A stretch of DNA of 64,000 bases from the NCBI GenBank assembly GCA_002989075.1, contig PSQN01000014.1:248001-312000 (forward strand), written 5' to 3'. This document shows, in pieces, positions 1 to 64,000 of this stretch. The stretch is from Arthonia radiata. Taxonomy: Eukaryota; Ascomycota; Arthoniomycetes; Arthoniales; Arthoniaceae. Within the stretch, counting starts at the first letter, position 1, and each line of letters opens with the position of its first letter. A program made the position numbers and the translations under genes. Below the pieces are notes generated by a model. That model had not been told where the DNA came from, ran no database searches, and was given only the letters and a program-made list of their open reading frames with translations.

Positions 1-81
1 CAGCTGCAGGAGGATTGGAAGGTTTATTGTGATGAGAAGGGGGAGACGGTGGTGGGGGCGAGTGAGAGTTTTGGACCTTAG
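1..81 (+). CDS. 3' end of an unidentified gene, cut by the window edge
   Basis: The first 81 bases are open in frame 1 and end at a TAG, encoding 26 residues that begin QLQEDWKVYCDEKG and end SFGP. The tract is acidic and looks like ordinary coding sequence. The gene starts left of the window, so its product cannot be named. An open frame of this length could also occur by chance. Confidence 0.45.
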   Translation, partial: QLQEDWKVYCDEKGETVVGASESFGP

Positions 82-845
82 GGTGCTGGGGGTTGGAGTT
101 GGGAGGGGTGTGGGAGCACTGGAGGGCGGGGGGCAAGAGCGTGTGAGTTGATTGTGGGTGGTAGCAAGGTTTCACGGGGCTCACGAAAGGGAGGTTAATT
201 GTGGGACAGCGATCAGGCGCGGGCAACTCTCGTAATACAGCGTAAGCTTTTTCGAGAACGAGTCTTGATGCGCATGCGTAAGCGGAAGCTCAACTACATG
301 GCTTCGGAGCTGTCGTCAGGCAGCTAGAGCGCCTGCGTTGTCTTGTGATGCTTTGTTTGAACGGGAACTCTAGAAGGGGCTGTGCTAACATCTATCTCAG
401 GGTGTCCTTGTAAATGTCAGTATAGTGGCACACGAGAGCACGTGCACCGAGAGAAGTAAGTTGCGGAAAGCATGCCATCAGGCAGCGCCAGCGACTCCAC
501 CGTTGCGAATCCCTCCAGGAACCATAAGAGGAGGGGTTTGTGGACTGTACATCGATATCGTTGCCGCTGCGCTCAAGGCTGCATCGAGCAGGGAGGTAGG
601 GTGTGTGGCGATGTTGTGAGAACAATGCGGACAAGGCATGAGACGGTCATATAAATCTAAGTGAAGCGGCAAAACAACAGCATGGGCAGTGGCTCAAGCG
701 AGGGTTTCGGCGAAAGCATCATTGAATTATGCATTCATCGAAACTATCATCCACCAACACCAATTCATGCATCTCTACCGGACGTACACCTTGCTCCTCA
801 TCTCTCTTCGAGTTTGGTGTTGGGCTCTCGCTCGGGGTGAGGCGC
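82..845. other. Intergenic, convergent 3' ends
   Basis: This stretch lies between the 3' end of the left-edge gene and the TEF1 stop codon. The short open frames on both strands overlap each other and have no recognisable domain. I see nothing beyond presumed 3' untranslated sequence. Confidence 0.5.
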
Positions 846-2839
846 CTATTTCTTGCCAGCCTTCTGGGCGGCCTTGGTGACCTTGCCAGCGCCCTTGTCG
901 GCCTTGATGACGGACTTGATGACACCGACGGCCTATAATTTGCATGATCAGCTTTTGACCTTCCGCAATGTGCAGTGGTCAGATAGGTACTCACCACAGT
1001 CTGCCTCATGTCGCGGACGGCGAAGCGGCCGAGCGGTGGGTATTCGGTGAACGTCTCCACACACATCGGCTTGCTGGGAATCATCTTGACGATGGCAGCA
1101 TCACCGGCCTTGATAGTCTTGGGAGCCTGCTCAACAGACTTGCCAGTCCGGCGGTCAATCTTCTCGATGAGCTCGGAGAACTTGCAGGCAATGTGGGCAG
1201 TGTGGCAGTCCAAGACTGGCGCGTAACCGGCGCCGACTTGACCGGGGTGGTTCATGACGATGACCTTGATGTCTTCTTAGTGTCTTGCATAACAACAATC
1301 GATCGAGGCCAATGTACCTGAGCGTTGAAAGATTCACAGCCCTTGGGAGGGTCTTGCTTGCTGTCACCGGCAACGTTGCCTCTGAAACCAACCATTAGTT
1401 GGAAATTCACCAAAATTGCCTGCCGAATGGTGCCTTACCGTCGGATCTCCTTGACGCTCACGTTCTTCACGTTGAAACCTGAGCACAGTTTTAGCATGCG
1501 TGATGATGCTGGGAGGGAGTGGTTTAGGACCACGTACCGACGTTGTCACCCGGAAGACCCTCGGTGAGGGACTCGTGGTGCATCTCGACAGACTTGACTT
1601 CAGTGGTGACACCGGCGGGAGCGAACGTGACGACCATGCCGGGCTTGATGACACCAGTCTCGACACGGCCGACGGGCACCGTTCCAATACCGCCGATCTT
1701 GTAGACATCCTGGAGCGGCAGACGGAGGGGCTTGTCGGTGGGACGCGATGGAGGGTCGATGGCATCGATGGCCTCGAGGAGGGTCTTGCCAGAGGACTTG
1801 CCACCTTGCTTGGTCTCCTTGTTCCAGCCGTTGTACCAGGGGCAGTTGGGAGAGGGCTCGATCATGTTGTCACCATTGAAGCCGGAGATAGGAACGAATG
1901 GAATGGCGGCTGGGTTGTAGCCGACCTTCTTGATGAAGTTGGAGACCTCCTTGACAATCTCGTTGTAGCGACCCTGATCGAACTTGACGGTGTCCATCTT
2001 GTTTAAGGCGACAATCATCTGCCGCACACCAAGAGTGTAGGCGAGCAGGGCGTGCTCACGAGTCTGACCATCCTTGGAAATGCCGGCTTCGAACTCACCA
2101 GTGCCGGAGGCGATGATGAGAACGGCGCAGTCGGCCTGGGAGGTACCGGTGATCATGTTCTTGATGAAGTCACGGTGACCGGGGGCGTCGATGACGGTGA
2201 CGTAGTACTTGTTCGTCTCGAATTTCCACAGGGCGATATCGATGGTGATGCCACGCTCACGCTCGGCCTTGAGCTTGTCGAGGACCCATGCGTACTTGAA
2301 GGAGCCCTTGCCCATCTCGGCGGCTTCCTGAGCGAGGGATCAGCATTGTATGCGGAAAACAGATGGAGTCATGGCACCGAGATGCATGGTTGGCAGAGCC
2401 CGTCGAGTGCCGTCGGACGAAATTGATGGGGAATGCTTGAACGGCACGACAAGGCAACGCGGGGCATGGCTCAACAGGATTGAGCAAAAATTCTTGGATT
2501 GGCCTTACCTTCTCGAACTTCTCGATGGTACGCTTGTCAATGCCACCGCACTTGTAGATCAAGTCTAATGGTATGTAAGCCTTATGTGTAATGCTCTTGA
2601 CTGCCTTCGCGCCACCGAAGGGCTTGAGTGAGGGGCGGCGCCGAGGGCACTGAGGGGCAGCACATACGTCCGGTTGTCGTGCTCTTGCCGGAGTCGACAT
2701 GGCCGATGACGACGATGTTGATGCTAAGAATAGGAGAGTCAGTTTGATGATCGTGAGTCTGGAGATGCGCGCGGTTCGAGCGTTCTGATAGTAGCGGGGT
2801 GGGCTGGGCGAATACTCACTGAAGCTTCTCTTTACCCAT
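846..2839 (-). CDS. TEF1: Translation elongation factor 1-alpha, 8 exons
   Basis: This GTPase delivers aminoacyl-tRNA to the ribosomal A site in the cytosol. I place exons at 2839-2820, 2723-2668, 2564-2509, 2327-1538, 1478-1439, 1381-1318, 1264-995 and 932-846. They join in phase to 1383 bases (460 residues), the normal length for the family. The protein starts [20 protein letters not shown]. The P-loop [12 protein letters not shown] ends at the exon 2/3 junction. DAPGHRDF and NKMD, the other G-protein motifs, are in exon 4, followed by the beta-barrel domains and a lysine-rich end [13 protein letters not shown]. Every intron has a GT donor and AG acceptor. Seven introns in TEF1 is on the high side for ascomycetes. 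The identification is secure; individual splice sites rest on reading frame and family conservation. Confidence 0.97.
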
Positions 2840-3222
2840 GATGAAGGATTCGCTGTGGTATCAAGTAGTGATCTTTGTTGTGGAAGACTTGATGAGCGTT
2901 GAAATGAAGAAGATTCGCAGATGTGCGGCTTGCGTACGGTATGCGAAGACAAGGAGAAAAGAAGAAGAAGAGTCAGAAGATCGAGCGCGAGGAAGATTTT
3001 TAACAGAATGCCCCACTGCCTCGTCTGTGGGCGCGGGTGGGGCCAATGACATCGCGCTTCTTACCTCCGCCTAAAGCCCGGACGACTCACCCTTAGTCAG
3101 CGTCTTGTTTCCTTTCCTCTACTCTTCACATTCACCGATGTGTGTGATGATAATAACTCATTGAGGACTTCGTTGAACATTTTATCAGCGCCGACTGCCC
3201 TCCCTGCGCGAAAGAGAATTCG
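2840..3222. promoter_or_regulatory. Divergent promoter region between TEF1 and TAD1
   Basis: This 383 base gap separates the two divergent start codons and must hold both promoters. Bases 2944-2993 are almost all purine on the plus strand. On the TEF1 coding strand they are therefore a CT-rich tract about 105 bases upstream of the ATG. Such tracts are common near transcription starts of strongly expressed fungal genes. I see no clear TATA box. Confidence 0.55.
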
Positions 3223-4440
3223 ATGAAGGCGAATGATGTAGCTGATCTCGTGCTCGACGCCTTCAGAGCCCTCCCAGCAAAAGCAAAGCCTCACGTGTAT
3301 CCAAACGGATCGCGAGAATGGACGCCATTGAGCGGTATAGTAATATCCAACCGAGATGCTAAGGATGGAAAATGCGTAGCTTTGGGCACGGGTATGCGAT
3401 GTCTCCCCGCGAACAAGCTTCCCCTTGCCAAAGGCAAGTGTCTGCATGATTGGCACGCCGAGATCGTAGCCATTCGTGCCTTCAATCGTTACTTGCTGCA
3501 GGAATGCTCCAAGCTTGTAAGGGGTACGTTGATCGAGTCTGAAGTCGTGAGGTTTCGAGACGAGCATGAGCAGAGAAAGACACAGCGCCAACGGTTCACC
3601 ATCAAAGACGACATCGACATCTCTCTATTTAGCACAGAAGCACCGTGTGGCGATGCGAGCATGGAAGTGACGATGCAGGCTCAGTCCGACGCTACTCCGT
3701 GGACGTCACCAAGCCAATCTGACGCAGATGGCATGCTGCAGACTGGCAGAGGGCACTTTGGAGATCTGGGTGCCGTCCGTCGCAAGCCGAGCAGACCTGA
3801 TGCCCCACCTACACTGTCCAAATCTTGCAGTGATAAGCTCGCGTTGAAGCAGTTCACGTCGCTCTTGTCGTCTCTCACGAGCTTAATGATTCATCCCGGC
3901 AACGCTTACCTCCACAGGCTCGTTATCCCCAAAGATCAGCTTGTGCAGACCGCTGTTGAGCGAGCGTTCGGTACAAACGGACGAATGGGGAGATTAATCG
4001 AGGCTCCAGAACCTTGGTATTATGGTTACAAGCTTAGGCCATTTCAGGTGGTGCCTCACGAACGATATTTCGACTTTGCCCGGCCTACCTCAAACTCGGC
4101 CACGGCATCGAAAGGCTCGAACATTGCCACCGTATGGACGCCAGATGTTTTTGAGGTGCTCATCGGTGGAACAAAACAAGGGCATAAGCAATTCAGTGGA
4201 GCAGGTAGAAGCGCGCTCTCACGGCAAAGTCTGTGGCAACTAGCGCTAGATGTTAGCAAGCACATGGGAGAATGCGATACCATGACTGCGCTTAATCCTG
4301 ATACGATGTACTCGAAGGTCAAAGAGGACCCCTTGCTCCATAACCGGCGAGAAGCGAAGGAGACGGCGCGGGAAGTTGCATTGAACCCATGGCCGAAAAA
4401 TGTAGGAGATGACTTCTGTCTAGCGAATGATGATGATTAG
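3223..4440 (+). CDS. TAD1: tRNA-specific adenosine deaminase (ADAT1/Tad1 type)
   Basis: This enzyme deaminates adenosine 37, next to the anticodon, to inosine in eukaryotic tRNA-Ala. The single-exon frame encodes 405 residues. The editase domain is clear: the catalytic H-A-E lies at residues 78-80 (DWHAEIVAIRAF), the second zinc ligand in PCGDASME at 141-148, and the third Cys in KSCSDKLALKQ near 202. The two-Cys spacing and the long domain are typical of ADAT1 and ADAR deaminases, not of the shorter ADAT2/3. No RNA-binding domain precedes the deaminase, which again fits ADAT1. The ATG chosen is the first in the frame and gives a normal N-terminus. The gene is divergent from TEF1. Confidence 0.93.
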   Translation: MKANDVADLVLDAFRALPAKAKPHVYPNGSREWTPLSGIVISNRDAKDGKCVALGTGMRCLPANKLPLAKGKCLHDWHAEIVAIRAFNRYLLQECSKLVRGTLIESEVVRFRDEHEQRKTQRQRFTIKDDIDISLFSTEAPCGDASMEVTMQAQSDATPWTSPSQSDADGMLQTGRGHFGDLGAVRRKPSRPDAPPTLSKSCSDKLALKQFTSLLSSLTSLMIHPGNAYLHRLVIPKDQLVQTAVERAFGTNGRMGRLIEAPEPWYYGYKLRPFQVVPHERYFDFARPTSNSATASKGSNIATVWTPDVFEVLIGGTKQGHKQFSGAGRSALSRQSLWQLALDVSKHMGECDTMTALNPDTMYSKVKEDPLLHNRREAKETAREVALNPWPKNVGDDFCLANDDD

Positions 4441-4671
4441 TTAATTAACGTTTTTACTCTTCACCAATGAGTTTTATCCTCCGTGGGCGACTTCGAGTGG
4501 GGCGGCAACGTCATCGTTCTCCGCTTCCTTCCTTTGTTCCTGCAGTCCACAGATCCTATGTGCCTGTATGAAGACATCCCTTGCACGAAAAGCCACGATA
4601 TGACAGGGGTTGTTGGGATGCGCGAGATGCGAAAGTGTGCTGCAGATCCTTAGAGACCGGCAATTGTCAAC

Positions 4672-6000
4672 ATGCAAGCCTTCGGTGAGCCTTCCAAGTC
4701 AGGGCCTAAGCACGGGTATTGACTGCAATAGTTCCCAAGAACCGACGTGTAGGTATCATATTCCAGCAAACCAAAGTAATACAATCCAAAGTAATGAATT
4801 GACATGACAGCCTAAATTTGAGCTTGTTCTCAAGGTAGGTTTGCTGGCGCTGTAGCTAATTTGGGGAGCGCTGACGTTCCGAGATCCTCGATCTTAACAA
4901 CGTACCGCTCGTTTCGGGCACATCGACCGTCAAGTGGCACCTTCAGAATGCCGCAGCAGCTGAGCACAGTGGTCGAACCAACAAGTGTCAAATCCGGGAT
5001 CATAAAGTCTCTTATGACTATGAAAAGCAGATCGGTGTCAGGCTGACCGTTGAGCGTAATGGGGTTTTGCAAGACTGTCCCTTGCATTTTGAGGTCTTCC
5101 AGGAGTATGCAGCGGGATCCCGAGGCGAGCAGATCATGCTGGGCAAGGTCAAGCTGAACCTCGCCGAATATTGTGATGCGGATGACCCCAACCACGAGGA
5201 AGGTCTTAGCAGGCGGTACCTACTGCAGGATAGCAAGATCAATAGCACGCTGAAGGTGAAGCAGGACTGCTACTGTTCGAGCACCTTGCTTACTTGAAGA
5301 TAGATCGGCGTCGCCATGAACTTCATTGAAGGTGACAGGAACTACATTGCGTGAGTTTGCCAGGTGTCAGCCTAGACACCGAAGGCTGACGAAAAAATAG
5401 CCCAGCTTTGAAGAGTGCACCCGCTTTCGGAGGCATTGCCCGCATCATGGCTGGCGAGCAAGGTCATGCTGAAGACGCAACGTGTAAGTGCCTTGAGCAA
5501 GAGTTGGCAAAATCAGCCTAACCCGGTACATAGACATGCCGTCACTCAGCACACGGTCAAAGGAACATCACGAATACCAAGATATGTACCGCCGCAATCT
5601 CGCTGCCTTCTGGACAGCGCAACCCGGCGAGCTCAAAGCTGATGAATGCATTGAAGACATTTTCGCAGGCGGAGACGGATGGGCCAAGCACAACGATCCC
5701 AACCATCCTACAAATACCAGAAACGGCTCAGGCTCGTCTCGTCCATCTCCGGCAAAGAGTACACACAATCGTGGCCACCATAGAACGGGCAGGTCACCTG
5801 GAGACCGGTCCCAGCGCCAAAACCGTGTGTATAACGCACCGTCTGGCAGCGGCGTCAGTGGACGAGCAAGCCTTGAGCAGTACGCGAACAATATGAAAGC
5901 TGAAGCGGACGCCAGCCAGAGTAACAACAACTTCGAAGTCTACGAATTTGAGATTCGAGAGGATCTGAAGAGTTGGAAGGTGCCTGACTTTACTTCCTGA
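4672..6000 (+). CDS. NT-C2 domain protein (EEIG1/EHBP1 N-terminal type), 7 exons with microexons
   Basis: The N-terminal half is an NT-C2 domain of the EEIG1/EHBP1 type, a lipid-binding-like C2 fold found in many filamentous fungi; its molecular role in fungi is not settled. Exons are 4672-4684, 4732-4748, 4811-4834, 4884-5255, 5304-5350, 5401-5483 and 5534-6000. They join exactly in phase to 1023 bases (340 residues). The first three, of 13, 17 and 24 bases, encode MQAFVPKNRRPKFELVLK, which runs directly into ILDLNNVPLVSG of exon 4, the conserved start of the domain. Later come LGKVKLNLAEY, YLLQDSKINSTLK and PALKSAPAFGGIARIMAGEQ. The C-terminus after about residue 180 is low-complexity, rich in Ser, Asn and Gly. 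All introns are 47-62 bases with GT..AG ends. Confidence 0.85.
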
Positions 6001-6047
6001 TCTAGATGTCTTGCACTACCTTCTCATTCTTGTGCGATAATGCGGCA

Positions 6048-6660
6048 TCATCTCATCATATCCGCCAACGTCCCACCATAATACATCAACGCCGCCAGTC
6101 CCGCCAGATTTCCAAGCGTTGAGACGCCATGCAGCTGGCCAAACTTTCTGTTCAATCTCTTCATCTCACTGGAGTGCGGACCCGCATCATACGCCGATTT
6201 CCCATCTCTGGTCTCTTGATGTTTCCGCTCTTTCATCACAGCCGTGGTCTTGGGCCCGAAGTATGCCAGGTTCGCCAACGCCGTCACCAGGGATAGTCCA
6301 AGCGGGAGGAGAGTGCTGAAGCGGACTCTCTCGTCCAGCAAGCCTGAAGGCCCACTGACCACTCTCGCGCCGCTCACTGCAGAGCTGGCAAGACCTGGGA
6401 AGGTAACCGCGACGACACCCGTGAGCCCTGCCTGCAAGGCGAAATAAACGGGGAAGATGCGCGTCTGCAGGGTGGCGAAGCTGGGGCGTGGGAGTGCCTG
6501 GTAGGCTACGGGCCCGGCAACGAATGACTGGAAGAAAGTGGAGCCGAGGAGGGTGCCATAGCTGCAGACTTGTCAGTGATGGCCTCTACTAAAACGGAGC
6601 AATTGCGAACCTTAGGACATGATACACGCCTGGTGAGGAAAATGTTGCAAGGTCTGGCAT
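6048..6660 (-). CDS. DUF4149 / TMEM205-like membrane protein, 2 exons
   Basis: Exons 6660-6611 and 6561-6048 give 187 residues. The product starts MPDLATFSSPGVYHVLS and continues into YGTLLGSTFFQSFVAGP, a DUF4149 signature. It then has about four hydrophobic helices, PRPSFATLQTRIFPVYFALQ between the first two, and the conserved RKFGQLHGVSTLGNLAGL near the C-terminus. Human TMEM205 carries this domain. The fungal proteins are small endomembrane or mitochondrial-associated proteins of unknown function. The intron (6610-6562) has a GT donor and CAG acceptor. It is divergent from Ku80. Confidence 0.85.
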
Positions 6661-7114
6661 GGCTGGAGCTAGAATTGTGGAGCTCTCTGACAGTTTATTG
6701 AGCGTGCGTTAAACAAGCAAAAACGAGGATGAATATGTCTCCAGTACGAGTCCATGACGTCGCTAGCCTCGGTCTTGGCGTTGTCATCTCAACCTCTCTG
6801 TCTTCAATCCCAGGCCACAAAGCCTATGGTGTGTGGGAGCAAGACTTCAATGTCACTTGAACCATCGAGCTTGCTACTAGGGCATTGTTCAAGTATTTGT
6901 CGTGGAAAGGTAAACAGATAAACAGAAATATGAGGCTCATCACGTGCTTTCGTGTTAGCCAACGCGTCGCGTCGCGTGCAGGAGCCGCACTTCTGCCTGA
7001 AGTCCAGCATGGATTTGTCTGGAAAGCAAACGCAGTCCTCCCTCTTACTGCGCTAGAAGAATTCTCATGATGCTCCAAAGTGTTTTCTCACGATAGTCAA
7101 CGCCGGTTGCCACC
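6661..7114. promoter_or_regulatory. Divergent intergenic region before Ku80
   Basis: This 454 base gap separates the TMEM205-like start from the Ku80 start and should contain both promoters. The Ku80 ATG sits in a good fungal context (CCACCATGG). Short open frames here run on both strands without domains. Confidence 0.45.
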
Positions 7115-9473
7115 ATGGCGAATAAAGAGTGCACAGTCTTCATCGTCGACATTGGTCAATCGACTGGTGAGAAGCGCCATGACCGGACGAAGACTGACCT
7201 TGACTGGTCGATGGAGTACGTCTGGGACAAGTTAGCCACCATAATTGCTACAAGTCGCAAGACACTCTTCACCAGCGTTCTAGGCTTGCGCACTGACGGC
7301 ACTAACCACGACGGTCCTACGGAGGAAGAATATGAGAACATTACCGTCTTCAAGTACCCGTCGCAAATGTTTATGTCAGACGTGCGCAGCTTGACTGAGC
7401 AAGTCAAACCAAGTCATACCAATGCTGGCGACGCTGTCTCCGCTATCGTTGTCGCCATCGGTATTATCACCGAGCATTGCAAGCAACTGAAGTACAAAAA
7501 GCAGATCATCCTTACCACAAACTGCATGGGTCCGGTAGAAGCCGATTTACTTGACGGTATCGCAGACAAACTCAAAGAAGAGAGCATTGAACTTCTAGTC
7601 TTGGGAGCTGACCTGGACGACCCTGAATATGGCTTCAAGGAAGAAGACAAGGACGAGACCAAGCAGCGCAACGAGGAGACGCTCAAGCGACTTGTCGAAC
7701 TAAGTGGCGGCATTATTGGTACACTGAAGCAAGCCACAGAAGAAATTAAGACGCCACGCATTCACGTACCCAGTTCCATGGCAACGTTCAGGGGGAAGTT
7801 GACTTTGGGTGATTCGGAGACCTATGATTCTGCGATGGAGATCGACGTCGAGCGGTATCCAAAAATCATGGTCAAAGCACCCCAAAGCGCTAAAAAGGTC
7901 ACAATAAAGGCAGAAGAGCCCAATGACTCCGTCGGCGCGCTTCATGATCTTCCTAATGGGCATCAGCCGCCCGATGCCGAGACCTCGCTTGTCCAGAATG
8001 CAAGGACGTACCAAGTCAAGCATGAGAACGCACCTGGCGGGAAGCGCGACGTCGATCAGAGCGACCTGTCGAAAGGTTATGAGTACGGAAGAGAGATCGT
8101 GGCTTTGTCCTCGGCAGATGAAGAAGCGACCAAGATGGAGACGCTTGCTGGAATGAACATACTTGGTTTCGTTCCGCGTGACAATGTGAGTCTTTTGCCA
8201 CATTGAGCTCTCAAGTCTTGACTAACGTCTCCAGATCGCTCGCTACATCGACATGAGCAAAGCCAACGTTGTCGTCGCTCAGAAGCTCAACGACCTTGCG
8301 GCAATGGCGCTTTCCTCATTGATTCATACGTTATACGAACTCGATACCTGCGCGATAGCCCGACTGGTCAGCAAAGACAACCGACCGCCGGTCATCGTGG
8401 CTCTCACTCCATGCTTTGAGCCCGACTTCGAGTGTCTCATCGACGTCGAACTACCATTCGCGGAGGACTTCAGGCAGCACAAATTCCCGCCGCTGGATCG
8501 CATCCCGACCCTGTCTGGCAAGGTCATCACCGAGCATCGCAACCTTCCTTCAGGTGACTTGCAGAACGCCATGAGCGCTTACGTGGATAGTATGGACCTT
8601 TCGACGGCTGATAAAGACGAAGAAGGCGAGACGACAGTGAGTAGGAGTCTCGCGGTCTCTAGAGAAAGTCAAGTTCATGCGAACTGCATTGCTAACCGCG
8701 CACTTAGGACTACCTGAAGTTCGAGGATTCTTTCTCGCCTAAAGTCAATCGCATCAATCAGGCCGTTAGATACCGCGCCATATTTCCCAGTGACCCCGTG
8801 CCACCACCGACAGAGATCCTCACTCGCTTCTCACATCCACCGGAGCACGTCCTCAAACGTGCCCAATCGCATCTGCAGCGACTTCAAGAAGCTGCCGACG
8901 TGAAAAAGGTGCCCCCGAAGAGTCAGTCGCGGCGTGCCTTCAAAGGCAAGAAGAATCAGGAAGCACCTCGCTCCGGTCTCGACGTGAGCGCACTACTCAA
9001 CGAGCGCTCCGCCAACCAGCAGCATCGAATCTCGCCGCAAAACGCCATCCCGGAGTTCAGGCAAATTATCGCCGCTGCTGAATCGATTCAACCCGTGCAA
9101 GAGGCTGTGACGCAGCTTGGAGATATCGTCAAGGACTGGATACGCAAAAGCATGGGTGAGAGCAGCTATGGGCGAGCTGTGGAAGCGGTTCGCGTCATGA
9201 GAGAAGAGTGCGTTGAGCTTGAGGAGGCCGACTTCTTTAATAAATTCTTGCGCAACCTCAAAGACGAGATCTTTGGCGAGAAGCTAGGTGGTGATCGACG
9301 CGAGTTCTGGTGGTCGCTAAGAAAGGAGAAGCTTGGGTTGATTGACAAAGGCGAAGAGCGTCACGGCGGCGTGGAGCAGAACGAAGCTCGTCAGGTGAGT
9401 CTGCCCTTATCTTGTTCCCTTAGTCGCGACTGACGCTCCGCAGTTCCTCATCCCTGACCGCACCCGAACTTGA
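7115..9473 (+). CDS. KU80: Ku80 subunit of the Ku DNA end-binding complex, 4 exons
   Basis: Ku80 pairs with Ku70 to ring DNA double-strand ends, start non-homologous end joining and protect telomeres in the nucleus. Exons 7115-8185, 8235-8636, 8708-9394 and 9444-9473 join in phase to 729 residues, the usual fungal length. Residues 1-220 are the vWA-like domain ([13 protein letters not shown] at the start, [12 protein letters not shown] later). The Ku core beta-barrel follows and spans exons 1-3, including [23 protein letters not shown] across the first junction. The C-terminal helical Ku-PK-binding fold is seen in [19 protein letters not shown] and [19 protein letters not shown], even though fungi lack DNA-PKcs. 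The last exon encodes only FLIPDRTRT and a stop. No obvious lesion is present. Confidence 0.94.
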
Positions 9474-10043
9474 TCAGTTTCCGCTTGTTTGTTCAATGTC
9501 AAGCGTTCTGCCATCGCCCGTTTGTTGTGCAAGTTGTCAAGTGATGAGCGGGCAGCTTGTAAGCGAGCATATTTGGAACTTCAGATCCCAGGTGTCCCGA
9601 TCGGGAAACCAGACGCGTAACATCACTTCTCAAAGCTCAAGTGAGGCGTGAGTACCTTCATGGTCGCCATAACTTCTCCAAAACTCGCTTAACTACTCGC
9701 TTAACGACACGATCGAGCCATGGAAACGACCGTTGTCTGCGTCATTGACGTGCATATGACCCCGGTATATCTTCATGGCTGCAGTTGCGAACGATCATTC
9801 TTCCTCTTCAAGATCTTCAGCGACTTCTTGTCCAGCCGACACGTCTCTCGTCAAGTTCATTCAACCGTGAAGTATACAAGCTCTTCAGACACAGCCCGAG
9901 TGTACAAAACATATCCTCTTTGCCGCGTCGTGAGGCAGGCGTCACAGTTACGATCAGTCTTTCGATCACTCAATCTCCACTGCCACTGTCAACGGCTTCA
10001 CTAGTCCTCAAATATATACGCATCAGCGAGACCACCAGCCGAG
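9474..10043. other. Intergenic
   Basis: This is Ku80 3' sequence followed by the promoter of the next gene. A short direct repeat of ACTCGCTTAAC lies near 9683-9706. Nothing else is recognisable. Confidence 0.5.
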
Positions 10044-10757
10044 ATGGCGAACAGATCCCTCCTCTATCTCCCTTTGTCGTTAAAGAAGCGCACCTCCTCT
10101 GATTCCGTTGAGCCTAACGAACACACCCCAGCTACAGCCGATCCGTCCACAAATGAACAGCAGCTCCCAACTCTCGACATGTTCCCAGGAACACCGTCTT
10201 TCACAGCAAGTCAGACGCGTTGTACTCTCCGTGACGTTCATGAGACCCTCAAGATGGCTGTCGACACTGCTCTCATCGCGGACTGCTACCCTCCACACCT
10301 CGTCAACAATATGCAAGCGGCGTTCCCAGATCGAGCTGCCATAATCGCCGAGTTTGGTAAGATCAAGCAACACGCCGACCTAGCGCAGCTCGCCGTCATG
10401 CGCACCATGAACTACATTGCCGTTCTCCGCCCAGAGCTGATCAAGGAGGCCAAAGTAAGTTTTGATACCATATCCTCCGCTGTTCTGACGCGACCCACTT
10501 TTCGAGCGTATCATACTAACCTCTGCCCATTGTAGGAGTGTACTGACCCCGTCACGCCGGTCACCTGGGAGCGCCTCCCAACCTACAAGCGCCTGGAGGT
10601 GGCGCTCAAGAAGGTGGCCGCGCGTTGGGAGCAGCTGCTGAAGATCGAAGGCATGGGCCTTCACTGGATGAAGGAGGAAGTGTTGCTCTCCAAGGCGTGG
10701 CAGGAGGGCACGTGCGAGGCCCGGATGCTGGGATCGTGGAGCGCTGCGTTTCAGTGA
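10044..10757 (+). CDS. Hypothetical protein, 2 exons
   Basis: Exons 10044-10454 and 10536-10757 join in phase to 210 residues; the donor is GTAAGT and the acceptor TGTAG. Residues 1-50 are Ser/Thr/Pro-rich and probably disordered. Residues 60-210 look like an all-helical domain (RDVHETLKMAVDTALIADC, then AQLAVMRTMNYIAVLRPEL and, across the intron, WERLPTYKRLEVALKKV). It has no signal peptide or membrane helix. I do not recognise the family, and nothing around it suggests a job. The in-phase splice, with sensible protein on both sides, is the main reason to call it real. Confidence 0.7.
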
Positions 10758-11254
10758 GGGAGAGATGAATGAATTGCCTAATTAGGCATTAAGTGACATA
10801 AGCATGCCAGTTGAATGACAAGAGCGCAAGCAATGCTCGAGATCAAGTTTGAAACTGCTTCTGAACGCGCTGAACCGCTGGCATTGACGACTTTTCAGAT
10901 AATTCGAAAGATATCAAGGCCATAGTGAACGCTCTTCATGTAATCGTGACCTCTAAATAGGGTAGAAACCCTAAGACGCGACGAACTTCACTTCTCGCTC
11001 TTCACGAGCATCACATACTGTCATCTCGCCTTTCCAGGGAGCATGCATGCCCTGGCAATCTATGTTCTAGGTATATCCCGGCCGTATCGAGTATTGGAGT
11101 TCACTAAACCAAAGCAGCACGTAAACCCAGTCGCAAGCACAGTATATCATAAGTCATCTTCATTGCATTCATCGAGCGCCAGGCTCACATCTTCATTATG
11201 GTATCAATCTCATCATCATCAAACGCTCTCACACCCTCCAGCCGCCCAGCAGCC
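10758..11254. other. Intergenic, convergent
   Basis: The 3' ends of the 10.0 kb gene and the 11.3 kb minus-strand gene face each other here. I see no gene. Confidence 0.5.
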
Positions 11255-11813
11255 TCACAATCTGTCCAATGCACCCAACCGCGCCCGCAGCGCCCGCACT
11301 TCCCCTTTCAAGACCCCGACCACGGCCTGCGTGGCGCGCTGGTCCACTTCTGCGCCGGGCAGTAGCTTCGCCATGCGCTTGTTGTCCTTGTATGTGCGCG
11401 TCAGGCCGAACAGGACGAAGGCCGTGACGACGAGCATCCACATTAGGAAGACGCTGGGCTGGATGTTAGCGAGACTGTGCTGGAGTAACCAGGATGGTTG
11501 GATGTGGTTTGGATTTGAGACTTGCGACCAGCGCCGGTGCTGCAATGTAGGAAAGGTAGGTGACTTACAAGAACCCCAGGTCCATGTCGCTGGTCCTGTG
11601 CTTCAGCAGCAGGAGGTCCTCGGTGTGCAGCTTGTGCCAGTAGGAATGCTTCGCGAGCGTGTTGCCGTGCGCTTGTAGCGCGATGGTGTTCTTGCGGGTT
11701 TGCTGTGCGAGCGGCCATGTCCGGCATGGCGAGTCGACGTTTTGGATGTTTCCCGAGATGAGGAAGAGGGCGGTGAAGAGGAGACCGGCGCGGGCGGTGA
11801 GGAACTCGGCCAT
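11255..11813 (-). CDS. Small two-helix membrane protein with coiled-coil tail, 2 exons
   Basis: Exons 11813-11569 and 11453-11255 join in phase to 147 residues. Residues 5-25 (ARAGLLFTALFLISGNIQ) form a signal anchor or signal peptide. A loop of about 55 residues with one Cys follows. A second helix across the junction (VFLMWMLVVTAFVLFGL) precedes a basic, heptad-like tail ending VRALRARLGALDRL. The donor is GTAAGT; I use the AG at 11455-11454 because the AG five bases upstream would break the frame. I do not recognise the family. Its layout matches that of the membrane/coiled-coil genes that follow, so I take it as the left edge of that cluster. Confidence 0.65.
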
Positions 11814-12586
11814 TGTGATTGAAGTAGGTGGGATTTGCTGTGATAGTGTGATGTGGGTGTTGAGTAGATGTGGTGTGGTGAATGTAGGCGAAGATGATGG
11901 TGGTGGTGAGGGTGCGTGGTTGAGTGAGGAAAATGAAGGGAGCTGAGGAGGAGAGAAGACTGAGAGAAAGATGCTTGGGAAGAGAGTAATATATGTTTGG
12001 CGTGAATAGGCTATTGTGAATAATTCGGGTGGCTGGACGCATTGTTCTGACAATACGAATCATCACTGAATAAGTCTTGGCGCTCTAACGGCGGAGCTCG
12101 TGATGAGCATTGTTATTAGCGTATTGTCTTCTTATTCACAGGCGAGTTTGCGTCACTCTCTGAAAAGACTATGATGCTGACAATAATGAGGAAGCCGTAT
12201 CGCTGTTCGAGAAGGTCGACATCTCAGAGCAACTCACTCTCATCCCATCACCGGATCTGTGACATTCACTCCAGGAGCGCAACTCAATTGCAAAGCTTTC
12301 TAATGCAATGTGATTGATCGTGTTTGCTATTCATATACTTGCGCATGACAGAGCTGGAGACTCATCTATAATGCCTTGGGATTTGGTCATGTCACCGCGC
12401 GGACCCCCTTAAACCACCAAGTTGCTATCATGGCAACACAGGCTGGGCTCAACCTTGGCCCCCAGCCTTGCAAGCAGAGGCTCGATACGTAATGCAGTCT
12501 TCATTCTGATCATCATACCCATTCTCCGCAGCTGATGACACTTATCCTCATGCCGAACCCCCATTGATGCTGACCGACCGTATCCC
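11814..12586. other. Intergenic
   Basis: This holds the promoter of the 11.3 kb gene, with a CT/CA-rich tract on its coding strand at about 11880-11980, and the 3' side of the 12.6 kb gene. An overlapping longer frame that runs through 12066 begins at a non-conserved upstream start and is probably untranslated leader. Confidence 0.45.
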
Positions 12587-14656
12587 CTACGTAAAGTTCT
12601 TTGGCATGACGAATCTCACCTTCTTGTTCTGGCCCGCCTGCATATCGTCGGTGCTCTTTGCGGTATCTTCAGGAGTCGACCTGCTATCAGCCAGACCTCC
12701 GCGCGAAGAGCCACTCCCACCGGTTTGATTGCTCCACGCCGGCGGCCCGAACAACGTTGGCGGGGCATGGAAGCCATTCGAGGTAGCTGCCCCAAATGCG
12801 ACTGGCTGTGGGCTGGCCGCAGCACGTGCAAGGAAGGGATTCGTGGGTCGTGCCGCAGTCTGAGCAACAGCAGCCTGGCGCGAGCTCGGCGAAATGCCGC
12901 CCACATCGAATCGAAAAGCTGACGAAGACTGTTGCTTAGCGTGCTCACCCGGAGCGTGCTGTACCTCCTTCTGGGTCTTGACTGGAAATGTCGCAAACTG
13001 GTGCAGCTTCGGCGTGGGTGGGAGGGCGGATTGGGGCCCTGGCTTCCAGTGCTCTCCTGAGGCAGGCTTGGGGGCAGCCATACCACTGTTGAAGCCGGCC
13101 TTCGGTTCTGCGTCAGATATCGCGCGCGCCGTGGAACTGGCTTCATCTGACGTTGATCCGAACCGTGTGAATGTCAATTTGCTGAAGACGTCCTCAACTT
13201 CCTTCGAGCAATCGCGGGTCTCACTTGGCTTTGGTGATGTGTTCACTCCAGCGGCGTGGCCGTCATCGGATCTGTCACCTTCGAGATGGTTGCTGCGTGG
13301 CGGAGCTGGTAAGGTTGGGGCCGTCGGAAGAGCGTGTGTGGCCGAGGTACTAGGCTTTTTACCCTCTGCTGCGGCATCACACACGCCGGCGTCCGTGTCG
13401 GTCCTAGCCTTCGCACGTGCAGCTTGCTTTGCAAGCATCTGCTTTGCGAGAGCGTCGTCGGCATTTTGGCGGACACTGATCGAAGAGGTGGGCTGTTCGA
13501 GAGCCAGGTTCTTGCGCATTTCAGCCAGGCGAGCCTTGCCATTAGGCGGCGCCGGTGACTTGTCGGCGTAGTTGAGATTCTTCGCCTGTTCGAGTGCGCT
13601 GCGGTTGCTCTCGATAGCGCTGTTCTTACCAGCGTTCTTCCCGGTCGTTTCATTCGCAGGGTTCTTGGGCACTACAGCCGCGGCGCTCTTGCCCGAGGGT
13701 TGCGCCGCTGATTTGTCGGCATAGTTGAGGTTCTTCGCATGTGTCGATGATGTGCGGCTGCTCTCGATAGTGCTCTTCTGTGTAGAGTCTGTCTCAGTCT
13801 TTTCGTTCGCCACGCTCTTGGGTGCTGTAGCCGCGGCATCCTTGTCTGAAGAGTGCGCCGCTGAATGGTCAGAATTGCTGAGGCTCTTCGCATTCTTGAA
13901 TACTGTGCGGCTGCTCTCGATGGCGCTCTTCTCACCAGAGCCTGTCTCAGTCTTCGCATTTGCAAGGCCCTTAGGCGCTGCAGCTGCGGCAAGCTTGGTC
14001 GAAGGTTGCGTGGCTGACTTGTCGGCATAGTCGAGGTTCTCTGCATGTCCAAGGATTGTACGGTCGCTGTCGATGGCGCTCTTCTTAGCAGAGTCTGTCT
14101 CAATCTGTGCATTTGCAAGGCCTTTAGGCGCTCCAGCCACGGCGGTCTTGTCCGAAGGTTGCGCGGTTGACTCGTCAACGAGGTTGGAGTTTTCCGTATG
14201 AACTACTGTTGTGTGAGTACTGTCGATAGCGTCGTTTTCGGCGCGGGTGTCCCCGATCTGTTTGTCGGCGGTCTGGTCTTGATTCACTTGGCCGTCAGTC
14301 GCTTCGCTGCGGCTCGGCTGGCTTCCAATCTTCTGATCGCAGCCGTTCTGGATGTCCTTCTGCGAGTGACCGCCTGATCCATGACTAGACAACCGATCAC
14401 CGCCGTTTGGCTTGCCATCCCTCATGACGGCATCAGCTTGATCGATACCACCGTCGATCTCAGGCGATTGCTTGCCATCAGCTTGTTGCGAGTCGCACTT
14501 CTCATCGGTAGATTCTTCAGCAACGTTGGCGTCTGTGGTGGAGGTCTTGTCGACCCGCCTAGTGGATAGGATTTCCTCGAGTTCAGACAGTCTAGAGGCA
14601 ATCTGGTTGTGCTGGTCGTTGCTGACCATGTTCTTCAGATCCTCATTGTGAGCTTC
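12587..14656 (-). CDS. Frame-shifted 3' part of a long coiled-coil membrane protein: repeat region and low-complexity tail
   Basis: This frame is open for about 690 codons and is in a different frame from the upstream part (14635-16106). It opens EAHNEDLKNMVSNDQHNQIA, which continues the 13-residue repeat of the upstream part, so both were one gene. The first ATG in it is at 14629 and would give 680 residues. After a short coiled coil (ASRLSELEEILSTRR) it is highly polar, with about four to five copies of a 51-residue repeat, an Ala/Pro-rich stretch, and a C-terminus ending KKVRFVMPKNFT. Motifs such as NPFLARAA, VAFGAA and LFGPP give a faint FG-like flavour. It may be a dead 3' end, or it may be reached by splicing out a 47 base segment with a poor GTCACA donor. 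Confidence 0.6.
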   Translation of the reverse strand, partial: EAHNEDLKNMVSNDQHNQIASRLSELEEILSTRRVDKTSTTDANVAEESTDEKCDSQQADGKQSPEIDGGIDQADAVMRDGKPNGGDRLSSHGSGGHSQKDIQNGCDQKIGSQPSRSEATDGQVNQDQTADKQIGDTRAENDAIDSTHTTVVHTENSNLVDESTAQPSDKTAVAGAPKGLANAQIETDSAKKSAIDSDRTILGHAENLDYADKSATQPSTKLAAAAAPKGLANAKTETGSGEKSAIESSRTVFKNAKSLSNSDHSAAHSSDKDAAATAPKSVANEKTETDSTQKSTIESSRTSSTHAKNLNYADKSAAQPSGKSAAAVVPKNPANETTGKNAGKNSAIESNRSALEQAKNLNYADKSPAPPNGKARLAEMRKNLALEQPTSSISVRQNADDALAKQMLAKQAARAKARTDTDAGVCDAAAEGKKPSTSATHALPTAPTLPAPPRSNHLEGDRSDDGHAAGVNTSPKPSETRDCSKEVEDVFSKLTFTRFGSTSDEASSTARAISDAEPKAGFNSGMAAPKPASGEHWKPGPQSALPPTPKLHQFATFPVKTQKEVQHAPGEHAKQQSSSAFRFDVGGISPSSRQAAVAQTAARPTNPFLARAAASPQPVAFGAATSNGFHAPPTLFGPPAWSNQTGGSGSSRGGLADSRSTPEDTAKSTDDMQAGQNKKVRFVMPKNFT
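13540..14230 (-). repeat. In-frame 153 base coding minisatellite (51-residue repeat)
   Basis: Equivalent points of the repeat on the plus strand begin at 13562, 13715, 13868, 14021 and 14174, an exact 153 base spacing each time. Each unit encodes 51 residues with a core like AIESSRT..AKNLNYADKSA and a K[GSN]xAN[AE] element. Units differ by substitutions but not by length. This shows selection for, or copying of, in-frame units. Confidence 0.85.
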
Positions 14657-16106
14657 GTTGGATCGTTCGCATGAGCTTCATGTGTGACCATGCTCTTCAG
14701 ATCGTTCGCATGAGCTTCCTGGGTGATCATAATCTTCAGATCGTTCGCATGAGCTTTCTGGGTGACCATGCTCTTCAGATCGTTCGCATGAGCTTTCTGG
14801 GTGACCATGCTCTTCAGATCGTTCTCATGAGCTGCTTGACTGACTTTGGTCTTCAGGTCTTCCTCGTGGGCTTCTCTACTGACCATACTCTTCATATCAT
14901 TCTCATGAACTTCCTGGCTGACCATGTTGCTCAGACTCTTCTTGTGAGCTTCCTGACTGACCACGCTGTCCAGACTCTTCTGATGATCCTCCTTGCTGAT
15001 CAAACTATCGAGATCCTTCGCATAGACTTCCTTGCTGATCAAGTTGTCAAGATCATTCCGGTAATCGCACTGTTTGACCATATTGTCCAGAGCCTTCGAC
15101 TCTGCCTTGGATTCAAGCTGAGTCCTCATTGCAGCTGCATCTGCAAGCTGGTCCTGCTTGAAGAGGTCAAACTCCTCTTGGGTGACTTGTTTCGGCGGCG
15201 GATCAACCGCTGTTGAGCTTGCAACAGTGCGCTCGGATAATGCCGTGGCAATTCGATCATCGACGTACTTCTTCATTCCCTGCTCCCACTCCGAACGTCG
15301 CTTTGTTTCGGCCTCCTTCTCGATCGCAGCCTGGGACTTGGCCTCTTCATGTTTCCGAGTGCAATCCTTACGAGCCATCTTGACGTCGTTTCTGGCCTCT
15401 TTAGCCTCGTCTTTGGTAACTCGGACACCCTCCTCAACGCTCTTAACGCGCTCGCCGTAACTGTCGACGGTGAATCTTGCGCCGTTAGCTGTGGTCTTGG
15501 CCTCACGGACGTCGGCAGCTATGTCTTCGACCTTACGCTCCGTCTTCTCTGCGGTCTGAAAAAGCCCGTGGAGCTTGTTGTGAAAGTCTCCTAGGCCAGT
15601 GAAGAATTCCTCCTTAGTGGGCATGCGATCGAGCTGGCGTCTACTCATTCTCGCGGCGTACACGAGGTAAGAACATCCGATTCCCAAAAACATCAGCAAT
15701 ATGAAGCCACCTATTAGACTGTTGCTGAGTTTATTTTCAACCTTTCCCACGCGGTTACCAATCTCATTGTGATTCTTGTCGATGACAGACGACAAGAATT
15801 CCTGTCCCAGTTCGTTCTTCGCGACTTCGTGTTTAAGAAGAGTGATGTTTCGTTCGTGATTGTCGAGAGTAGCTCGAAATGTAGCAAGCTCCTCGGCCAG
15901 AAGTTGCGGGTCTTTAGCTATGATCGAGCAAGTCAGCAACGAACTGGATCTATCGTTGAACCAGCAAGGGCATCAGAAAGACTGCTGAAGTTATTCGGCT
16001 TACCATTTTGGATGTTTCTACGCTGCTCGTCGGTGCTGGGGACGGAGTTGGGCTCCTCCAGATCGCCGGAAGACCAGAAGTCTAACACCTTGAGGAAGTT
16101 GAACAT
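14635..16106 (-). CDS. 5' part of a long membrane-anchored coiled-coil protein, 2 exons
   Basis: Exon 1 (16106-16004) encodes MFNFLKVLDFWSSGDLEEPN and joins in phase to exon 2 (15917-14635); donor GTAAGC, branch-like CTGAC, acceptor ATAG. The product is 461 residues. One clear transmembrane helix (SLIGGFILLMFLGIGCSYLVY) lies near residue 130, after a heptad-rich segment. A long charged coiled coil follows, then the 13-residue repeats. The frame ends at TGA 14637-14635, just after the shortened repeat unit. The natural partner is the open frame beginning at 14656. I do not recognise the family. The layout resembles the 46.3 kb gene. Either this is a truncated but expressed protein or one half of a broken gene. 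Confidence 0.7.
14638..15080 (-). repeat. 39 base coding repeat (13-residue coiled-coil unit) with one shortened unit
   Basis: On the plus strand GATCGTTCGCATGAG-type starts fall at 14661, 14700, 14739, 14778 and 14817, a strict 39 base period. Older, more diverged units continue to about 15080. The protein unit is like AHANDLKSMVTQK. The next expected start, at 14622, is instead found at 14638, so one unit is 16 bases short. This shifts the reading frame. Confidence 0.88.
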
Positions 16107-16684
16107 GGCAGCGATGGGATATCGCTGATGCGTCAGTGCAGAAACCTAAATATATAACATCAGCACAGCGCCTTGTGAAGTTTATGCTGGTGTGCGCGAA
16201 GGCATCTCGAGACGACGCCGCCGCGCTAGCTGCTGGGCCGTGGGGTTGAGGGTAAGAAAAAGAACGTGTTGGTGCTGTGAGACTTGCCACTCTTTGAAGC
16301 TGGTGATACGAGAAGATTGTTTGTGTTCCCGGCAAGTTGAAAGACGTGAAGAAGATGATGGACAAGTTTCAGAGTGATGAGTCCATGTGAAAGGTAAAAG
16401 GTAAAGGAGGAGGCGGGGACGGACAAACGTCACCTGATGGCGAAATTCTTCGATATCAGCCTTACGACCACTAGCTTGGAAAGATGGCTGGAGCATTACC
16501 AAGGGCCTCACCTCTACCCAGATAACGTATCCCCACGTCTGTCGAGGCAACCGCATTTCCTACCTCATCATCCCCGAAACCTTCATCGACAACTTCTCGT
16601 AACGCCTAGCCACAACTTGAAAACTCACAATCTCGGACCCGTACCGACGCACTGAAGAACCTATTGGCGCAGAAAGCCCTTGCG
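16107..16684. promoter_or_regulatory. Divergent intergenic region
   Basis: This 578 base gap lies between the divergent starts of the long coiled-coil gene and the first family A gene. Short frames on both strands conflict and show no domains. It presumably holds both promoters. Confidence 0.4.
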
Positions 16685-17194
16685 ATGGCGCTTCCGCTGC
16701 TCGCACCAATCCGCTACCCGAGATATCTCGCCGGAGCCGCCTTGACTACAATCCTCACCCCGCTAGCCGACTGGCATAATAGCCGTATTGCCAGATGTAT
16801 GGGAATGACTAGGCCAGCATTTCCTGAGGAGATCGACAAGTATCGAGAGTACCGGGAGAAGCACGACAGCTGTGTCGGTGAAATACTGACGGACAACTTC
16901 ATCATGCTTGTCCTTGCAATTCCCTTGCTTACCGCACTCATCAGCTGGTCCACAACCATCCTCCCCAAGCTGTGCTCTTGTCTAGCGAGACTTACACTCA
17001 ACACTGAGAGAGTAATCAAATCTGCCGGTCGGTCGGTCGCTGGGTATTGTGGTGGACAACAGAACAACGCCGTGCGCCTGAAGGACGATAATCGAAAGCT
17101 GAAGGACCAGGTTGATCGACTCCGCAAGGAATTGGATCAAGAGCGTGAGAAGAGTGACCAACTCGAAGGGGAACTTCTCAGTCTGAACAAGTGA
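16685..17194 (+). CDS. Family A membrane/coiled-coil protein, copy 1
   Basis: The intronless frame encodes 169 residues from the ATG at 16685. A hydrophobic N-terminal helix (about 10-28) ends in the family motif TPLADWHNSRIARC. A loop of about 50 residues with a second Cys (HDSCVGE) leads to DNFIM and a second helix, LVLAIPLLTALISW. The tail from about 115 to the end is a strong coiled coil (LKDDNRKLKDQVDRLRKELD). Three other copies, at 21.9, 26.7 and 38.4 kb, share this layout. The expected topology is a lumenal or extracellular loop with a cytosolic coiled coil. I know no described family with this motif. It sits divergent from the 14.6-16.1 kb gene and convergent with family B copy 1. Confidence 0.78.
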   Translation: MALPLLAPIRYPRYLAGAALTTILTPLADWHNSRIARCMGMTRPAFPEEIDKYREYREKHDSCVGEILTDNFIMLVLAIPLLTALISWSTTILPKLCSCLARLTLNTERVIKSAGRSVAGYCGGQQNNAVRLKDDNRKLKDQVDRLRKELDQEREKSDQLEGELLSLNK

Positions 17195-17439
17195 AGAGAT
17201 CGCGTCTCTGGATTCCCACGACGAGCATGCGATGACATTTTGCAGGACAGGAAGGTGGATGCACACAGCTGGCTTCAAAAGTACTGATCATGTCACCGAA
17301 TGCGACCTCGGAAGCAGCAACTTGGTGGCGAAGAATAAAGGTTGTTGGCCGACCTCAGAGTGATGCTGGACCATGCGGTCGAAAAGAAATCTGCCTTTGA
17401 ATTTAAATTCAGAAGCGCAGCTCAATAGAAGTGATGAGG

Positions 17440-17979
17440 CTATATCCCTCCATCACGCGCTCCCGGTAGCTGCATTGACTCCGTAACGATGCGTCTGATC
17501 TCTTTTACAAGTGCCTCGCGCTTTTTCCGCTCATGTAGACGTGACCTTTGCGCCTGCAGTCCCTTCTGGAGGTCTTGAGCTGCTGCCACGAATATCGGGC
17601 TTGATCTTGAGCTTTGGTAGCAACGAGCAACAAGAGCATGATAGAAGGTCGCGGCGATGATGCAAATGATCATAAAACCCAGAACGACGGTCGTCAATTC
17701 GATCTTATCTAGCTCGAATGGATGCCCTTGATCAAAGCCAAATATCGAGGCAAGATTGTTGTATGGTATGCGAGAAACTGGATCAGCTGGTAGCCGGGAT
17801 TGATGCTCTCCGTAATTTCCAGAGAGGGTGTGTTGCGCTGCTGCACGTTGGGGAAGTGCGGGATCTGATCGTAAGTTATAGAGCCATTGAAGTGTAGTTC
17901 CTGCGACAATAGCTAGCTGCAGGAAGGAGTCTGCAGCTTCATTGAGCGGAACGAAAATCCATTGAATAGATCCTGCCAA
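17440..17979 (-). CDS. Open frame without ATG; possible second exon or alternative end of family B copy 1
   Basis: The frame runs about 179 codons to a TGA-type end (IVTESMQLPGARDGGI) and has no ATG before its second hydrophobic segment. It overlaps the last 41 bases of family B copy 1 in another frame. It holds a moderately hydrophobic stretch (ADSFLQLAIVAGTTLQWLY), a clear helix (TTVVLGFMIICIIAATFYHAL), and a basic coiled coil (LQAQRSRLHERKKREALVKE). Membrane-helix-plus-coiled-coil content like its neighbours suggests it is, or was, coding. A 37 base intron, 18026-17990 (GTGCGC..TTTTAG), would link it in frame to the family B protein while removing that protein's helix. That is unproven. 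Confidence 0.45.
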   Translation of the reverse strand: MAGSIQWIFVPLNEAADSFLQLAIVAGTTLQWLYNLRSDPALPQRAAAQHTLSGNYGEHQSRLPADPVSRIPYNNLASIFGFDQGHPFELDKIELTTVVLGFMIICIIAATFYHALVARCYQSSRSSPIFVAAAQDLQKGLQAQRSRLHERKKREALVKEIRRIVTESMQLPGARDGGI

Positions 17980-18373
17980 GTGCGATGATTGCTAAAATCA
18001 CCAGCACATACAACCAGTTGTTGCGCACTTCCACAGCCGAAAGTAAGAATTTGGTCGCGGCAACGCTATCATTGAAACGGCTCAGCAGGGCGCTGAGATT
18101 CAGCCAGCATATTCGTTCATGCTTCAGACACGTGTTCTGCACGTCAACGTTGCACGTACTTGGCGTATGAATGGGTTGATGATCTGGTACCGGTATCACG
18201 CCCTTTGGCAGAGACGTGTCGATAGTCAAGGCCTCCTTTATGCGTTCGAGATCATTGTGCAGACGGTAGTCCATGTAGTCGTGCCAGATGCTGCGCCCAA
18301 CCAGGAATATAGCGCCTGCTTTTCCAAGCTGTGTGGCGAATGGCTTGAAGCTGTGAAGGAATGGTACGGCCAT
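17939..18373 (-). CDS. Family B membrane protein, copy 1
   Basis: The intronless frame encodes 144 residues. A weak N-terminal hydrophobic segment (AGAIFLVGRSIWHDYMDY) is followed by SLPKGVIP and then CNVDVQNTCL, the two family B signatures. Two sequons (NLS, NDS) lie in the following region. A C-terminal helix (WLYVLVILAIIALGRIY) ends the protein almost at once, without the tail seen in copies 2 and 3. It is convergent with family A copy 1. Function is unknown. The conserved Cys pair suggests an oxidised loop outside the cytosol. It may be spliced onto the 17440-17979 frame. Confidence 0.72.
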   Translation of the reverse strand: MAVPFLHSFKPFATQLGKAGAIFLVGRSIWHDYMDYRLHNDLERIKEALTIDTSLPKGVIPVPDHQPIHTPSTCNVDVQNTCLKHERICWLNLSALLSRFNDSVAATKFLLSAVEVRNNWLYVLVILAIIALGRIYSMDFRSAQ

Positions 18374-19571
18374 CGTGAGAATGGTGATCTTCCTGCGCGG
18401 GCATTCGTTCGCGGGAAAGCCACGAGTGCAGTGATATGTAATCAGGTGGCAATGCTATGTCGTTGAAATGTTAGAAGAACGTCTATGCTACTTCATCGCT
18501 TGTGCACACTGACAAGGGTTTCGCAAAAGGATTTTTCGCAAGTGAGACGAACAACTTTGTTAGCACGTCATTATACAGCATGAAAGAAATTCCGTGGCAG
18601 ACAAAGCGAAAACTTTGCAAAACAAAGGGTACCGTGACCAAACATGTAGCTGCCTGAAGGGAGACGGCAGGTGTTGGCCAAGGCTCAACGCTTCTCGTGG
18701 ACATATACATGCTCGACGGTGCGGGTTGATCATGGTCATGCCGTGGCGTCGAAGAAGCTCAGTGAACGGCTTGGATACATACGTTGGCTCCTAAGAGCGT
18801 CTGCATATGGCAGAGGAGAGGATTGCAGCTCTTCAAGGGAAGATTATGTAGTAGAGGCGTCCTCGTCGCGAGATGGCGCTTTCATTAACCTACTGCGAAG
18901 GCACATAATCAGGAAGCAACTTCGAAAAAAAGAAAAAAAGAAAGAGGGTGATGAAACAGCAAGTACCGGGTGAAGATGCCGGTCTCAGCCCCTTTCATCT
19001 CCTAACCTCGTCCCCCTTGCTTCCTCGTCTGTTGCTCTCATACTCTTCTTCATTGCTCTTTTGCTGCAGAATGTGGCCTTAGCGAATGTCTTCTCTCCTG
19101 CGACGCAACTTGAGCCTGACGTGATCGCCGTGATGGTATTTCAGCGATGTCTTGACAGGCTGCTGCTAAGGTCTTGGCGCTTCACTGGTGAAGCCAACAG
19201 CGAGCACTTTGGCGCGCGAATGCGCGCGGACGCTCACGGAAGGACTCACAGTGTTATAAGATTCGCAGGAATACTAAGTTATGGGAAAGGTTGGTGTCGC
19301 TGTTCACAACAGGCTCTATATCAGAGCATGGTACTCATGTATTGGCGACCGACGGTGACCATCCGATGCTAGCTTGAGCTATCTGCTCTGCATCGGAAGT
19401 CCGTCTTGGTTACCAATTTGCTCTTCGATGGTGTTGCTTGAGAACGGTGCTGCATACCATCATCTACGCCTACCAGACCAGAATCGCCCACCCCGTGTGT
19501 TCGCTTTATGATTCTATGGTTAGTACTTTCTCTGGGCCGCTGCTGGAGTAAGGCTTCTGACTGCTCAAGTC
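18374..19571. other. 1.2 kb without a supported gene
   Basis: It contains an A/G-rich run near 18920-18952 and the leader of family B copy 1. The open frames at 18671-18973 and 19061-19372 lack hydrophobic or domain signals and start at arbitrary points. I call none of them. Confidence 0.4.
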
Positions 19572-21365
19572 CTAACGCCTGAGGAAAATACCGCTTCGTG
19601 CAGACTTCAGACTCTTGGCGTCGTGCGGAGCCTTGGCCCATCGACTTCCTTCCAGAGCCTGGCCCTGGCTGGAAGCCGACTTCGCGAACCGCGAGTCTTG
19701 CGCACTTGGGATGGCTTCGACAGCTGACTGTGGGTCTGGAGATGCTGAAGTGGTCGCAGCCGCGGCCGTACTGCCCTTCCTCTGAGCTGCTGCGCTGCCA
19801 CGACGTGGGCCCCCAGCCTGAGCGCCATCTTGATGGCTGGTGTTGCCTTGACTGGCATTGCTGGCGCGAGGTGTCGCATCAGTCCGCTGATCAGGCATAC
19901 CGAAGGGGTTGCCACTCGAGCTCGGCGCTGTAGTCTGAGAGCTAGGATTACTCTCGCGGATGGACTGGCCGCGAACTGCGCCAGGGAACGGGCGGCCAAG
20001 ATCCTGATTGTCTCTCACCTCTTCCCGATGCTCCTGCTGAGCATTGTGCTGGACCTTATCCTCCAGCGAGGTCAGGCGATGATGATGCTTGTCAAGCACG
20101 TCACCCTGCTCTGACTGCTCACCTTCGCAGTGAGCTATGCGGGTAGCATGCCCGTCCAAACACTCCTCTGCGCTGGTCATGCGACGCTTTGTGGCGTTCA
20201 CATCAGTCACGATCTTGGTGATGTTACTGTTGGTAGCTTTGTGGTTGCTGGTGAGGACGGTGACATCGTTGTTCAGCGCGCGGCGACTGGTCTCGTTGGC
20301 GGTCACTTGATCCCTGAGCGTGGTGTGGTTGGTCTCGATTGATGCGAGTCGCGTTTTGTGTGTGTTGTGATCGACGCTGAGGGCGTTGACGTTGGTCTTG
20401 AGTGTGTCTTGATCGGACTTGGAGGTGGCCATCTCGGCATTGACGGTACGTTGATCTGTTTTGATCTTGTTGACATCGTCCTTGAGCGCATCTTGATCAG
20501 CTCTCATGGTCGTGACCTCATCTCTGAGCTTGTTGTTATCTTCTTGCAGTGTGCGGACGAGAGCAGTCTGCATTGCATGCGCATTCATAGTGGTTGTCAC
20601 GCGCTCGTTGAGGCCATCATCAGAGCTCTGAGCCTGCGATGAAGTGCCTTTTGATGTCACGTTGGTGGCAGCCGTAGATTGTCCGACGCCTGCCGGCTCA
20701 GCGAGGTTCTCTTCAAGACTGGCAATACGGGAATCTTGAGACTTCAGCTGATCTTCTGTGTTGCTGCGGAACACAGAGTGGTCCCCCATGTCAACTTTAT
20801 CGCCCAGGCCATGCTTGATGTCGGCGACGTCCGCCCTCAGCTCGTCCTGTGCCTTGACCTGCTGCTTGTGGAACTTGAGAACAATGCGAAAGATGCGATT
20901 CTTCCACTTCCGCTCCTCAGACTTTTCCTTCTGAATGACGGCGACGTCGTTCCTGACCCGCTCAAAATCCTCAAATTTGACCATATTGCTGGCGACTATC
21001 TTCACTGTCTCATTCGTATCTTTCGTTAAGGGTTTCAACCCCCAATAGAGGCATATCGCGACAATCGCAGAAATCAACGCGAAGACTGCAATGATGATCG
21101 CGCCAATTATCCAACCTCTGTAAAATTTGACCGTATCAGTCGTTGCTGCGAGCGCGTCTTCTATTTTCGAGACTTTGTCCGTGTAGTCGGTTGTGAACCA
21201 TCTAAAGCTCAAGATGGCGCGATTGTTGAAGTCACGCTCGTTCTTCAAGCTCTTCCACCAATGATCGTTCCACAAACTAACCACAGCTTGGCAAGAGCCG
21301 GTGCCAATGACTGCCACGACCCCGGCCGCGACCAATTGGTAGATTTGAACCATGGGGATGTTCAT
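19572..21365 (-). CDS. Long two-helix coiled-coil membrane protein
   Basis: The intronless frame encodes 597 residues from the ATG at 21365. The first helix (YQLVAAGVVAVIGTGSCQAVV) is near residues 10-30. A loop of about 60 residues with several Trp follows, then a second strong helix (GWIIGAIIIAVFALISAIVA) near 85-105. Residues 120-430 are largely coiled coil with quasi-repeats of about 21 residues (LKDDVNKIKTDQ, LRDQVTANETSRRALNND). The tail is low-complexity and basic, ending SLKSARSGIFLRR. No family is recognised. Length and layout match the other two long genes, at 12.6-16.1 and 46.3 kb. A membrane-attached filament or tether is the simplest reading. Confidence 0.78.
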   Translation of the reverse strand: MNIPMVQIYQLVAAGVVAVIGTGSCQAVVSLWNDHWWKSLKNERDFNNRAILSFRWFTTDYTDKVSKIEDALAATTDTVKFYRGWIIGAIIIAVFALISAIVAICLYWGLKPLTKDTNETVKIVASNMVKFEDFERVRNDVAVIQKEKSEERKWKNRIFRIVLKFHKQQVKAQDELRADVADIKHGLGDKVDMGDHSVFRSNTEDQLKSQDSRIASLEENLAEPAGVGQSTAATNVTSKGTSSQAQSSDDGLNERVTTTMNAHAMQTALVRTLQEDNNKLRDEVTTMRADQDALKDDVNKIKTDQRTVNAEMATSKSDQDTLKTNVNALSVDHNTHKTRLASIETNHTTLRDQVTANETSRRALNNDVTVLTSNHKATNSNITKIVTDVNATKRRMTSAEECLDGHATRIAHCEGEQSEQGDVLDKHHHRLTSLEDKVQHNAQQEHREEVRDNQDLGRPFPGAVRGQSIRESNPSSQTTAPSSSGNPFGMPDQRTDATPRASNASQGNTSHQDGAQAGGPRRGSAAAQRKGSTAAAATTSASPDPQSAVEAIPSAQDSRFAKSASSQGQALEGSRWAKAPHDAKSLKSARSGIFLRR

Positions 21366-21896
21366 GATCACACTACTGGAGAGGGGTGACGGGCCGCTGA
21401 ATGAATTGAGTTCTAAGGACGCTGTCTCGGTATGGCAAGATTTCGAGAATAGAAGGGATGTTTTGACAAGAACAGTGCAGGCACCACGATGACGAGGCTG
21501 CTTTCTTTCGATAATCAGAGCGTTGCTGGCGGCGCAGAGAAATCAGAAAGGGTTGACAGAACTTTGTGGAAGAGAGCAGAAGCTTGGAAGAAATCGACGA
21601 GCCAAGTTGGATCTGGGAAGTGCCCGTCCATGACAACAGGACTAATCCTAGTTGGGATGTCACGTGATGGCGCTCGCTACAAGGCGAAACAGAAGGTGGC
21701 TGGTAATATCTGATCAAGGATGCAACAGTACAAGCATAATAGTTAACACCAAAGGGACTTCGATCCCTTTTCTAGCAGCAATCAGGCAGCCTTCCCTAAA
21801 GCTCAGTCTTCTCATCGCTGGAACACAATCTCGCAAGCTTCCAAACATACCGCCCACAGCAAGCAATCAACGACCGCAACGCCGCATACCTCCAAC
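21366..21896. promoter_or_regulatory. Divergent intergenic region
   Basis: This gap separates the divergent 597-residue gene and family A copy 2, so it should contain both promoters. I see no other feature. Confidence 0.4.
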
Positions 21897-22463
21897 ATGA
21901 GTCTATCCGCTCTCGCTCCCTTCCGTTGCGCAGTGGCGATGGTGGGCTATGCGCTCACAATCTTGATCTCTCCCCTCACTGCCTGGCACGATCGTCGTAT
22001 CCAGGCATGCGTTGCCTGGAGCCGATCCCCCAACCGCACCGACCACAACGAGATGTTCGAGTATAGCACAGCAGTCCATGCAAGTGGAGAAGACGGCTCG
22101 TCTTGTTTCCACACCGTCGCGTTCGACGACTCCATCATGATCTTTTTGTCTCTGGTTGGCATGTTGGCCCTCTTCTTCTTCAGCTTGTATATCGCAGACA
22201 ATGAAGAAGCTGCAGCCCGCCTCAAGTCCGCAGTCAAATCTACCGGTCGGGTCATTGTCTCACCGTTCATCGCAATCTACAACGCTTCCGGTCGCCTCAT
22301 CGCCTTCCATTTTACCCGGGATTTTCGCACTGCAGAGCCAATGCGCGCCGAGCAAGACCGGACCCTTCAAGCATTGCGAGCGGACGTCGAGCAGATGGAG
22401 CAGGAGTCCGGGAAGCTCAAGGTGGAAGTCAAACTCTTTCGAACACATCTCGACTCGATATAG
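21897..22463 (+). CDS. Family A membrane/coiled-coil protein, copy 2
   Basis: The intronless frame encodes 188 residues. Helix 1 ends in ISPLTAWHDRRIQAC, nearly the same motif as copy 1. The loop has one sequon (NRT) and a second Cys (SSCFHT). DDSIM then leads into the second helix, FLSLVGMLALFFFSLYI. The tail, from about residue 135, ends in a coiled coil (LRADVEQMEQESGKLKVEVK). The ATG lies in AACATGA and is the only start before helix 1. It is followed by a convergent family B gene, the same order as copy 1 and its partner. Confidence 0.8.
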   Translation: MSLSALAPFRCAVAMVGYALTILISPLTAWHDRRIQACVAWSRSPNRTDHNEMFEYSTAVHASGEDGSSCFHTVAFDDSIMIFLSLVGMLALFFFSLYIADNEEAAARLKSAVKSTGRVIVSPFIAIYNASGRLIAFHFTRDFRTAEPMRAEQDRTLQALRADVEQMEQESGKLKVEVKLFRTHLDSI

Positions 22464-23239
22464 TTCAACGCAGATCATGGTCTGGCTCCTGCGATCCTAG
22501 GGAATTAAATCAACAGCGATCTGCATGACGGCTCAAGCTACCGACTGTACCGATAGAACGGTGGATGTTGGGGTCGACAACGCAACACAGATTCTTCCCC
22601 AGTCTGATTGGTCAGCGTCTATATTGCAGACTCATTCAAGCATCAGCGGTGGCGCAACATGAGACCTAGTGTAGACAGTGCTATGCACGACGGTTGTTTC
22701 AGCGGCCCGCGGTGACAGACGGTGTCCCTACTAGAGTGTAGAGGCTCGCCGCACATTTTCATACATCTGAATCCACTTCAGATGCAGCCTCTGCTCGAAA
22801 AGTTTTTCGTCCCAAATCTTCAAATGACCGTGCCAGTACAAGCTTCTGTCTAAAGTCGTGTTTCCGCCCTGATCTCTACATCGCATTAGCATGCTCTCGT
22901 TTTCCAGAATGCTAAGAGCAGCACCATCTTTGCGTTGTTCTGTGCGTCATCTCCGTGCGCTCTCTGCGCGTGGCTACTGCTGTCGAGGTCCAGCAGACCT
23001 GCCATTTGAAGCATGGCCTCTGCGGAAGTACGACTTGAGCCCTGGACGATTTTCTATCTATTGATCTCGCTTGTGTTGACCTTCGAACGTCTGCCAATCG
23101 GTTCGTGGACCTATCGGAATATTGAAGGTATCCGTCTGCGCTGAGGCTGCCTAACGAATCAGGGAAAGAGCGGGATAGAGGTTTCATCTCAGGCTTTCAT
23201 ACCCTCCATCCCTCTACCGGCCAAGTTTGAAGGGAGCCT
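22464..23239. other. Intergenic, convergent
   Basis: The 3' ends of family A copy 2 and family B copy 2 face each other. A 91-codon antisense frame at 22912-23187 is rich in Arg and Ser, has no domain and looks like chance. Confidence 0.45.
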
Positions 23240-23770
23240 TTACTCGATCGTTAAGGTGGCCGCCTGCGTGCTTGCTGATTGTTGAGTGCCCCTTTTTCTC
23301 GCTTCTGCCTCGAATTTGTGCTTTGAATGTTGAAAATAGGAAACGCCAGTACTAATAAACACCACCACTAGGCATATCACCAGCACCCAAATAGCCACCA
23401 GACGCGCCGTCAAATCCCACTGCATCCATTGCATCTCCTTTCTCTGAAACTCGACCTCGCTAATCGCGGCTCTCAGCCTATCGCTACATTTGTACACTGT
23501 CTGAAGGCATTGGTTCTGTAATTCGAGATAGCATTGTTTGCCTGGTCTGACGGGTGTGTAGCTCGGTATGACACCTTCTGGAAGTGTGGGATTGATTTCC
23601 AGAGCTTCTGCAACCTGATCGATATCCACTTTGGCTTGATAGTCAACGAGCTCGTGCCAAAAATCGTTGACAGTCCCACGTATCACGAGCCAGCCAGAAC
23701 CGACGGTGAAGACCTTGGCGAACAGAGGAGTGAAGTCTTTGACGGCGGTAATGTGTTGCGCCATAGCCAT
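23240..23770 (-). CDS. Family B membrane protein, copy 2
   Basis: The intronless frame encodes 176 residues. The N-terminal amphipathic or hydrophobic part contains GSGWLVIRGTVNDFWHELVDY. TLPEGVIP follows, then CYLELQNQCL, matching copies 1 and 3. After a helical stretch with several Trp comes one strong helix (LVAIWVLVICLVVVFISTGV) and a charged 35-residue tail. All four elements keep their order and spacing across the three copies, so this is a real protein family. The start MAMAQ has two possible ATGs six bases apart; I take the first. Function is unknown. Confidence 0.8.
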   Translation of the reverse strand: MAMAQHITAVKDFTPLFAKVFTVGSGWLVIRGTVNDFWHELVDYQAKVDIDQVAEALEINPTLPEGVIPSYTPVRPGKQCYLELQNQCLQTVYKCSDRLRAAISEVEFQRKEMQWMQWDLTARLVAIWVLVICLVVVFISTGVSYFQHSKHKFEAEARKRGTQQSASTQAATLTIE

Positions 23771-24422
23771 GTCTGCGTTGCTTGAAAATATGCTCTAGAT
23801 CTGTCAAGTCGATTTCATGGGTTAGTGGATGAGGTTGCGGGCCAGAGAAAAAATGGAACTGGCTATTGAGATAAATGGTCAATCTGTTGGGAAGCAATGT
23901 TTTGCTTCAGTGCGCAAACTCAACAAAGGATTCGAGTGTAGATGTTGATAAAGTTTGATGCCGAGACAAAGCAATGAGAGCTGGTGCGGGTCAAGATTCA
24001 AGAACAAAGGCATCCTGCGGGTCTGCGCATGACAAGACAGAGCATTTTCGGTGATTCTCCGAGCAACTAGGAAATGTCTGGGATATTGTAGAGCTTTTTG
24101 TAGTCTTCAGAAGATCACAAACAGCGCGCATTACAATACGTGCATCACGCGATCCGCACTCGCTTGGGGTTCGTGAAACAAGCCACAACTGGTAGACTGC
24201 TTGCACACTATCGTGTTTGTTGGATTGTTGATCGTGCTGCCGTTGCAGCAGGTTTAGCTGCATTGTGTATTGTTCAACTTTGCTTTAGACTGAGGAGGGT
24301 ATTTACTGGCTCGCTATCACAACAGCTGTATGTGACCTGGGCAAACCTTTGAGCAATACTTGTGAGCATCAACTGCTGCTTGTATTTCCGGAGCGCCACT
24401 GTGATACTGCGTATTGGACGTT
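23771..24422. other. Intergenic
   Basis: This is the upstream region of family B copy 2 and the 3' side of the 24.4 kb pseudogene. Frames of 70-90 codons occur on both strands but carry no signal. Confidence 0.4.
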
Positions 24423-24788
24423 TCATCCAGGGTATGCTGACAGTGAAAGCTGTTCAACACCGGGCACCTCACAGACTAATGCCTCATTGTATAGTCGTAG
24501 GGCCGTGATCTGCGTTGCCATCGACCACATCCTGCCCAGAACCAGTGCAAGAAAGAGGAGGGCGCCGCCTATCAGCCCGTGGTCCACTTTCAGCTCGTCG
24601 TCGCATCTCCCGGCGAGGTCGTGGGCCTCGATGGCTATATCGAAGGGCCGCATTGTGGCGTAGAAGCTCACAGCCGGGACTCCGAGCTGTTTGACCACAG
24701 TCCACACGGCGGCTCCCAGTCAATAGATGTAGCGTATGCACGCTCTGAGCTTCGAAGTCATATTGCGAGACGGCTTGGTTAGCGGCAT
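24423..24788 (-). pseudogene. Two-helix membrane protein gene with an in-frame TGA
   Basis: Reading from ATG 24788-24786 the frame is open for 22 codons, meets TGA at 24722-24720 within a hydrophobic segment (CIRYIY, then LGAAVWTVVKQLG), and stays open for 99 more codons. The downstream part has a loop with GRCDDELK, a strong helix (GLIGGALLFLALVLGRMWSM) and a short heptad tail. There is no ATG soon after the stop and no GT donor to skip it. I therefore call a nonsense-disabled copy of a gene like its neighbours. A sequencing error is the alternative. The nearest look-alike is the 32.3 kb gene. Confidence 0.6.
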
Positions 24789-25671
24789 AATTGTGCGTAT
24801 GTGCTCTAGGTCATGTGCCGCAGGGCCGCTCGTCACAAAGCTATGTATACAGTGACCATTGCCTGCATAGCTTGTGTATCGAATGACCGAGAGCTTTGAT
24901 AAACATCGTGAGCTGAGGCGGTATGATGCATACCCATGTCAAAGCACGAGCGGTAAAAGTACGTGTGGTCCGCACTGAGGGCCCCACATCGTAGATCAAA
25001 CGACCGAACGCCGTCGAGCGCTATGTTTATACTCGCATTTTGACGACTCTCGGTCGTTGCCCAGCATCTCAGCATCACATTAGCGAATCAAGTAGAAACT
25101 CCTGTAGTTGCAGTAAGGGAGTCGACGTTACCGCCCCCCGATCCCAATCCTCTGGCCATAAGACTAATATATCGCGCATACCGACTGGCTCCATGGGCCG
25201 TGAAGGGCTTTAGCTACGTCTTCCATCCCATATATCAGGAGATACTTCTCGAGTGCGCGTTAGTGCACTGCGCGTCATTACTTATCCTTATTGCCATATG
25301 TTCGTATCAATCATGGCTCAGCAGACGACTAAGCGTGGGGTGGCACGCGCGGACTAAGTATTCCGGAAGGCATGGACAGCGACGGATAGACTCTTTCGTC
25401 ATTCCCAAAGGGACAGCGAAAATAATTTCGAAGGGCGCAAGCTAGAGAACTGGGCAACAGACTATTTTGTGTATAGAATGTAGATTAAAATCTGCGGAAC
25501 GTGGAACAAGAATGCTGTTCAACGTCTCGATCGCAAAGAACCTGACACTACTATCACAGGTAGTATGGTTGACGACATCGCCATCATTGCTTTACCCGCC
25601 CCCGCTGTTGTACCCCCTAATCTCCCACTGCTGCGTCGTCATATGTTTGTTCATCCTTCATTTGGATCCAC
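24789..25671. other. Nearly 0.9 kb without a supported gene
   Basis: It lies between the 24.4 kb pseudogene and the 3' end of the 25.7 kb gene. Short frames near 25200-25745 show one hydrophobic run (ECALVHCASLLILIAICSY) but no convincing start or continuation. It could be a remnant. Confidence 0.35.
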
Positions 25672-26091
25672 TCAATTCTCGTGATCGCTCGAAGATGAGT
25701 AGTCGTAGTCGTCAGCCTCGTCATCGAGAGCTGGAGCAGGGCTAACACCGCCGGGGCCAGGATGAGCCGTCGCAGTAGCAACTTGAGGAGCTTGTGCGGC
25801 GTTCAGTACTGGATGGATTGCAGAACGACCGACAAGGGTGGTGTGGACTTGGGCAGCTTGCGCGGCTTGAGCCGTGCGTCGCGACTGCCTGTACAAACAC
25901 GCGATTAACGCGAAAACTCCCATATAGATGACAGTCAACGCGAGCGCAGTGGCGCTTAGAAAGGTATGGTGGCTTGTCACAGCCTTTCTGACACTGGACT
26001 GCGCTTCTTCCAACGCAGCGAGCTGCTTTCTGAGCGCGAAGATTTTGGCTAGCAATTCTTCGGCAGCTGGTGACATCAATGCTAAATCCAT
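25672..26091 (-). CDS. Small single-helix protein with heptad N-terminus and acidic tail
   Basis: The intronless frame encodes 139 residues. Residues 10-35 form a heptad segment (LLAKIFALRKQLAALEEAQ). One strong helix follows at about 45-67 (FLSATALALTVIYMGVFALIACLY). The tail is Ala/Gln-rich and ends in an acidic Ser cluster (DDEADDYDYSSSS). The order coiled coil then helix is the reverse of family A. It has no Cys loop. I find no relative in the window, but size and content fit the cluster. Confidence 0.62.
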   Translation of the reverse strand: MDLALMSPAAEELLAKIFALRKQLAALEEAQSSVRKAVTSHHTFLSATALALTVIYMGVFALIACLYRQSRRTAQAAQAAQVHTTLVGRSAIHPVLNAAQAPQVATATAHPGPGGVSPAPALDDEADDYDYSSSSDHEN

Positions 26092-26665
26092 AGTGGCAGT
26101 CCTGGCATGCGACCCGGGCCTGGGCGAATCGGCTGTTGCAGGAGTGGAGCCTTCACCGCAGGCAGGCGTTTTTGACTTTTCTTGCAGAGAAGCGCTTGTG
26201 GACGATCAGCAGCTATTGACGAGGTCTTGTTTGCCCCCTCAGAGTCACCGAGCACTTGGTAGACGTACTGAATGAAGAGTGACTGTGCTGTCGAGATCCG
26301 AAGTCGAGCTGCCGTTCGAAGTTGTCGAGAGCGATGTTCGGGAAGAAGGAAGCAGCAATGAGTCTGCCTAAGAGCAGACGGACGACGGAGCGCTAGGAAT
26401 TCGTCCTTCCAAGGTGGTGATAAAAGCTTCACCGCACGGTGCAGCTTCACTTGTTACCTTCATCTTCCAACCTTCTTGTACGCCACTTTCACATCACTTT
26501 TAGCTCAAGGTAAAGAAACTGTCGACAACGAACAGCTCCATGAGCAATTGTTGATCTCCGTCGAACAGTCAACGCTTGGGACAATCGCTACAGCTTCGCG
26601 CGTCAGCTCCGTTGCTTCTGATTTGCACTCCTTCAACTGATCGTCTGTCGTAGCTTCGAGAAGCG
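26092..26665. promoter_or_regulatory. Divergent intergenic region
   Basis: This 574 base gap lies between the 25.7 kb gene (minus) and family A copy 3 (plus). The antisense frame at 26082-26450 has no features of a protein. Confidence 0.4.
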
Positions 26666-27157
26666 ATGTTCTCAGCAATATCCTCAGCTCTGCAGATGCT
26701 TATTCACCTCACAGCTTCCATCATCATCGTGCCGATCTCCTTGATCGGCATGATCATCGCACCTTGGTCCGAGGCCGCCCACGAGCGTTGCATGGGACTG
26801 GAGCCTCCGTCTCTCCAGTCTGGCGACGGCTTCACCCCTATCAGAGAAATCTCGGACGACTTCATCATATGCGAACTTACCATTATCATTGAAGGCCTCC
26901 TTATCGTTGGCTTGATCGTGTTCGGGACATACTGGGCTTGTTACCTACTCAAAGCGCCATCCATTGCTGGGGCAAGGATCGCCAAAGAATTCATCGAGGA
27001 CGCGGCTTCACGGACAGCAGGCTGTTTGCAGCAACTTGGCGCGATGGTAACCAAGCACTTCGGAACCAGCCAATCTAGCGGCTCTAGCTTACAGGATTTC
27101 GAGAAGAGAGCGACTGAGTTCGAGGAGATAAAGCAGCGCATCCAAGTATTAGAGTAA
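26666..27157 (+). CDS. Family A membrane/coiled-coil protein, copy 3
   Basis: The intronless frame encodes 163 residues. Helix 1 (LTASIIIVPISLIGMII) ends in APWSEAAHERCMGLEPP, a diverged but recognisable form of the A motif that keeps the Trp, His and Cys. The second loop Cys of the other copies is absent. SDDFII precedes helix 2 (IIIEGLLIVGLIVFGTYWAC). The tail ends in a short coiled coil (FEKRATEFEEIKQRIQVLE). It is the first gene of the first A-C-F block. A donor-like GTAAGA overlaps the stop codon region, so a longer spliced C-terminus is possible. Confidence 0.75.
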   Translation: MFSAISSALQMLIHLTASIIIVPISLIGMIIAPWSEAAHERCMGLEPPSLQSGDGFTPIREISDDFIICELTIIIEGLLIVGLIVFGTYWACYLLKAPSIAGARIAKEFIEDAASRTAGCLQQLGAMVTKHFGTSQSSGSSLQDFEKRATEFEEIKQRIQVLE

Positions 27158-27672
27158 GAAGTGAAGGCTCTCAGGTACTCCAGGGAGGGAGCGACTTGGG
27201 CAGCGCGACGCCGACCAACTCACACATCGTAGCTCTATTAGAAGCACGCACAAGAGCGAGGAGGCTCTGGGGTCCGAAGAACGTCAAGACCGTTGAATAT
27301 GCTTTCACCATCGGAGACTATGCAGGATACTGACGGTCTGAGTACAGTGACTCACGAGTTGTTGTAGACATCAATGAGGACGCTTCTACGAGTTAGAGCT
27401 GCCCTCCGACAGTTTCGTATGTACCAATAGGTGAGGCGTTACGTGAACATCACTCGAAAGCCAAGCTTTTCCATTACTTCTTACTTTGTTAATCTGTAAA
27501 GGAGCGCAGTCCGTCTTTCCGCACCTTGCGGCTTTTTTCCACACTCACAGGAAGGGTGCGTTATCAATCGACTTTGCAGACGCGACATAGTGCGAACATT
27601 GTTGCGATCTCCACGATCAAGCGTTTGCGCAAGACCTTCCCCGGCATATCATCGTCAGTCGCTCAATCCAAA
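27158..27672. other. Intergenic between family A copy 3 and family C copy 1
   Basis: Both genes are on the plus strand. The family C frame is open back to 27526, but its relative at 39.5 kb begins at the position of the ATG at 27673, so I treat the extra 49 codons as leader. Confidence 0.5.
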
Positions 27673-28602
27673 ATGAACGGACTTACTCTAAGTGCTGCGC
27701 TCGGAGTCGGCACTACCATCGGCGGAATTATTGCACAGCAGCTTCGGTCAAGCGGAGGCAGTTCGGATGCGATCTGCGACGACGACCAGAATAGCACAGC
27801 CTGCTCGCAGAAGCTGGGGTTACCGAACGCCTTCACGTCTTGGAATGACACTATATCTTCGACGACTACACCAAATGCCTCTGTCAGTGGTATGGACCTG
27901 CAGTCGATCATTCGGGTTGCGATTTTGGTTCTCTCCGCCATCCTGAACCTCACCACCCTTCTGCACGTCTATGGCCCGGCTCGAACTGTTTGCTACCTAT
28001 CTCATTCCTCCCTGGATGCCTACGCGGGCTTTCTCAAGGCCCTGACAAGGGCTACCGCATTCATTCCGATCGCAACAATATACCTATTATTGTCTCCAAC
28101 CCTGCGTCTCTTGAACTACCGCCCTCACGCCGATTCCCATGACCTTAGACAAACAGTAAAGCAGCACGGCCAGCTCCTGACCAAGCTGTCAGGTCTGCTT
28201 GATCAGCTGGTGATACTGACGCAGCTTCCCGAAGCCGTGGACGGGCTGCTACACAAAATCGAAACATCCTTCCGCGACATCAGCCTGCTCCGTCACGACC
28301 TCTGCGCCGCTGTCAGACGCGTCGGTACTCTCGAGAACAACGCCAGTGCAGCTGCCACGCGTCATGGTATAGCCAACGACACGATGCATGGGCGTATCAA
28401 CGAGGTGTGGGACGCGCTTGGTCATGCGGAGGCCCACACAAGCGATCTTGCAAAGAGCACGTATCGGCGGACCGACGAGCTGGAGAGAGGTCTTGAGGAT
28501 TGTAGGGCTTACAACGCTCTGCTCGAGCAGAAGCTACGGGTCAGAGATGAGGTCATCAAGGAGCTTTCTTGGGCATTGTCGCAGAAGGCACCGCCGCGTT
28601 GA
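27673..28602 (+). CDS. Family C glycosylated-loop membrane/coiled-coil protein, copy 1
   Basis: The frame encodes 309 residues from the chosen ATG. It starts MNGLTLSAALGVGTTIGGII, matching MRGLILSAGIAAGAVTGDI of the 39.5 kb copy. The next 60 residues carry sequons NST, NDT and NAS, as expected for a lumenal or outer loop. Further hydrophobic segments follow (IIRVAILVLSAILNLTTLLHVYGPA and TAFIPIATIYLLLSPTLRLL). Residues 165-309 form a long coiled coil ending in ALLEQKLRVRDEVIKELS, the second signature shared with copy 2. The ATG at 27673 is preferred over an upstream non-ATG extension because of that alignment. No described family is recognised. Confidence 0.8.
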   Translation: MNGLTLSAALGVGTTIGGIIAQQLRSSGGSSDAICDDDQNSTACSQKLGLPNAFTSWNDTISSTTTPNASVSGMDLQSIIRVAILVLSAILNLTTLLHVYGPARTVCYLSHSSLDAYAGFLKALTRATAFIPIATIYLLLSPTLRLLNYRPHADSHDLRQTVKQHGQLLTKLSGLLDQLVILTQLPEAVDGLLHKIETSFRDISLLRHDLCAAVRRVGTLENNASAAATRHGIANDTMHGRINEVWDALGHAEAHTSDLAKSTYRRTDELERGLEDCRAYNALLEQKLRVRDEVIKELSWALSQKAPPR

Positions 28603-29121
28603 TCCTGCGGGGCGTTGCTTACGAATGGTTAGTAAGCAGGCAGTAAGTGCTGAGATGCCGAATGGGAGGTCAAGCTGAAGCAGAAAGCATGTTGTCATGG
28701 GGGTTTGGTGTTTCGGGTGCTTTGAGTCGTTGACAACGTAACGAAGTGTACGCAGCGTTGCGAGTGGTAACGCAATGGTGATCTTGCGATATCACGTCAG
28801 TACAACTAGGTCCGCCATGACCCAAATGTTGAGACTCTCCACCGTAGGACGCGACATTCCTTTACCGCGGGGCTCATGCGGGAATGAAAACACGGCTTCA
28901 ATTTCATCCGAAGATCGTTTACGGTTTCATACGCACATTTACTCAATCTATCTCTCAAACTTGATCTTCTTCGCAGTCGCGGAACATGTTCAACTTGCAT
29001 GTCCTTCACTCAAGGTGTGCCATTGCGAGTGAAACGTCTGACGCCGTGAAGACCTCAATATCCTCATCACCGCTGCCCGTAACCATTGAAGGCCAAACAC
29101 AGGAAAGCCACTTATGTCTCC
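28603..29121. other. Intergenic, convergent
   Basis: The 3' ends of family C copy 1 and family F copy 1 face each other here. I see no gene. Confidence 0.5.
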
Positions 29122-30651
29122 TCACTGCTGCCCGTAACCGTCTCGGCCGCCGCGATTGCCTCCACTACCTCGACCATGCTTGTTGAACCAGTTGTCGAAA
29201 CGCCGCTTCTGCTCCGGGCCATTCTCGGTCCGCCAACGCTGATTCGGGCGTCGCTCATAATGCTCTCGAGCGGCATGTGAATCTGTTGGGGTACTGAGGG
29301 CGCCCGGCTGCTGTCCGTGGCTGATTGTATGGTCCGCGAACGATCCGAGAGCAGCTCCATTGTTGGGGTTCCTATGCCTCCTACCACCCCGCGGGCGGGG
29401 GCGCTGCTGGACGTCGTCACCTGCATACCTGGAAGCATCTAGACTGGTCGCTCCATGTCCTTGAGACAGGGACGACGATGAAAGAGTGTCCGCTCCTGGG
29501 CCGTGGCTGGTGGATCGATCGGGGTCGCTTGACTCGGAGTATGGCGCAGGAGGCGTGGTCGATTGCTCGGCGATGGACGGTTCTGGAGGGGGCACGCTTG
29601 CATTTACTCGGGTATCCGGCTCCTCGACTGCAAACATGGGATCCAGTTGATCGGGTCTATGTCCGAACAGCAGGTTGCCTGGTTGTTGCTGCTGCTCAGC
29701 ATCTTGTTCGATGTGCGATACGCTCGCGTTGCTCGACTCCAAAGCATCTGGAACGTCATCGATCTGCGGACACTGCTCGCCTTCCTTCATGAAGTCGTCC
29801 GTCGGAGAGCCAGAATCATTGTTATTGCTGGCACTGAAAGCGGAAGACATGGATGGCCTGGGGTGGGTCGCCTCGGTTTCCTTCTCTTGGTCGTTCTTGC
29901 CGATGACCGACATCATACCCGGCACCAATCTACGGCCAAGCTCAATGATGTCTTCGGGTGCTGATGGCATGACAAACCTGGGCTCGCCTCGTTTCGCATT
30001 GGCCTCTTCGGACTTCTGCAGTCTAGCTTCAAGCTTGTCCGTCGTAGCCTGGCTGGCTTTTTCCTGCGCCAATCGATGGATTCGCTCGTCACAATCCGCA
30101 TAATCTGCTTTCGCGCTCTTGGCTACAGAACGAGTAAGCTTCTCGATTCGTTTCACATCCTCTTTGCGAGCGAAGCGTCTCTTGATCTCCTCTAAGACAC
30201 CTCCTAATACAATAGTGACGTATTCTGATGTCCACGCCCGCTGCTTGTAGATCTGTCAACATACTAGTCAGCAAAGACATCATCTCATGTTCGGGACGGC
30301 GTAAAAGCCCCAGTAGATTGTAAGAATAGTATTCAAAAGGGCGTAATGACTTACCTTGACGCCCAACCATATGATTGCAATGAAGGCAAAGAACATGAGC
30401 ACACTCAGAGTGTAGGTCCAATTTATGATCTTCGCGGAAAAGCGATTGAGTTTGTTGACTAGCAAGTTTGTCGCAGTCAACGCTGAGGCTAGCGTGTCAA
30501 TATCGGCCTTCACCCCATCGAACTGGTATTGATTGACAGGCAAGATGCGCCACGGAATCTTGCAGAGAGTTTTGAGCCAGCCTGCAGCAGTCTCAATTGT
30601 GAAGTAATCCAGCGCTGGTTCCGCGGCGTCGACAAGAGCGAGCTTGTCCAT
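29122..30651 (-). CDS. Family F membrane protein with coiled coil and RGG-like basic tail, 2 exons
   Basis: Exons 30651-30355 and 30252-29122 join in phase to 475 residues; donor GTAAGT, acceptor GACAG. Exon 1 (99 residues) holds a membrane-facing segment (TAAGWLKTLCKIPWRIL), a heptad part and a strong helix (YTLSVLMFFAFIAIIWLGV). Exon 2 begins IYKQRAWTSEYVTIVLGG, then a charged coiled coil (KSAKADYADCDERIHRLAQE), a long Ser/Pro/Asp-rich disordered region, and a basic Gly/Arg/Asn-rich end (RPRPRGGRRHRN, GRGSGGNRGGRDGYGQ). RGG-like tails often bind RNA. A membrane protein with such a tail is unusual. A degraded relative lies at 40.7-41.6 kb. Confidence 0.8.
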
Positions 30652-31177
30652 GGTAGTGTATGTACGATCTGTTTGCTGTCATTAGCGTTGTAAGAACGTC
30701 CCAGTCAGGAGCATGGATGGGTATGTTGAGTGCCTGTTGTGGATGCGGAGCTAGGCTTTCCGCGATCCGCAAATGAAGACATAAGCTCTAGACTCAGTGA
30801 TACGTCGTGGCTGAATGCGACTTGTCCTACAGACAAAATGCAGGTTCGTAGGATATGCCGGCGAGTTGGATTGTCTGAAAGTATGCGTAAGATGTATCAA
30901 CCATGGGTTGAGAAGGTTGGAAAAGAAGGAGGCTGGAACACCCTGTAAGGCGAAACAATGCGAAGTGAGGACGTCCTGCCTGTTACCTAGAAAATATCAG
31001 GCTAGCCTAATTGGGAAAAATGAGGGCAATCTTCAGCGCCAACAACGGACTGTCGTTTTGTTTCCAGATCTATCTTGCGTAGGTAGAGTCATGACTGAAA
31101 CTCCTCTGGAACATTACTCCACTCTTGCCCGGATGTAACGTGGTTTCGATACGCCATTGACTGCCAGCAGCGGTCCT
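30652..31177. other. Intergenic
   Basis: This is the upstream region of family F copy 1 and the 3' side of family B copy 3. The plus-strand frames at 30730-31138 have no recognisable content. Confidence 0.4.
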
Positions 31178-31660
31178 TCATCGCGAAGATGTCCTAGTAG
31201 GTGGTTGAGACTGCAGGGAAGCAACGGTTGAAGTCCCATAATCCTCCTTCGTCTCCCAATACCGTCGTACATACATCCACACACGGATGAGGCAACAGAC
31301 GACCATCAAGGCAAAGAGACCTTCCAGGACCCATTCCCTCCATTGTATGTTCCAGACAAGCTGCTTGTGAGTTGCTTGATATGCTTGCGAGATGTCAATC
31401 ATGTCATGTAGATCTTTCAAGCAGTTGTTCTGTATACCGAGCTGACAGCGCTGGGGCATGAGCGCCTTCGTATAGTCACGCTTGATACCGTCCGGTAGTT
31501 GCGTCGAATGATTGAAGGTGTTGGCAAGGCGATCGCAATCGATGTTTGCCTCCCGATCAACGAAGTCCACCCAGATCTCGCGCAACACAAGCCAGGCGGC
31601 GCCCATCTTGAACGCGTTCGTAACGAGCGGGAGGGCGCCGATGCCGATGTCTTGAGCCAT
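31178..31660 (-). CDS. Family B membrane protein, copy 3
   Basis: The frame encodes 160 residues from ATG 31660. It has the same order as copies 1 and 2: a hydrophobic start (GAAWLVLREIWVDFVDR), a sequon (NHS) before QLPDGIKR, then CQLGIQNNCL, one strong helix (EGLFALMVVCCLIRVWMYV) and a short Thr/Ser-rich tail. The frame stays open upstream to 32017, but that part has no counterpart in the other copies, so I use the internal ATG. It is the only B copy not next to a family A gene. Confidence 0.78.
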   Translation of the reverse strand: MAQDIGIGALPLVTNAFKMGAAWLVLREIWVDFVDREANIDCDRLANTFNHSTQLPDGIKRDYTKALMPQRCQLGIQNNCLKDLHDMIDISQAYQATHKQLVWNIQWREWVLEGLFALMVVCCLIRVWMYVRRYWETKEDYGTSTVASLQSQPPTRTSSR

Positions 31661-32305
31661 CCTTAAACAGCGTATTCTCTTTGTAATGCCAGATAGTGTT
31701 AAAAGGAGCTCTTTTTGGATTGAATGTGAGGTGAGGTAAGGGAATGTCAGCAGGCGGATATAAGTGACTGATTGAATCAGGTCAAATTGCGAAGGGATGC
31801 AAGGGATAATCCCACAAACAACACAGCATCTTGACCAGTGTAGAGAGCCCTGGCTGTAGTTGCAGACAAAGGACGGTCGGCAAGCACATGTCTTTGTTAA
31901 TCTATCTACAGCGCATAGACGCTTTGAGAAAGAGACTGCGGCATCCAGACACATGCAACAGACGCTGCGGACGAACAGAGATGTTCTGAGTGTGGCTCTT
32001 GCGCGACGTACCGCCAACAGCTCAAAATGAATGAGTTGCAGAAGTGTAAAGAAAGAACAAGAGGTGGGAAAGAAGGATCAGGTGGTACAGTATGCCTTCA
32101 TGTGGGAATAATCTAGCTCGTTTCAGAGTGACGCACGGATCCTAAGCTGTACTGGCCAATCATGTGCGTGCAATGACGCTGGCGCCGAGCTCTGCCAAGA
32201 CAAGCAGCGCCGCGTCTCCAACGACCGGAGGAGCTTTTCCTGCTTGTCGGTTGTCATGGTCTTTGTCTTCGCTTGCTTGTTCGCTCATCTGGACGATGGT
32301 CCTGC
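31661..32305. other. Intergenic
   Basis: This is the leader of family B copy 3 and the 3' side of the 32.3 kb gene. The three overlapping plus-strand frames at 32164-32550 are shadows of the 32.3 kb gene. Confidence 0.45.
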
Positions 32306-32716
32306 TCAATGGTTTGCTCGTGGAGCGCGACCGTGCGACGTTGTGTCAGATTCTCCAAAATACATTTGGCACGTGCCCCCATTTGCAGCGCTCACGCAGT
32401 CGCTGCGAAGGGTGCACTCACGTCGCATGCCCCGCCTCTGGCAGCGCCGCATGCGAGCCGTGTACGCTGGAGGTGCACCCTGCTCGACCCGTCGTAGTTC
32501 CTGACGTAAAAGCTCGTTCCTCTGCAGAGCGTTATCCAACCCTCGCATAAGACCCATGAGGATCAGACCAAAATTCAACGCCCCCATGACAATAACGAAC
32601 ATTTCGACGCATGCGATCATCTTGTATGAGGAGGTAGTGTCAGCGATCCGACGATCGCAGCGTTGGTCGTATGTCTCGATGATCTTGATCGTAGATTCGG
32701 AAATCTGACCGAACAT
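32306..32716 (-). CDS. Small single-helix protein with basic Cys-rich tail
   Basis: The intronless frame encodes 136 residues. A polar N-terminus with YDQRCDRRIADTT is followed by one strong helix (MIACVEMFVIVMGALNFGLILMGL) at about 35-58 and a short coiled coil (LQRNELLRQELRRVEQ). The tail is Arg/Cys-rich (MRRCQRRGMRRECTLRSDC). The loop-helix-heptad order resembles the 24.4 kb pseudogene and, more weakly, the helix 2-tail half of family A. It may be an A-type gene that has lost helix 1. Function is unknown. Confidence 0.6.
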   Translation of the reverse strand: MFGQISESTIKIIETYDQRCDRRIADTTSSYKMIACVEMFVIVMGALNFGLILMGLMRGLDNALQRNELLRQELRRVEQGAPPAYTARMRRCQRRGMRRECTLRSDCVSAANGGTCQMYFGESDTTSHGRAPRANH

Positions 32717-33309
32717 TTCAAACGCTCTGGTTACTAGAGTGTGCCCGTCAACAATCAGTCCAAATGCGTACGCCAGAGCATATTCGTGACACAGGCACTA
32801 GAGCAAGATTGCAATGAATGCAATTCTCGGAGTTGGCCCTGACAGCGTGGAACCAAGTCTGGACACCCAAGGAATCAGCTTTGAAGCCATGTGATTTGTG
32901 CGTGTTGAAATTATGCGGAACTACGCGTTAGGAGAGGGAGAGTTATCAGTGGGAGCCGCCGCAGGATTTTTAGACTAAGCTCGGCCGCTTCCGAATCATG
33001 TGGTGCGTAGGTCTTCTTGTTTAGTGCTACTGTGTAGTTTCGATACGGAAGTAGCCTGTCAGGTCAGAAGCCCTAGTTTGGCTTCAAGGTTGAGATGGCG
33101 CAAACCAACAATTGTCTTGCGACGCAGACTTGCCACTGTCCGAGACCCTTGAAGCGATAAGTACCAGGTGAGGCGCGAGGTGTTCAAGTCACCTCGCACG
33201 TCCGTAAATGGTCGTACGCTACCTTGCGACTAATCTCATTATTCCCAATGCTCTACTAACAAGTCACTCAAAGGATGAAGACATTACAACCCAGAAACAG
33301 AGCTTCTGA
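32717..33309. other. Intergenic
   Basis: I see no gene or repeat here. It presumably includes the promoter of the 32.3 kb gene. Confidence 0.4.
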
Positions 33310-33561
33310 AAGCTGTATCAGGCAGTCAATCCTCCAGAGCGACCATACCCAGTTGGCGACCAACATTTCGCACTCTACACGCCTTCCGGCAAAGTGCACC
33401 CTCCGAGATTCACAAGCATACTCCATCTCATCGATTACGCCATCAGCGCTGCAATCTGGTTGACCGTGTGGGTGATCTATATCTGCACTCCACCAATCGC
33501 CATCTTCTTTGCCTTATTCGTCGCCTTCATTTTCTGGCTAAATCACGAATGTCAGCGCTGA
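33310..33561 (+). pseudogene. Hydrophobic two-helix open frame without ATG, likely gene remnant
   Basis: The frame is open for 83 codons to a TGA at 33559 and has no ATG. It encodes a polar start, then IDYAISAAIWLTVWVIYIC, TPP, and IAIFFALFVAFIFWLNHEC. Two adjacent strong helices are unlikely by chance in this base composition. It is either an exon whose start lies upstream and was missed, or a decayed membrane gene. A second short frame at 33696-33884 (MKKATILVCVMLVTRF at its start) could belong to the same remnant. Confidence 0.45.
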
Positions 33562-34718
33562 GCGCTCGAGCAATTGCTCCCAGACTCAATCGCGGATATT
33601 GCTGCACCCGCATCTCTACCACTGGTAAGGCATGTGCCGGCTCAAATTGATACCAGCACTTTTGGAGTCGTTATCGGTTGTGCGTCCTGGGCGATATGAA
33701 GAAAGCGACCATCCTCGTTTGTGTTATGTTGGTCACAAGGTTCGCCGGGAACGACTTGTTTATGGACTTCAAAACCGTGATGGGAATATGTGGTAGCATC
33801 TGTGCGAAGCTGAAGCCTCGACTGCGTACTGCCAGACCACCGTCAATAGACTTGACGGAAGACAGCAGCGCGGACTTACGATAATCTGGCCAAGAGAGCA
33901 GCTACGACGATGAAGAGTATCCGTATAATGAATCGGCTGCGCTAGCGGACGAGCTATCTGTGCAAATCTCACAAGTGTATACCACGTATCATACAGCTGG
34001 ACCCATAGCCAAAGATCAAGCACACGACAAACAAGCCATCGATACCTAGGAGTGCTTGACGTACGGAAATTTAGAGCGTTGAACGAAATATTACGCCTGA
34101 TGTCTAGCAAAAGCGCAACGCATTAACTCATTCAGATCTCAGGTGGACAAACACTGGCGGTACTTGAAAGTGTGAAAGCATCTGTTTAATAAGCAATAGC
34201 TACTATTAGACTTGGGACGAGCACCGCACTAGGGGCTTTGTAGGACTCAAGCGATTCGATGAGACCGTCAATTCACATACGCAACGAACGACGAATTAGA
34301 CATTGGTACAGGGAGTACACATTAAATCGTTCGAGACATAATACATTCAATACCAAGCATGCATGATAGTGCAGGCGATAATAACACCCTCCTGACCGTA
34401 CTCTAGCAGAGGGATGCGCCATAGCTCTCAAGACACCCTCCCTTTCTCCCCTTTAATCTCTTGTGCTACACGTTTTGCGTTCTGTCCAGCTTGTACACAA
34501 CCATCCTACTTAGGCGAAAATCTTCATTCTGCGCTATGTTGCACCTCTGTTGGCTCCGAACGTCTGCTGCAATGTTGGCCGGATCAGATGCAGCAGAAGC
34601 GCCAATGTCTGAGTCATGACTCTTCCTAGTTCTCACAATCATCGTCAGATGAGTCCATGTCGTATTCATCCATATCGCGTTAAGCAACACCACTCATCAG
34701 CGTGCCGACCCGTATTGA
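33562..34718. other. 1.2 kb without a supported gene
   Basis: It includes the short frame at 33696-33884 noted with the 33.3 kb remnant. From 34100 to 34700 I see no coding signal. Confidence 0.4.
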
Positions 34719-35078
34719 CTACGGTGGGTTGATTGTCTGTCCTGCCTGGGACCTCATATTCCCAAAAATTGCGCACGCACAGAAGCATGCGAAGGAAACT
34801 GCGATAGCAACAGCAAGCGCGACCGCAATCTTGTTGAGCATATCATCGCGCATCGAAGCGAGTCGTATGCGCTCCTCAAGCTCGACGACTTCAGCAGATC
34901 GGACCTTCAGGGTCGACTTGAGCGCATCCAAATTACCCAACTCTGCGTCGTGGATATTGTTGGGGTGCACAGCGCCTCGCGTATCGAGATGCTGGCTGAT
35001 CATGCCAGCCATAGTCCAGAAGCTGATGGCTGCAACAGCGATGGGCCACTTCGGCGGTCGATCTCGGTGGTTCGCCAT
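34719..35078 (-). CDS. Small two-helix protein with coiled-coil loop
   Basis: The intronless frame encodes 119 residues. A first helix (WPIAVAAISFWTMAGMI) at about 11-28 is followed by a 50-residue loop with a heptad stretch (TLKVRSAEVVELEERIRLA). A second strong helix (IAVALAVAIAVSFACFCACAIF) lies near the C-terminus. The coiled coil here lies between the helices, unlike family A. I see no paralogue in the window. Size and position suggest membership of the cluster. Confidence 0.6.
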   Translation of the reverse strand: MANHRDRPPKWPIAVAAISFWTMAGMISQHLDTRGAVHPNNIHDAELGNLDALKSTLKVRSAEVVELEERIRLASMRDDMLNKIAVALAVAIAVSFACFCACAIFGNMRSQAGQTINPP

Positions 35079-36963
35079 CTCCGCTTATTTGAGCGGGCGA
35101 TCTAGAACGCTGGGGTCGACGAGCGTGCGTCCTAATGGCTTTGATAGCCTCCAGAGACGTGGTGTTCGTAGGAGCAAACTATCCCCTGCTTGATGTAATA
35201 TTGTTTTTTTTGATGGGGTGTGCTGTGCTGGTGAGGGTGTTGCGACGAGAAATGCTTATGAAGCGGCTCAGATAGAGTGTGAAAGGGCAGCTGAAGACTA
35301 GCCGGTGAAGTGGCGGCGCGTCAAACAAGTGCTAACGCCAAGTCCTGCCACCTACCACCCAATCAACGCCACTTCCGCAAATGGCTTGACCCTTTCATAT
35401 CGCCAAAGTACATCAACCCACTTCAAAACATGGAAAGTTTACGTCTCCAACCTCAACGTCCAGAGCCGTAAAGTTTCTGCACTGCTGGCCCGGTCCGCGG
35501 AGCACGACGGTGAAGACACCATCAGCATGACATCACCCAACGAGTGGCTACTACAACACCGACTAGGCGCGAGGCTAGCAATCGTGCTCGCACCCTTTTG
35601 GACTCACTGCAAGCAGTCAGCCGCGTTGTGCGCCTTGACCACAGCTGCATAGGGACCGTCGTCACAGCTTAACATTGTGTCGCGCCTATTTCAGTGGAAT
35701 AGATAGAATGATAGTATCTGTAGCAGACAGTTTGAGTGACTGTGAGCGTCGTGGAAGCCGCACTTGAGAATCAAAAAGGAAGAGTCACAGAAAGCAGCAT
35801 TGCTAACAGGATGGGGAACAGAGGCTTTTTCGCAGAACATGCGAAGGCTCGATTTGTAGCGCAGAAAAGCGGACGCAAGACCGCATACTTGGTGTAGCTG
35901 ATCAAGAATAGCTATCCATACGGTGTATGGGAGCTAGTACTCTTCGCTTAGGAGAGATGAAAGGCAAGAAGTCGAGGGCTAGCATGATCTTGCTCAGTAA
36001 ACATTTGAACGATGGTATGGATCCAACCACAGCGCCAAATCGTAAACTCGGATGCATCTTCTTTAAAAAGCTATCCGGCTGGGGAAAGCAATACAGGAGT
36101 GAACACGTGAAGAAGTCCGATCAAGGGCGGCACCTGAGTGCCGAACGGAACAACGTGGCAGTTCCGTGCCCGGATCCGCTCTTGGAAGATGGGCAGGATT
36201 GTATCAGCGATAAGCGACACGTGCGCTCCCGGGTGTCACGTTCTTTTCACCACCTTTCCCGTCAGACTCAATGGAAGCAAGCAGACGCCAATGCTGTTAC
36301 AGACTCACATTCGGCGGCTACGTCAGCAACTTGCGATGGCGCTAGGGGCCAGCGGCCATCCCTGGACAAGACATACATCATCCCTTAGACTCTCTGCTGA
36401 TCTCACGGCCACCAGTCGCTTACAGCCCCCAACAGTGAACACGCATATAGGGAGTCGGACGAATACTATGCCCAAGTAGAAGGTGGCTACTTTACTGGTG
36501 GTTATGGGTTGTCGCATGACACTCTGTTGTGGGGGAAATCGCATTCCTCCGCAGGAATTGGACGTCCATGGATTTCAGTCGATAGGGGTCCTGTTTCATG
36601 TCCTAGCCGCGACAAAGGATGCGACGTCTCGGTTTAGCTGTATACGTATGCTCTCATCATAGTATGGGCGATCGAAAGCAAGTAGGTGGCTGGAGGTGAC
36701 ACGTCTCTTCTGTCTTATGACATATATCTTGAACAAGTATGGCTCTTGATTTTAGCTGTGCATCACTGTCCAGACCCCACTCCGTTCCATACGGCCATCT
36801 ATTACTGCCTAGCGAGTAATGTCCCACGTCATCAACATGACGCATACATACCACGAAACTGCCGGGATAGCTGCTGATCGAGAGGCAAACAAACAAACAA
36901 ACATATGGCAGCTCAAGGCAACAAGAGCTTTCCGAAACTACTCTTAAGCATGGCAAAGAACAC
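35079..36963. other. 1.9 kb without a supported gene
   Basis: Several frames of 60-150 codons on both strands (35305-35652, 35927-36388, 36138-36479) overlap each other, begin at non-ATG or arbitrary starts and have no helix, coiled coil or domain. A (CAAA)n run lies at about 36889-36904. This is the largest gene-free gap inside the cluster. Confidence 0.4.
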
Positions 36964-37212
36964 ATGCTTGGTCTGGAGAAGGCCCAAGCGGAAGCTCGCA
37001 ACGATCCCGGCAAGTCGCTCACTGAACACGAGACCGCAGCACTGAATGCACGGAAGGAAATGAGCAAGCACGATAAAGGCTCTGCAGAGTGGGATAAGCA
37101 TAATCATCTCTTTCATTCCCACTCAGGGATGCATGTTGGCAAACTTCGGCTGGACCAGGACCAGGAGCAGCGGCGCAAATCACGTCCATGGTGGCGCAAA
37201 ATCTTTGGATAA
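36964..37212 (+). CDS. Small soluble hypothetical protein, 5' end uncertain
   Basis: The frame from ATG 36964 encodes 82 residues: charged and helical (EKAQAEARNDPGKSLTEHE, then ALNARKEMSKHDKGSAEWDK), then HNHLFHSHSGMHVGKLRLDQ and a basic end PWWRKIFG. The same frame is open upstream to about 36901, reading QQELSETTLKHGKEH. That fits the helical pattern, so a first exon probably lies upstream, with GGCAG at 36908-36912 a candidate acceptor. The composition looks like a conserved soluble protein, unlike its membrane neighbours, but I cannot name it. Confidence 0.55.
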   Translation: MLGLEKAQAEARNDPGKSLTEHETAALNARKEMSKHDKGSAEWDKHNHLFHSHSGMHVGKLRLDQDQEQRRKSRPWWRKIFG

Positions 37213-37531
37213 CAACTCATATTCTCTCACAAATCAATGGATGTTGAGATGGCTAATAAGATTCCTGGTTTCAACTGCTGAAAAGAAGCTTGAGTAGGTG
37301 CGCCGAGTGCCGAGGCTCTGAGACAGTCGCGCTAATTGCATCTTCAATCTCCTCCCTGATCTTTGTCCGGGCCAGCTGACCGGACAGTCCTCCTGTTCAA
37401 CCTATGGGCTCGCATCGGCCTTTTACAACCTACGAATGCTAGATTACGGCTCCCAATAACAATTATGCGCGGCGTCTTATGTACCAAGTAGGAGAACAAT
37501 GACTCGGTGTGACTATTGACAGCAGGAACTT
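37213..37531. other. Intergenic, convergent
   Basis: This lies between the 37.0 kb gene and the 3' end of the 37.5 kb gene. I see nothing in it. Confidence 0.4.
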
Positions 37532-37849
37532 TTAAGATCCAAAGACAACAACAACACACACAGTTGCAATGACGAATATGTCGATCTTGATCGGCCATAT
37601 TGAATAACTCAACGCCTTCATCTCGGCTTCTGTTGCCAGCAGAGACACAGCTTTGGCGTCGATCTCCCACTTCCACTCGATGAAGAGATTCTTATAGTTT
37701 TCGGTACGGTCTGTATCGATTTGCGATGAGTGGACTGAGCCGAATGAGTTTGTCACAGCCGTATCCAATTCGTGAACAATGCTGTCGCCTATTGTCACCA
37801 GTTCGTAGTGCTCAACGATGCGGCTCTTCGCCATTGCGAGTGACTTCAT
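37532..37849 (-). CDS. Small protein with a C-terminal membrane helix
   Basis: From ATG 37849 the frame encodes 105 residues: a helical, mostly polar body (SRIVEHYELVTIGDSIVHELD) with two Trp (EWKWEIDAKAV), then one strong helix at the very end (IDIFVIATVCVVVVFGS). A tail-anchored protein is one reading. A truncated member of a longer cluster gene, cut after its helix, is another. The frame is open further upstream without a better start. Confidence 0.5.
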   Translation of the reverse strand: MKSLAMAKSRIVEHYELVTIGDSIVHELDTAVTNSFGSVHSSQIDTDRTENYKNLFIEWKWEIDAKAVSLLATEAEMKALSYSIWPIKIDIFVIATVCVVVVFGS

Positions 37850-38362
37850 TTCGAGAATCGACAAAGAACTGCAAACCGGTTCAATAAGCGGTCGAAGGTT
37901 ATGCACTTACTAACAATATTGGGCACCTTTTAGCTCGCTAGCCGCCTGGACGCATTCAGGGAACTTTTATTGACTCTACTATCTTCAAGCTCAAGCACGC
38001 AGCTCACGTCGTCATCTTGAGCCCATTCCGACTACGAGAAGCTAGAAGTCGTCCGGATGCAGAATAAGGAAACCCACGCGATAGGCAGTCCAACGTTCAA
38101 CGGCTGAACTAGGCAGTGATTACAAGGCTTAGTCTTTGCGGCCGTGCAAGGTGGCTGAGAGGACCGCTTCACTTCCCCCTGGATGACGTAAGCAGGTTGC
38201 TACTGCGGTGAAATTTTAAATGGATTTGTTGATCTACAAAACCTCTTCTTGTCAATTTGGATTCTGTGAACACCCTACAGATTTCGACAACAGAACACCA
38301 CAGCCAGCCCTATCCTCACAACTTTAGATACGCGAACACTTCAGCACCCGCTGACTCCGTCA
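37850..38362. promoter_or_regulatory. Divergent intergenic region
   Basis: This gap lies between the 37.5 kb gene and family A copy 4. No further feature is seen. Confidence 0.4.
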
Positions 38363-38902
38363 ATGGCTGTTCAGCTGCTCAAACCGTTCTACTTTGTGGC
38401 AAGCAAGATCACCCCTGCCATGGAGGCGACGTGGAACAGTCTCACTTCTCCGCTGGTGGCCTGGCACAACAGCAATGTCGCCACTTGCGTCAACATGACC
38501 GAACCGGCACTTCCTCAAGATTTTTACGACAATGTCACGATCTCAAAGTACGGGGTGGCCAATAATATGTACCGGAACCAACTCCGTGAATGTAAGAGTC
38601 AGGTCGGAAGCTTTGAAGCCATAGCTACGAACTTGTTCATCATGTTCCTGATCGCGCTTGTTTTCTTCGCGCCACTCGTCCGGTTTGCGGTGTCGCAAGT
38701 GTCCAAGTCCATTTCGCATTGGATCAAGCCTGCAGCTCAATCGCCTGCACGATCATCCGATGGCGAAGCAGGCAAAGTCAACGCTCTTGAGAGTCAAGCC
38801 CGAGCAGCCAACGCTGAAGTCCACCGTCTGGAGCAGGAGCTGATCGAAGCGCGACGCAACTATGTCGTTCTCTCGCAGCGGATTCAGAAGATGAAGAATT
38901 GA
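38363..38902 (+). CDS. Family A membrane/coiled-coil protein, copy 4
   Basis: The intronless frame encodes 179 residues. The N-terminal segment ends in TSPLVAWHNSNVATC, very close to copies 1 and 2. The loop has sequons NMT and NVT and a second Cys (RECKSQ). TNLFIM leads into helix 2 (FLIALVFFAPLVRFAV). The tail is a strong coiled coil (LESQARAANAEVHRLEQELI). Helix 1 is weaker than in the other copies (LLKPFYFVASKIT). It is the first gene of the second A-C-F block. Confidence 0.8.
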   Translation: MAVQLLKPFYFVASKITPAMEATWNSLTSPLVAWHNSNVATCVNMTEPALPQDFYDNVTISKYGVANNMYRNQLRECKSQVGSFEAIATNLFIMFLIALVFFAPLVRFAVSQVSKSISHWIKPAAQSPARSSDGEAGKVNALESQARAANAEVHRLEQELIEARRNYVVLSQRIQKMKN

Positions 38903-39511
38903 AGCAGGCGTTTACGAAGGTGGATATGTCTGACATATTATGGTGGTGACACCGGTCGTGCGGTTGACGTGCTGTACAGAAAAGTGGTGGGAGGTGGTTG
39001 AGATAGGAGTCACAGCCACAGAGAATTGTTGTTCATGAGTTCTAAAGCCTGGGCCTGTCTCTATACCCAATACAAAAGGATCCGTTCCCACATTTCTACA
39101 AACGTATGGCGGGATCATCTACGCGTTGTCCGGGTGCCATTTCCACTGCTGCTTGCCGCGACTTCCGCCAGGTATTTTCCTCAAAAGTGGGATCCATATT
39201 ACACAATGTACTGCATGCCGGCAAAGTTTTATCCTTGGTTCGCGGGAGATCTGTGTGGAAGCTCGATAGGGTTTTGCTCCGCAAGAGACGGTGAACATAG
39301 GTGAGGCACATCGTGAAGCTTGAAGAAATGACGTCGTTCACTCGGAGTCCGTGTGATTCGTGAAGCAACTTCAGCCATTACAGTGTACTCGTGACTCTCT
39401 AACATCAGTCCCAGGGCGATACCCTACCACTTTCTCACAGAACCTTCAAAACACCGCGAACCCAACTTCAGCACTACCGCAAGCCCACACTCGGAACAAC
39501 AACACGTGAAC
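38903..39511. other. Intergenic between family A copy 4 and family C copy 2
   Basis: Both genes are on the plus strand. The frames of 60-90 codons here conflict with one another. No gene is supported. Confidence 0.45.
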
Positions 39512-40363
39512 ATGAGGGGCCTCATCCTAAGCGCTGGAATTGCGGCTGGCGCAGTCACTGGCGACATCTTTGCTATTGTCAAGTTTGAGTCTACTAATGC
39601 TGGTCCTGGAGGAGTGAGTGAGCCTGGAAACATGTCTACAAACTGGTCGCAACCGCTCAACGCCTCGGCCTTCTCCACGTTGAACATCTCGAATACCACC
39701 GGAGCATTATGGCCCATGTCAAGCAGTGATGGCGACCGGAATTACCAGCTTCGCAACATCATGAGTACCGCTATGGCTGCTGTCACTTTTGCAGTCATTC
39801 TTTACGTATCCGGACCAATGCACATCGCACAACACCTCCTCATTTCCATGCTCGGATCTCTGAGGGCGCAAGGCATGACCTGGGGTGCCATCATGCTGGA
39901 GAATGTTCAATGTCTGATACTCACGGTCTTGGCACTTGTGATGAACCTCATTAACACCATTTCGAACTTCGCGCTTCTGGCGAAGATCACAGACCATGAT
40001 AAGGCAATTGAAACACTGCAGCAACTCAGTTTATCGTTCAACAAGGTCTTGGACAGCCAGACGAAGGTTTTCCAAACGGTGGAGGAGAACGGTCGGACGG
40101 AGCTGGCTCGACGCAACGAAGTGTTAGAGACTATCAAGGCATATGTCGAGGAAATCGGCGGTCTACCGCAGAGATTCAATGCAGCGACCGAGCGCATCAG
40201 CAGCCTCGAACATAAGTTGGGCGTGGCCGAAGCAAAGTCTATTAATCTCGAGCAGCAGGTCAGCGACGTCAAAGCCCAGAACAAGGTCCTGGAGCAAAAG
40301 GTGCGAGCGCGTGATGAACACTCCAGCGAGCTTTCCGAGAGTCCCTCAAACAAGATATCATAG
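39512..40363 (+). CDS. Family C glycosylated-loop membrane/coiled-coil protein, copy 2
   Basis: The frame encodes 283 residues from ATG 39512 (a GTG six bases upstream is not used). MRGLILSAGIAAGAVTGDI matches copy 1. The loop of about 70 residues carries five sequons (NMS, NWS, NAS, NIS, NTT). Two hydrophobic segments follow (MAAVTFAVILYVSGP and CLILTVLALVMNLINTI). Residues 160-275 are coiled coil, ending NKVLEQKVRARDEHSSELS, aligned with NALLEQKLRVRDEVIKELS of copy 1. The middle of the protein has diverged strongly, while the two ends and the loop chemistry are kept. Confidence 0.8.
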   Translation: MRGLILSAGIAAGAVTGDIFAIVKFESTNAGPGGVSEPGNMSTNWSQPLNASAFSTLNISNTTGALWPMSSSDGDRNYQLRNIMSTAMAAVTFAVILYVSGPMHIAQHLLISMLGSLRAQGMTWGAIMLENVQCLILTVLALVMNLINTISNFALLAKITDHDKAIETLQQLSLSFNKVLDSQTKVFQTVEENGRTELARRNEVLETIKAYVEEIGGLPQRFNAATERISSLEHKLGVAEAKSINLEQQVSDVKAQNKVLEQKVRARDEHSSELSESPSNKIS

Positions 40364-40741
40364 AGGACCGTGATAATGCCTGTGTGATCAGCTGGGTGAC
40401 AGAGGGTGCTCGCTTCTCAGCCATCGATGGGAATGGCAAAGAACATCGAAGGACATATCGTAGCGAGACTGTGTTGCTTGGAGCGGTGTGTCTTCAGCGT
40501 ACGTCTAGGAAGAGAACCGGGAGTAGCCTCGATCATGGTTAGATCCCAGGATAGATGACCGCAAATCTTCGCGGAAGCAATCTCGTAAATCTCAGGGTGT
40601 CTGGCTTTGTCTTCTCATCCTCTCTAGCTTCTCCATCCTCAGAGGAGCCTATTCACACGCATTCCTTAGTCACATGGCATGTCACGCGCCACGGCTGTCG
40701 GGTTAAATGGCATCTTTTCATGATTTCATCTGGCACCACTG
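40364..40741. other. Intergenic, convergent
   Basis: This lies between family C copy 2 and the end of the degraded family F copy. Nothing else is recognised. Confidence 0.45.
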
Positions 40742-41551
40742 CTACTCATCCCCGTCCCTGCCCCTTCTGACAAGCTTATGACGCCCCATGAAATGCGGCT
40801 TCACGACAACTCCTTTCTCAATACGCCGAAACTGCTCTGGATGTCGCTTGTAATGCTCCTGGCTATCGCGTGGATCCTTCGGAGCGTCAAGCACATGAGG
40901 CTGCCTTCGTTGAGCACGTGGACCTGTCGGAGTATCAAGCACGTCTCGCTCATCTCGCTGCTCAGACGCTCAAGACGAGAAAGGGTCCCAGCTGTTTCCG
41001 GCGTTGTGTCGTCTATGTTTGCAACCACCACGCTGGCGGACACGATATTCGCGTTTAGGTGGTTGAACAGAGTCCCCTGCTAGATCGCGGTCAATAGAGT
41101 GATCAGTGGTACTGGTGTTGTTATTTGCAGATGATGACGCCTGAGCTGGGGGCTTGTCGACTGCTATGGCGCTACTAACGTTGGAGCCAGTAGTGTCGTA
41201 GTAAGGCTTCTGCTCTTTCTCGTTAGTCGTGTAGTAGAAGTGCATGGCGGTTGTGGCCTCGAGTCTTTCCTCTGCATGTTGCACGTAACGTGTCGGATCT
41301 GTGTCACGAAGCTGAGCTTCTGTGGGTGACTGTTGCTTTTTGTTGAGTTGTTCGAACTTTCCACGGAGTTGAGCCAGCTCGTGTGCGTAGCACTGCATTG
41401 TCTCATCTTGTTGAAGGACCACTAGTTGGAGGGTCCGGACGTCGTCTTCGAGCTTCGTTGTCCGGCGTCTGTTATCCTTGTGGACACTCGCAGCACCTGC
41501 GCCAGGGGTGGTCCTAGCCGTAATGCTTGGTGGAAGCGCGGCTTCGTTCAT
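40742..41551 (-). pseudogene. Degraded family F copy without membrane exon
   Basis: The 5' frame (41551-40970) encodes 193 residues: a coiled coil (LQLVVLQQDETMQCYAHELA), a polar region and YRVRQRGGCKHRRHNAGNSW, then stops. A second frame, open to 40742, contains QEHYKRHPEQFRR and ends RRGRDGDE. It matches the end of family F copy 1 (REHYERRPNQRWR, GGRDGYGQ). The tail is thus in another frame, and I find no GT..AG intron that joins them in phase. No membrane helix is encoded upstream. Gene order (A, C, then F on minus) equals the 26.7-30.7 kb block. I read it as a decayed duplicate, though the first frame may still be expressed. Confidence 0.62.
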
Positions 41552-42048
41552 GATATGGATATCGATCCAAGTTGCGTCAAATTTTGCTATATTGTCAGTC
41601 TAGAGGAACAGTTTTTGAACGATGCAAATGTTGGAGGGTACGCGCGTGCTTTGTGTGAGCTGAAGCTTGTGTTTATCAAGGTGATGGGAAACTTCACCTG
41701 CTACCTCTCGAAACCTTAAGTAATACATCGCCTGGGCTGTTCACGACCACAAACTTCAAAAGGTTCTTGCAGGTTTGATATTGCCCTGGAATCTAGCAGA
41801 CAGCGTTATTAGACCAGCGTTAGCCATGCGAAGCTGAACATCATATTCAGCCAGTCTGAAAACAACCGTTTATCCAGCATTACAGGGAGAAAATGGTAAC
41901 TTGCTTGGATAACATGTTCATGTACTTGAAACTTTGTAAACTAGACTCGCTGCAGAATCTTGTACGCTCTCCGCAACTTACGCTTGAGCGACCGGTAACT
42001 ACGAACGCTACAAGCCAATGCAGCCAAAGCCCGTGCGGTGAAAGGTCC
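41552..42048. other. Intergenic
   Basis: This is sequence upstream of the degraded F copy. The plus-strand frame at 41426-41719 has no features. I see no exon for a lost membrane segment. Confidence 0.4.
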
Positions 42049-42585
42049 CTAGATAGCAGTAACCTTCCCGTTAGCGATCTTATATTTCATAGGCTTGCCA
42101 TCCTCTTTCAACCACGGCTGAAACTGCTTTGCGCCAGGTATCATTGTCATCAATCTATTCTCACCATACTGGACCGCCGCGGTTTTCTCTTTGAAATTCG
42201 TATCCCTGCGATCGGTCAGCATTATTAGGCTGTGACAAAGCGCTGAAGAAGAGACCGAGTCATACAGGAGATTGGCGATCATTTTATGGCCTTTGTCTTT
42301 CTCCACGTCGCTTGGAAAGCGCTTTCCGTCGTTTCCAGGTTTTTTGGTCTCTAGGGAACTGGCTTGGCTTATTATGAGTGGCAAGAAAGACTGCAAGGTA
42401 GCTTGGTGTTCTTTGTGGTCCTTATCGATGAGCTTCTTAAACAACTGCTTATAGTCTTGCAAGGCCCACACTTCGAATGTACCGGTAGCCTCCAAGATGG
42501 TGTTGTACATTGCAGATGGACTTCGAACCAGGGATGTGTGTGTGTCAACTTCTGCAACGGTGACCTTGACAGAGGCCAATTCCAA
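42049..42585 (-). CDS. Hypothetical soluble protein, 5' exon missing
   Basis: The frame is open for about 178 codons with its first ATG well inside (42510). It encodes an alpha-helical protein with Lys-rich parts (YKQLFKKLIDKDHKEHQATL, KKPGNDGKRFPSDVEKDKG) and no membrane helix. A CTGGTAG acceptor just upstream (about 42594) suggests an earlier exon holding the start, but I could not identify it with confidence. No family is recognised. It differs from its membrane neighbours. Confidence 0.5.
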   Translation of the reverse strand: MELASVKVTVAEVDTHTSLVRSPSAMYNTILEATGTFEVWALQDYKQLFKKLIDKDHKEHQATLQSFLPLIISQASSLETKKPGNDGKRFPSDVEKDKGHKMIANLLYDSVSSSALCHSLIMLTDRRDTNFKEKTAAVQYGENRLMTMIPGAKQFQPWLKEDGKPMKYKIANGKVTAI

Positions 42586-43459
42586 TAGAGACTACCAGAT
42601 TATGGAATAGCTATCAGTCGAAGAAAGAGGAGTATGTGTGGTAAAAGATATGTTGGAGTACGCAACACTTGTACATACAGCCGACTGCGTGACACTGCTA
42701 GACGCAACTATGACCTTCTTCCGCCGCTTCCAACGTCATGGCCAGACGGGAGTCTTCGGCAATTCACAGTGGCTGCTACGTGTGAGACTTGGATTGTCCG
42801 AAGGGCAGAAGTAGCAGGTCATCGTGTTTGATGACTGGTCCGCTTGTCTTGCATGCGGACACCGTGGCCTCTTTTCCGCCATTGATGACCTGGTGTCAAA
42901 CACTGTCTCAGACATTCGAGAGCAGATTGATGTCTGAACAATTCCACGCGCCAATCACGTAGTCCGCACGGTCACACGTACATCTACGCAAAGATAGAAA
43001 CATCAAATTATCGTTTTCAGTTTGAGGTATGGGTCAGTAGCAAAGATAATGACCTACTCCAACCCGTTAAGCCCGGCATTGCTATGCCACATTTATTCTT
43101 TCGCGCACTCACAATCTCCGAACGTCCTTAATTTTTGTTCTTGCGAATACAATGTGGTGAGATGACATTTACAGCATTATTTGAAGATTTTGTCGTGACT
43201 TACGTCATGTTGATATGACAAGAGTAGGAATTGCCGGTATTACAAACTCTGGCAAGCAAGCGGGTAGCCCATCACGACCAGGACAATCACCCGCTTCGCT
43301 GAAGCTTGTACTGGGATTTTCGTAACTCATGTTCTGCTCTAGCTCCTCATTAGCCCCCTCACTAGTAGCGAGCAAAGTGTCCGCGTCATTGAGAAACCTG
43401 CGATCCTCCAGCTGACTTACGTTGTTGAACAAGCTCAGACTTCCCTTCACTGGCCATGC
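42586..43459. other. 0.9 kb without a supported gene
   Basis: It should include the missing 5' exon of the 42.0 kb gene. A 28-residue spliced frame can be drawn at about 43455-43310, but nothing supports it. Confidence 0.35.
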
Positions 43460-43951
43460 TCAAGACTTAGCCGCGCGCCTCTTCTCCTTCGCCGCGAACC
43501 CTCTCTGCAACTCCGCGAGCTGCTCCTCTAGCTCCTCAAATGTGGGCAGGGCCTCCGTCGTCTTCTCGTTCACCGCCGGCGCCTTCTCCAGCCGAGCGCT
43601 CCGTCGCATGTCCCGAATATTCCCCTTCCCCTTTTTCACCATGTCTCTAGTCTTCGCATCCTCCTTGAAGACTACCGTCATGATCGACGATACCGACTCG
43701 ATCAGTTGGCCTTGCTGCTTTGTGGTAGTGGCGATTGCAGCATTCAGCTCGTTCACATTGTTCACGTTGGCGCGCACGATCTTTTCCACGTCTCCGAAGC
43801 CCTTTTTCAAAGCCTCTCCGACGGACGTGAGGATGACTTCTTGGTTGGCTTCGAGGCGGCGGATACGGATGATGAGATAGGCGATGAGAAACCACGGGCC
43901 GAGGAGGACGATGGCAAGGAGGGTAGGAAAGATGGTGTCAATGAGTGTCAT
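43460..43951 (-). CDS. Family E single-helix coiled-coil protein, copy 1
   Basis: From ATG 43951 the frame encodes 163 residues. A strong N-terminal helix (TLLAIVLLGPWFLIAYLII) is followed directly by a coiled coil (RIRRLEANQEVILTSVGEAL, NVNELNAAIATTTKQQGQL), a basic linker and the C-terminal box ELEEQLAELQRGFAAKEKRR. The 44.6 kb gene ends in nearly the same box, and the two are adjacent and co-oriented, so they are tandem duplicates. There is almost no outer loop: the N-terminus is about six residues. It is likely a type I/II anchor with everything else cytosolic. Confidence 0.75.
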   Translation of the reverse strand: MTLIDTIFPTLLAIVLLGPWFLIAYLIIRIRRLEANQEVILTSVGEALKKGFGDVEKIVRANVNNVNELNAAIATTTKQQGQLIESVSSIMTVVFKEDAKTRDMVKKGKGNIRDMRRSARLEKAPAVNEKTTEALPTFEELEEQLAELQRGFAAKEKRRAAKS

Positions 43952-44570
43952 GATAGAGCGGCAGTCCGAAAACACAGGCTTCCAATGAAGGGATTAATTG
44001 TCGGACACGTGCGAGACGATGTTGTAAGCTGCAGGGTTGTGCGCGCGTTGTGTCTTGTGAGAAGAAGAAGAAGAAGAACAGTCTTTGTGTTTGTGCCATG
44101 TGGAAGGTCGTGAAGCGGCTTGGCACGCGCAAGGTGGGCAGGTGAGGCGCTTGGTGAGGTTGCGCACTCGCCGCAATGTGTAGCGCGCTGTCTCTTGCTA
44201 TCAAGCATATACGAAGAACACGTCATATTCATTACTAGGGCGCAGACGCAACGGATTAAGCACAAAGACGAGAGACTGTTTTGAGATTAACAGAAGCGTC
44301 ATTGGCGATAAAGTGGTTCGCCTGAAAGAAGATACGCTGGACCTGGTTCGCGTAGGTCTTTCGGATTTTTTCATACCGTGCCCATGGAACAGAGAGCACG
44401 CAAGGCTGAGTTGAGACCCGCGTCAGTATCATCACTACAAAAGAAAGCGTTCCTTGTCCGCCCTCAGACCTCGTCGATAAGGGACGCCGTTGTGCGTAAG
44501 AGACAGAGTTTTCATAAAGAGATAGAAGCCTGATGTCTAGGACATCCACTCTCTCGCCTTCTGCGCAACA
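43952..44570. other. Intergenic between the family E copies
   Basis: It holds a (GAA)n run at about 44059-44078 and the promoter of family E copy 1. The antisense frames at 43938-44265 begin in the repeat and have no content. Confidence 0.45.
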
Positions 44571-45266
44571 TCATGCTCCGTCCTTGCTTCCTCGACGTTT
44601 CGCCTTCTCATCGAAACCTTTCTGCAGTTTGGCGAGAAGGACCTCAGCCTCGTCAATTGTTGGCACATTATCCTCCGTCCCAGACGGCGTAGCCTGATCC
44701 ATCGACTGCTCTCCGACTGGCGGATTGCTCGATCCCTTCTTCTTTGATTGCTTCGACGTGCTGTTCTGTGCGCCGCGTGCACCATCCTGATCATTTGCTG
44801 CAGAATTTGATGTAACACCACTTGTTCGCTCGACCTCGTTGCTCGCTTGCTCCGCTTGTTCTTTGATCGCCGCGCTCATGTCTTTCACCGGCTTAGGATT
44901 GTAAACGTTGTACGATAATATAGACGGAGGGTGGCGTGCACCCAGCTGATGTAGTTCTCGGAGCTGAGCCAAGACCACCGCATGATTGGCGATGACCCCT
45001 TTTGCTTCTTCCAAGTCCCGCTTTAGGGCAATGATTTCTTTGTCAGACAGTTCCCACAGGGTTAACATTTTGGAGTGCATCTCAGAGTTGTCAGAGTTGG
45101 CCTTGGCAGACAACTTCAGAACTGAGTACTGAGAGGCGTGCAGCGATCGGGTCTCGCGTAGCGTCATCCAACCCGTGAACCATGGCTGGAGGACGAGTAT
45201 GGCAATCAACGTTAGGATGAGTACTTCAGCCCGGCTCAAGTCGAGCTGGAAGATCCTTGTTGCCAT
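44571..45266 (-). CDS. Family E single-helix coiled-coil protein, copy 2
   Basis: From ATG 45266 the frame encodes 231 residues. The N-terminal helix (AEVLILTLIAILVLQPWFTGW) shares the PWF turn with copy 1. A coiled coil (MLTLWELSDKEIIALKRDLE) follows, then a polar Ser/Asn/Gln-rich linker longer than in copy 1. The end, EAEVLLAKLQKGFDEKAKRR, aligns with ELEEQLAELQRGFAAKEKRR of copy 1. Conservation of the two ends with a variable middle repeats the pattern of family C. The frame is open 10 codons further upstream from a GTG, which I do not use. Confidence 0.75.
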   Translation of the reverse strand: MATRIFQLDLSRAEVLILTLIAILVLQPWFTGWMTLRETRSLHASQYSVLKLSAKANSDNSEMHSKMLTLWELSDKEIIALKRDLEEAKGVIANHAVVLAQLRELHQLGARHPPSILSYNVYNPKPVKDMSAAIKEQAEQASNEVERTSGVTSNSAANDQDGARGAQNSTSKQSKKKGSSNPPVGEQSMDQATPSGTEDNVPTIDEAEVLLAKLQKGFDEKAKRRGSKDGA

Positions 45267-46334
45267 GACATTAAGAAGTGCGAGTGTGTCGTACACATCT
45301 TGCTTGAGACCTGATTCAAGGCTGTAGGTATTGATGGTTTTGGCGCGAAAAGTGGTCGAATATTGGTTGATGACAGACTTGGAATTTTGTTGAGAATCAT
45401 GAGGGTCAAACCTTGTAGGAAATATTCGGTATGCGCAAGGAAATCGAGGACGCTAGTGAAAGGTGAGAGGCACTAGGCACGAATTTAGACTTATTTGTAA
45501 ACATATGATTCTTTAACAACTAATACAAGCAATTCCATCTATGCGCGATCTATGTAGGTACATCTGTAATCAAAGACTGAACGTCCACGAGATCTATTGA
45601 AGGACGAAAAGTATTGCTGGGAATACTAGAGTTCTAGGCTGGTGGATACGTGATCTGGACGCGTGTTGCGAGCGGCTTGCACCGCTCATGAATCGACCTC
45701 GCGGTCAACGTTAAAATCGCACGTCGATCGTGTTGTCGAACAAGGCTCTTGGAGCCAGTCAGAACGGAGACCAGGATGTTGATCGGATGAGTTTCGAGCC
45801 TGGACGTTTGTTGCGAGCTGCATGCACTGCTAAGAATTAGAGCTCGAGATTGGTGTAGGAACGCAAGTCGGTTGCGTTGTCGAGAAATGGTCTCGAAACG
45901 AATTAAGGCGCAGATGGTGGGTGCTGTGGAAACCGCAATATTCGCTAGATAGATTTCGAGTGTGGACCCTTGTTGCGAGCTGCCTTCAGTGCTAAGAACT
46001 AGGGCTCGTGGTCCATATAGAAACGCAAGTTGGTCGCGTTGTTATGAAAAGCTCTTAAAACTAGCTAAGACGAAGTCAGTAAGTACTGTAATAACAAGAA
46101 TGCCCGCCGGATAGACTTGGACTTTGAATGCTTGTTGCGAGCTGCTTGCAGTGCTAAGTAATAGAGCTCGGGATCGATTTCAGAATGTAAGTCGGTCACG
46201 TTGGAGAGAAAAGGCTCTTTAACCCAAATGAGACACTAATGGGGGATGCTCAGGAAACGCGGCGAGGGGTGGTAGTAGAACGTGAAAAGCGGTGAGCGAT
46301 ACTCAACCGCCCAAATAGGGCTTTGCATTCACCA
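45267..46334. other. 1.1 kb without a gene, mostly a degenerate tandem repeat
   Basis: The left part is the upstream region of family E copy 2. The rest, from about 45640, is the tandem repeat listed separately. I find no open frame of note. Confidence 0.5.
45640..46230. repeat. Degenerate ~162 base tandem repeat, four copies
   Basis: The anchor TTGCGAGC occurs at 45665, 45811, 45973 and 46135, spacings of 146, 162 and 162. Each unit continues with a GC-TGCA(C/G)TGCTAAG(A/T)A-TAGAGCTCG-like block, then AACGCAAGTCGGT-GCGTTG and a GGCTCT-like block. The units are diverged by substitutions and small gaps, so the array is old. It lies just downstream of the 872-residue gene. No unit is open on either strand over its length. 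Confidence 0.82.
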
Positions 46335-48953
46335 TTACATCAAGCTGGGATCTATATTACTTCCAGGTGGAGGCCGGCCACTAGGCATCGTGCTCGGGTC
46401 GGTGGGCCTGAGTGAGCGGCGAGTGCGAGCTGTCTCGTTCGTCTGAAAGGAGCGGTTGGCGCCTCCGCTCTGGCTGCGGATAAAGTATGGAGTATTTGTA
46501 CCATGCAGCTGTCCGCGAGATGGGTCGCTGTAGAAGTGGCCCTCGTCTTCGCTCGGATCATCGGCGTCGCTCTCTTCATCCTCCGCCGGTTTCTCGTCGT
46601 CCGTCAGCTGCAATTCGTTATCTGATGCCTGCTGCGGTGCTACTGCGACATCTGTGTCATGAGATGCTTTCACTTCAGTGTCCGTATCACCGTAGATACT
46701 GTCATCATCGCTTCCCACTCTGGCGGCATTGTCTTGAACATGCTGAATCTCATCGCTCAGCAAGCCTACCGCGGGCTGTGCGGCGCTGCCTGGCTGATTC
46801 TGAGCAAGCGCTCCCGCAAAGCCAAAACCACTTGTCTGCGCTGTCTGCGCTAGCGGTGAGTCGGATTGGGATACGTTGGTATCTGGTGCTACGTCTTTCA
46901 TAGCATGATCAGTGGCTTGTTGCGCTTCTGGAGGTGCATCTATCATACTCAAATCGGCGGCGCTGCCCGATGGAGCTTGCGTTTGAACGGCATCAGAGCA
47001 TGGTGCAGGCTGTGAGTGAGAAAGCGTCTCTACAGCAGAAGCTCCAGGTATGACGCGCCGTCTTCTGGGCTTCATCATACGTCGATTCTGAATGACATGT
47101 GTCGGAGCCTCTGCAGCAATGTCCTCCACAGCAATGTCATGCGCTTCCACAGCTGTCTCATCGATCCGCTCGTGCTGCAGCGTTCTGGCATTGCCAGATT
47201 GGAGGGTGTCAATAGCGCCATCAAAAGCTATGGATGGCTGACTTTCGGCTTGCTGCAAAAGAGCTGGTTGAAGTGATTTACGCAAGCCAGTCCCAGCAAC
47301 AGGCAGTGGCGCCTGCTGATCAACAGATCTGGCAAGATGACGTCCAGTCTGGGCAGCTGATGGCTCAAGTTGCGCCATTAGAGCAGCATCACTGCTGCCC
47401 TCCATCTTTGGACCTACTTGAACGTCCAGATTGCCGCAGTGCTGGTCGATGACCGGATTCTGCTCTTGACAAGAGCCGTGCTCCTCGAAGGAGTCGCTAT
47501 CCGTGAGCAACGTCGACTGTTGAGCTGTGCCCTGCTCCATGACGATCTCAGGAAGATGTTGCGCAGGTAGCGGCTGCATCAGCGGCTGCGGCAGCGACTG
47601 CTGCTCTTCCTCGGCCGTGCTCTCTTCCAGCACTATGCCCTGCTTCTCCATACTCTCATGGGCAAAATTCGGACCCAAGACACTCGATAATTCTTGATCT
47701 TGCGACTCCGAGCCATGCTGAGTTTGCTGTCCCAACGCGCTGCTTCCCTTCCGCTTGAGCTGATTGATGCTCAGTTTCACGGCGGCATTCTTCCTACTGA
47801 AACGCTTCCTGGTCTCCTCGTTGTCTGCCTTCATCTTGGCTTGGTCCTGCTCTAGCGTCTTGACCCTGCCATCAACGCCTTCGAGTACCTTTCTCGATTC
47901 AATCTTCTCCGTTCGCATTCGATCCTCGCATTGCCTCCATTCTTTCTTGATTTTCCTGGTATCGTCTTTGAAACGGTCCAGGCTTGCGGCTGTTTCAGCA
48001 CGGAGCTCCTTGTCCGATTCCTGCTTTGCCTTCGAATCGTCGTCGACATTCCTTATCGTATCCTCCGCCTTCTTCATCGCATCACTATGACTCGCAATGA
48101 GATTCTGCACGCTTTGCTCATGCTGGTCCCGCTCGCGGTGGAATGCTCTATCGTTTTCCTCCAGGCGATCAAGCGCCTGTTGCTTCATGCTAATGACGTC
48201 CTTTCTCAATTCGTTATGGCACTCTTTCGACTCCAGCAATTCGCTTCTTAATGACGTGACTTGATCCTCGACAGTATCAAGATCAGCAGACATGGCTCGG
48301 AAGTCAGTGACGTTCGCTTTGCGGATCAGCCAATTTTTCACGTAGCTGAGCACTTCTTGATGACGAGCTTTTTGTTCTTGATCACGGGCTTCTTGTTTTC
48401 GATCACGAGCTTCTTGTTCAGAGCAGCTTCGTTGTTCGAAATCAAGAAAATCCCTCTTCGTGACAAGTTGAGTCTCCGGCGACGCATTGCTGGCAGTTGC
48501 AGTGTCTGATATCTCGGTCTGTTGCTGTGCTTGTATTCCCTTGATGAGATTGGTAAGCTCTTCAACTTTCTCTCTATAGAAGACAAGCTCTTCGTTCCTC
48601 TTTCTGGGTTTGGACTGGTGAGTGAGAACGCTGTAGCCGATGAAGAACAGAACGGCGATCTCCCAGCGAAAGTTCCATGCATGTTGAAGAAGGGTGAAGT
48701 CGCCCTCCATATCGACGAGGTAGGTATGGAGAAGGTCGTGCGTGTATGTGACAATGGTTTCGATGTTCTCCGATCGCTCTTGCTGGACTCCGAGCTGGGC
48801 ACAAACGGTAGTCAGGTTGCCTTGCAGCTGAGCGGTGGCCTCGTCATGACCTTTGATGTGCGTGTTGAGTCGAGAATGGGTGGACAGCCACCCCAAACCC
48901 AAGAGACTTAGAATAGCAGGAAGGGTGTTCTGGAGGTGCCACACGAGAGTCAT
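46335..48953 (-). CDS. Long two-helix coiled-coil membrane protein (872 residues)
   Basis: The intronless frame is intact. A first helix (LPAILSLLGLGWL) near the N-terminus is followed by a heptad loop with one sequon and one Cys (NLTTVCAQLG). A second helix (WEIAVLFFIGYSVL) is near 95-110. Residues 120-410 are a long charged coiled coil; 150-175 carry the short repeat RKQEARDQEQKARHQE. The rest is Gln/Ala/Ser-rich and acidic, probably disordered, ending TMPSGRPPPGSNIDPSLM. The layout of helix pair, rod and disordered tail matches the 597-residue gene and the broken 12.6-16.1 kb gene. No described family is recognised. Coiled-coil proteins attract chance matches to myosin and tropomyosin. Confidence 0.82.
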   Translation of the reverse strand: MTLVWHLQNTLPAILSLLGLGWLSTHSRLNTHIKGHDEATAQLQGNLTTVCAQLGVQQERSENIETIVTYTHDLLHTYLVDMEGDFTLLQHAWNFRWEIAVLFFIGYSVLTHQSKPRKRNEELVFYREKVEELTNLIKGIQAQQQTEISDTATASNASPETQLVTKRDFLDFEQRSCSEQEARDRKQEARDQEQKARHQEVLSYVKNWLIRKANVTDFRAMSADLDTVEDQVTSLRSELLESKECHNELRKDVISMKQQALDRLEENDRAFHRERDQHEQSVQNLIASHSDAMKKAEDTIRNVDDDSKAKQESDKELRAETAASLDRFKDDTRKIKKEWRQCEDRMRTEKIESRKVLEGVDGRVKTLEQDQAKMKADNEETRKRFSRKNAAVKLSINQLKRKGSSALGQQTQHGSESQDQELSSVLGPNFAHESMEKQGIVLEESTAEEEQQSLPQPLMQPLPAQHLPEIVMEQGTAQQSTLLTDSDSFEEHGSCQEQNPVIDQHCGNLDVQVGPKMEGSSDAALMAQLEPSAAQTGRHLARSVDQQAPLPVAGTGLRKSLQPALLQQAESQPSIAFDGAIDTLQSGNARTLQHERIDETAVEAHDIAVEDIAAEAPTHVIQNRRMMKPRRRRVIPGASAVETLSHSQPAPCSDAVQTQAPSGSAADLSMIDAPPEAQQATDHAMKDVAPDTNVSQSDSPLAQTAQTSGFGFAGALAQNQPGSAAQPAVGLLSDEIQHVQDNAARVGSDDDSIYGDTDTEVKASHDTDVAVAPQQASDNELQLTDDEKPAEDEESDADDPSEDEGHFYSDPSRGQLHGTNTPYFIRSQSGGANRSFQTNETARTRRSLRPTDPSTMPSGRPPPGSNIDPSLM

Positions 48954-50031
48954 GATGACAGCGCCGGCAGCTTGTAGGATGGAATGTGGTTTTCGATTGA
49001 TCAGAAAGGATCTGGGTGGCTGTTTATGGCTTCTCAGGAAGTTCGCAGGAGATCAAGAAGTTGACAGGTCCTCGAGCAGTTGTGCACGTAATGATTTCTT
49101 TGCAGATGAAAGAAGTTCGGAGTTCTTTGTAGATGGAGAAAGTTCGAAGTTCTTTTGCAGACGAAGAAGGTCTGAAGTTGACAAGATGTGACAAAATTGT
49201 CAAACGTGATGAAGGAGAGAGAGAGCCAGAAAGGAGGAAGGGAACCCTCAACGCACGAGCCCCAAGGCAGGCGCCGGCTTGGCAGACATCACATGACGTC
49301 GAGTGCAAACGGAGAGAGTGGATCTCAACACATTACTTATCCACCACTTGCCTCTTGCCTACCACCTACCCATCGACCAGCCATCTTTGGGAGATGTCGC
49401 TTTTTGCTCTTCATATTGCCTATACTACCACAATTCCGCTCCATTATGAGTGAGCACTGCCAGTCAACACACGAATGATGCAAGTTCGATTGCATGTGTT
49501 GCTGTGACGACGGGCGCTGTTTATGGTGAATGGAAGGAGGAGAGGTGCTGAGATGAAGTGAAGAAATGGGCAATAGGGCGCAACCCTACTAGAAATTGCA
49601 GGGCTGAGACGTAAGGTTAAGGGATGAGAAGTGTCTCCTGAGTCTTGGCGTCTTTGCACATGGATCCGGTTGTTGTGGGTGTCGGCCAAGGATGCGCAGC
49701 ACAAGCGACAGAGGTCAGATTCCTTGAAGAAAAGGGGCATTGACTATATGATCGATCCGGTTTTCGTAAGGTAAAGGAGGGTGGGAACATTGGAAGAAGG
49801 AATGACGCTAATTGGAGGTCATTTTCACTCTGTAGGAGGCTAGGAGCTTGTGCGATCGCGCGAGTATCTCCGCTATGCAATTCTACAGTCTATCATCGAG
49901 TCTAGCACTCAATGATACTCTAGGAATGTATGCTGAAGACTTCGATCGACTACACGATCATTCCCCAAATACAGCGAAGGTAATGCGCCAAACTCCACGC
50001 TGAAAGCCAGATGCTCAGTTACCGTAACACT
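48954..50031. other. 1.1 kb without a supported gene
   Basis: This is the border between the cluster and the conserved right flank. It has the promoter of the 872-residue gene, a short tandem repeat, and EFR3 3' sequence. The frames at 49133-49478 and 49444-49880 overlap and show no features. Confidence 0.45.
49096..49177. repeat. Three tandem 27-28 base units
   Basis: Units at 49096-49122, 49123-49149 and 49150-49177 all follow TTCTTT-GCAGATG-AGAAAGTTCG-AG with a few changes. They lie about 140-225 bases upstream of the ATG of the 872-residue gene, so they are in its promoter or leader. Confidence 0.75.
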
Positions 50032-53000
50032 TTAATTGACCGACGACACATCCGCACTCACCATACTATCGCTGTCGTTGTCGCTCGTCGGCACTGGCTG
50101 ACTGAACCGGTATGCAAATTTCGTAGGCTGGCCTGTTTCCAGTATCCGCTGCAGCTCGCTCACACGAACGGACTGCCTGCCGGCTGCCGACGCAGGCGCG
50201 GACATGCTTGGCCGGTCTTGCATGCTGCGGGAACCAAATGCACCTTGGCTACTAGGACGATTAAGGTCAATCTCGGACACATTTCGCGAGCTGGCTGGTT
50301 TCGGTGAGTCGCCTCCGTTCTTGACACCATTGGCAGCGAGCAGTCCAGCGGCGCCCTTGCCTGAGCCTGAGCCGGCCTTCGAATTGGTCACAGATGAGCT
50401 CCTTGCAAGTTTTCTATCGACTTCGGCGACGCACTGTTCTCTTGACCACGGTTGGAGAAGCTGCTCCTTGACTTCTTGAGGCAGCTGTTGGTCCGCTGGC
50501 ATCACAAAGACTGGCGGCTTTTGTGAGTTCGATCTCGATGACATTGGTCTCCCCCTAGGAGACGTAGGCGGGCTGGACGGTGGCGATAGGAGCGATCCGG
50601 AGTAGGCATGGTCGATGCAATCAACCATCTCCGCCCGACTTGACAATGGCTCTAGTGTATGCGCGCGCTGCGATGGCGTTGGAGGTGGCGGCTGCGGAGG
50701 GGCGTCTGCGGGATCCTTGATTCTGTCAATAGGCAGAGCAGGAAAGTTGATCGGACCCAACCATAGACCAAGCTGCGACCGCCGGCTGATCTCATTAGCA
50801 ATGTCCCGTCCGACCACGGTGGTATCGAAATCGAAGACTTCGCTAAGAGTCCAGAAGTAGCCGTGGACCAGACTACCGATAGCGTCCTTGGCTGAGACAC
50901 TTGCAAGGTTTGGTATGTCGTCCTGCAAGCGAAAGATCATAGGTAAGCCATGACGAACGCTATTGACACCAAGCTTCTGGACCATTGACACCAGTAGAAG
51001 ATGCAAGAGCAACATGTCTGGCTCCGATTCCGCAAATTGCAACGCGTTGTCGTTAATTGCTAGCGTCAAAAGCTGCAGAAAGTTGGAATGGGCACGCAGA
51101 TTCGTTATGCTCCGCTTTGACGCGTTTGAAAGCGCACGATGCGCGATGGCGTGGCCATCGCTCGTATGTGCACTCTGTCTGCTGAGCCGATTGCGTTTGG
51201 CATGCTCCTGCGGCACCCGTAGGCTAGATTTGTCAAGCTCGAAGAACATCCACGTGATAAGCGCATCGACGTATGCTTTCCGTACTCTACCGCAAGGATC
51301 GCGAAGCAGCCATTGCGTACCCTCCCATGTTGAGATGTTGATGGGGTTACGGTTGCTGCCGCCTTGTCCTTCTCTGCGCCGTGAGTTGGCAGTTTCGATG
51401 ATATTCTTGATGGCCGTCAAAGCTAACACTCGGGCGGTGTCGAAGGAGAAAAAGTCGTCTGTCGTTGGGTCCTCCTGCAGGCGAACAGATTCCGCAATCG
51501 CGTCTGCCGTGTTGGAAGGGTTCTCGATGGCAATGGTGGTCGACGGTACAGCGCTGATAGGTGGCTTCAACCGAAGCAGAAGAGCGCTCACCATCTCCCC
51601 GATTTGATCTGCGTAGTATATGTGGGTGGCCAAGTCACCAGTAGCAGCGGTGAGCTCGTCGAGTAGCTGTATTCTCAGCGGCGAGGCCTGCGTTGCGTCT
51701 TCAGTCTCAGGAGCGTGGCCCGACGCTGGTGATTGATCTCTGCTAGTCTCCTTTGCCAGACTTACACTCAACAAGCCGTGTGATGTAGCCTGTTGCCGGT
51801 GTGGCTTGACGCCCGAGCCTTGACCGCCCAGCTGGAGTAACAGCAAGATGTGATTAACAAACCCAATGAGCACATCATTGACGCTGAGTCCGATGAAAGT
51901 AATGTCCGAGCGAAGAAGTGAAGCAATGATTCTTACCAGCATAAGTTGATTGCCCAGATCCGCTTCCGTGATAGGACTTCTGGTCAGACCCTCGGTCAGA
52001 GTCACAAGAACAACGAAGCGCGTCTGGACGGACGTCCACCGAGACATGTCCTCGAACAGCTCCACGGCCCATAACTGTAGATGAGACGCGGACCTATCTT
52101 GTTCGCGATTGTACATGCTTCCATTACGGCTCGAGATGAACGCTGTAGTACATTGCGTTGCAACGTGGATCTGAGGTGGCACGTCGAGGCCAAAGATTTG
52201 TCGTAAACAATGCATCGCCAATACACCCACCTCTTCGACAGCCCTCTCATCCGCGTCTTCGGTAGTCCCAAATGCGTTGGCGGGATCCACTTCCTCGACA
52301 TCCCCGTTGTAAGACGCGTTCGTGCTGAGCCGTGGTCTGCCAGTTTGGTCTTTGTCGCCGTCTTCCTTGGAGCCGTCGCGCGCCTTCAGCCGCGCCAGAT
52401 GGCCAGGCACTTCAGAGTATACGTTCTCGAGAATGACGGGCATAATGGCGCGAAGCTGACGGCCATTGTCCGCAGCGAACGACTCCGCAGAAACCAAGCT
52501 CTGAATCGCCTGCATACCGGCCTTGCGATTCCTGACTGCTACGTTTGCGACGACCGGGGCCTTCCCAGGGGGAGCGTACCGTTTTGAGGCGAATGAGGCG
52601 TAGCGACTAATTATGTCATCGTACTGATTGATGTGATCTTGATCGGCGGCAAATTGTGCGACATCGTAATGGTTGCAGAAAGCCTCGAAGGTGGGCACGG
52701 AGGACTCGAGCAGTCCAACGTGATGCGAATGAAGGACATCGTGGAGAATCTGTAAGATATAGCTGGAGAATATGGGAAGGTCACGCGCGCACTTCTCGAT
52801 CAGAGCTCGGAGGATCTGTAGCGTAACCTGCACATTGCTGCTTGCTTGTCAGTAAACGCGAAGCATAGTGTATCGAGTGTGCTTTACCCTTGGCGGTTGC
52901 GATATATGTCGCTGGCGGTCTTCTTCTCCAAGAATGCGCCCACCTTGGGTAATTTGCTTCGCCGCGAGCTAGCATAGAAGAGTAGGTAGCTCAATTCGCT

Positions 53001-53105
53001 CGAGTTCGGTTTGACTTCAATATTACTGCCTCGTTGGAAACGCGGAAAGCATCGTAAGATGAGCACCTGATGTTTGGGGCGGAACTTTTGGCGGATAGCG
53101 CTCAT
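50032..53105 (-). CDS. EFR3: EFR3, plasma-membrane anchor of PI4-kinase, 2 exons
   Basis: Efr3 is a palmitoylated or basic-patch scaffold. With Ypp1/TTC7 it holds the PI4-kinase Stt4 at the plasma membrane to make PI4P. Exons 53105-52888 and 52837-50032 join in phase (NRQG/NVQVTLQIL) to 1007 residues, near the usual fungal length. The N-terminus MSAIRQKFRPKHQVLILRCF is basic as expected. VGAFLEKKTASDIYR and LRALIEKCARDLPIFSSYIL are typical of the family, and the N-terminal 500 residues look like ARM/HEAT helices. The C-terminal third is Ser/Pro-rich. The acceptor chosen (GCAG before CAATGTG) restores the conserved GNVQVTLQIL; the next AG would not. Confidence 0.93.
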
Positions 53106-54152
53106 TTACGCTACGCAGCCTGAAACGCTGCTCGCAACCAGCGCGCGCCCACGGAGGTAGAACGCGAGCTTTTTAGGGAGTGTAGTGGTCGTCTCGACGT
53201 GTAGTTGGAGCGCCAGCGGATGGGTAAGCAGGGCGGGAGATGTTCGTAGGAACGCGGAGGTAAGAGCTGCGATCCGGCGTCATACAGGAACCAAGAGGGT
53301 ATGTGAACGATGCTACAGAATTCACGCGACTGTCGCCCGTGTATAGCCAAGAGGATGGAGTCTCGCGGAGGAGCGTGAGCTTGGGCATAAGCGACGATGT
53401 CAGCATAAGTCACGACAGACGGGCAGGGTTATCATTCTTCGTGATCAGCAAGAGATAAAATTAAGCTCGTACTAGCGCAGACTAGTCGTGCTAGCTCCCG
53501 CGTCGATTGTCACACGTGTGAACAGACCACTCCGACATCAGCAGCCTGCCCACGCTCTTCGAATCAACATTGCTCTCGTTCTTCACTTTCGATTCCCTCG
53601 TCGCACATCCTTTCCTTAATCCTTTGTCGCTTCGCTTTCACCGCCTGTCTTGCTAACATTTCAGCGACAGTCCCGCTTAAAGCAGTCTCTGCCCTTGCTT
53701 GTCCCTGACCTCGCACAACTCTCATGCGCCGCATTCGCTTCCCCACTTCCGTGCAGGATATTCGCCTAGACAGGACATTCGCATGACCTGCGAGATCGAC
53801 GTCGTCGGCAGGCAGCGCGCCAGTCTCAACGTCGAACAAAAACACCGCTCCTCCTCGCCATACATCATCCTTACCTCATAATCCGCTCAAACATCCCACC
53901 AAATCTCTTCACTCGCCTACCGGAGCACAAAGCCTCCTACATTTATTTCTGGTAGCATCGACTCACTCGTACCCTATCCGCGGCCTGTTTTTCTAGATAT
54001 GAAGTAGACAGCCCATACGCTCAGCTCCAACGGGCTTTTAGCAGACGGTCCAAGACCGCTGCGGCTGTATCACAGCCTTGAAGCCTAGGGACTGCACGTG
54101 GGTCCATTGCGAATCAGGTACCAGTTCGAATATCTCAACCAGCCATCTAAGG
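53106..54152. promoter_or_regulatory. Divergent intergenic region between EFR3 and MED15
   Basis: This 1 kb gap holds both promoters. A 93-codon minus-strand frame at 53564-53845 is rich in Arg and Glu but ends in nothing recognisable; it overlaps a pyrimidine-rich stretch upstream of MED15. I do not call it. Confidence 0.45.
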
Positions 54153-57100
54153 ATGAACAACTTCAACGTGCAACAGCCTGGGATGCCCGGACGCGGTCCG
54201 ATGACCTTTCCTCAGCCACCCAACGCCAATGCGTTCGTCCGCTTCATACACTCCCGGCTTGCAGAGCAAGGTCAGCCGCAAGGATGGCAAACACAAATTG
54301 CTCGACAGAGCCGCGCTGGCACAATCTTTGGGATGTACGTACCAAACGGCGCCACTGCTGGACGATGGGTTTACTGACTTATGATGTAGATTCACACAAC
54401 TACGCCTTCAGTCTAACGCAGCCCAAAATTCGGATCAAGAAAGGCTTCGCTATGCCATCAATTTCGAGCACCAGGTCTATCAGACTTCACAAAGCGCCGA
54501 GCAGTATAATGGTAGCATTCAAGAGAAGATGAAGAACCTGACTGCTATGCGTCAAAACCAAGCCAATTTCGGCCTTCAAAGTAATATGCCCGCATCAATG
54601 TCCAACAACCCAATGATGGCTAATCGGCCTGCCAATACTCCTCATATGTCTGCTCCAACACCTATGCCACCTAATGCGCCAGGAATGTTAAATGCGAATG
54701 GAGCTCAAAACAACAATATGGGTATGTTCATGCGCCCGCCTGGACCGCTAAATCATAAAGGGCAGCTTAACCCGCCCACGGCTCAGATGCTGCCTCAAAA
54801 CAATCCGACGAGCAATCCCAACCGTTCTCAGCAAGCCGTGCCGAATCCAGGGGAGGTTGAGCAATTAGCTAGGCAGATGCGAGCCGAGATAGAGCAAAAA
54901 GGGAATGTACAGCAAGTACGCGAAGCACTCCGACAGAAAGTCGATCCAGCCGTGCTTCAAGCTATCGATAGCCGAGGGCAGGACATCTTGGTCACTTGGT
55001 CACAAACATTCGCTCAGGGACAAATCGCACGAAAGTACGGTCTGTCCTCGCAGCAAGATAGCACGCAAGGCCTTCAGGGTGCGCCTGGTAATCAGACTCA
55101 GAATCAGACTGGCATGCCAGGTGGAGTCACCAGAGGGCAGGCCGGTGAGTCCGGCAAACCGGCTATCGATTTTGCGCAAGTCTTGGGGCAACAAGCTGCT
55201 GCTGCGCGATCCCAAGCCAGTGGCGAGACAGTCGTTCCGGCAACCAACAATCAAAACTTTCAAGGGCCACTTGGGCGAGGTCCCTTCCCGAACAACTTTG
55301 GTGGCATGAATGGCAACAATGCGGCCATATCTGGGCAAGTGCCCGGCACCATGGCTGGCAGTCGTCCCGCTTCGTCTTTCCAAGCTGGACAAATTCCAGG
55401 CACGGCTATGCCGCAACCCCAACCGAACTTCAATACCAGCGCATCCCCGGCCCGGAACCAATTCGTCACCGGCCCTCCAAATGCGCTCACTGGTCAGCCT
55501 GGGGGTCTGCACATGCCTGGTCCCAGCCCAGCTATGCCAACGTTAAATCAGCCGATGGGCGCGCCAGGTAATCCAATGGCTCCACGGCCAAATCAACCAA
55601 TGCCCCGTAACCAACAACCTTCACCAAGACCCGGCGGACAACCCAATCAGCCACCCAATGTAATGCAAGCTCCCGGGCTAGGCAATATGCCGAATCTGAA
55701 CACGGCGATGGGGAAGCAGTGGGTCCAACAACAAATGCAGAGGCTGCCCGCTGAGCAACATCAACAATTTCTGCATTTCATTAGGGCGGCGATGCAACAG
55801 CAAGCAGGGTCTCAGCAACAACAGCCAAACCAAACGGTTAACCCGCAGATGAACGTCGCTCAGCCCCTGCCTCTAGGTCTTCAAGGCCCAGGTGTTGGTC
55901 CGCAGGGAATGCCACCCAACATGCAAGCTCCTCGAGCACCTAACATGCTTCAGCAACCAGCGAATGCGATGCCCAACAATGGCATGCTCCAGCCTCCACG
56001 CTCTGCCAATGGCATGCCCAATGCAGACCTACCAAACGCGGAAATTCTGATGAACAAGATGCCTCTTCCCCGAGACGCCCTGAATAAGCGGGTTCCGGAG
56101 CTTGATATACCCATGGGCGTAACAACCTGGGAGGGTCTCTTCGAATTTCTGAGCAGAAATCCAACAATGCTAAGTGAGACTGCTCAAGGCCATTTGAAGA
56201 CAATCCGGGGGCAGCAATTCATCATCCAAACAAATGCACAGCGCCGACCACCAGGTCCAGGAGCATTCACAAACGAAGCACCATTCGTCAACATCCCACA
56301 AGACAAGCAGACGTTGGTGCCAGAGATGATGCTGTTGATCAGAAACAATGTCATCGAAGCCAATCCCGCACCCCAGGTCCGCATCAAAGATGTGTCGCCG
56401 AATGAGCTACAGAATTTTCGACAGCGCAATTCGACGGGTGAAGTAGGCCGACAATCCGACATGCATGTTCGCAGTTTGATCATTCGAACAAAAGCTGAAG
56501 AGATCGCAAAGCGCTTTGGTCAGGATTTCGCCAAACTCGTTTATCTCACATTCTCACGCGCCAACAGTTTGGCATTGGTTCAAAACAACCAACCCCAACA
56601 ACGACCTGCTCCTGCTCCCGCCGCATTCTCCCAAGGATTCGTGCCAAACCCCCCCGATCAGCAACCTCAACAGCGTCCTCCCCATGTTGCTGTGGCACCG
56701 CAGCAGCGACCTCCACTGCAGAGTGTGCCGAATGGTGTGCAGACCCTTCCTAACGGCATTGCTCAGCCCGGTGGTATGAAAGCTGGCCAGCTCTCTTCTA
56801 TGAATCGTGAAGATCAGCTGCGCGTACAGGAGGAGATGAAGAAGCGCGCTTTGCAAGCCACACAGGCTCAAAACGCTCCCCCGAGTCAGAATCAGGAGCC
56901 GAAGGTCGAGTGGAACAACATGTCCATAGATCAAAAACAGCAGCGGTTTGTCAATCTGACTCGCGAGATCCACATGAAGACTCCACGAGGTCAGCCGATG
57001 CCCTTGCCTCAAGGTCCTCAGGGTAACAACATGTTCTCCGCCGTCCGGCAAATGATTGAGATGCAACAAACAAATGTCGCCGCTCTCAAAGCATTCTATA

Positions 57101-58542
57101 TGACAACTGGCAACGAGAAGGCGACTAGAGAGATATTGGCTGCGATTTGCGTGCTCAAGAACCAGGTGAAGCCAGGTAATCCACCAGGTAATGGGCAGGT
57201 CCAGCTTGAAATCACTGCTTCGCCACTAGCCTTGACAGACAGCATGAACAAGATTGCAAGGTTCAGAAGATTTGTGCAAGAGTTCCAAAACAAGAAGGGA
57301 GCCAGCAGTGGCCCAGCGTCCAGCCAAGCACCGTCGCAGCCTGCTGCCCCAGCGACACAACCCGCAGCAGCGCGACCGCCCGCGCAAACGAACAACAAAG
57401 CTGCAGGCGCAATCAAGAACCAGAGTCCCAGCACAACTTCGGCTCCACCGGGACAACAGCCAGCTCGACCACAACCTGACGGAGGCGTCAAGTACTTCAA
57501 CCATCAGAAGCAGGAGTTCAACCTTGCCATCCCTCCGAACAAACTCAAACAGAAAATGCAAGCACAGCAAGGTGCGCCTGCCACCGCTCAAGTCAAGTCC
57601 GAGCAGGAGCAGAAACAGAGCGTCACCCCTACCCCAGCGCCGGTAACGGCAGACCTGCCTTTCAAATGCTCCGTCCCTGGCTGCGAGCACGAAGCCATTG
57701 GCTTCGCTAACCAGCAGGAACAGCAAGAGCATGAGCGGGGTGCACATAAGTACAATGGTGATCCACTGCGCTGGTGTCTGGGATCGCTACGTGAGAGCCT
57801 TGGTCTTAATAAGCCTGCTGCTCTACGCAGAGCTGCTGCTGCTCGAGCACCACCTAGCGAAGCGTCGTTGAAGCCCACCGTTCCGCAAGCAGTCGCAATG
57901 AAGCGCGAGAATAGCACACGTCCTGTCACGCCTCAAGGCCGACCCGCCTCCCTGGTCAACGGGAATGAGCCGCGACCGTCCTCTGCAACTGGCAGCAAGC
58001 GAGGCTCCGGGTCGATACAAGGTCAGACAGAGGTCGAAATGGGCAGCCCTTCCAAGCGGCCGAAAACTGCTTCACCGCCAGTCGACACTTGGCAACACAC
58101 CGACTGGTCACGCGAATTGATGGAGGAGGTCTGGAGCGATATTCCCGGAGCCACCGCAGCCGACCCGTGGGAGGGCTGCTCCATCCCAGGTTTCGAGATG
58201 GTTCAGGACTCGCCGCCCGAGATTGATGATATTAAGCCGATGTCTGATGAGGAGCACATTCAGTCCCTACTTGATTGGAAAGACCCTAATACAGAGGCGA
58301 TCTTCAAGAAGATCCAGGAGGAGAAAGGCGGGTCGATGGCCAGCCCGCTCGACGGTGGAGACTGGTTCATGGTCAATGGTGATTTTGCTCCGAACCACGA
58401 TCTGGACGTCACGGAGGAAGAGGTTGACGAGTTTCTGCGAAACCAGTCTGCGAAGAACGAAGCCAATTTGGGAATGGAGCAGGACACTGGAGAGATGAGC
58501 TTCGCGGCTGATGCCGATACGGATGCTTTGTTTGATATGTGA
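54153..58542 (+). CDS. MED15: Mediator tail subunit 15 (Gal11-like), 2 exons
   Basis: Med15 is a Mediator tail subunit that binds transcription activators in the nucleus. Exons 54153-54334 and 54390-58542 join in phase (GTIFG/IFTQLRLQS) to 1444 residues. The N-terminal part looks like the KIX-type activator-binding fold (FVRFIHSRLAEQG, GWQTQIARQSRAG, IFTQLRLQSNAAQ). Long Gln/Asn/Pro/Met-rich tracts follow. About residues 630-720 and 880-970 are folded, conserved-looking segments (TAMGKQWVQQQMQ earlier; NAEILMNKMPLPRDAL and LRVQEEMKKRALQATQ). The C-terminus is acidic (DDIKPMSDEEHIQSLLDW, ending DADTDALFDM). The donor is GTACGT and the acceptor TGTAG. Confidence 0.85.
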
Positions 58543-59012
58543 TGAGAAGCACGATTATTACGGCCGTTTAAGCAGCGAGGCTTGAGCTAAAGCTTCGAGA
58601 GTACGAAGGCACTGTAGATTATGTTTGGCGCTTGGGATCTTGTCCTCGAGACGGACAACAATGTGTCACAACAACCGTGGAGACGTGTACGACCAGCATG
58701 AGAATGCTATGATCAAGGTACAAACTTCATGCCTCATGTGCCCCGAATAAGCATTAGATTTTGCCGCTGCACATGTTGTTAATACCTCTGCTGCAGGCGA
58801 TCACATGGATCGTTCGATAGTCCTGCGAACAAATTTCGACCATCTCGCGTTGATAGCACCTACCCGGCTCATCCGAGACCCTCGGCCGAGATAAATTACC
58901 TTCTTGCTTATTCGTTATCGACCATCCTGACCTTGATCGAGCGATCTTCTATCAATCACCAGCCCTCCGTTCCGCACACAATCGTTCCCAAGCACCTCCA
59001 ACGCAACATATC
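58543..59012. other. Intergenic
   Basis: This is MED15 3' sequence and the promoter of SF3B5, both on the plus strand. Nothing else is seen. Confidence 0.5.
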
Positions 59013-59388
59013 ATGGTACTTTCCCCTCGCCCTCCTCTCATCACTACACCACCTCCCCTTCACACCACCTCCCTTCCACACCCCACCCCACCCCACCCTT
59101 CTCCTTCTCATCCAACCCCACTGACCCCACCCTCAGGCAGACAAACTCCGCACCGCGCAAGCGCTCGAAGCCCTCCAACACCGCCACATCGGCACCGGCC
59201 ACGCCGACACCACGCGCTTCGAGTGGGCGAGCAACGTGCACCGCGACACCAAAGCCAGCGTCGTCGGCCACCCGCCGCTGCTGCAGTACGTGGCGGTCGG
59301 CATGGGCGTGAGCCGTGAGGAGGCGAGGGCAAATATGATTGAGGGGATGGTGCATCCGGTGGGGCCGCCGCCTGAGAGGGAGGAGTGA
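59013..59388 (+). CDS. SF3B5: Splicing factor 3B subunit 5 (SF3b10), start codon alone in exon 1
   Basis: SF3b10 is the small subunit of the U2 snRNP SF3b complex that helps recognise the intron branch point. Coding exons are 59013-59015 (only the ATG) and 59137-59388. They give 84 residues, compared with about 86 in animals. The sequence starts MADKLRTAQALEALQHRHIG, then TGHADTTRFEWASNVHRDT, a family hallmark, then a YVAVGMGVSREEAR segment and the end VHPVGPPPEREE. The 121 base intron begins GTACTT and ends CTCAG and is very CA/CT-rich. Without this splice no ATG precedes the conserved start. Identification is secure. Confidence 0.94.
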
Positions 59389-60411
59389 GTGGGGGGATGG
59401 AGATTGGAGCTTGGTGAGCAGAGCAGTACTGCATAATTGCGCAAACGATAAATGTACGATGGTGAGAATGAGTGACATCCGCGGCTGCGTGGTGCAAGCT
59501 TCAAGAGCAATGAGTGGAAGAGGAGATTTCGCAATAGCAAAGCAAGCAAAGATGCGCAAGATGGCCCACGATGGAAAAGCAGCTGGATGCATTCGACGTC
59601 GGCCACGAGGAAAGACGAGTGAGGCGAGACAACTCTTTGGCAGGATTCGCGCTAGCAATGGGACGTCGCGGCATGCGAACAATGGGATGCCGGAGGGAAG
59701 GAAGACAACAGTGGTCATGAAAGATATGAGAATCAAGACAGAGCTGAAAGCATTCACGGACAGCTACCGTTGTTATTCATTCTTTGCGTCACACTTGGAC
59801 GCTTCGCCATGCGTGCCCTGCTGTTCCGCCATGTAGGCCCGCCAGTGAAGCTGCTAAGAGCCAACATGCGATGCAGTGGCTTCGTATGAACCAAAGGGTC
59901 CACGCAGACCCCAACGGTTCCGTGACTGCTGGAAGCGGTGCAGGATTCCGACACCCACTGAGGAGCATTCGTTAGGGCCCAAACGCGCTTCACAAGCTCC
60001 ATGACGCATCACTGGCGTCGGCTGCTACATGATGGATAGCAACTGTCGCACGCGTTTGCTACACCTTGACTAGCGGCATTGGCGCCTGGCTTCGACGAGC
60101 TCACGGCTCGCGCGTCGGGTCGGTAGCCGTGGACTTCTTTCGTGGCCTGCCCAGCCTAATTTCACCTGTGAGACCAAGGCTACGAGCCGTCCTCGACATT
60201 CTTCGTGCGTCAAGTAGACCAACATACTTCTGATGCTGTGAGTGCATATACCACGATGGGCATCCTCTCCCACGCTCATGCCCCAGCTCGGCAGTCCTCA
60301 ACCGTTTCACACACCACCGCTCTCTCGACATCGTCAGCCACATAATCAAGCTAGCCTCTTGACCCAGTGGCAGCCGTTGGTTCCCAACACTCTCTTAACC
60401 CGCACCACCCC
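59389..60411. other. 1.0 kb without a supported gene
   Basis: It lies between SF3B5 and the convergent MED31. The frames at 59339-59836 (plus) and 59044-59757 (minus) are long only because they run through biased SF3B5 sequence or simple sequence. I see no domain. Confidence 0.45.
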
Positions 60412-60789
60412 TCACCCCTCTCCACCTTCTCCATCACCCCTCGCAACACCAGCCCACCCCTCCGCCAGAGCAGCCACCACCTCCGCCTTCCCCAAATCCC
60501 TCCGAAACGCCTCCACCTGCAGCATCTCCAGCGCCCTGAGCGTAACAACCGGATAGCTCAAAAACTTCGCATATCCGGGCCGCCGCCAGTACTGCAGATA
60601 ATCAAGATAATTCACGAACGCCGGGTCGTCGAAGTACTTCTGCAGAGCGAGGTGGTGGAGATAATACGGGTTCGAGAGGGATTGCGCGAATTCAAGCTCG
60701 AGCGTGAAGCGGCTGTGGCCGGCGTAGGTGTCTGTGGGGGTTGTGGTGGGTGCCGTGGGCGGGGCGGGTGGGTGGGATGACATCGCCAT
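60412..60789 (-). CDS. MED31: Mediator subunit 31 (Soh1)
   Basis: Med31 is a small, highly conserved middle-module subunit of Mediator. The intronless frame encodes 125 residues. After a Pro/Thr-rich start of about 25 residues the Soh1 fold is plain: RFTLELEFAQSLSNPYYLHH, ALQKYFDDPAFVNYLDYLQY, WRRPGYAKFLSYPVV, then LRALEMLQVEAFRR. The C-terminus is an Ala/Gly/Glu tail. ATG 60789 is used, with a second ATG two codons on. Its promoter region is shared with no close neighbour. Confidence 0.94.
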   Translation of the reverse strand: MAMSSHPPAPPTAPTTTPTDTYAGHSRFTLELEFAQSLSNPYYLHHLALQKYFDDPAFVNYLDYLQYWRRPGYAKFLSYPVVTLRALEMLQVEAFRRDLGKAEVVAALAEGWAGVARGDGEGGEG

Positions 60790-61503
60790 GGTGACGGTGG
60801 TGATGGGGTGGACGGTTTCTGGATCGTATTTGCGGATGGATTAAGGCCGCGGGAAGTCCGTGGAGGAGATGGTCTCAGATGCGCGCGGTGCAGGGTATTG
60901 GGATGCGGGTGAAAGCGGTCGCGCTAAGGGTTTTCGCCCCAGGAACCCGCGCCAGCCGCTGGGTGACCGACAAGCTACCGTCGCGCTAGCCTGATGTGTG
61001 CAGTGGTCATCCTGTAGGAAGACGGCGTCTGCGCGTCCGGCGGCACGGGGTGAGTTGACACGTTCCGGAAGTAAGCGGATGTGCTGTGGTCTGGGTGGAT
61101 TACAAGTGACAGGTGGCAGATGATTGATAACAGACGGTACCCAGCTGACAGGTGGCGCAGAGATGTGTGGCTGCTGTTGTGATAAAGTGATATCGACAGG
61201 GACATGAGGCAGTGACGGCCATTACTAGCATATGATTGTAGAGATGCGCTTCATCTGTAAGTCGTACTGTCGCTTGAAATCGCCGAGGGAGAGTAAGTGG
61301 AAGGAACATTGTAATATGCGATGCTACCTGCTATGTCATGCTATGATATGATATCCTATGCTATGCTTTAAGAACCAACAGGCGTGTAAAACAAATATAT
61401 GATGACCGTCTTAAGAGCGCGAATTTTTCGCACCTCTTATATGCATTCCTGAGACCCCGAACTCCATTCATAAGCAGTAACGCCAGCATGCCTTCTCCGC
61501 TGC
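60790..61503. other. Intergenic
   Basis: This is the upstream region of MED31 and the 3' side of the secreted-protein gene. Bases 61322-61368 contain a run of CTATG/ATATG-like short repeats. No gene is seen. Confidence 0.45.
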
Positions 61504-62049
61504 TTAGAGTGCGGTGCCGATCGGGATGTTGGCACAGTCGGGTTGACCCTTCATGAGGAGGTTCCAACCAGGTCCCCAGAATTGAAACGCCGGGGATTGA
61601 CCCCCGTTAGTGGGGATGTCCTCCTGGTAGATATCCTTGTATGTGAGCTTGATGGAGCTCATGACAACGGACTTGGGGACGTTGATGAGGCCAGAGGCGC
61701 TGGCGGGCTGGCCAGCAGGAGTCGGATCCACGGAGAGAACGATGTTGACGCCGTTCACACACGCCAGCTGGGAAGGGTGGCTGATCCAGCCGGGGACGTC
61801 TGAGCTGCCGGGGAAGTTGGTGTCGATTTGGCTCATGGCGGTCAAAAGATCGGCGTTGGATGCGGGAGACCAACTGTCATAGGGGCCACCACTCTGTTAG
61901 ACGGGTAAGTAAAGGCGACTTGAAGTAAATTGGGCGGAAGAACATACCGATGCCAGATGTCGTTTGGCAAGTGTCGAGGGGTTGCCGCTGGTGGGAGCAG
62001 CAGTGGCGAGGCTGGCGACGCCCAACACAAAAGCTGTGGCGAAATGCAT
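61504..62049 (-). CDS. Small secreted protein with signal peptide and Kex2-like site, 2 exons
   Basis: Exons 62049-61948 and 61893-61504 join in phase to 163 residues; donor GTATGT, acceptor AACAG. MHFATAFVLGVASLATAAP is a classic signal peptide with cleavage after TAA or nearby. LAKR at about 28-31 is a Kex2-type processing site. The mature part has only a few Cys (LACVNG, PDCANIP), an IDTNFPGSSDVPGW segment and no membrane helix. It is likely exported to the wall or medium. Small size and processing site fit an effector-like or wall protein, but I recognise no family. Confidence 0.8.
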
Positions 62050-64000
62050 GACTATGGCTGGAGTGTAGGATGGTTCCTCGTGAAGAAGTGAGTAGCGCGC
62101 TTGAGCGATCGACTTGTTACGTGAGTGTGTTGGAACAACAAGAAGGCTGATTAGAGATGCTGAAAAGATTGCTTGCTGAGTGAGTGGTGGATGACAATGA
62201 GCGGCGACAGCGTACCCATCTTATAATCACGCAGATGACTCCCACACATGGTCTCGCCGTCCCTCATGGTTTCTCGCCATGCGTCGATTGTTCTCGCCAG
62301 CGCCATTCTTAGATCTTCATCGTGACAACTGTCGTCTCGAAGTGTTTGCGGCATGCAGTGAGCGTGTTCGGCGCGTGTGTTCCCCGGTCAAGACTGTGGG
62401 AGCCCTCGGCAAGAGGCAGTGAAGATGACGAGAAGGATGACACAAAGTTTCTTGACAGGCTGACGCCATTAAGCGCATTCAGATCATTCGTTGTCTCGTC
62501 TTCACGCCCGTCTACTCGATATAGGTGTGCCTGTTTCAGGGTGCCGAGAGGGGTCAGCGCAAGCCGCAGGGCGGTCCGACACCAAGAACTGTCTTTTCCT
62601 CGGCCGCTTAGGCTGGAGTGCCTGAGAAGCTGTTCGTCAAATCCAATGACGAGCGAGAAAAGTCATTCTGCTGTGATGTGCTTTATCCACTGAGCGTGTG
62701 AGGTACAATCGCCATTCTCGCATCCATCCAATGAAACGTGGTAAAGATCGAAATGAACACAATGATCCGCGGAATGGTGGACAAGATCCCGCTCCGGCAT
62801 GCTCGACCTATGCTCCTGAACATCTACGGAGTAGGCCAAACGAACTCAGCTATTTCTGAACGTAGGTGCATAAGGTTGAAGAAAGACCGCGGAGATGCCC
62901 ACGTGTTTTGGAGTCATGAAACCTAAAGGCATAATGAGGGGCTAAAAATGGTTGATGTTGCTCCAATAGCAGGCTGTGATTGCAGTTCTGCACTTGCCAT
63001 GGCCTTATTGAAGATGCAAAGCCCAGATATGCGCTGAATGAGCCGGGCTCGTTTCCTGAGACATCCTTGCCCGACGCCGTTTTCTATCTTGCCGTTCCCC
63101 GAAAAGCTTACCTCAGAAGCTACTGTGTCGGCGCAACAGGAGAACAAGTTCCCAGTATGAGCAAGAACACATCATACGGTGCGAGATGCTGAGAGGCATG
63201 ATCAGCTGCGGCTTGGCTCTAAGCAATGTGGAGAGAGAGCAGTTAGCCCCAATATGATCCTCGCTGCCTCGTGGCTCTGGCCCCGGTCAGCAGCAACCGA
63301 ACAGCTCCTCAAGCGGCTATACTGCGCGAGGGAACCCATGCCTTGGCGCCTGAGGCCGGCGCGTGGGATGCTGAGGGGTTATGCGCGCCACGGAGGGCCA
63401 GGTTGCCAGCATATCGTGCCGTCAAAAGGGCGCAGAGCTTCTTGTTCGAGCACCGCAAGCCAAATCGGTTGGTCGACCACGAACCTTCTCCGATCTGTCA
63501 GAGTCGTCTGCATTGCCAGGGATATTTTGGTGTGTAACGCAACCATACGAAGGTCTAAATTATCCAGCCTAGCGTACTGCAACGCCGACATGTATGCGCC
63601 GAAGCTGCGGGGCGACTTTGCCCAGTCGTTGATAGAAAGATCGATAATGAACGAGATCCGATAGCCGCCATCCTCTAAGCGAAAAGGAACAGGTGATAGG
63701 CATTATGCCTGATAAAATCGTCAACACATTTCGTGCGAAACACGAGTTCGGTTTGCTAGCTTCTCGGGAAACTGTTCTACGGCATTGCTATGGCACGGCC
63801 GACAATCCGGTGTATCAGCTTCTTGACGTCGGTAAGCTTACCCCGATCATGCGAAGGCTTCGGGCGAAGCAGAGACCTGTGTCATACGTTTACAGCCGAA
63901 GTAATTTTCGAAGCGGGGTCTGTCTCTAGCAGTCGTGCTTCGTGCGTGAGCTGGTCAGCGTCAGCGCGACGCGAGGAAGGGTTTGGGATACTGGGAGGAT
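62050..64000. other. 1.95 kb to the right edge without a supported gene
   Basis: Upstream sequence of the secreted-protein gene comes first. The plus-strand frames at 62980-63192, 63179-63664 and 63693-63929 have ATG starts, but they overlap, change frame and show no domain. The last could be an exon of a gene running beyond the window; I cannot support it. Confidence 0.35.

Follow-up and report, generated by a model that had tools for sequence, protein, structure and literature searches.

A cluster of small membrane-protein genes with old, locally duplicated families between Ku80 and EFR3 in Arthonia radiata

Results

Gene content of the cluster

Between the genes for Ku80 and EFR3 we found about 22 genes packed side by side, most of them small and encoding membrane proteins (Table 1). 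Four families in this cluster (A, B, C, and E) arose through old local duplication at the single locus, and their copies have been preserved as proteins while third codon positions came near saturation. Pfam matches in the flanks of the cluster identified Ku80, EFR3, and MED15, as an earlier note on this DNA had proposed; the window, meaning the whole stretch that was analyzed, is 64,000 nucleotides long.

Table 1. Features of the cluster, with positions in the window (TM, predicted transmembrane segment)
Feature	Position	Strand	Description
L1	11258..11813	-	Small, probably two exons (donor-like site 11568); N-terminal hydrophobic segment, then loop, intron, TM, and short tail; below the cut-off of every Pfam family
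G1	12587..16105	-	TM near N terminus, coiled coil with 39-nt repeat array
G1 tail	within 12587..16105	-	Low-complexity, 153-nt repeats
A1	16685..17194	+	Family A, 169 aa; W30, C38, C63, TM, leucine-zipper tail
B1	17446..18373	-	Family B; ORF 17939-18373 plus downstream TM-containing stretch 17446-17880
G2	19572..21365	-	597 aa; two hydrophobic helices, long coiled coil, low-complexity tail
A2	21897..22463	+	Family A
B2	23240..23770	-	Family B; Cx7C loop motif
F1	25672..26091	-	One TM, acidic C terminus; no paralogue detectable
A3	26666..27157	+	Probable diverged member of family A
C1	27673..28602	+	Family C, 309 aa; loop with 3 sequons (N-glycosylation), two TM segments, coiled-coil tail
G3	29122..30651	-	Exon 1 in the 30280-30651 frame (TM); donor-like site 30354
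G3 exon 2	from about 30255 down	-	Low-complexity tail
B3	31178..31660	-	Family B
X1	32306..32716	-	One TM and short coiled coil; weak coding score
Open stretches	33310..34050	+	TM segments in 33310-33558 and 33651-33881, then acidic stretch (by eye)
F2	34719..35078	-	Single-TM protein; no paralogue detectable
Small protein	37532..37849	-	105 aa, TM at C terminus; divergent neighbor of A4
A4	38363..38902	+	Family A
C2	39512..40363	+	Family C; loop with 5 sequons
G5	40811..41551	-	ORF 40970-41551: coiled-coil, low-complexity, without TM
G5, following stretch	within 40811..41551	-	Resembles G3 tail (E 2e-4; arginine-rich, weak)
153-aa ORF	42049..42510	-	Lacks TM, reads as coding; genome search gave no relative
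E1	43460..43951	-	Family E; N-terminal TM, conserved C-terminal motif
E2	44571..45266	-	Family E
G4	46335..48953	-	872 aa; N-terminal hydrophobic segments, coiled coil, low-complexity tail

At a hydropathy threshold of 1.8, one or two helices were predicted in 17 of the 29 non-overlapping ATG-initiated open reading frames (ORFs) of at least 100 amino acids between 11258 and 48953, compared with 11 of 108 ORFs in control DNA from the same genome (17 loci, 170 kb; Fisher P 1.7e-7). The excess was also significant at thresholds of 1.6 and 2.0. The 17 membrane ORFs include one at 36657-36965 that lies outside the gene table, and a single ORF of the 29 had three or more helices. Four of the 17 control loci adjoin the window, and the set excludes two loci without ORFs (L016 and L017; GC, 0.23 and 0.31); in a smaller set of 15 loci that includes these two, 12 of 81 ORFs had one or two helices. 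The dense run of small membrane genes described in the earlier note is borne out, and its observation as a whole is largely real but confirmed in part.

The same note had set a mostly intronless cluster against intron-rich flanks. This contrast was overstated, since the flanking EFR3 and MED15 genes stay open over 827 and 1337 amino acids and since L1, G1, and G3 appear to contain introns, judging from donor-like sites recognized by motif (at 16003 in G1; Table 1). The N-terminal exon of G1, read by eye, extends to 16105. The two G1 ORFs (14635-15693 and 12587-14629) are in different frames with their junction inside the 39-nt array, which may reflect a frameshift, an assembly error, or two genes. 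The weakly coding stretch 17446-17880 is perhaps a 3' exon of B1 or a separate gene, and the open stretches at 33310-34050 are possibly a remnant or a multi-exon gene.

Paralogue families

Four families were firm: A (three copies and a weak fourth), B (three copies), C (two), and E (two). Within-family phmmer E values in the cluster set were about 3e-6 to 3e-18, similarities exceeded those of hydropathy-preserving shuffles by z of 9.3 to 18.9, and leave-one-out HMMs recovered A1, A2, A4, and B1 to B3 at E of 8e-11 to 7e-23. A3 ties to family A weakly in the shuffles (z 3.3, P 0.01) and was not found by the leave-one-out family A HMM (E 6.3). These tests uphold the families A, B, C, and E of the earlier note and support their local multiplication. 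Its family F did not stand, with F1 and F2 showing no convincing sequence relation and being alike in layout only.

When the genome itself was searched with nine cluster membrane-protein queries (A4, A1, B2, C1, E2, G2, G4, G3 exon 1, and F1), nothing beyond the cluster matched at E below 0.3. For families A, B, C, and E the outside matches were weak, with A4 at place C11 (E 0.32), where the ORFs look soluble and unrelated, and C1 at place C10 (E 0.81); both were discounted. In these searches the paralogues of the four families sat next to one another at this locus and had no copies in other parts of the genome, as in a local lineage-specific tandem gene cluster.

Because of the common layout of hydrophobic segment, loop, TM, and tail, a single superfamily was considered. 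Shuffle tests of A/B, C/A, G2/G3/G4, F1/F2, X1/F, 37532/B, and G3/B gave nothing convincing; neither F1 and F2, nor X1, nor the large genes G1 to G4 showed a convincing mutual relation, the large coiled-coil genes being alike in layout and not in sequence. The best inter-family score was that of G2 against G3, G4, and B2 (z 2.9, P 0.017), and A2 against family B gave z 2.1 (P 0.04). In hhalign, no pair of families exceeded 15% probability, a comparison without positive control in which probabilities are low by construction, as A against A3 illustrates (E 0.041, probability 1.3). Because both comparisons were unconvincing, we do not claim common ancestry of all families.

The gene order suggests that duplication may have been block-wise (G-A-B twice, A-C-G twice), a reading that depends on the position of A3 and on the one weak match between the G3 and G5 tails. 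A promoter motif common to the four genes divergent from A was sought in the gaps upstream of the four A genes (513 to 579 bp), and no common 7- to 10-base word occurred above chance. Gaps elsewhere in the cluster are similar in size.

Coding status and preservation

In 26 of 27 cluster ORFs the own frame scored better than all five alternatives, the sole exception being the ORF at 40778, antisense to G5. The coding score lay above the 95th percentile of 69 spurious ORFs in 23 of the 27; those below were the stretch 17446-17880 and the ORFs at 32306, 35927, and 40778.

Paralogues are 24 to 37% identical in residues. In a codon-shuffle test on global alignments (60 shuffles), codon positions 1 and 2 differed less than in all but 0 or 1 of the 60 shuffles for seven of eight paralogue pairs; the exception, A2-A4, was not clearly better than shuffles (6/60). 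Third positions differed by 0.60 to 0.72 (shuffled level, 0.70 to 0.72), and 55 to 76% of fourfold sites at identical residues differed. It is important to note that the order of divergence 2 < 1 < 3, seen in all eight pairs, also arises in codon-shuffled controls. We therefore dropped it as proof of selection and based the argument on positions 1 and 2 together with the near-shuffled third positions. The duplicates of A, B, C, and E are old and appear preserved as proteins.

Database searches

None of the 29 cluster stretches scanned reached a Pfam cut-off, and families A and B had no homologue at E up to 1 among 5.8 billion proteins, in keeping with the earlier description of the families as undescribed. 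Ku80, used as a positive control, had 167 matches in the same database. Among the 120 of these that were listed, none exceeded 68% identity in this length-limited control, and species names appeared only at 48% or below; given these low top identities, close relatives may be missing from the database. Viral or bacterial origin was considered and rejected, with no relatives of A, B, or C in viral contigs and none of B in prokaryote genomes. By sequence, solved structures gave 8 matches to A and 4 to B, all at E of at least 0.069 and mostly to coiled-coil stretches. Rfam gave no matches, and the literature, as far as the texts retrieved extend, yielded no described cluster of this kind.

Topology, loops, and coiled coils

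Family A proteins have a hydrophobic segment followed by one clear TM; in family B the first segment is weaker. A cysteine pair is invariant across the four A proteins, and Cx7C is common to the three B proteins. Sur7 has a cysteine pair in the loop before a TM helix, a feature that the A and B proteins have in common with it. The claudin-like Sur7/PalI membrane proteins have four TM segments, in contrast to the hydrophobic segment and one clear TM of A and B, and neither family matched Sur7/PalI in Pfam. Loop sequons numbered three in C1 and five in C2, where shuffling of the whole protein would yield 0.33 and 0.57; when only the loop was shuffled, the excess was not significant for C1 (P 0.07) but was for C2 (P 0.008), and C1 carries further sequons in its TM and tail. 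Of 18 proteins, 14 carried a more positive net charge on the side that follows the main TM than on the side that precedes it, 3 were tied, and 1 showed the opposite.

A heptad segment scored above local shuffles (P 0.05 or better) in 15 of 21 ORFs; A3, B1, B3, E2, the 17446 stretch, and 37532 had none. These segments follow the TM in three of the four A proteins, C1, C2, E1, G1, G2, G4, and X1, but precede it in F1, F2, and G3, and that of B2 sits in the N-terminal hydrophobic part. Family B thus shows no coiled-coil tail. The coiled coils that the earlier note described in nearly all these genes, as an alternative to disordered tails, are confirmed in part. A crude count of g-e' charges gave a mixed picture: it favors self-pairing for A1-A1 (6/12), C2-C2 (8/12), and G2-G2 (8/12), with 0/8 for A4-A4; among hetero pairs, A-G scored 2 to 5 and A-C 0 to 3, so that A-C tail pairing by charge was not favored. 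Structure models were helical but poor (A, pLDDT 65.7 and pTM 0.35; B, 54.2 and 0.24).

Discussion

The reading that we tentatively prefer is that the cluster encodes lineage-restricted membrane proteins of the secretory pathway with a lumenal or outer loop, which may assemble at the membrane partly through coiled-coil tails. The products would insert into the secretory-pathway or plasma membrane and carry the loop between an N-terminal hydrophobic segment and the main TM. The conserved cysteines (A and B), the sequons (C), and the more positive charge after the main TM speak for this topology. The C-terminal tail would be cytosolic in A and B; C has two predicted TM segments after the loop, and its tail could lie on either side. 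The A, C, E, and larger G proteins may form homo- or hetero-oligomeric membrane complexes by their coiled coils, onto which the long low-complexity G tails could recruit partners. The heptad segments that follow the TM speak for assembly, and the products might hetero-oligomerize as a surface recognition or scaffold system, as the earlier note proposed. The role would most likely be structural or organizing, lineage-specific and at the membrane, rather than catalytic. A role in allorecognition or drive is possible.

It is rather unlikely that this is an ordinary fast-evolving endomembrane or septum gene set found class-wide, orphan in appearance because the database search finds only proteins with 5-residue words in common and covers fungi thinly. 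The age of the duplicates and the 68% ceiling among the 120 listed Ku80 matches are consistent with such a set, whereas A and B found nothing at E up to 1 even though they are single ORFs and easy to predict.

An incompatibility locus, where variable combinations of membrane proteins are tested for non-self at hyphal fusion, is unlikely. The genes are clustered, multi-copy, orphan, and membrane-bound, as such a locus would have them, but HET, NACHT, HeLo, and gasdermin were absent from the Pfam lists of the scanned stretches. In three comparisons within family A, moreover, the loop was never the least conserved part and was at least as conserved as the tail; between B2 and B3 it was the least conserved part. 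Since these comparisons disagree, loop divergence is no clear sign for or against. As far as the extracts of PMC10197012 and PMC12881547 describe them, fungal incompatibility and cell-death clusters (NLR-HeLo, gasdermin-protease) also place unlike families side by side and have membrane-active helices, as here; in this cluster Pfam found no NLR, HeLo, gasdermin, or protease family, and there are predicted TM anchors instead.

A more far-reaching reading is distinctly improbable on present grounds: a "membrane supergene," in which the unrelated families A, B, C, E, and the large G genes are co-inherited and build one lineage-specific membrane assembly, kept together because their parts must match, possibly to tell self from non-self when cells fuse. 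The usual explanations for gene clusters in fungi are metabolism, secreted effectors, and selfish genes. Here no catalogued domain or recognizable enzyme was found, the cluster combines membrane genes from several unrelated families, and duplicates stayed together until silent sites neared saturation. Either selection keeps the parts linked, and the locus would then be both a structural supergene and a self-recognition candidate in fungi, or local duplication is by itself enough to keep a family together for so long. The supergene, if real, would be a eukaryotic structural gene cluster without an enzyme or known domain.

That the region is decaying or never functioned, a mixture of pseudogenes and random ORFs, is very unlikely. 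The weak ORFs (the 17446 stretch, 32306, and 35927), the G1 frame change in a repeat, the remnant-like 33310-34050, and the occurrence of the 2 < 1 < 3 order in shuffled controls would fit decay, but 23 of 27 ORFs have a coding signature, and seven of eight paralogue pairs are preserved beyond shuffles with third positions near saturation.

Least credible of all is a wtf-like array of killers acting through meiotic drive. The wtf spore killers of Schizosaccharomyces are likewise multi-copy, and the membrane genes here were found nowhere else in the searches made, but wtf4, as described in PMC5478261, comprises six exons, encodes six predicted TM helices, and makes poison and antidote from alternative transcripts, whereas each gene of families A, B, C, and E consists of one ORF, cluster ORFs mostly have one or two TM segments (17 of 29; at least three in one), and several unrelated families are mixed. 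The wtf analogy drawn in the earlier note thus fails on TM number and exon number.

Locally duplicated, lineage-specific gene clusters of fungi usually consist of one family, often secreted. The present cluster resembles them in that tandem paralogues arise and are lost at a single locus, and differs in holding four firm families together with unrelated membrane genes of similar layout.

Gene content of the cluster

The 38 kb between Ku80 and EFR3 (window 11258-48953) is a genuine cluster of undescribed membrane genes, the proteins of which have been preserved. The window spans bases 248001-312000 of contig C5 in the 33.5-Mb, 16-contig assembly. Its neighboring genes, by Pfam, include EF1-alpha-like, adenosine deaminase-domain, Ku, EFR3, fungal MED15, and MED31 genes, which mark the DNA as fungal. 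Our list has 22 genes, some of them probable, plus a possible remnant. By codon statistics derived from 50 noncluster ORFs, the ORF's own frame scored best in 26 of 27 cluster ORFs tested, and 23 of the 27 scored above the 95th percentile of a set of 69 spurious ORFs. Membrane ORFs were strongly enriched in the cluster (17/29, versus 11/108 in 170 kb of control DNA from this genome [Fisher, 1.7e-7] and versus 12/81 with other control loci and threshold); one of the 17 is absent from our gene list. Of the 22 genes counted for strand, six, those of families A and C, were plus and 16 were minus; the count leaves out ORFs 36961 and 35927 and the 33310 stretch (all plus). The earlier note's description of the cluster was mostly right in kind but overstated family F, the universality of coiled coils, and the contrast between mostly intronless cluster genes and intron-rich flanks.

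Positions of cluster features in the window
Feature	Position	Strand	Remark
Family A	16685 (A1), 21897 (A2), 26666 (A3), 38363 (A4)	+	A3 weaker
Family B	17939 (B1), 23240 (B2), 31178 (B3)	-	
Family C (C1, C2)	27673, 39512	+	
Family E (E1, E2)	43460-43951, 44571-45266	-	
153-nt array	13598-14177		four units, in G1 coding region
39-nt array	14622-15089		about ten units, in G1 coding region
33310 stretch	33310-34050	+	possible pseudogene of an F-like gene
Membrane ORF	36657-36965		absent from gene list
ORF 36961	36961-37212	+	small, soluble
~162-nt tandem repeat	45656-46214		three to four copies, 66-74% alike

Paralogue families and their history

Sequence comparison within the cluster gave four firm families. 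The A proteins have W30, C38, and C63 (A1 numbering) in common and the B proteins a Cx7C motif, the C proteins are alike in an N-terminal segment and, toward the C terminus, a zipper-like stretch, and the E proteins in their N-terminal TM and a C-terminal motif that is basic. F1 and F2, proposed earlier as a family, had no detectable sequence kinship. The small membrane genes F1, F2, X1, and 37532 and the tailed genes G1 to G5 (G1 to G4 being large) have similar layouts, with no sequence kinship detected beyond a weak G3-G5 tail match. In family E, the common C-terminal stretch PT..E.E..LA.LQ.GF..K.KRR (16/33 positions conserved, versus 28/105 in the middle of the protein) is a possible binding or targeting signal.

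Paralogue pairs were 24 to 37% identical over local alignments, and 55 to 76% of fourfold sites at identical residues differed. In global alignments, third positions differed at 0.60 to 0.72, near the level in codon-shuffled controls (0.70 to 0.72), and in seven of eight pairs no more than 1 of 60 shuffles differed as little as observed at both positions 1 and 2 (6 of 60 for the exception, A2-A4). By this comparison, which is no dN/dS estimate, the duplications are old as judged from the DNA, and the proteins have been preserved. We rejected the codon-position order 2 < 1 < 3 (8/8 pairs) as evidence of selection because shuffled codons yield it too. The gene order, G1-A1-B1, G2-A2-B2, then A3-C1-G3(-B3) and A4-C2-G5, together with strand, suggests duplication of blocks. 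Each A gene is separated from its divergent neighbor by 513 to 579 bp; no common promoter word was found in these gaps, and other cluster gaps are of similar size.

Confinement to the cluster

Whole-genome searches with A4, A1, B2, C1, E2, G2, G4, G3 exon 1, and F1 found nothing outside the cluster below E 0.3; matches at E 0.32 and 0.81 were discounted. G2, G4, G3, F1, and the nonmembrane ORF 42049 matched themselves alone. The claim that the families are undescribed was supported: none of the 29 cluster stretches scanned reached a Pfam cutoff, and a search of 5.77 billion proteins with the A and B alignments, by a method that requires shared 5-residue words, gave no match at E up to 1. A Ku80 exon control gave 167 matches in the same database; among the matches listed, those named include Trypethelium, Friedmanniomyces, and Coniosporium, all Dothideomycetes, as well as lichen fungi and others. 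Since Ku80's own best match was only 68% among the matches listed, close relatives may be absent from this database. That closest exon sits on ENA contigs, the longest of 39,920 bases; if syntenic, such a contig could reveal whether the cluster is present in a relative.

ORF 36961, beginning DPGKSLTEHETAALNARKEMSKHDKGS, is outside the membrane set. It has a relative on contig C8 (locus L039, 1210-2019), with two similar stretches (E 2e-5 and 0.19).

Protein anatomy and comparison with known systems

Proteins of families A, B, and C have an N-terminal hydrophobic or amphipathic segment and, beyond it, a loop followed by the TM and the tail; by eye, the small membrane gene L1 and G2, G3, and G4 have the same layout. 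The conserved cysteines of A and B and the sequons in the C loops (3 and 5) would favor a lumenal or outer loop. By hand count, 14 of 18 proteins carry a more positive net charge downstream of the main TM than upstream (3 ties, 1 reverse), a bias favoring a cytosolic location of the A and B tails. With two TMs predicted after the C loop, the C tail may lie on either side of the membrane. A coiled coil or disordered tail had been attributed to nearly all products; heptad patterns exceeding local shuffles followed the TM in 10 proteins (A1, A2, A4, C1, C2, E1, G1, G2, G4, and X1), preceded it in F1, F2, and G3, and were not found in A3, B1, B3, E2, 37532, or the 17446 stretch downstream of B1. 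AlphaFold models of A and B were all-helical, with low confidence. The cluster proteins may assemble into a membrane-anchored complex, in part through coiled coils; crude charge counts gave some support to A-G pairing (2 to 5), none to A-C pairing (0 to 3), and a mixed result for self-pairing (0 to 8).

The likeness of the claudin-like Sur7/PalI proteins to the cluster proteins is limited to the idea of a cysteine loop. No known fungal incompatibility domains were detected in the cluster stretches scanned. wtf4 is unlike the cluster genes in exon number and TM number (PMC5478261). Lineage-specific tandem clusters are already established as a locus type; the proteins of this one, and their mixture, are uncatalogued within the databases and literature searched, and the literature searches turned up no described equivalent.

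Repeats, possible remnant, and base composition

The G1 reading frame changes inside its 39-nt array, and the ~162-nt repeat sits between E2 and G4, outside the listed genes. The 33310 stretch, possibly a pseudogene of an F-like gene, holds open stretches with TM segments, then an acidic stretch resembling the F1 tail by eye. Elsewhere, sampled loci L016 and L017 (C3:500001-520000) form a very AT-rich 20 kb (GC 0.23 and 0.31; 0.50 to 0.55 in most other sampled loci) with no ORFs of at least 100 amino acids, a centromere-like or decayed repeat block.
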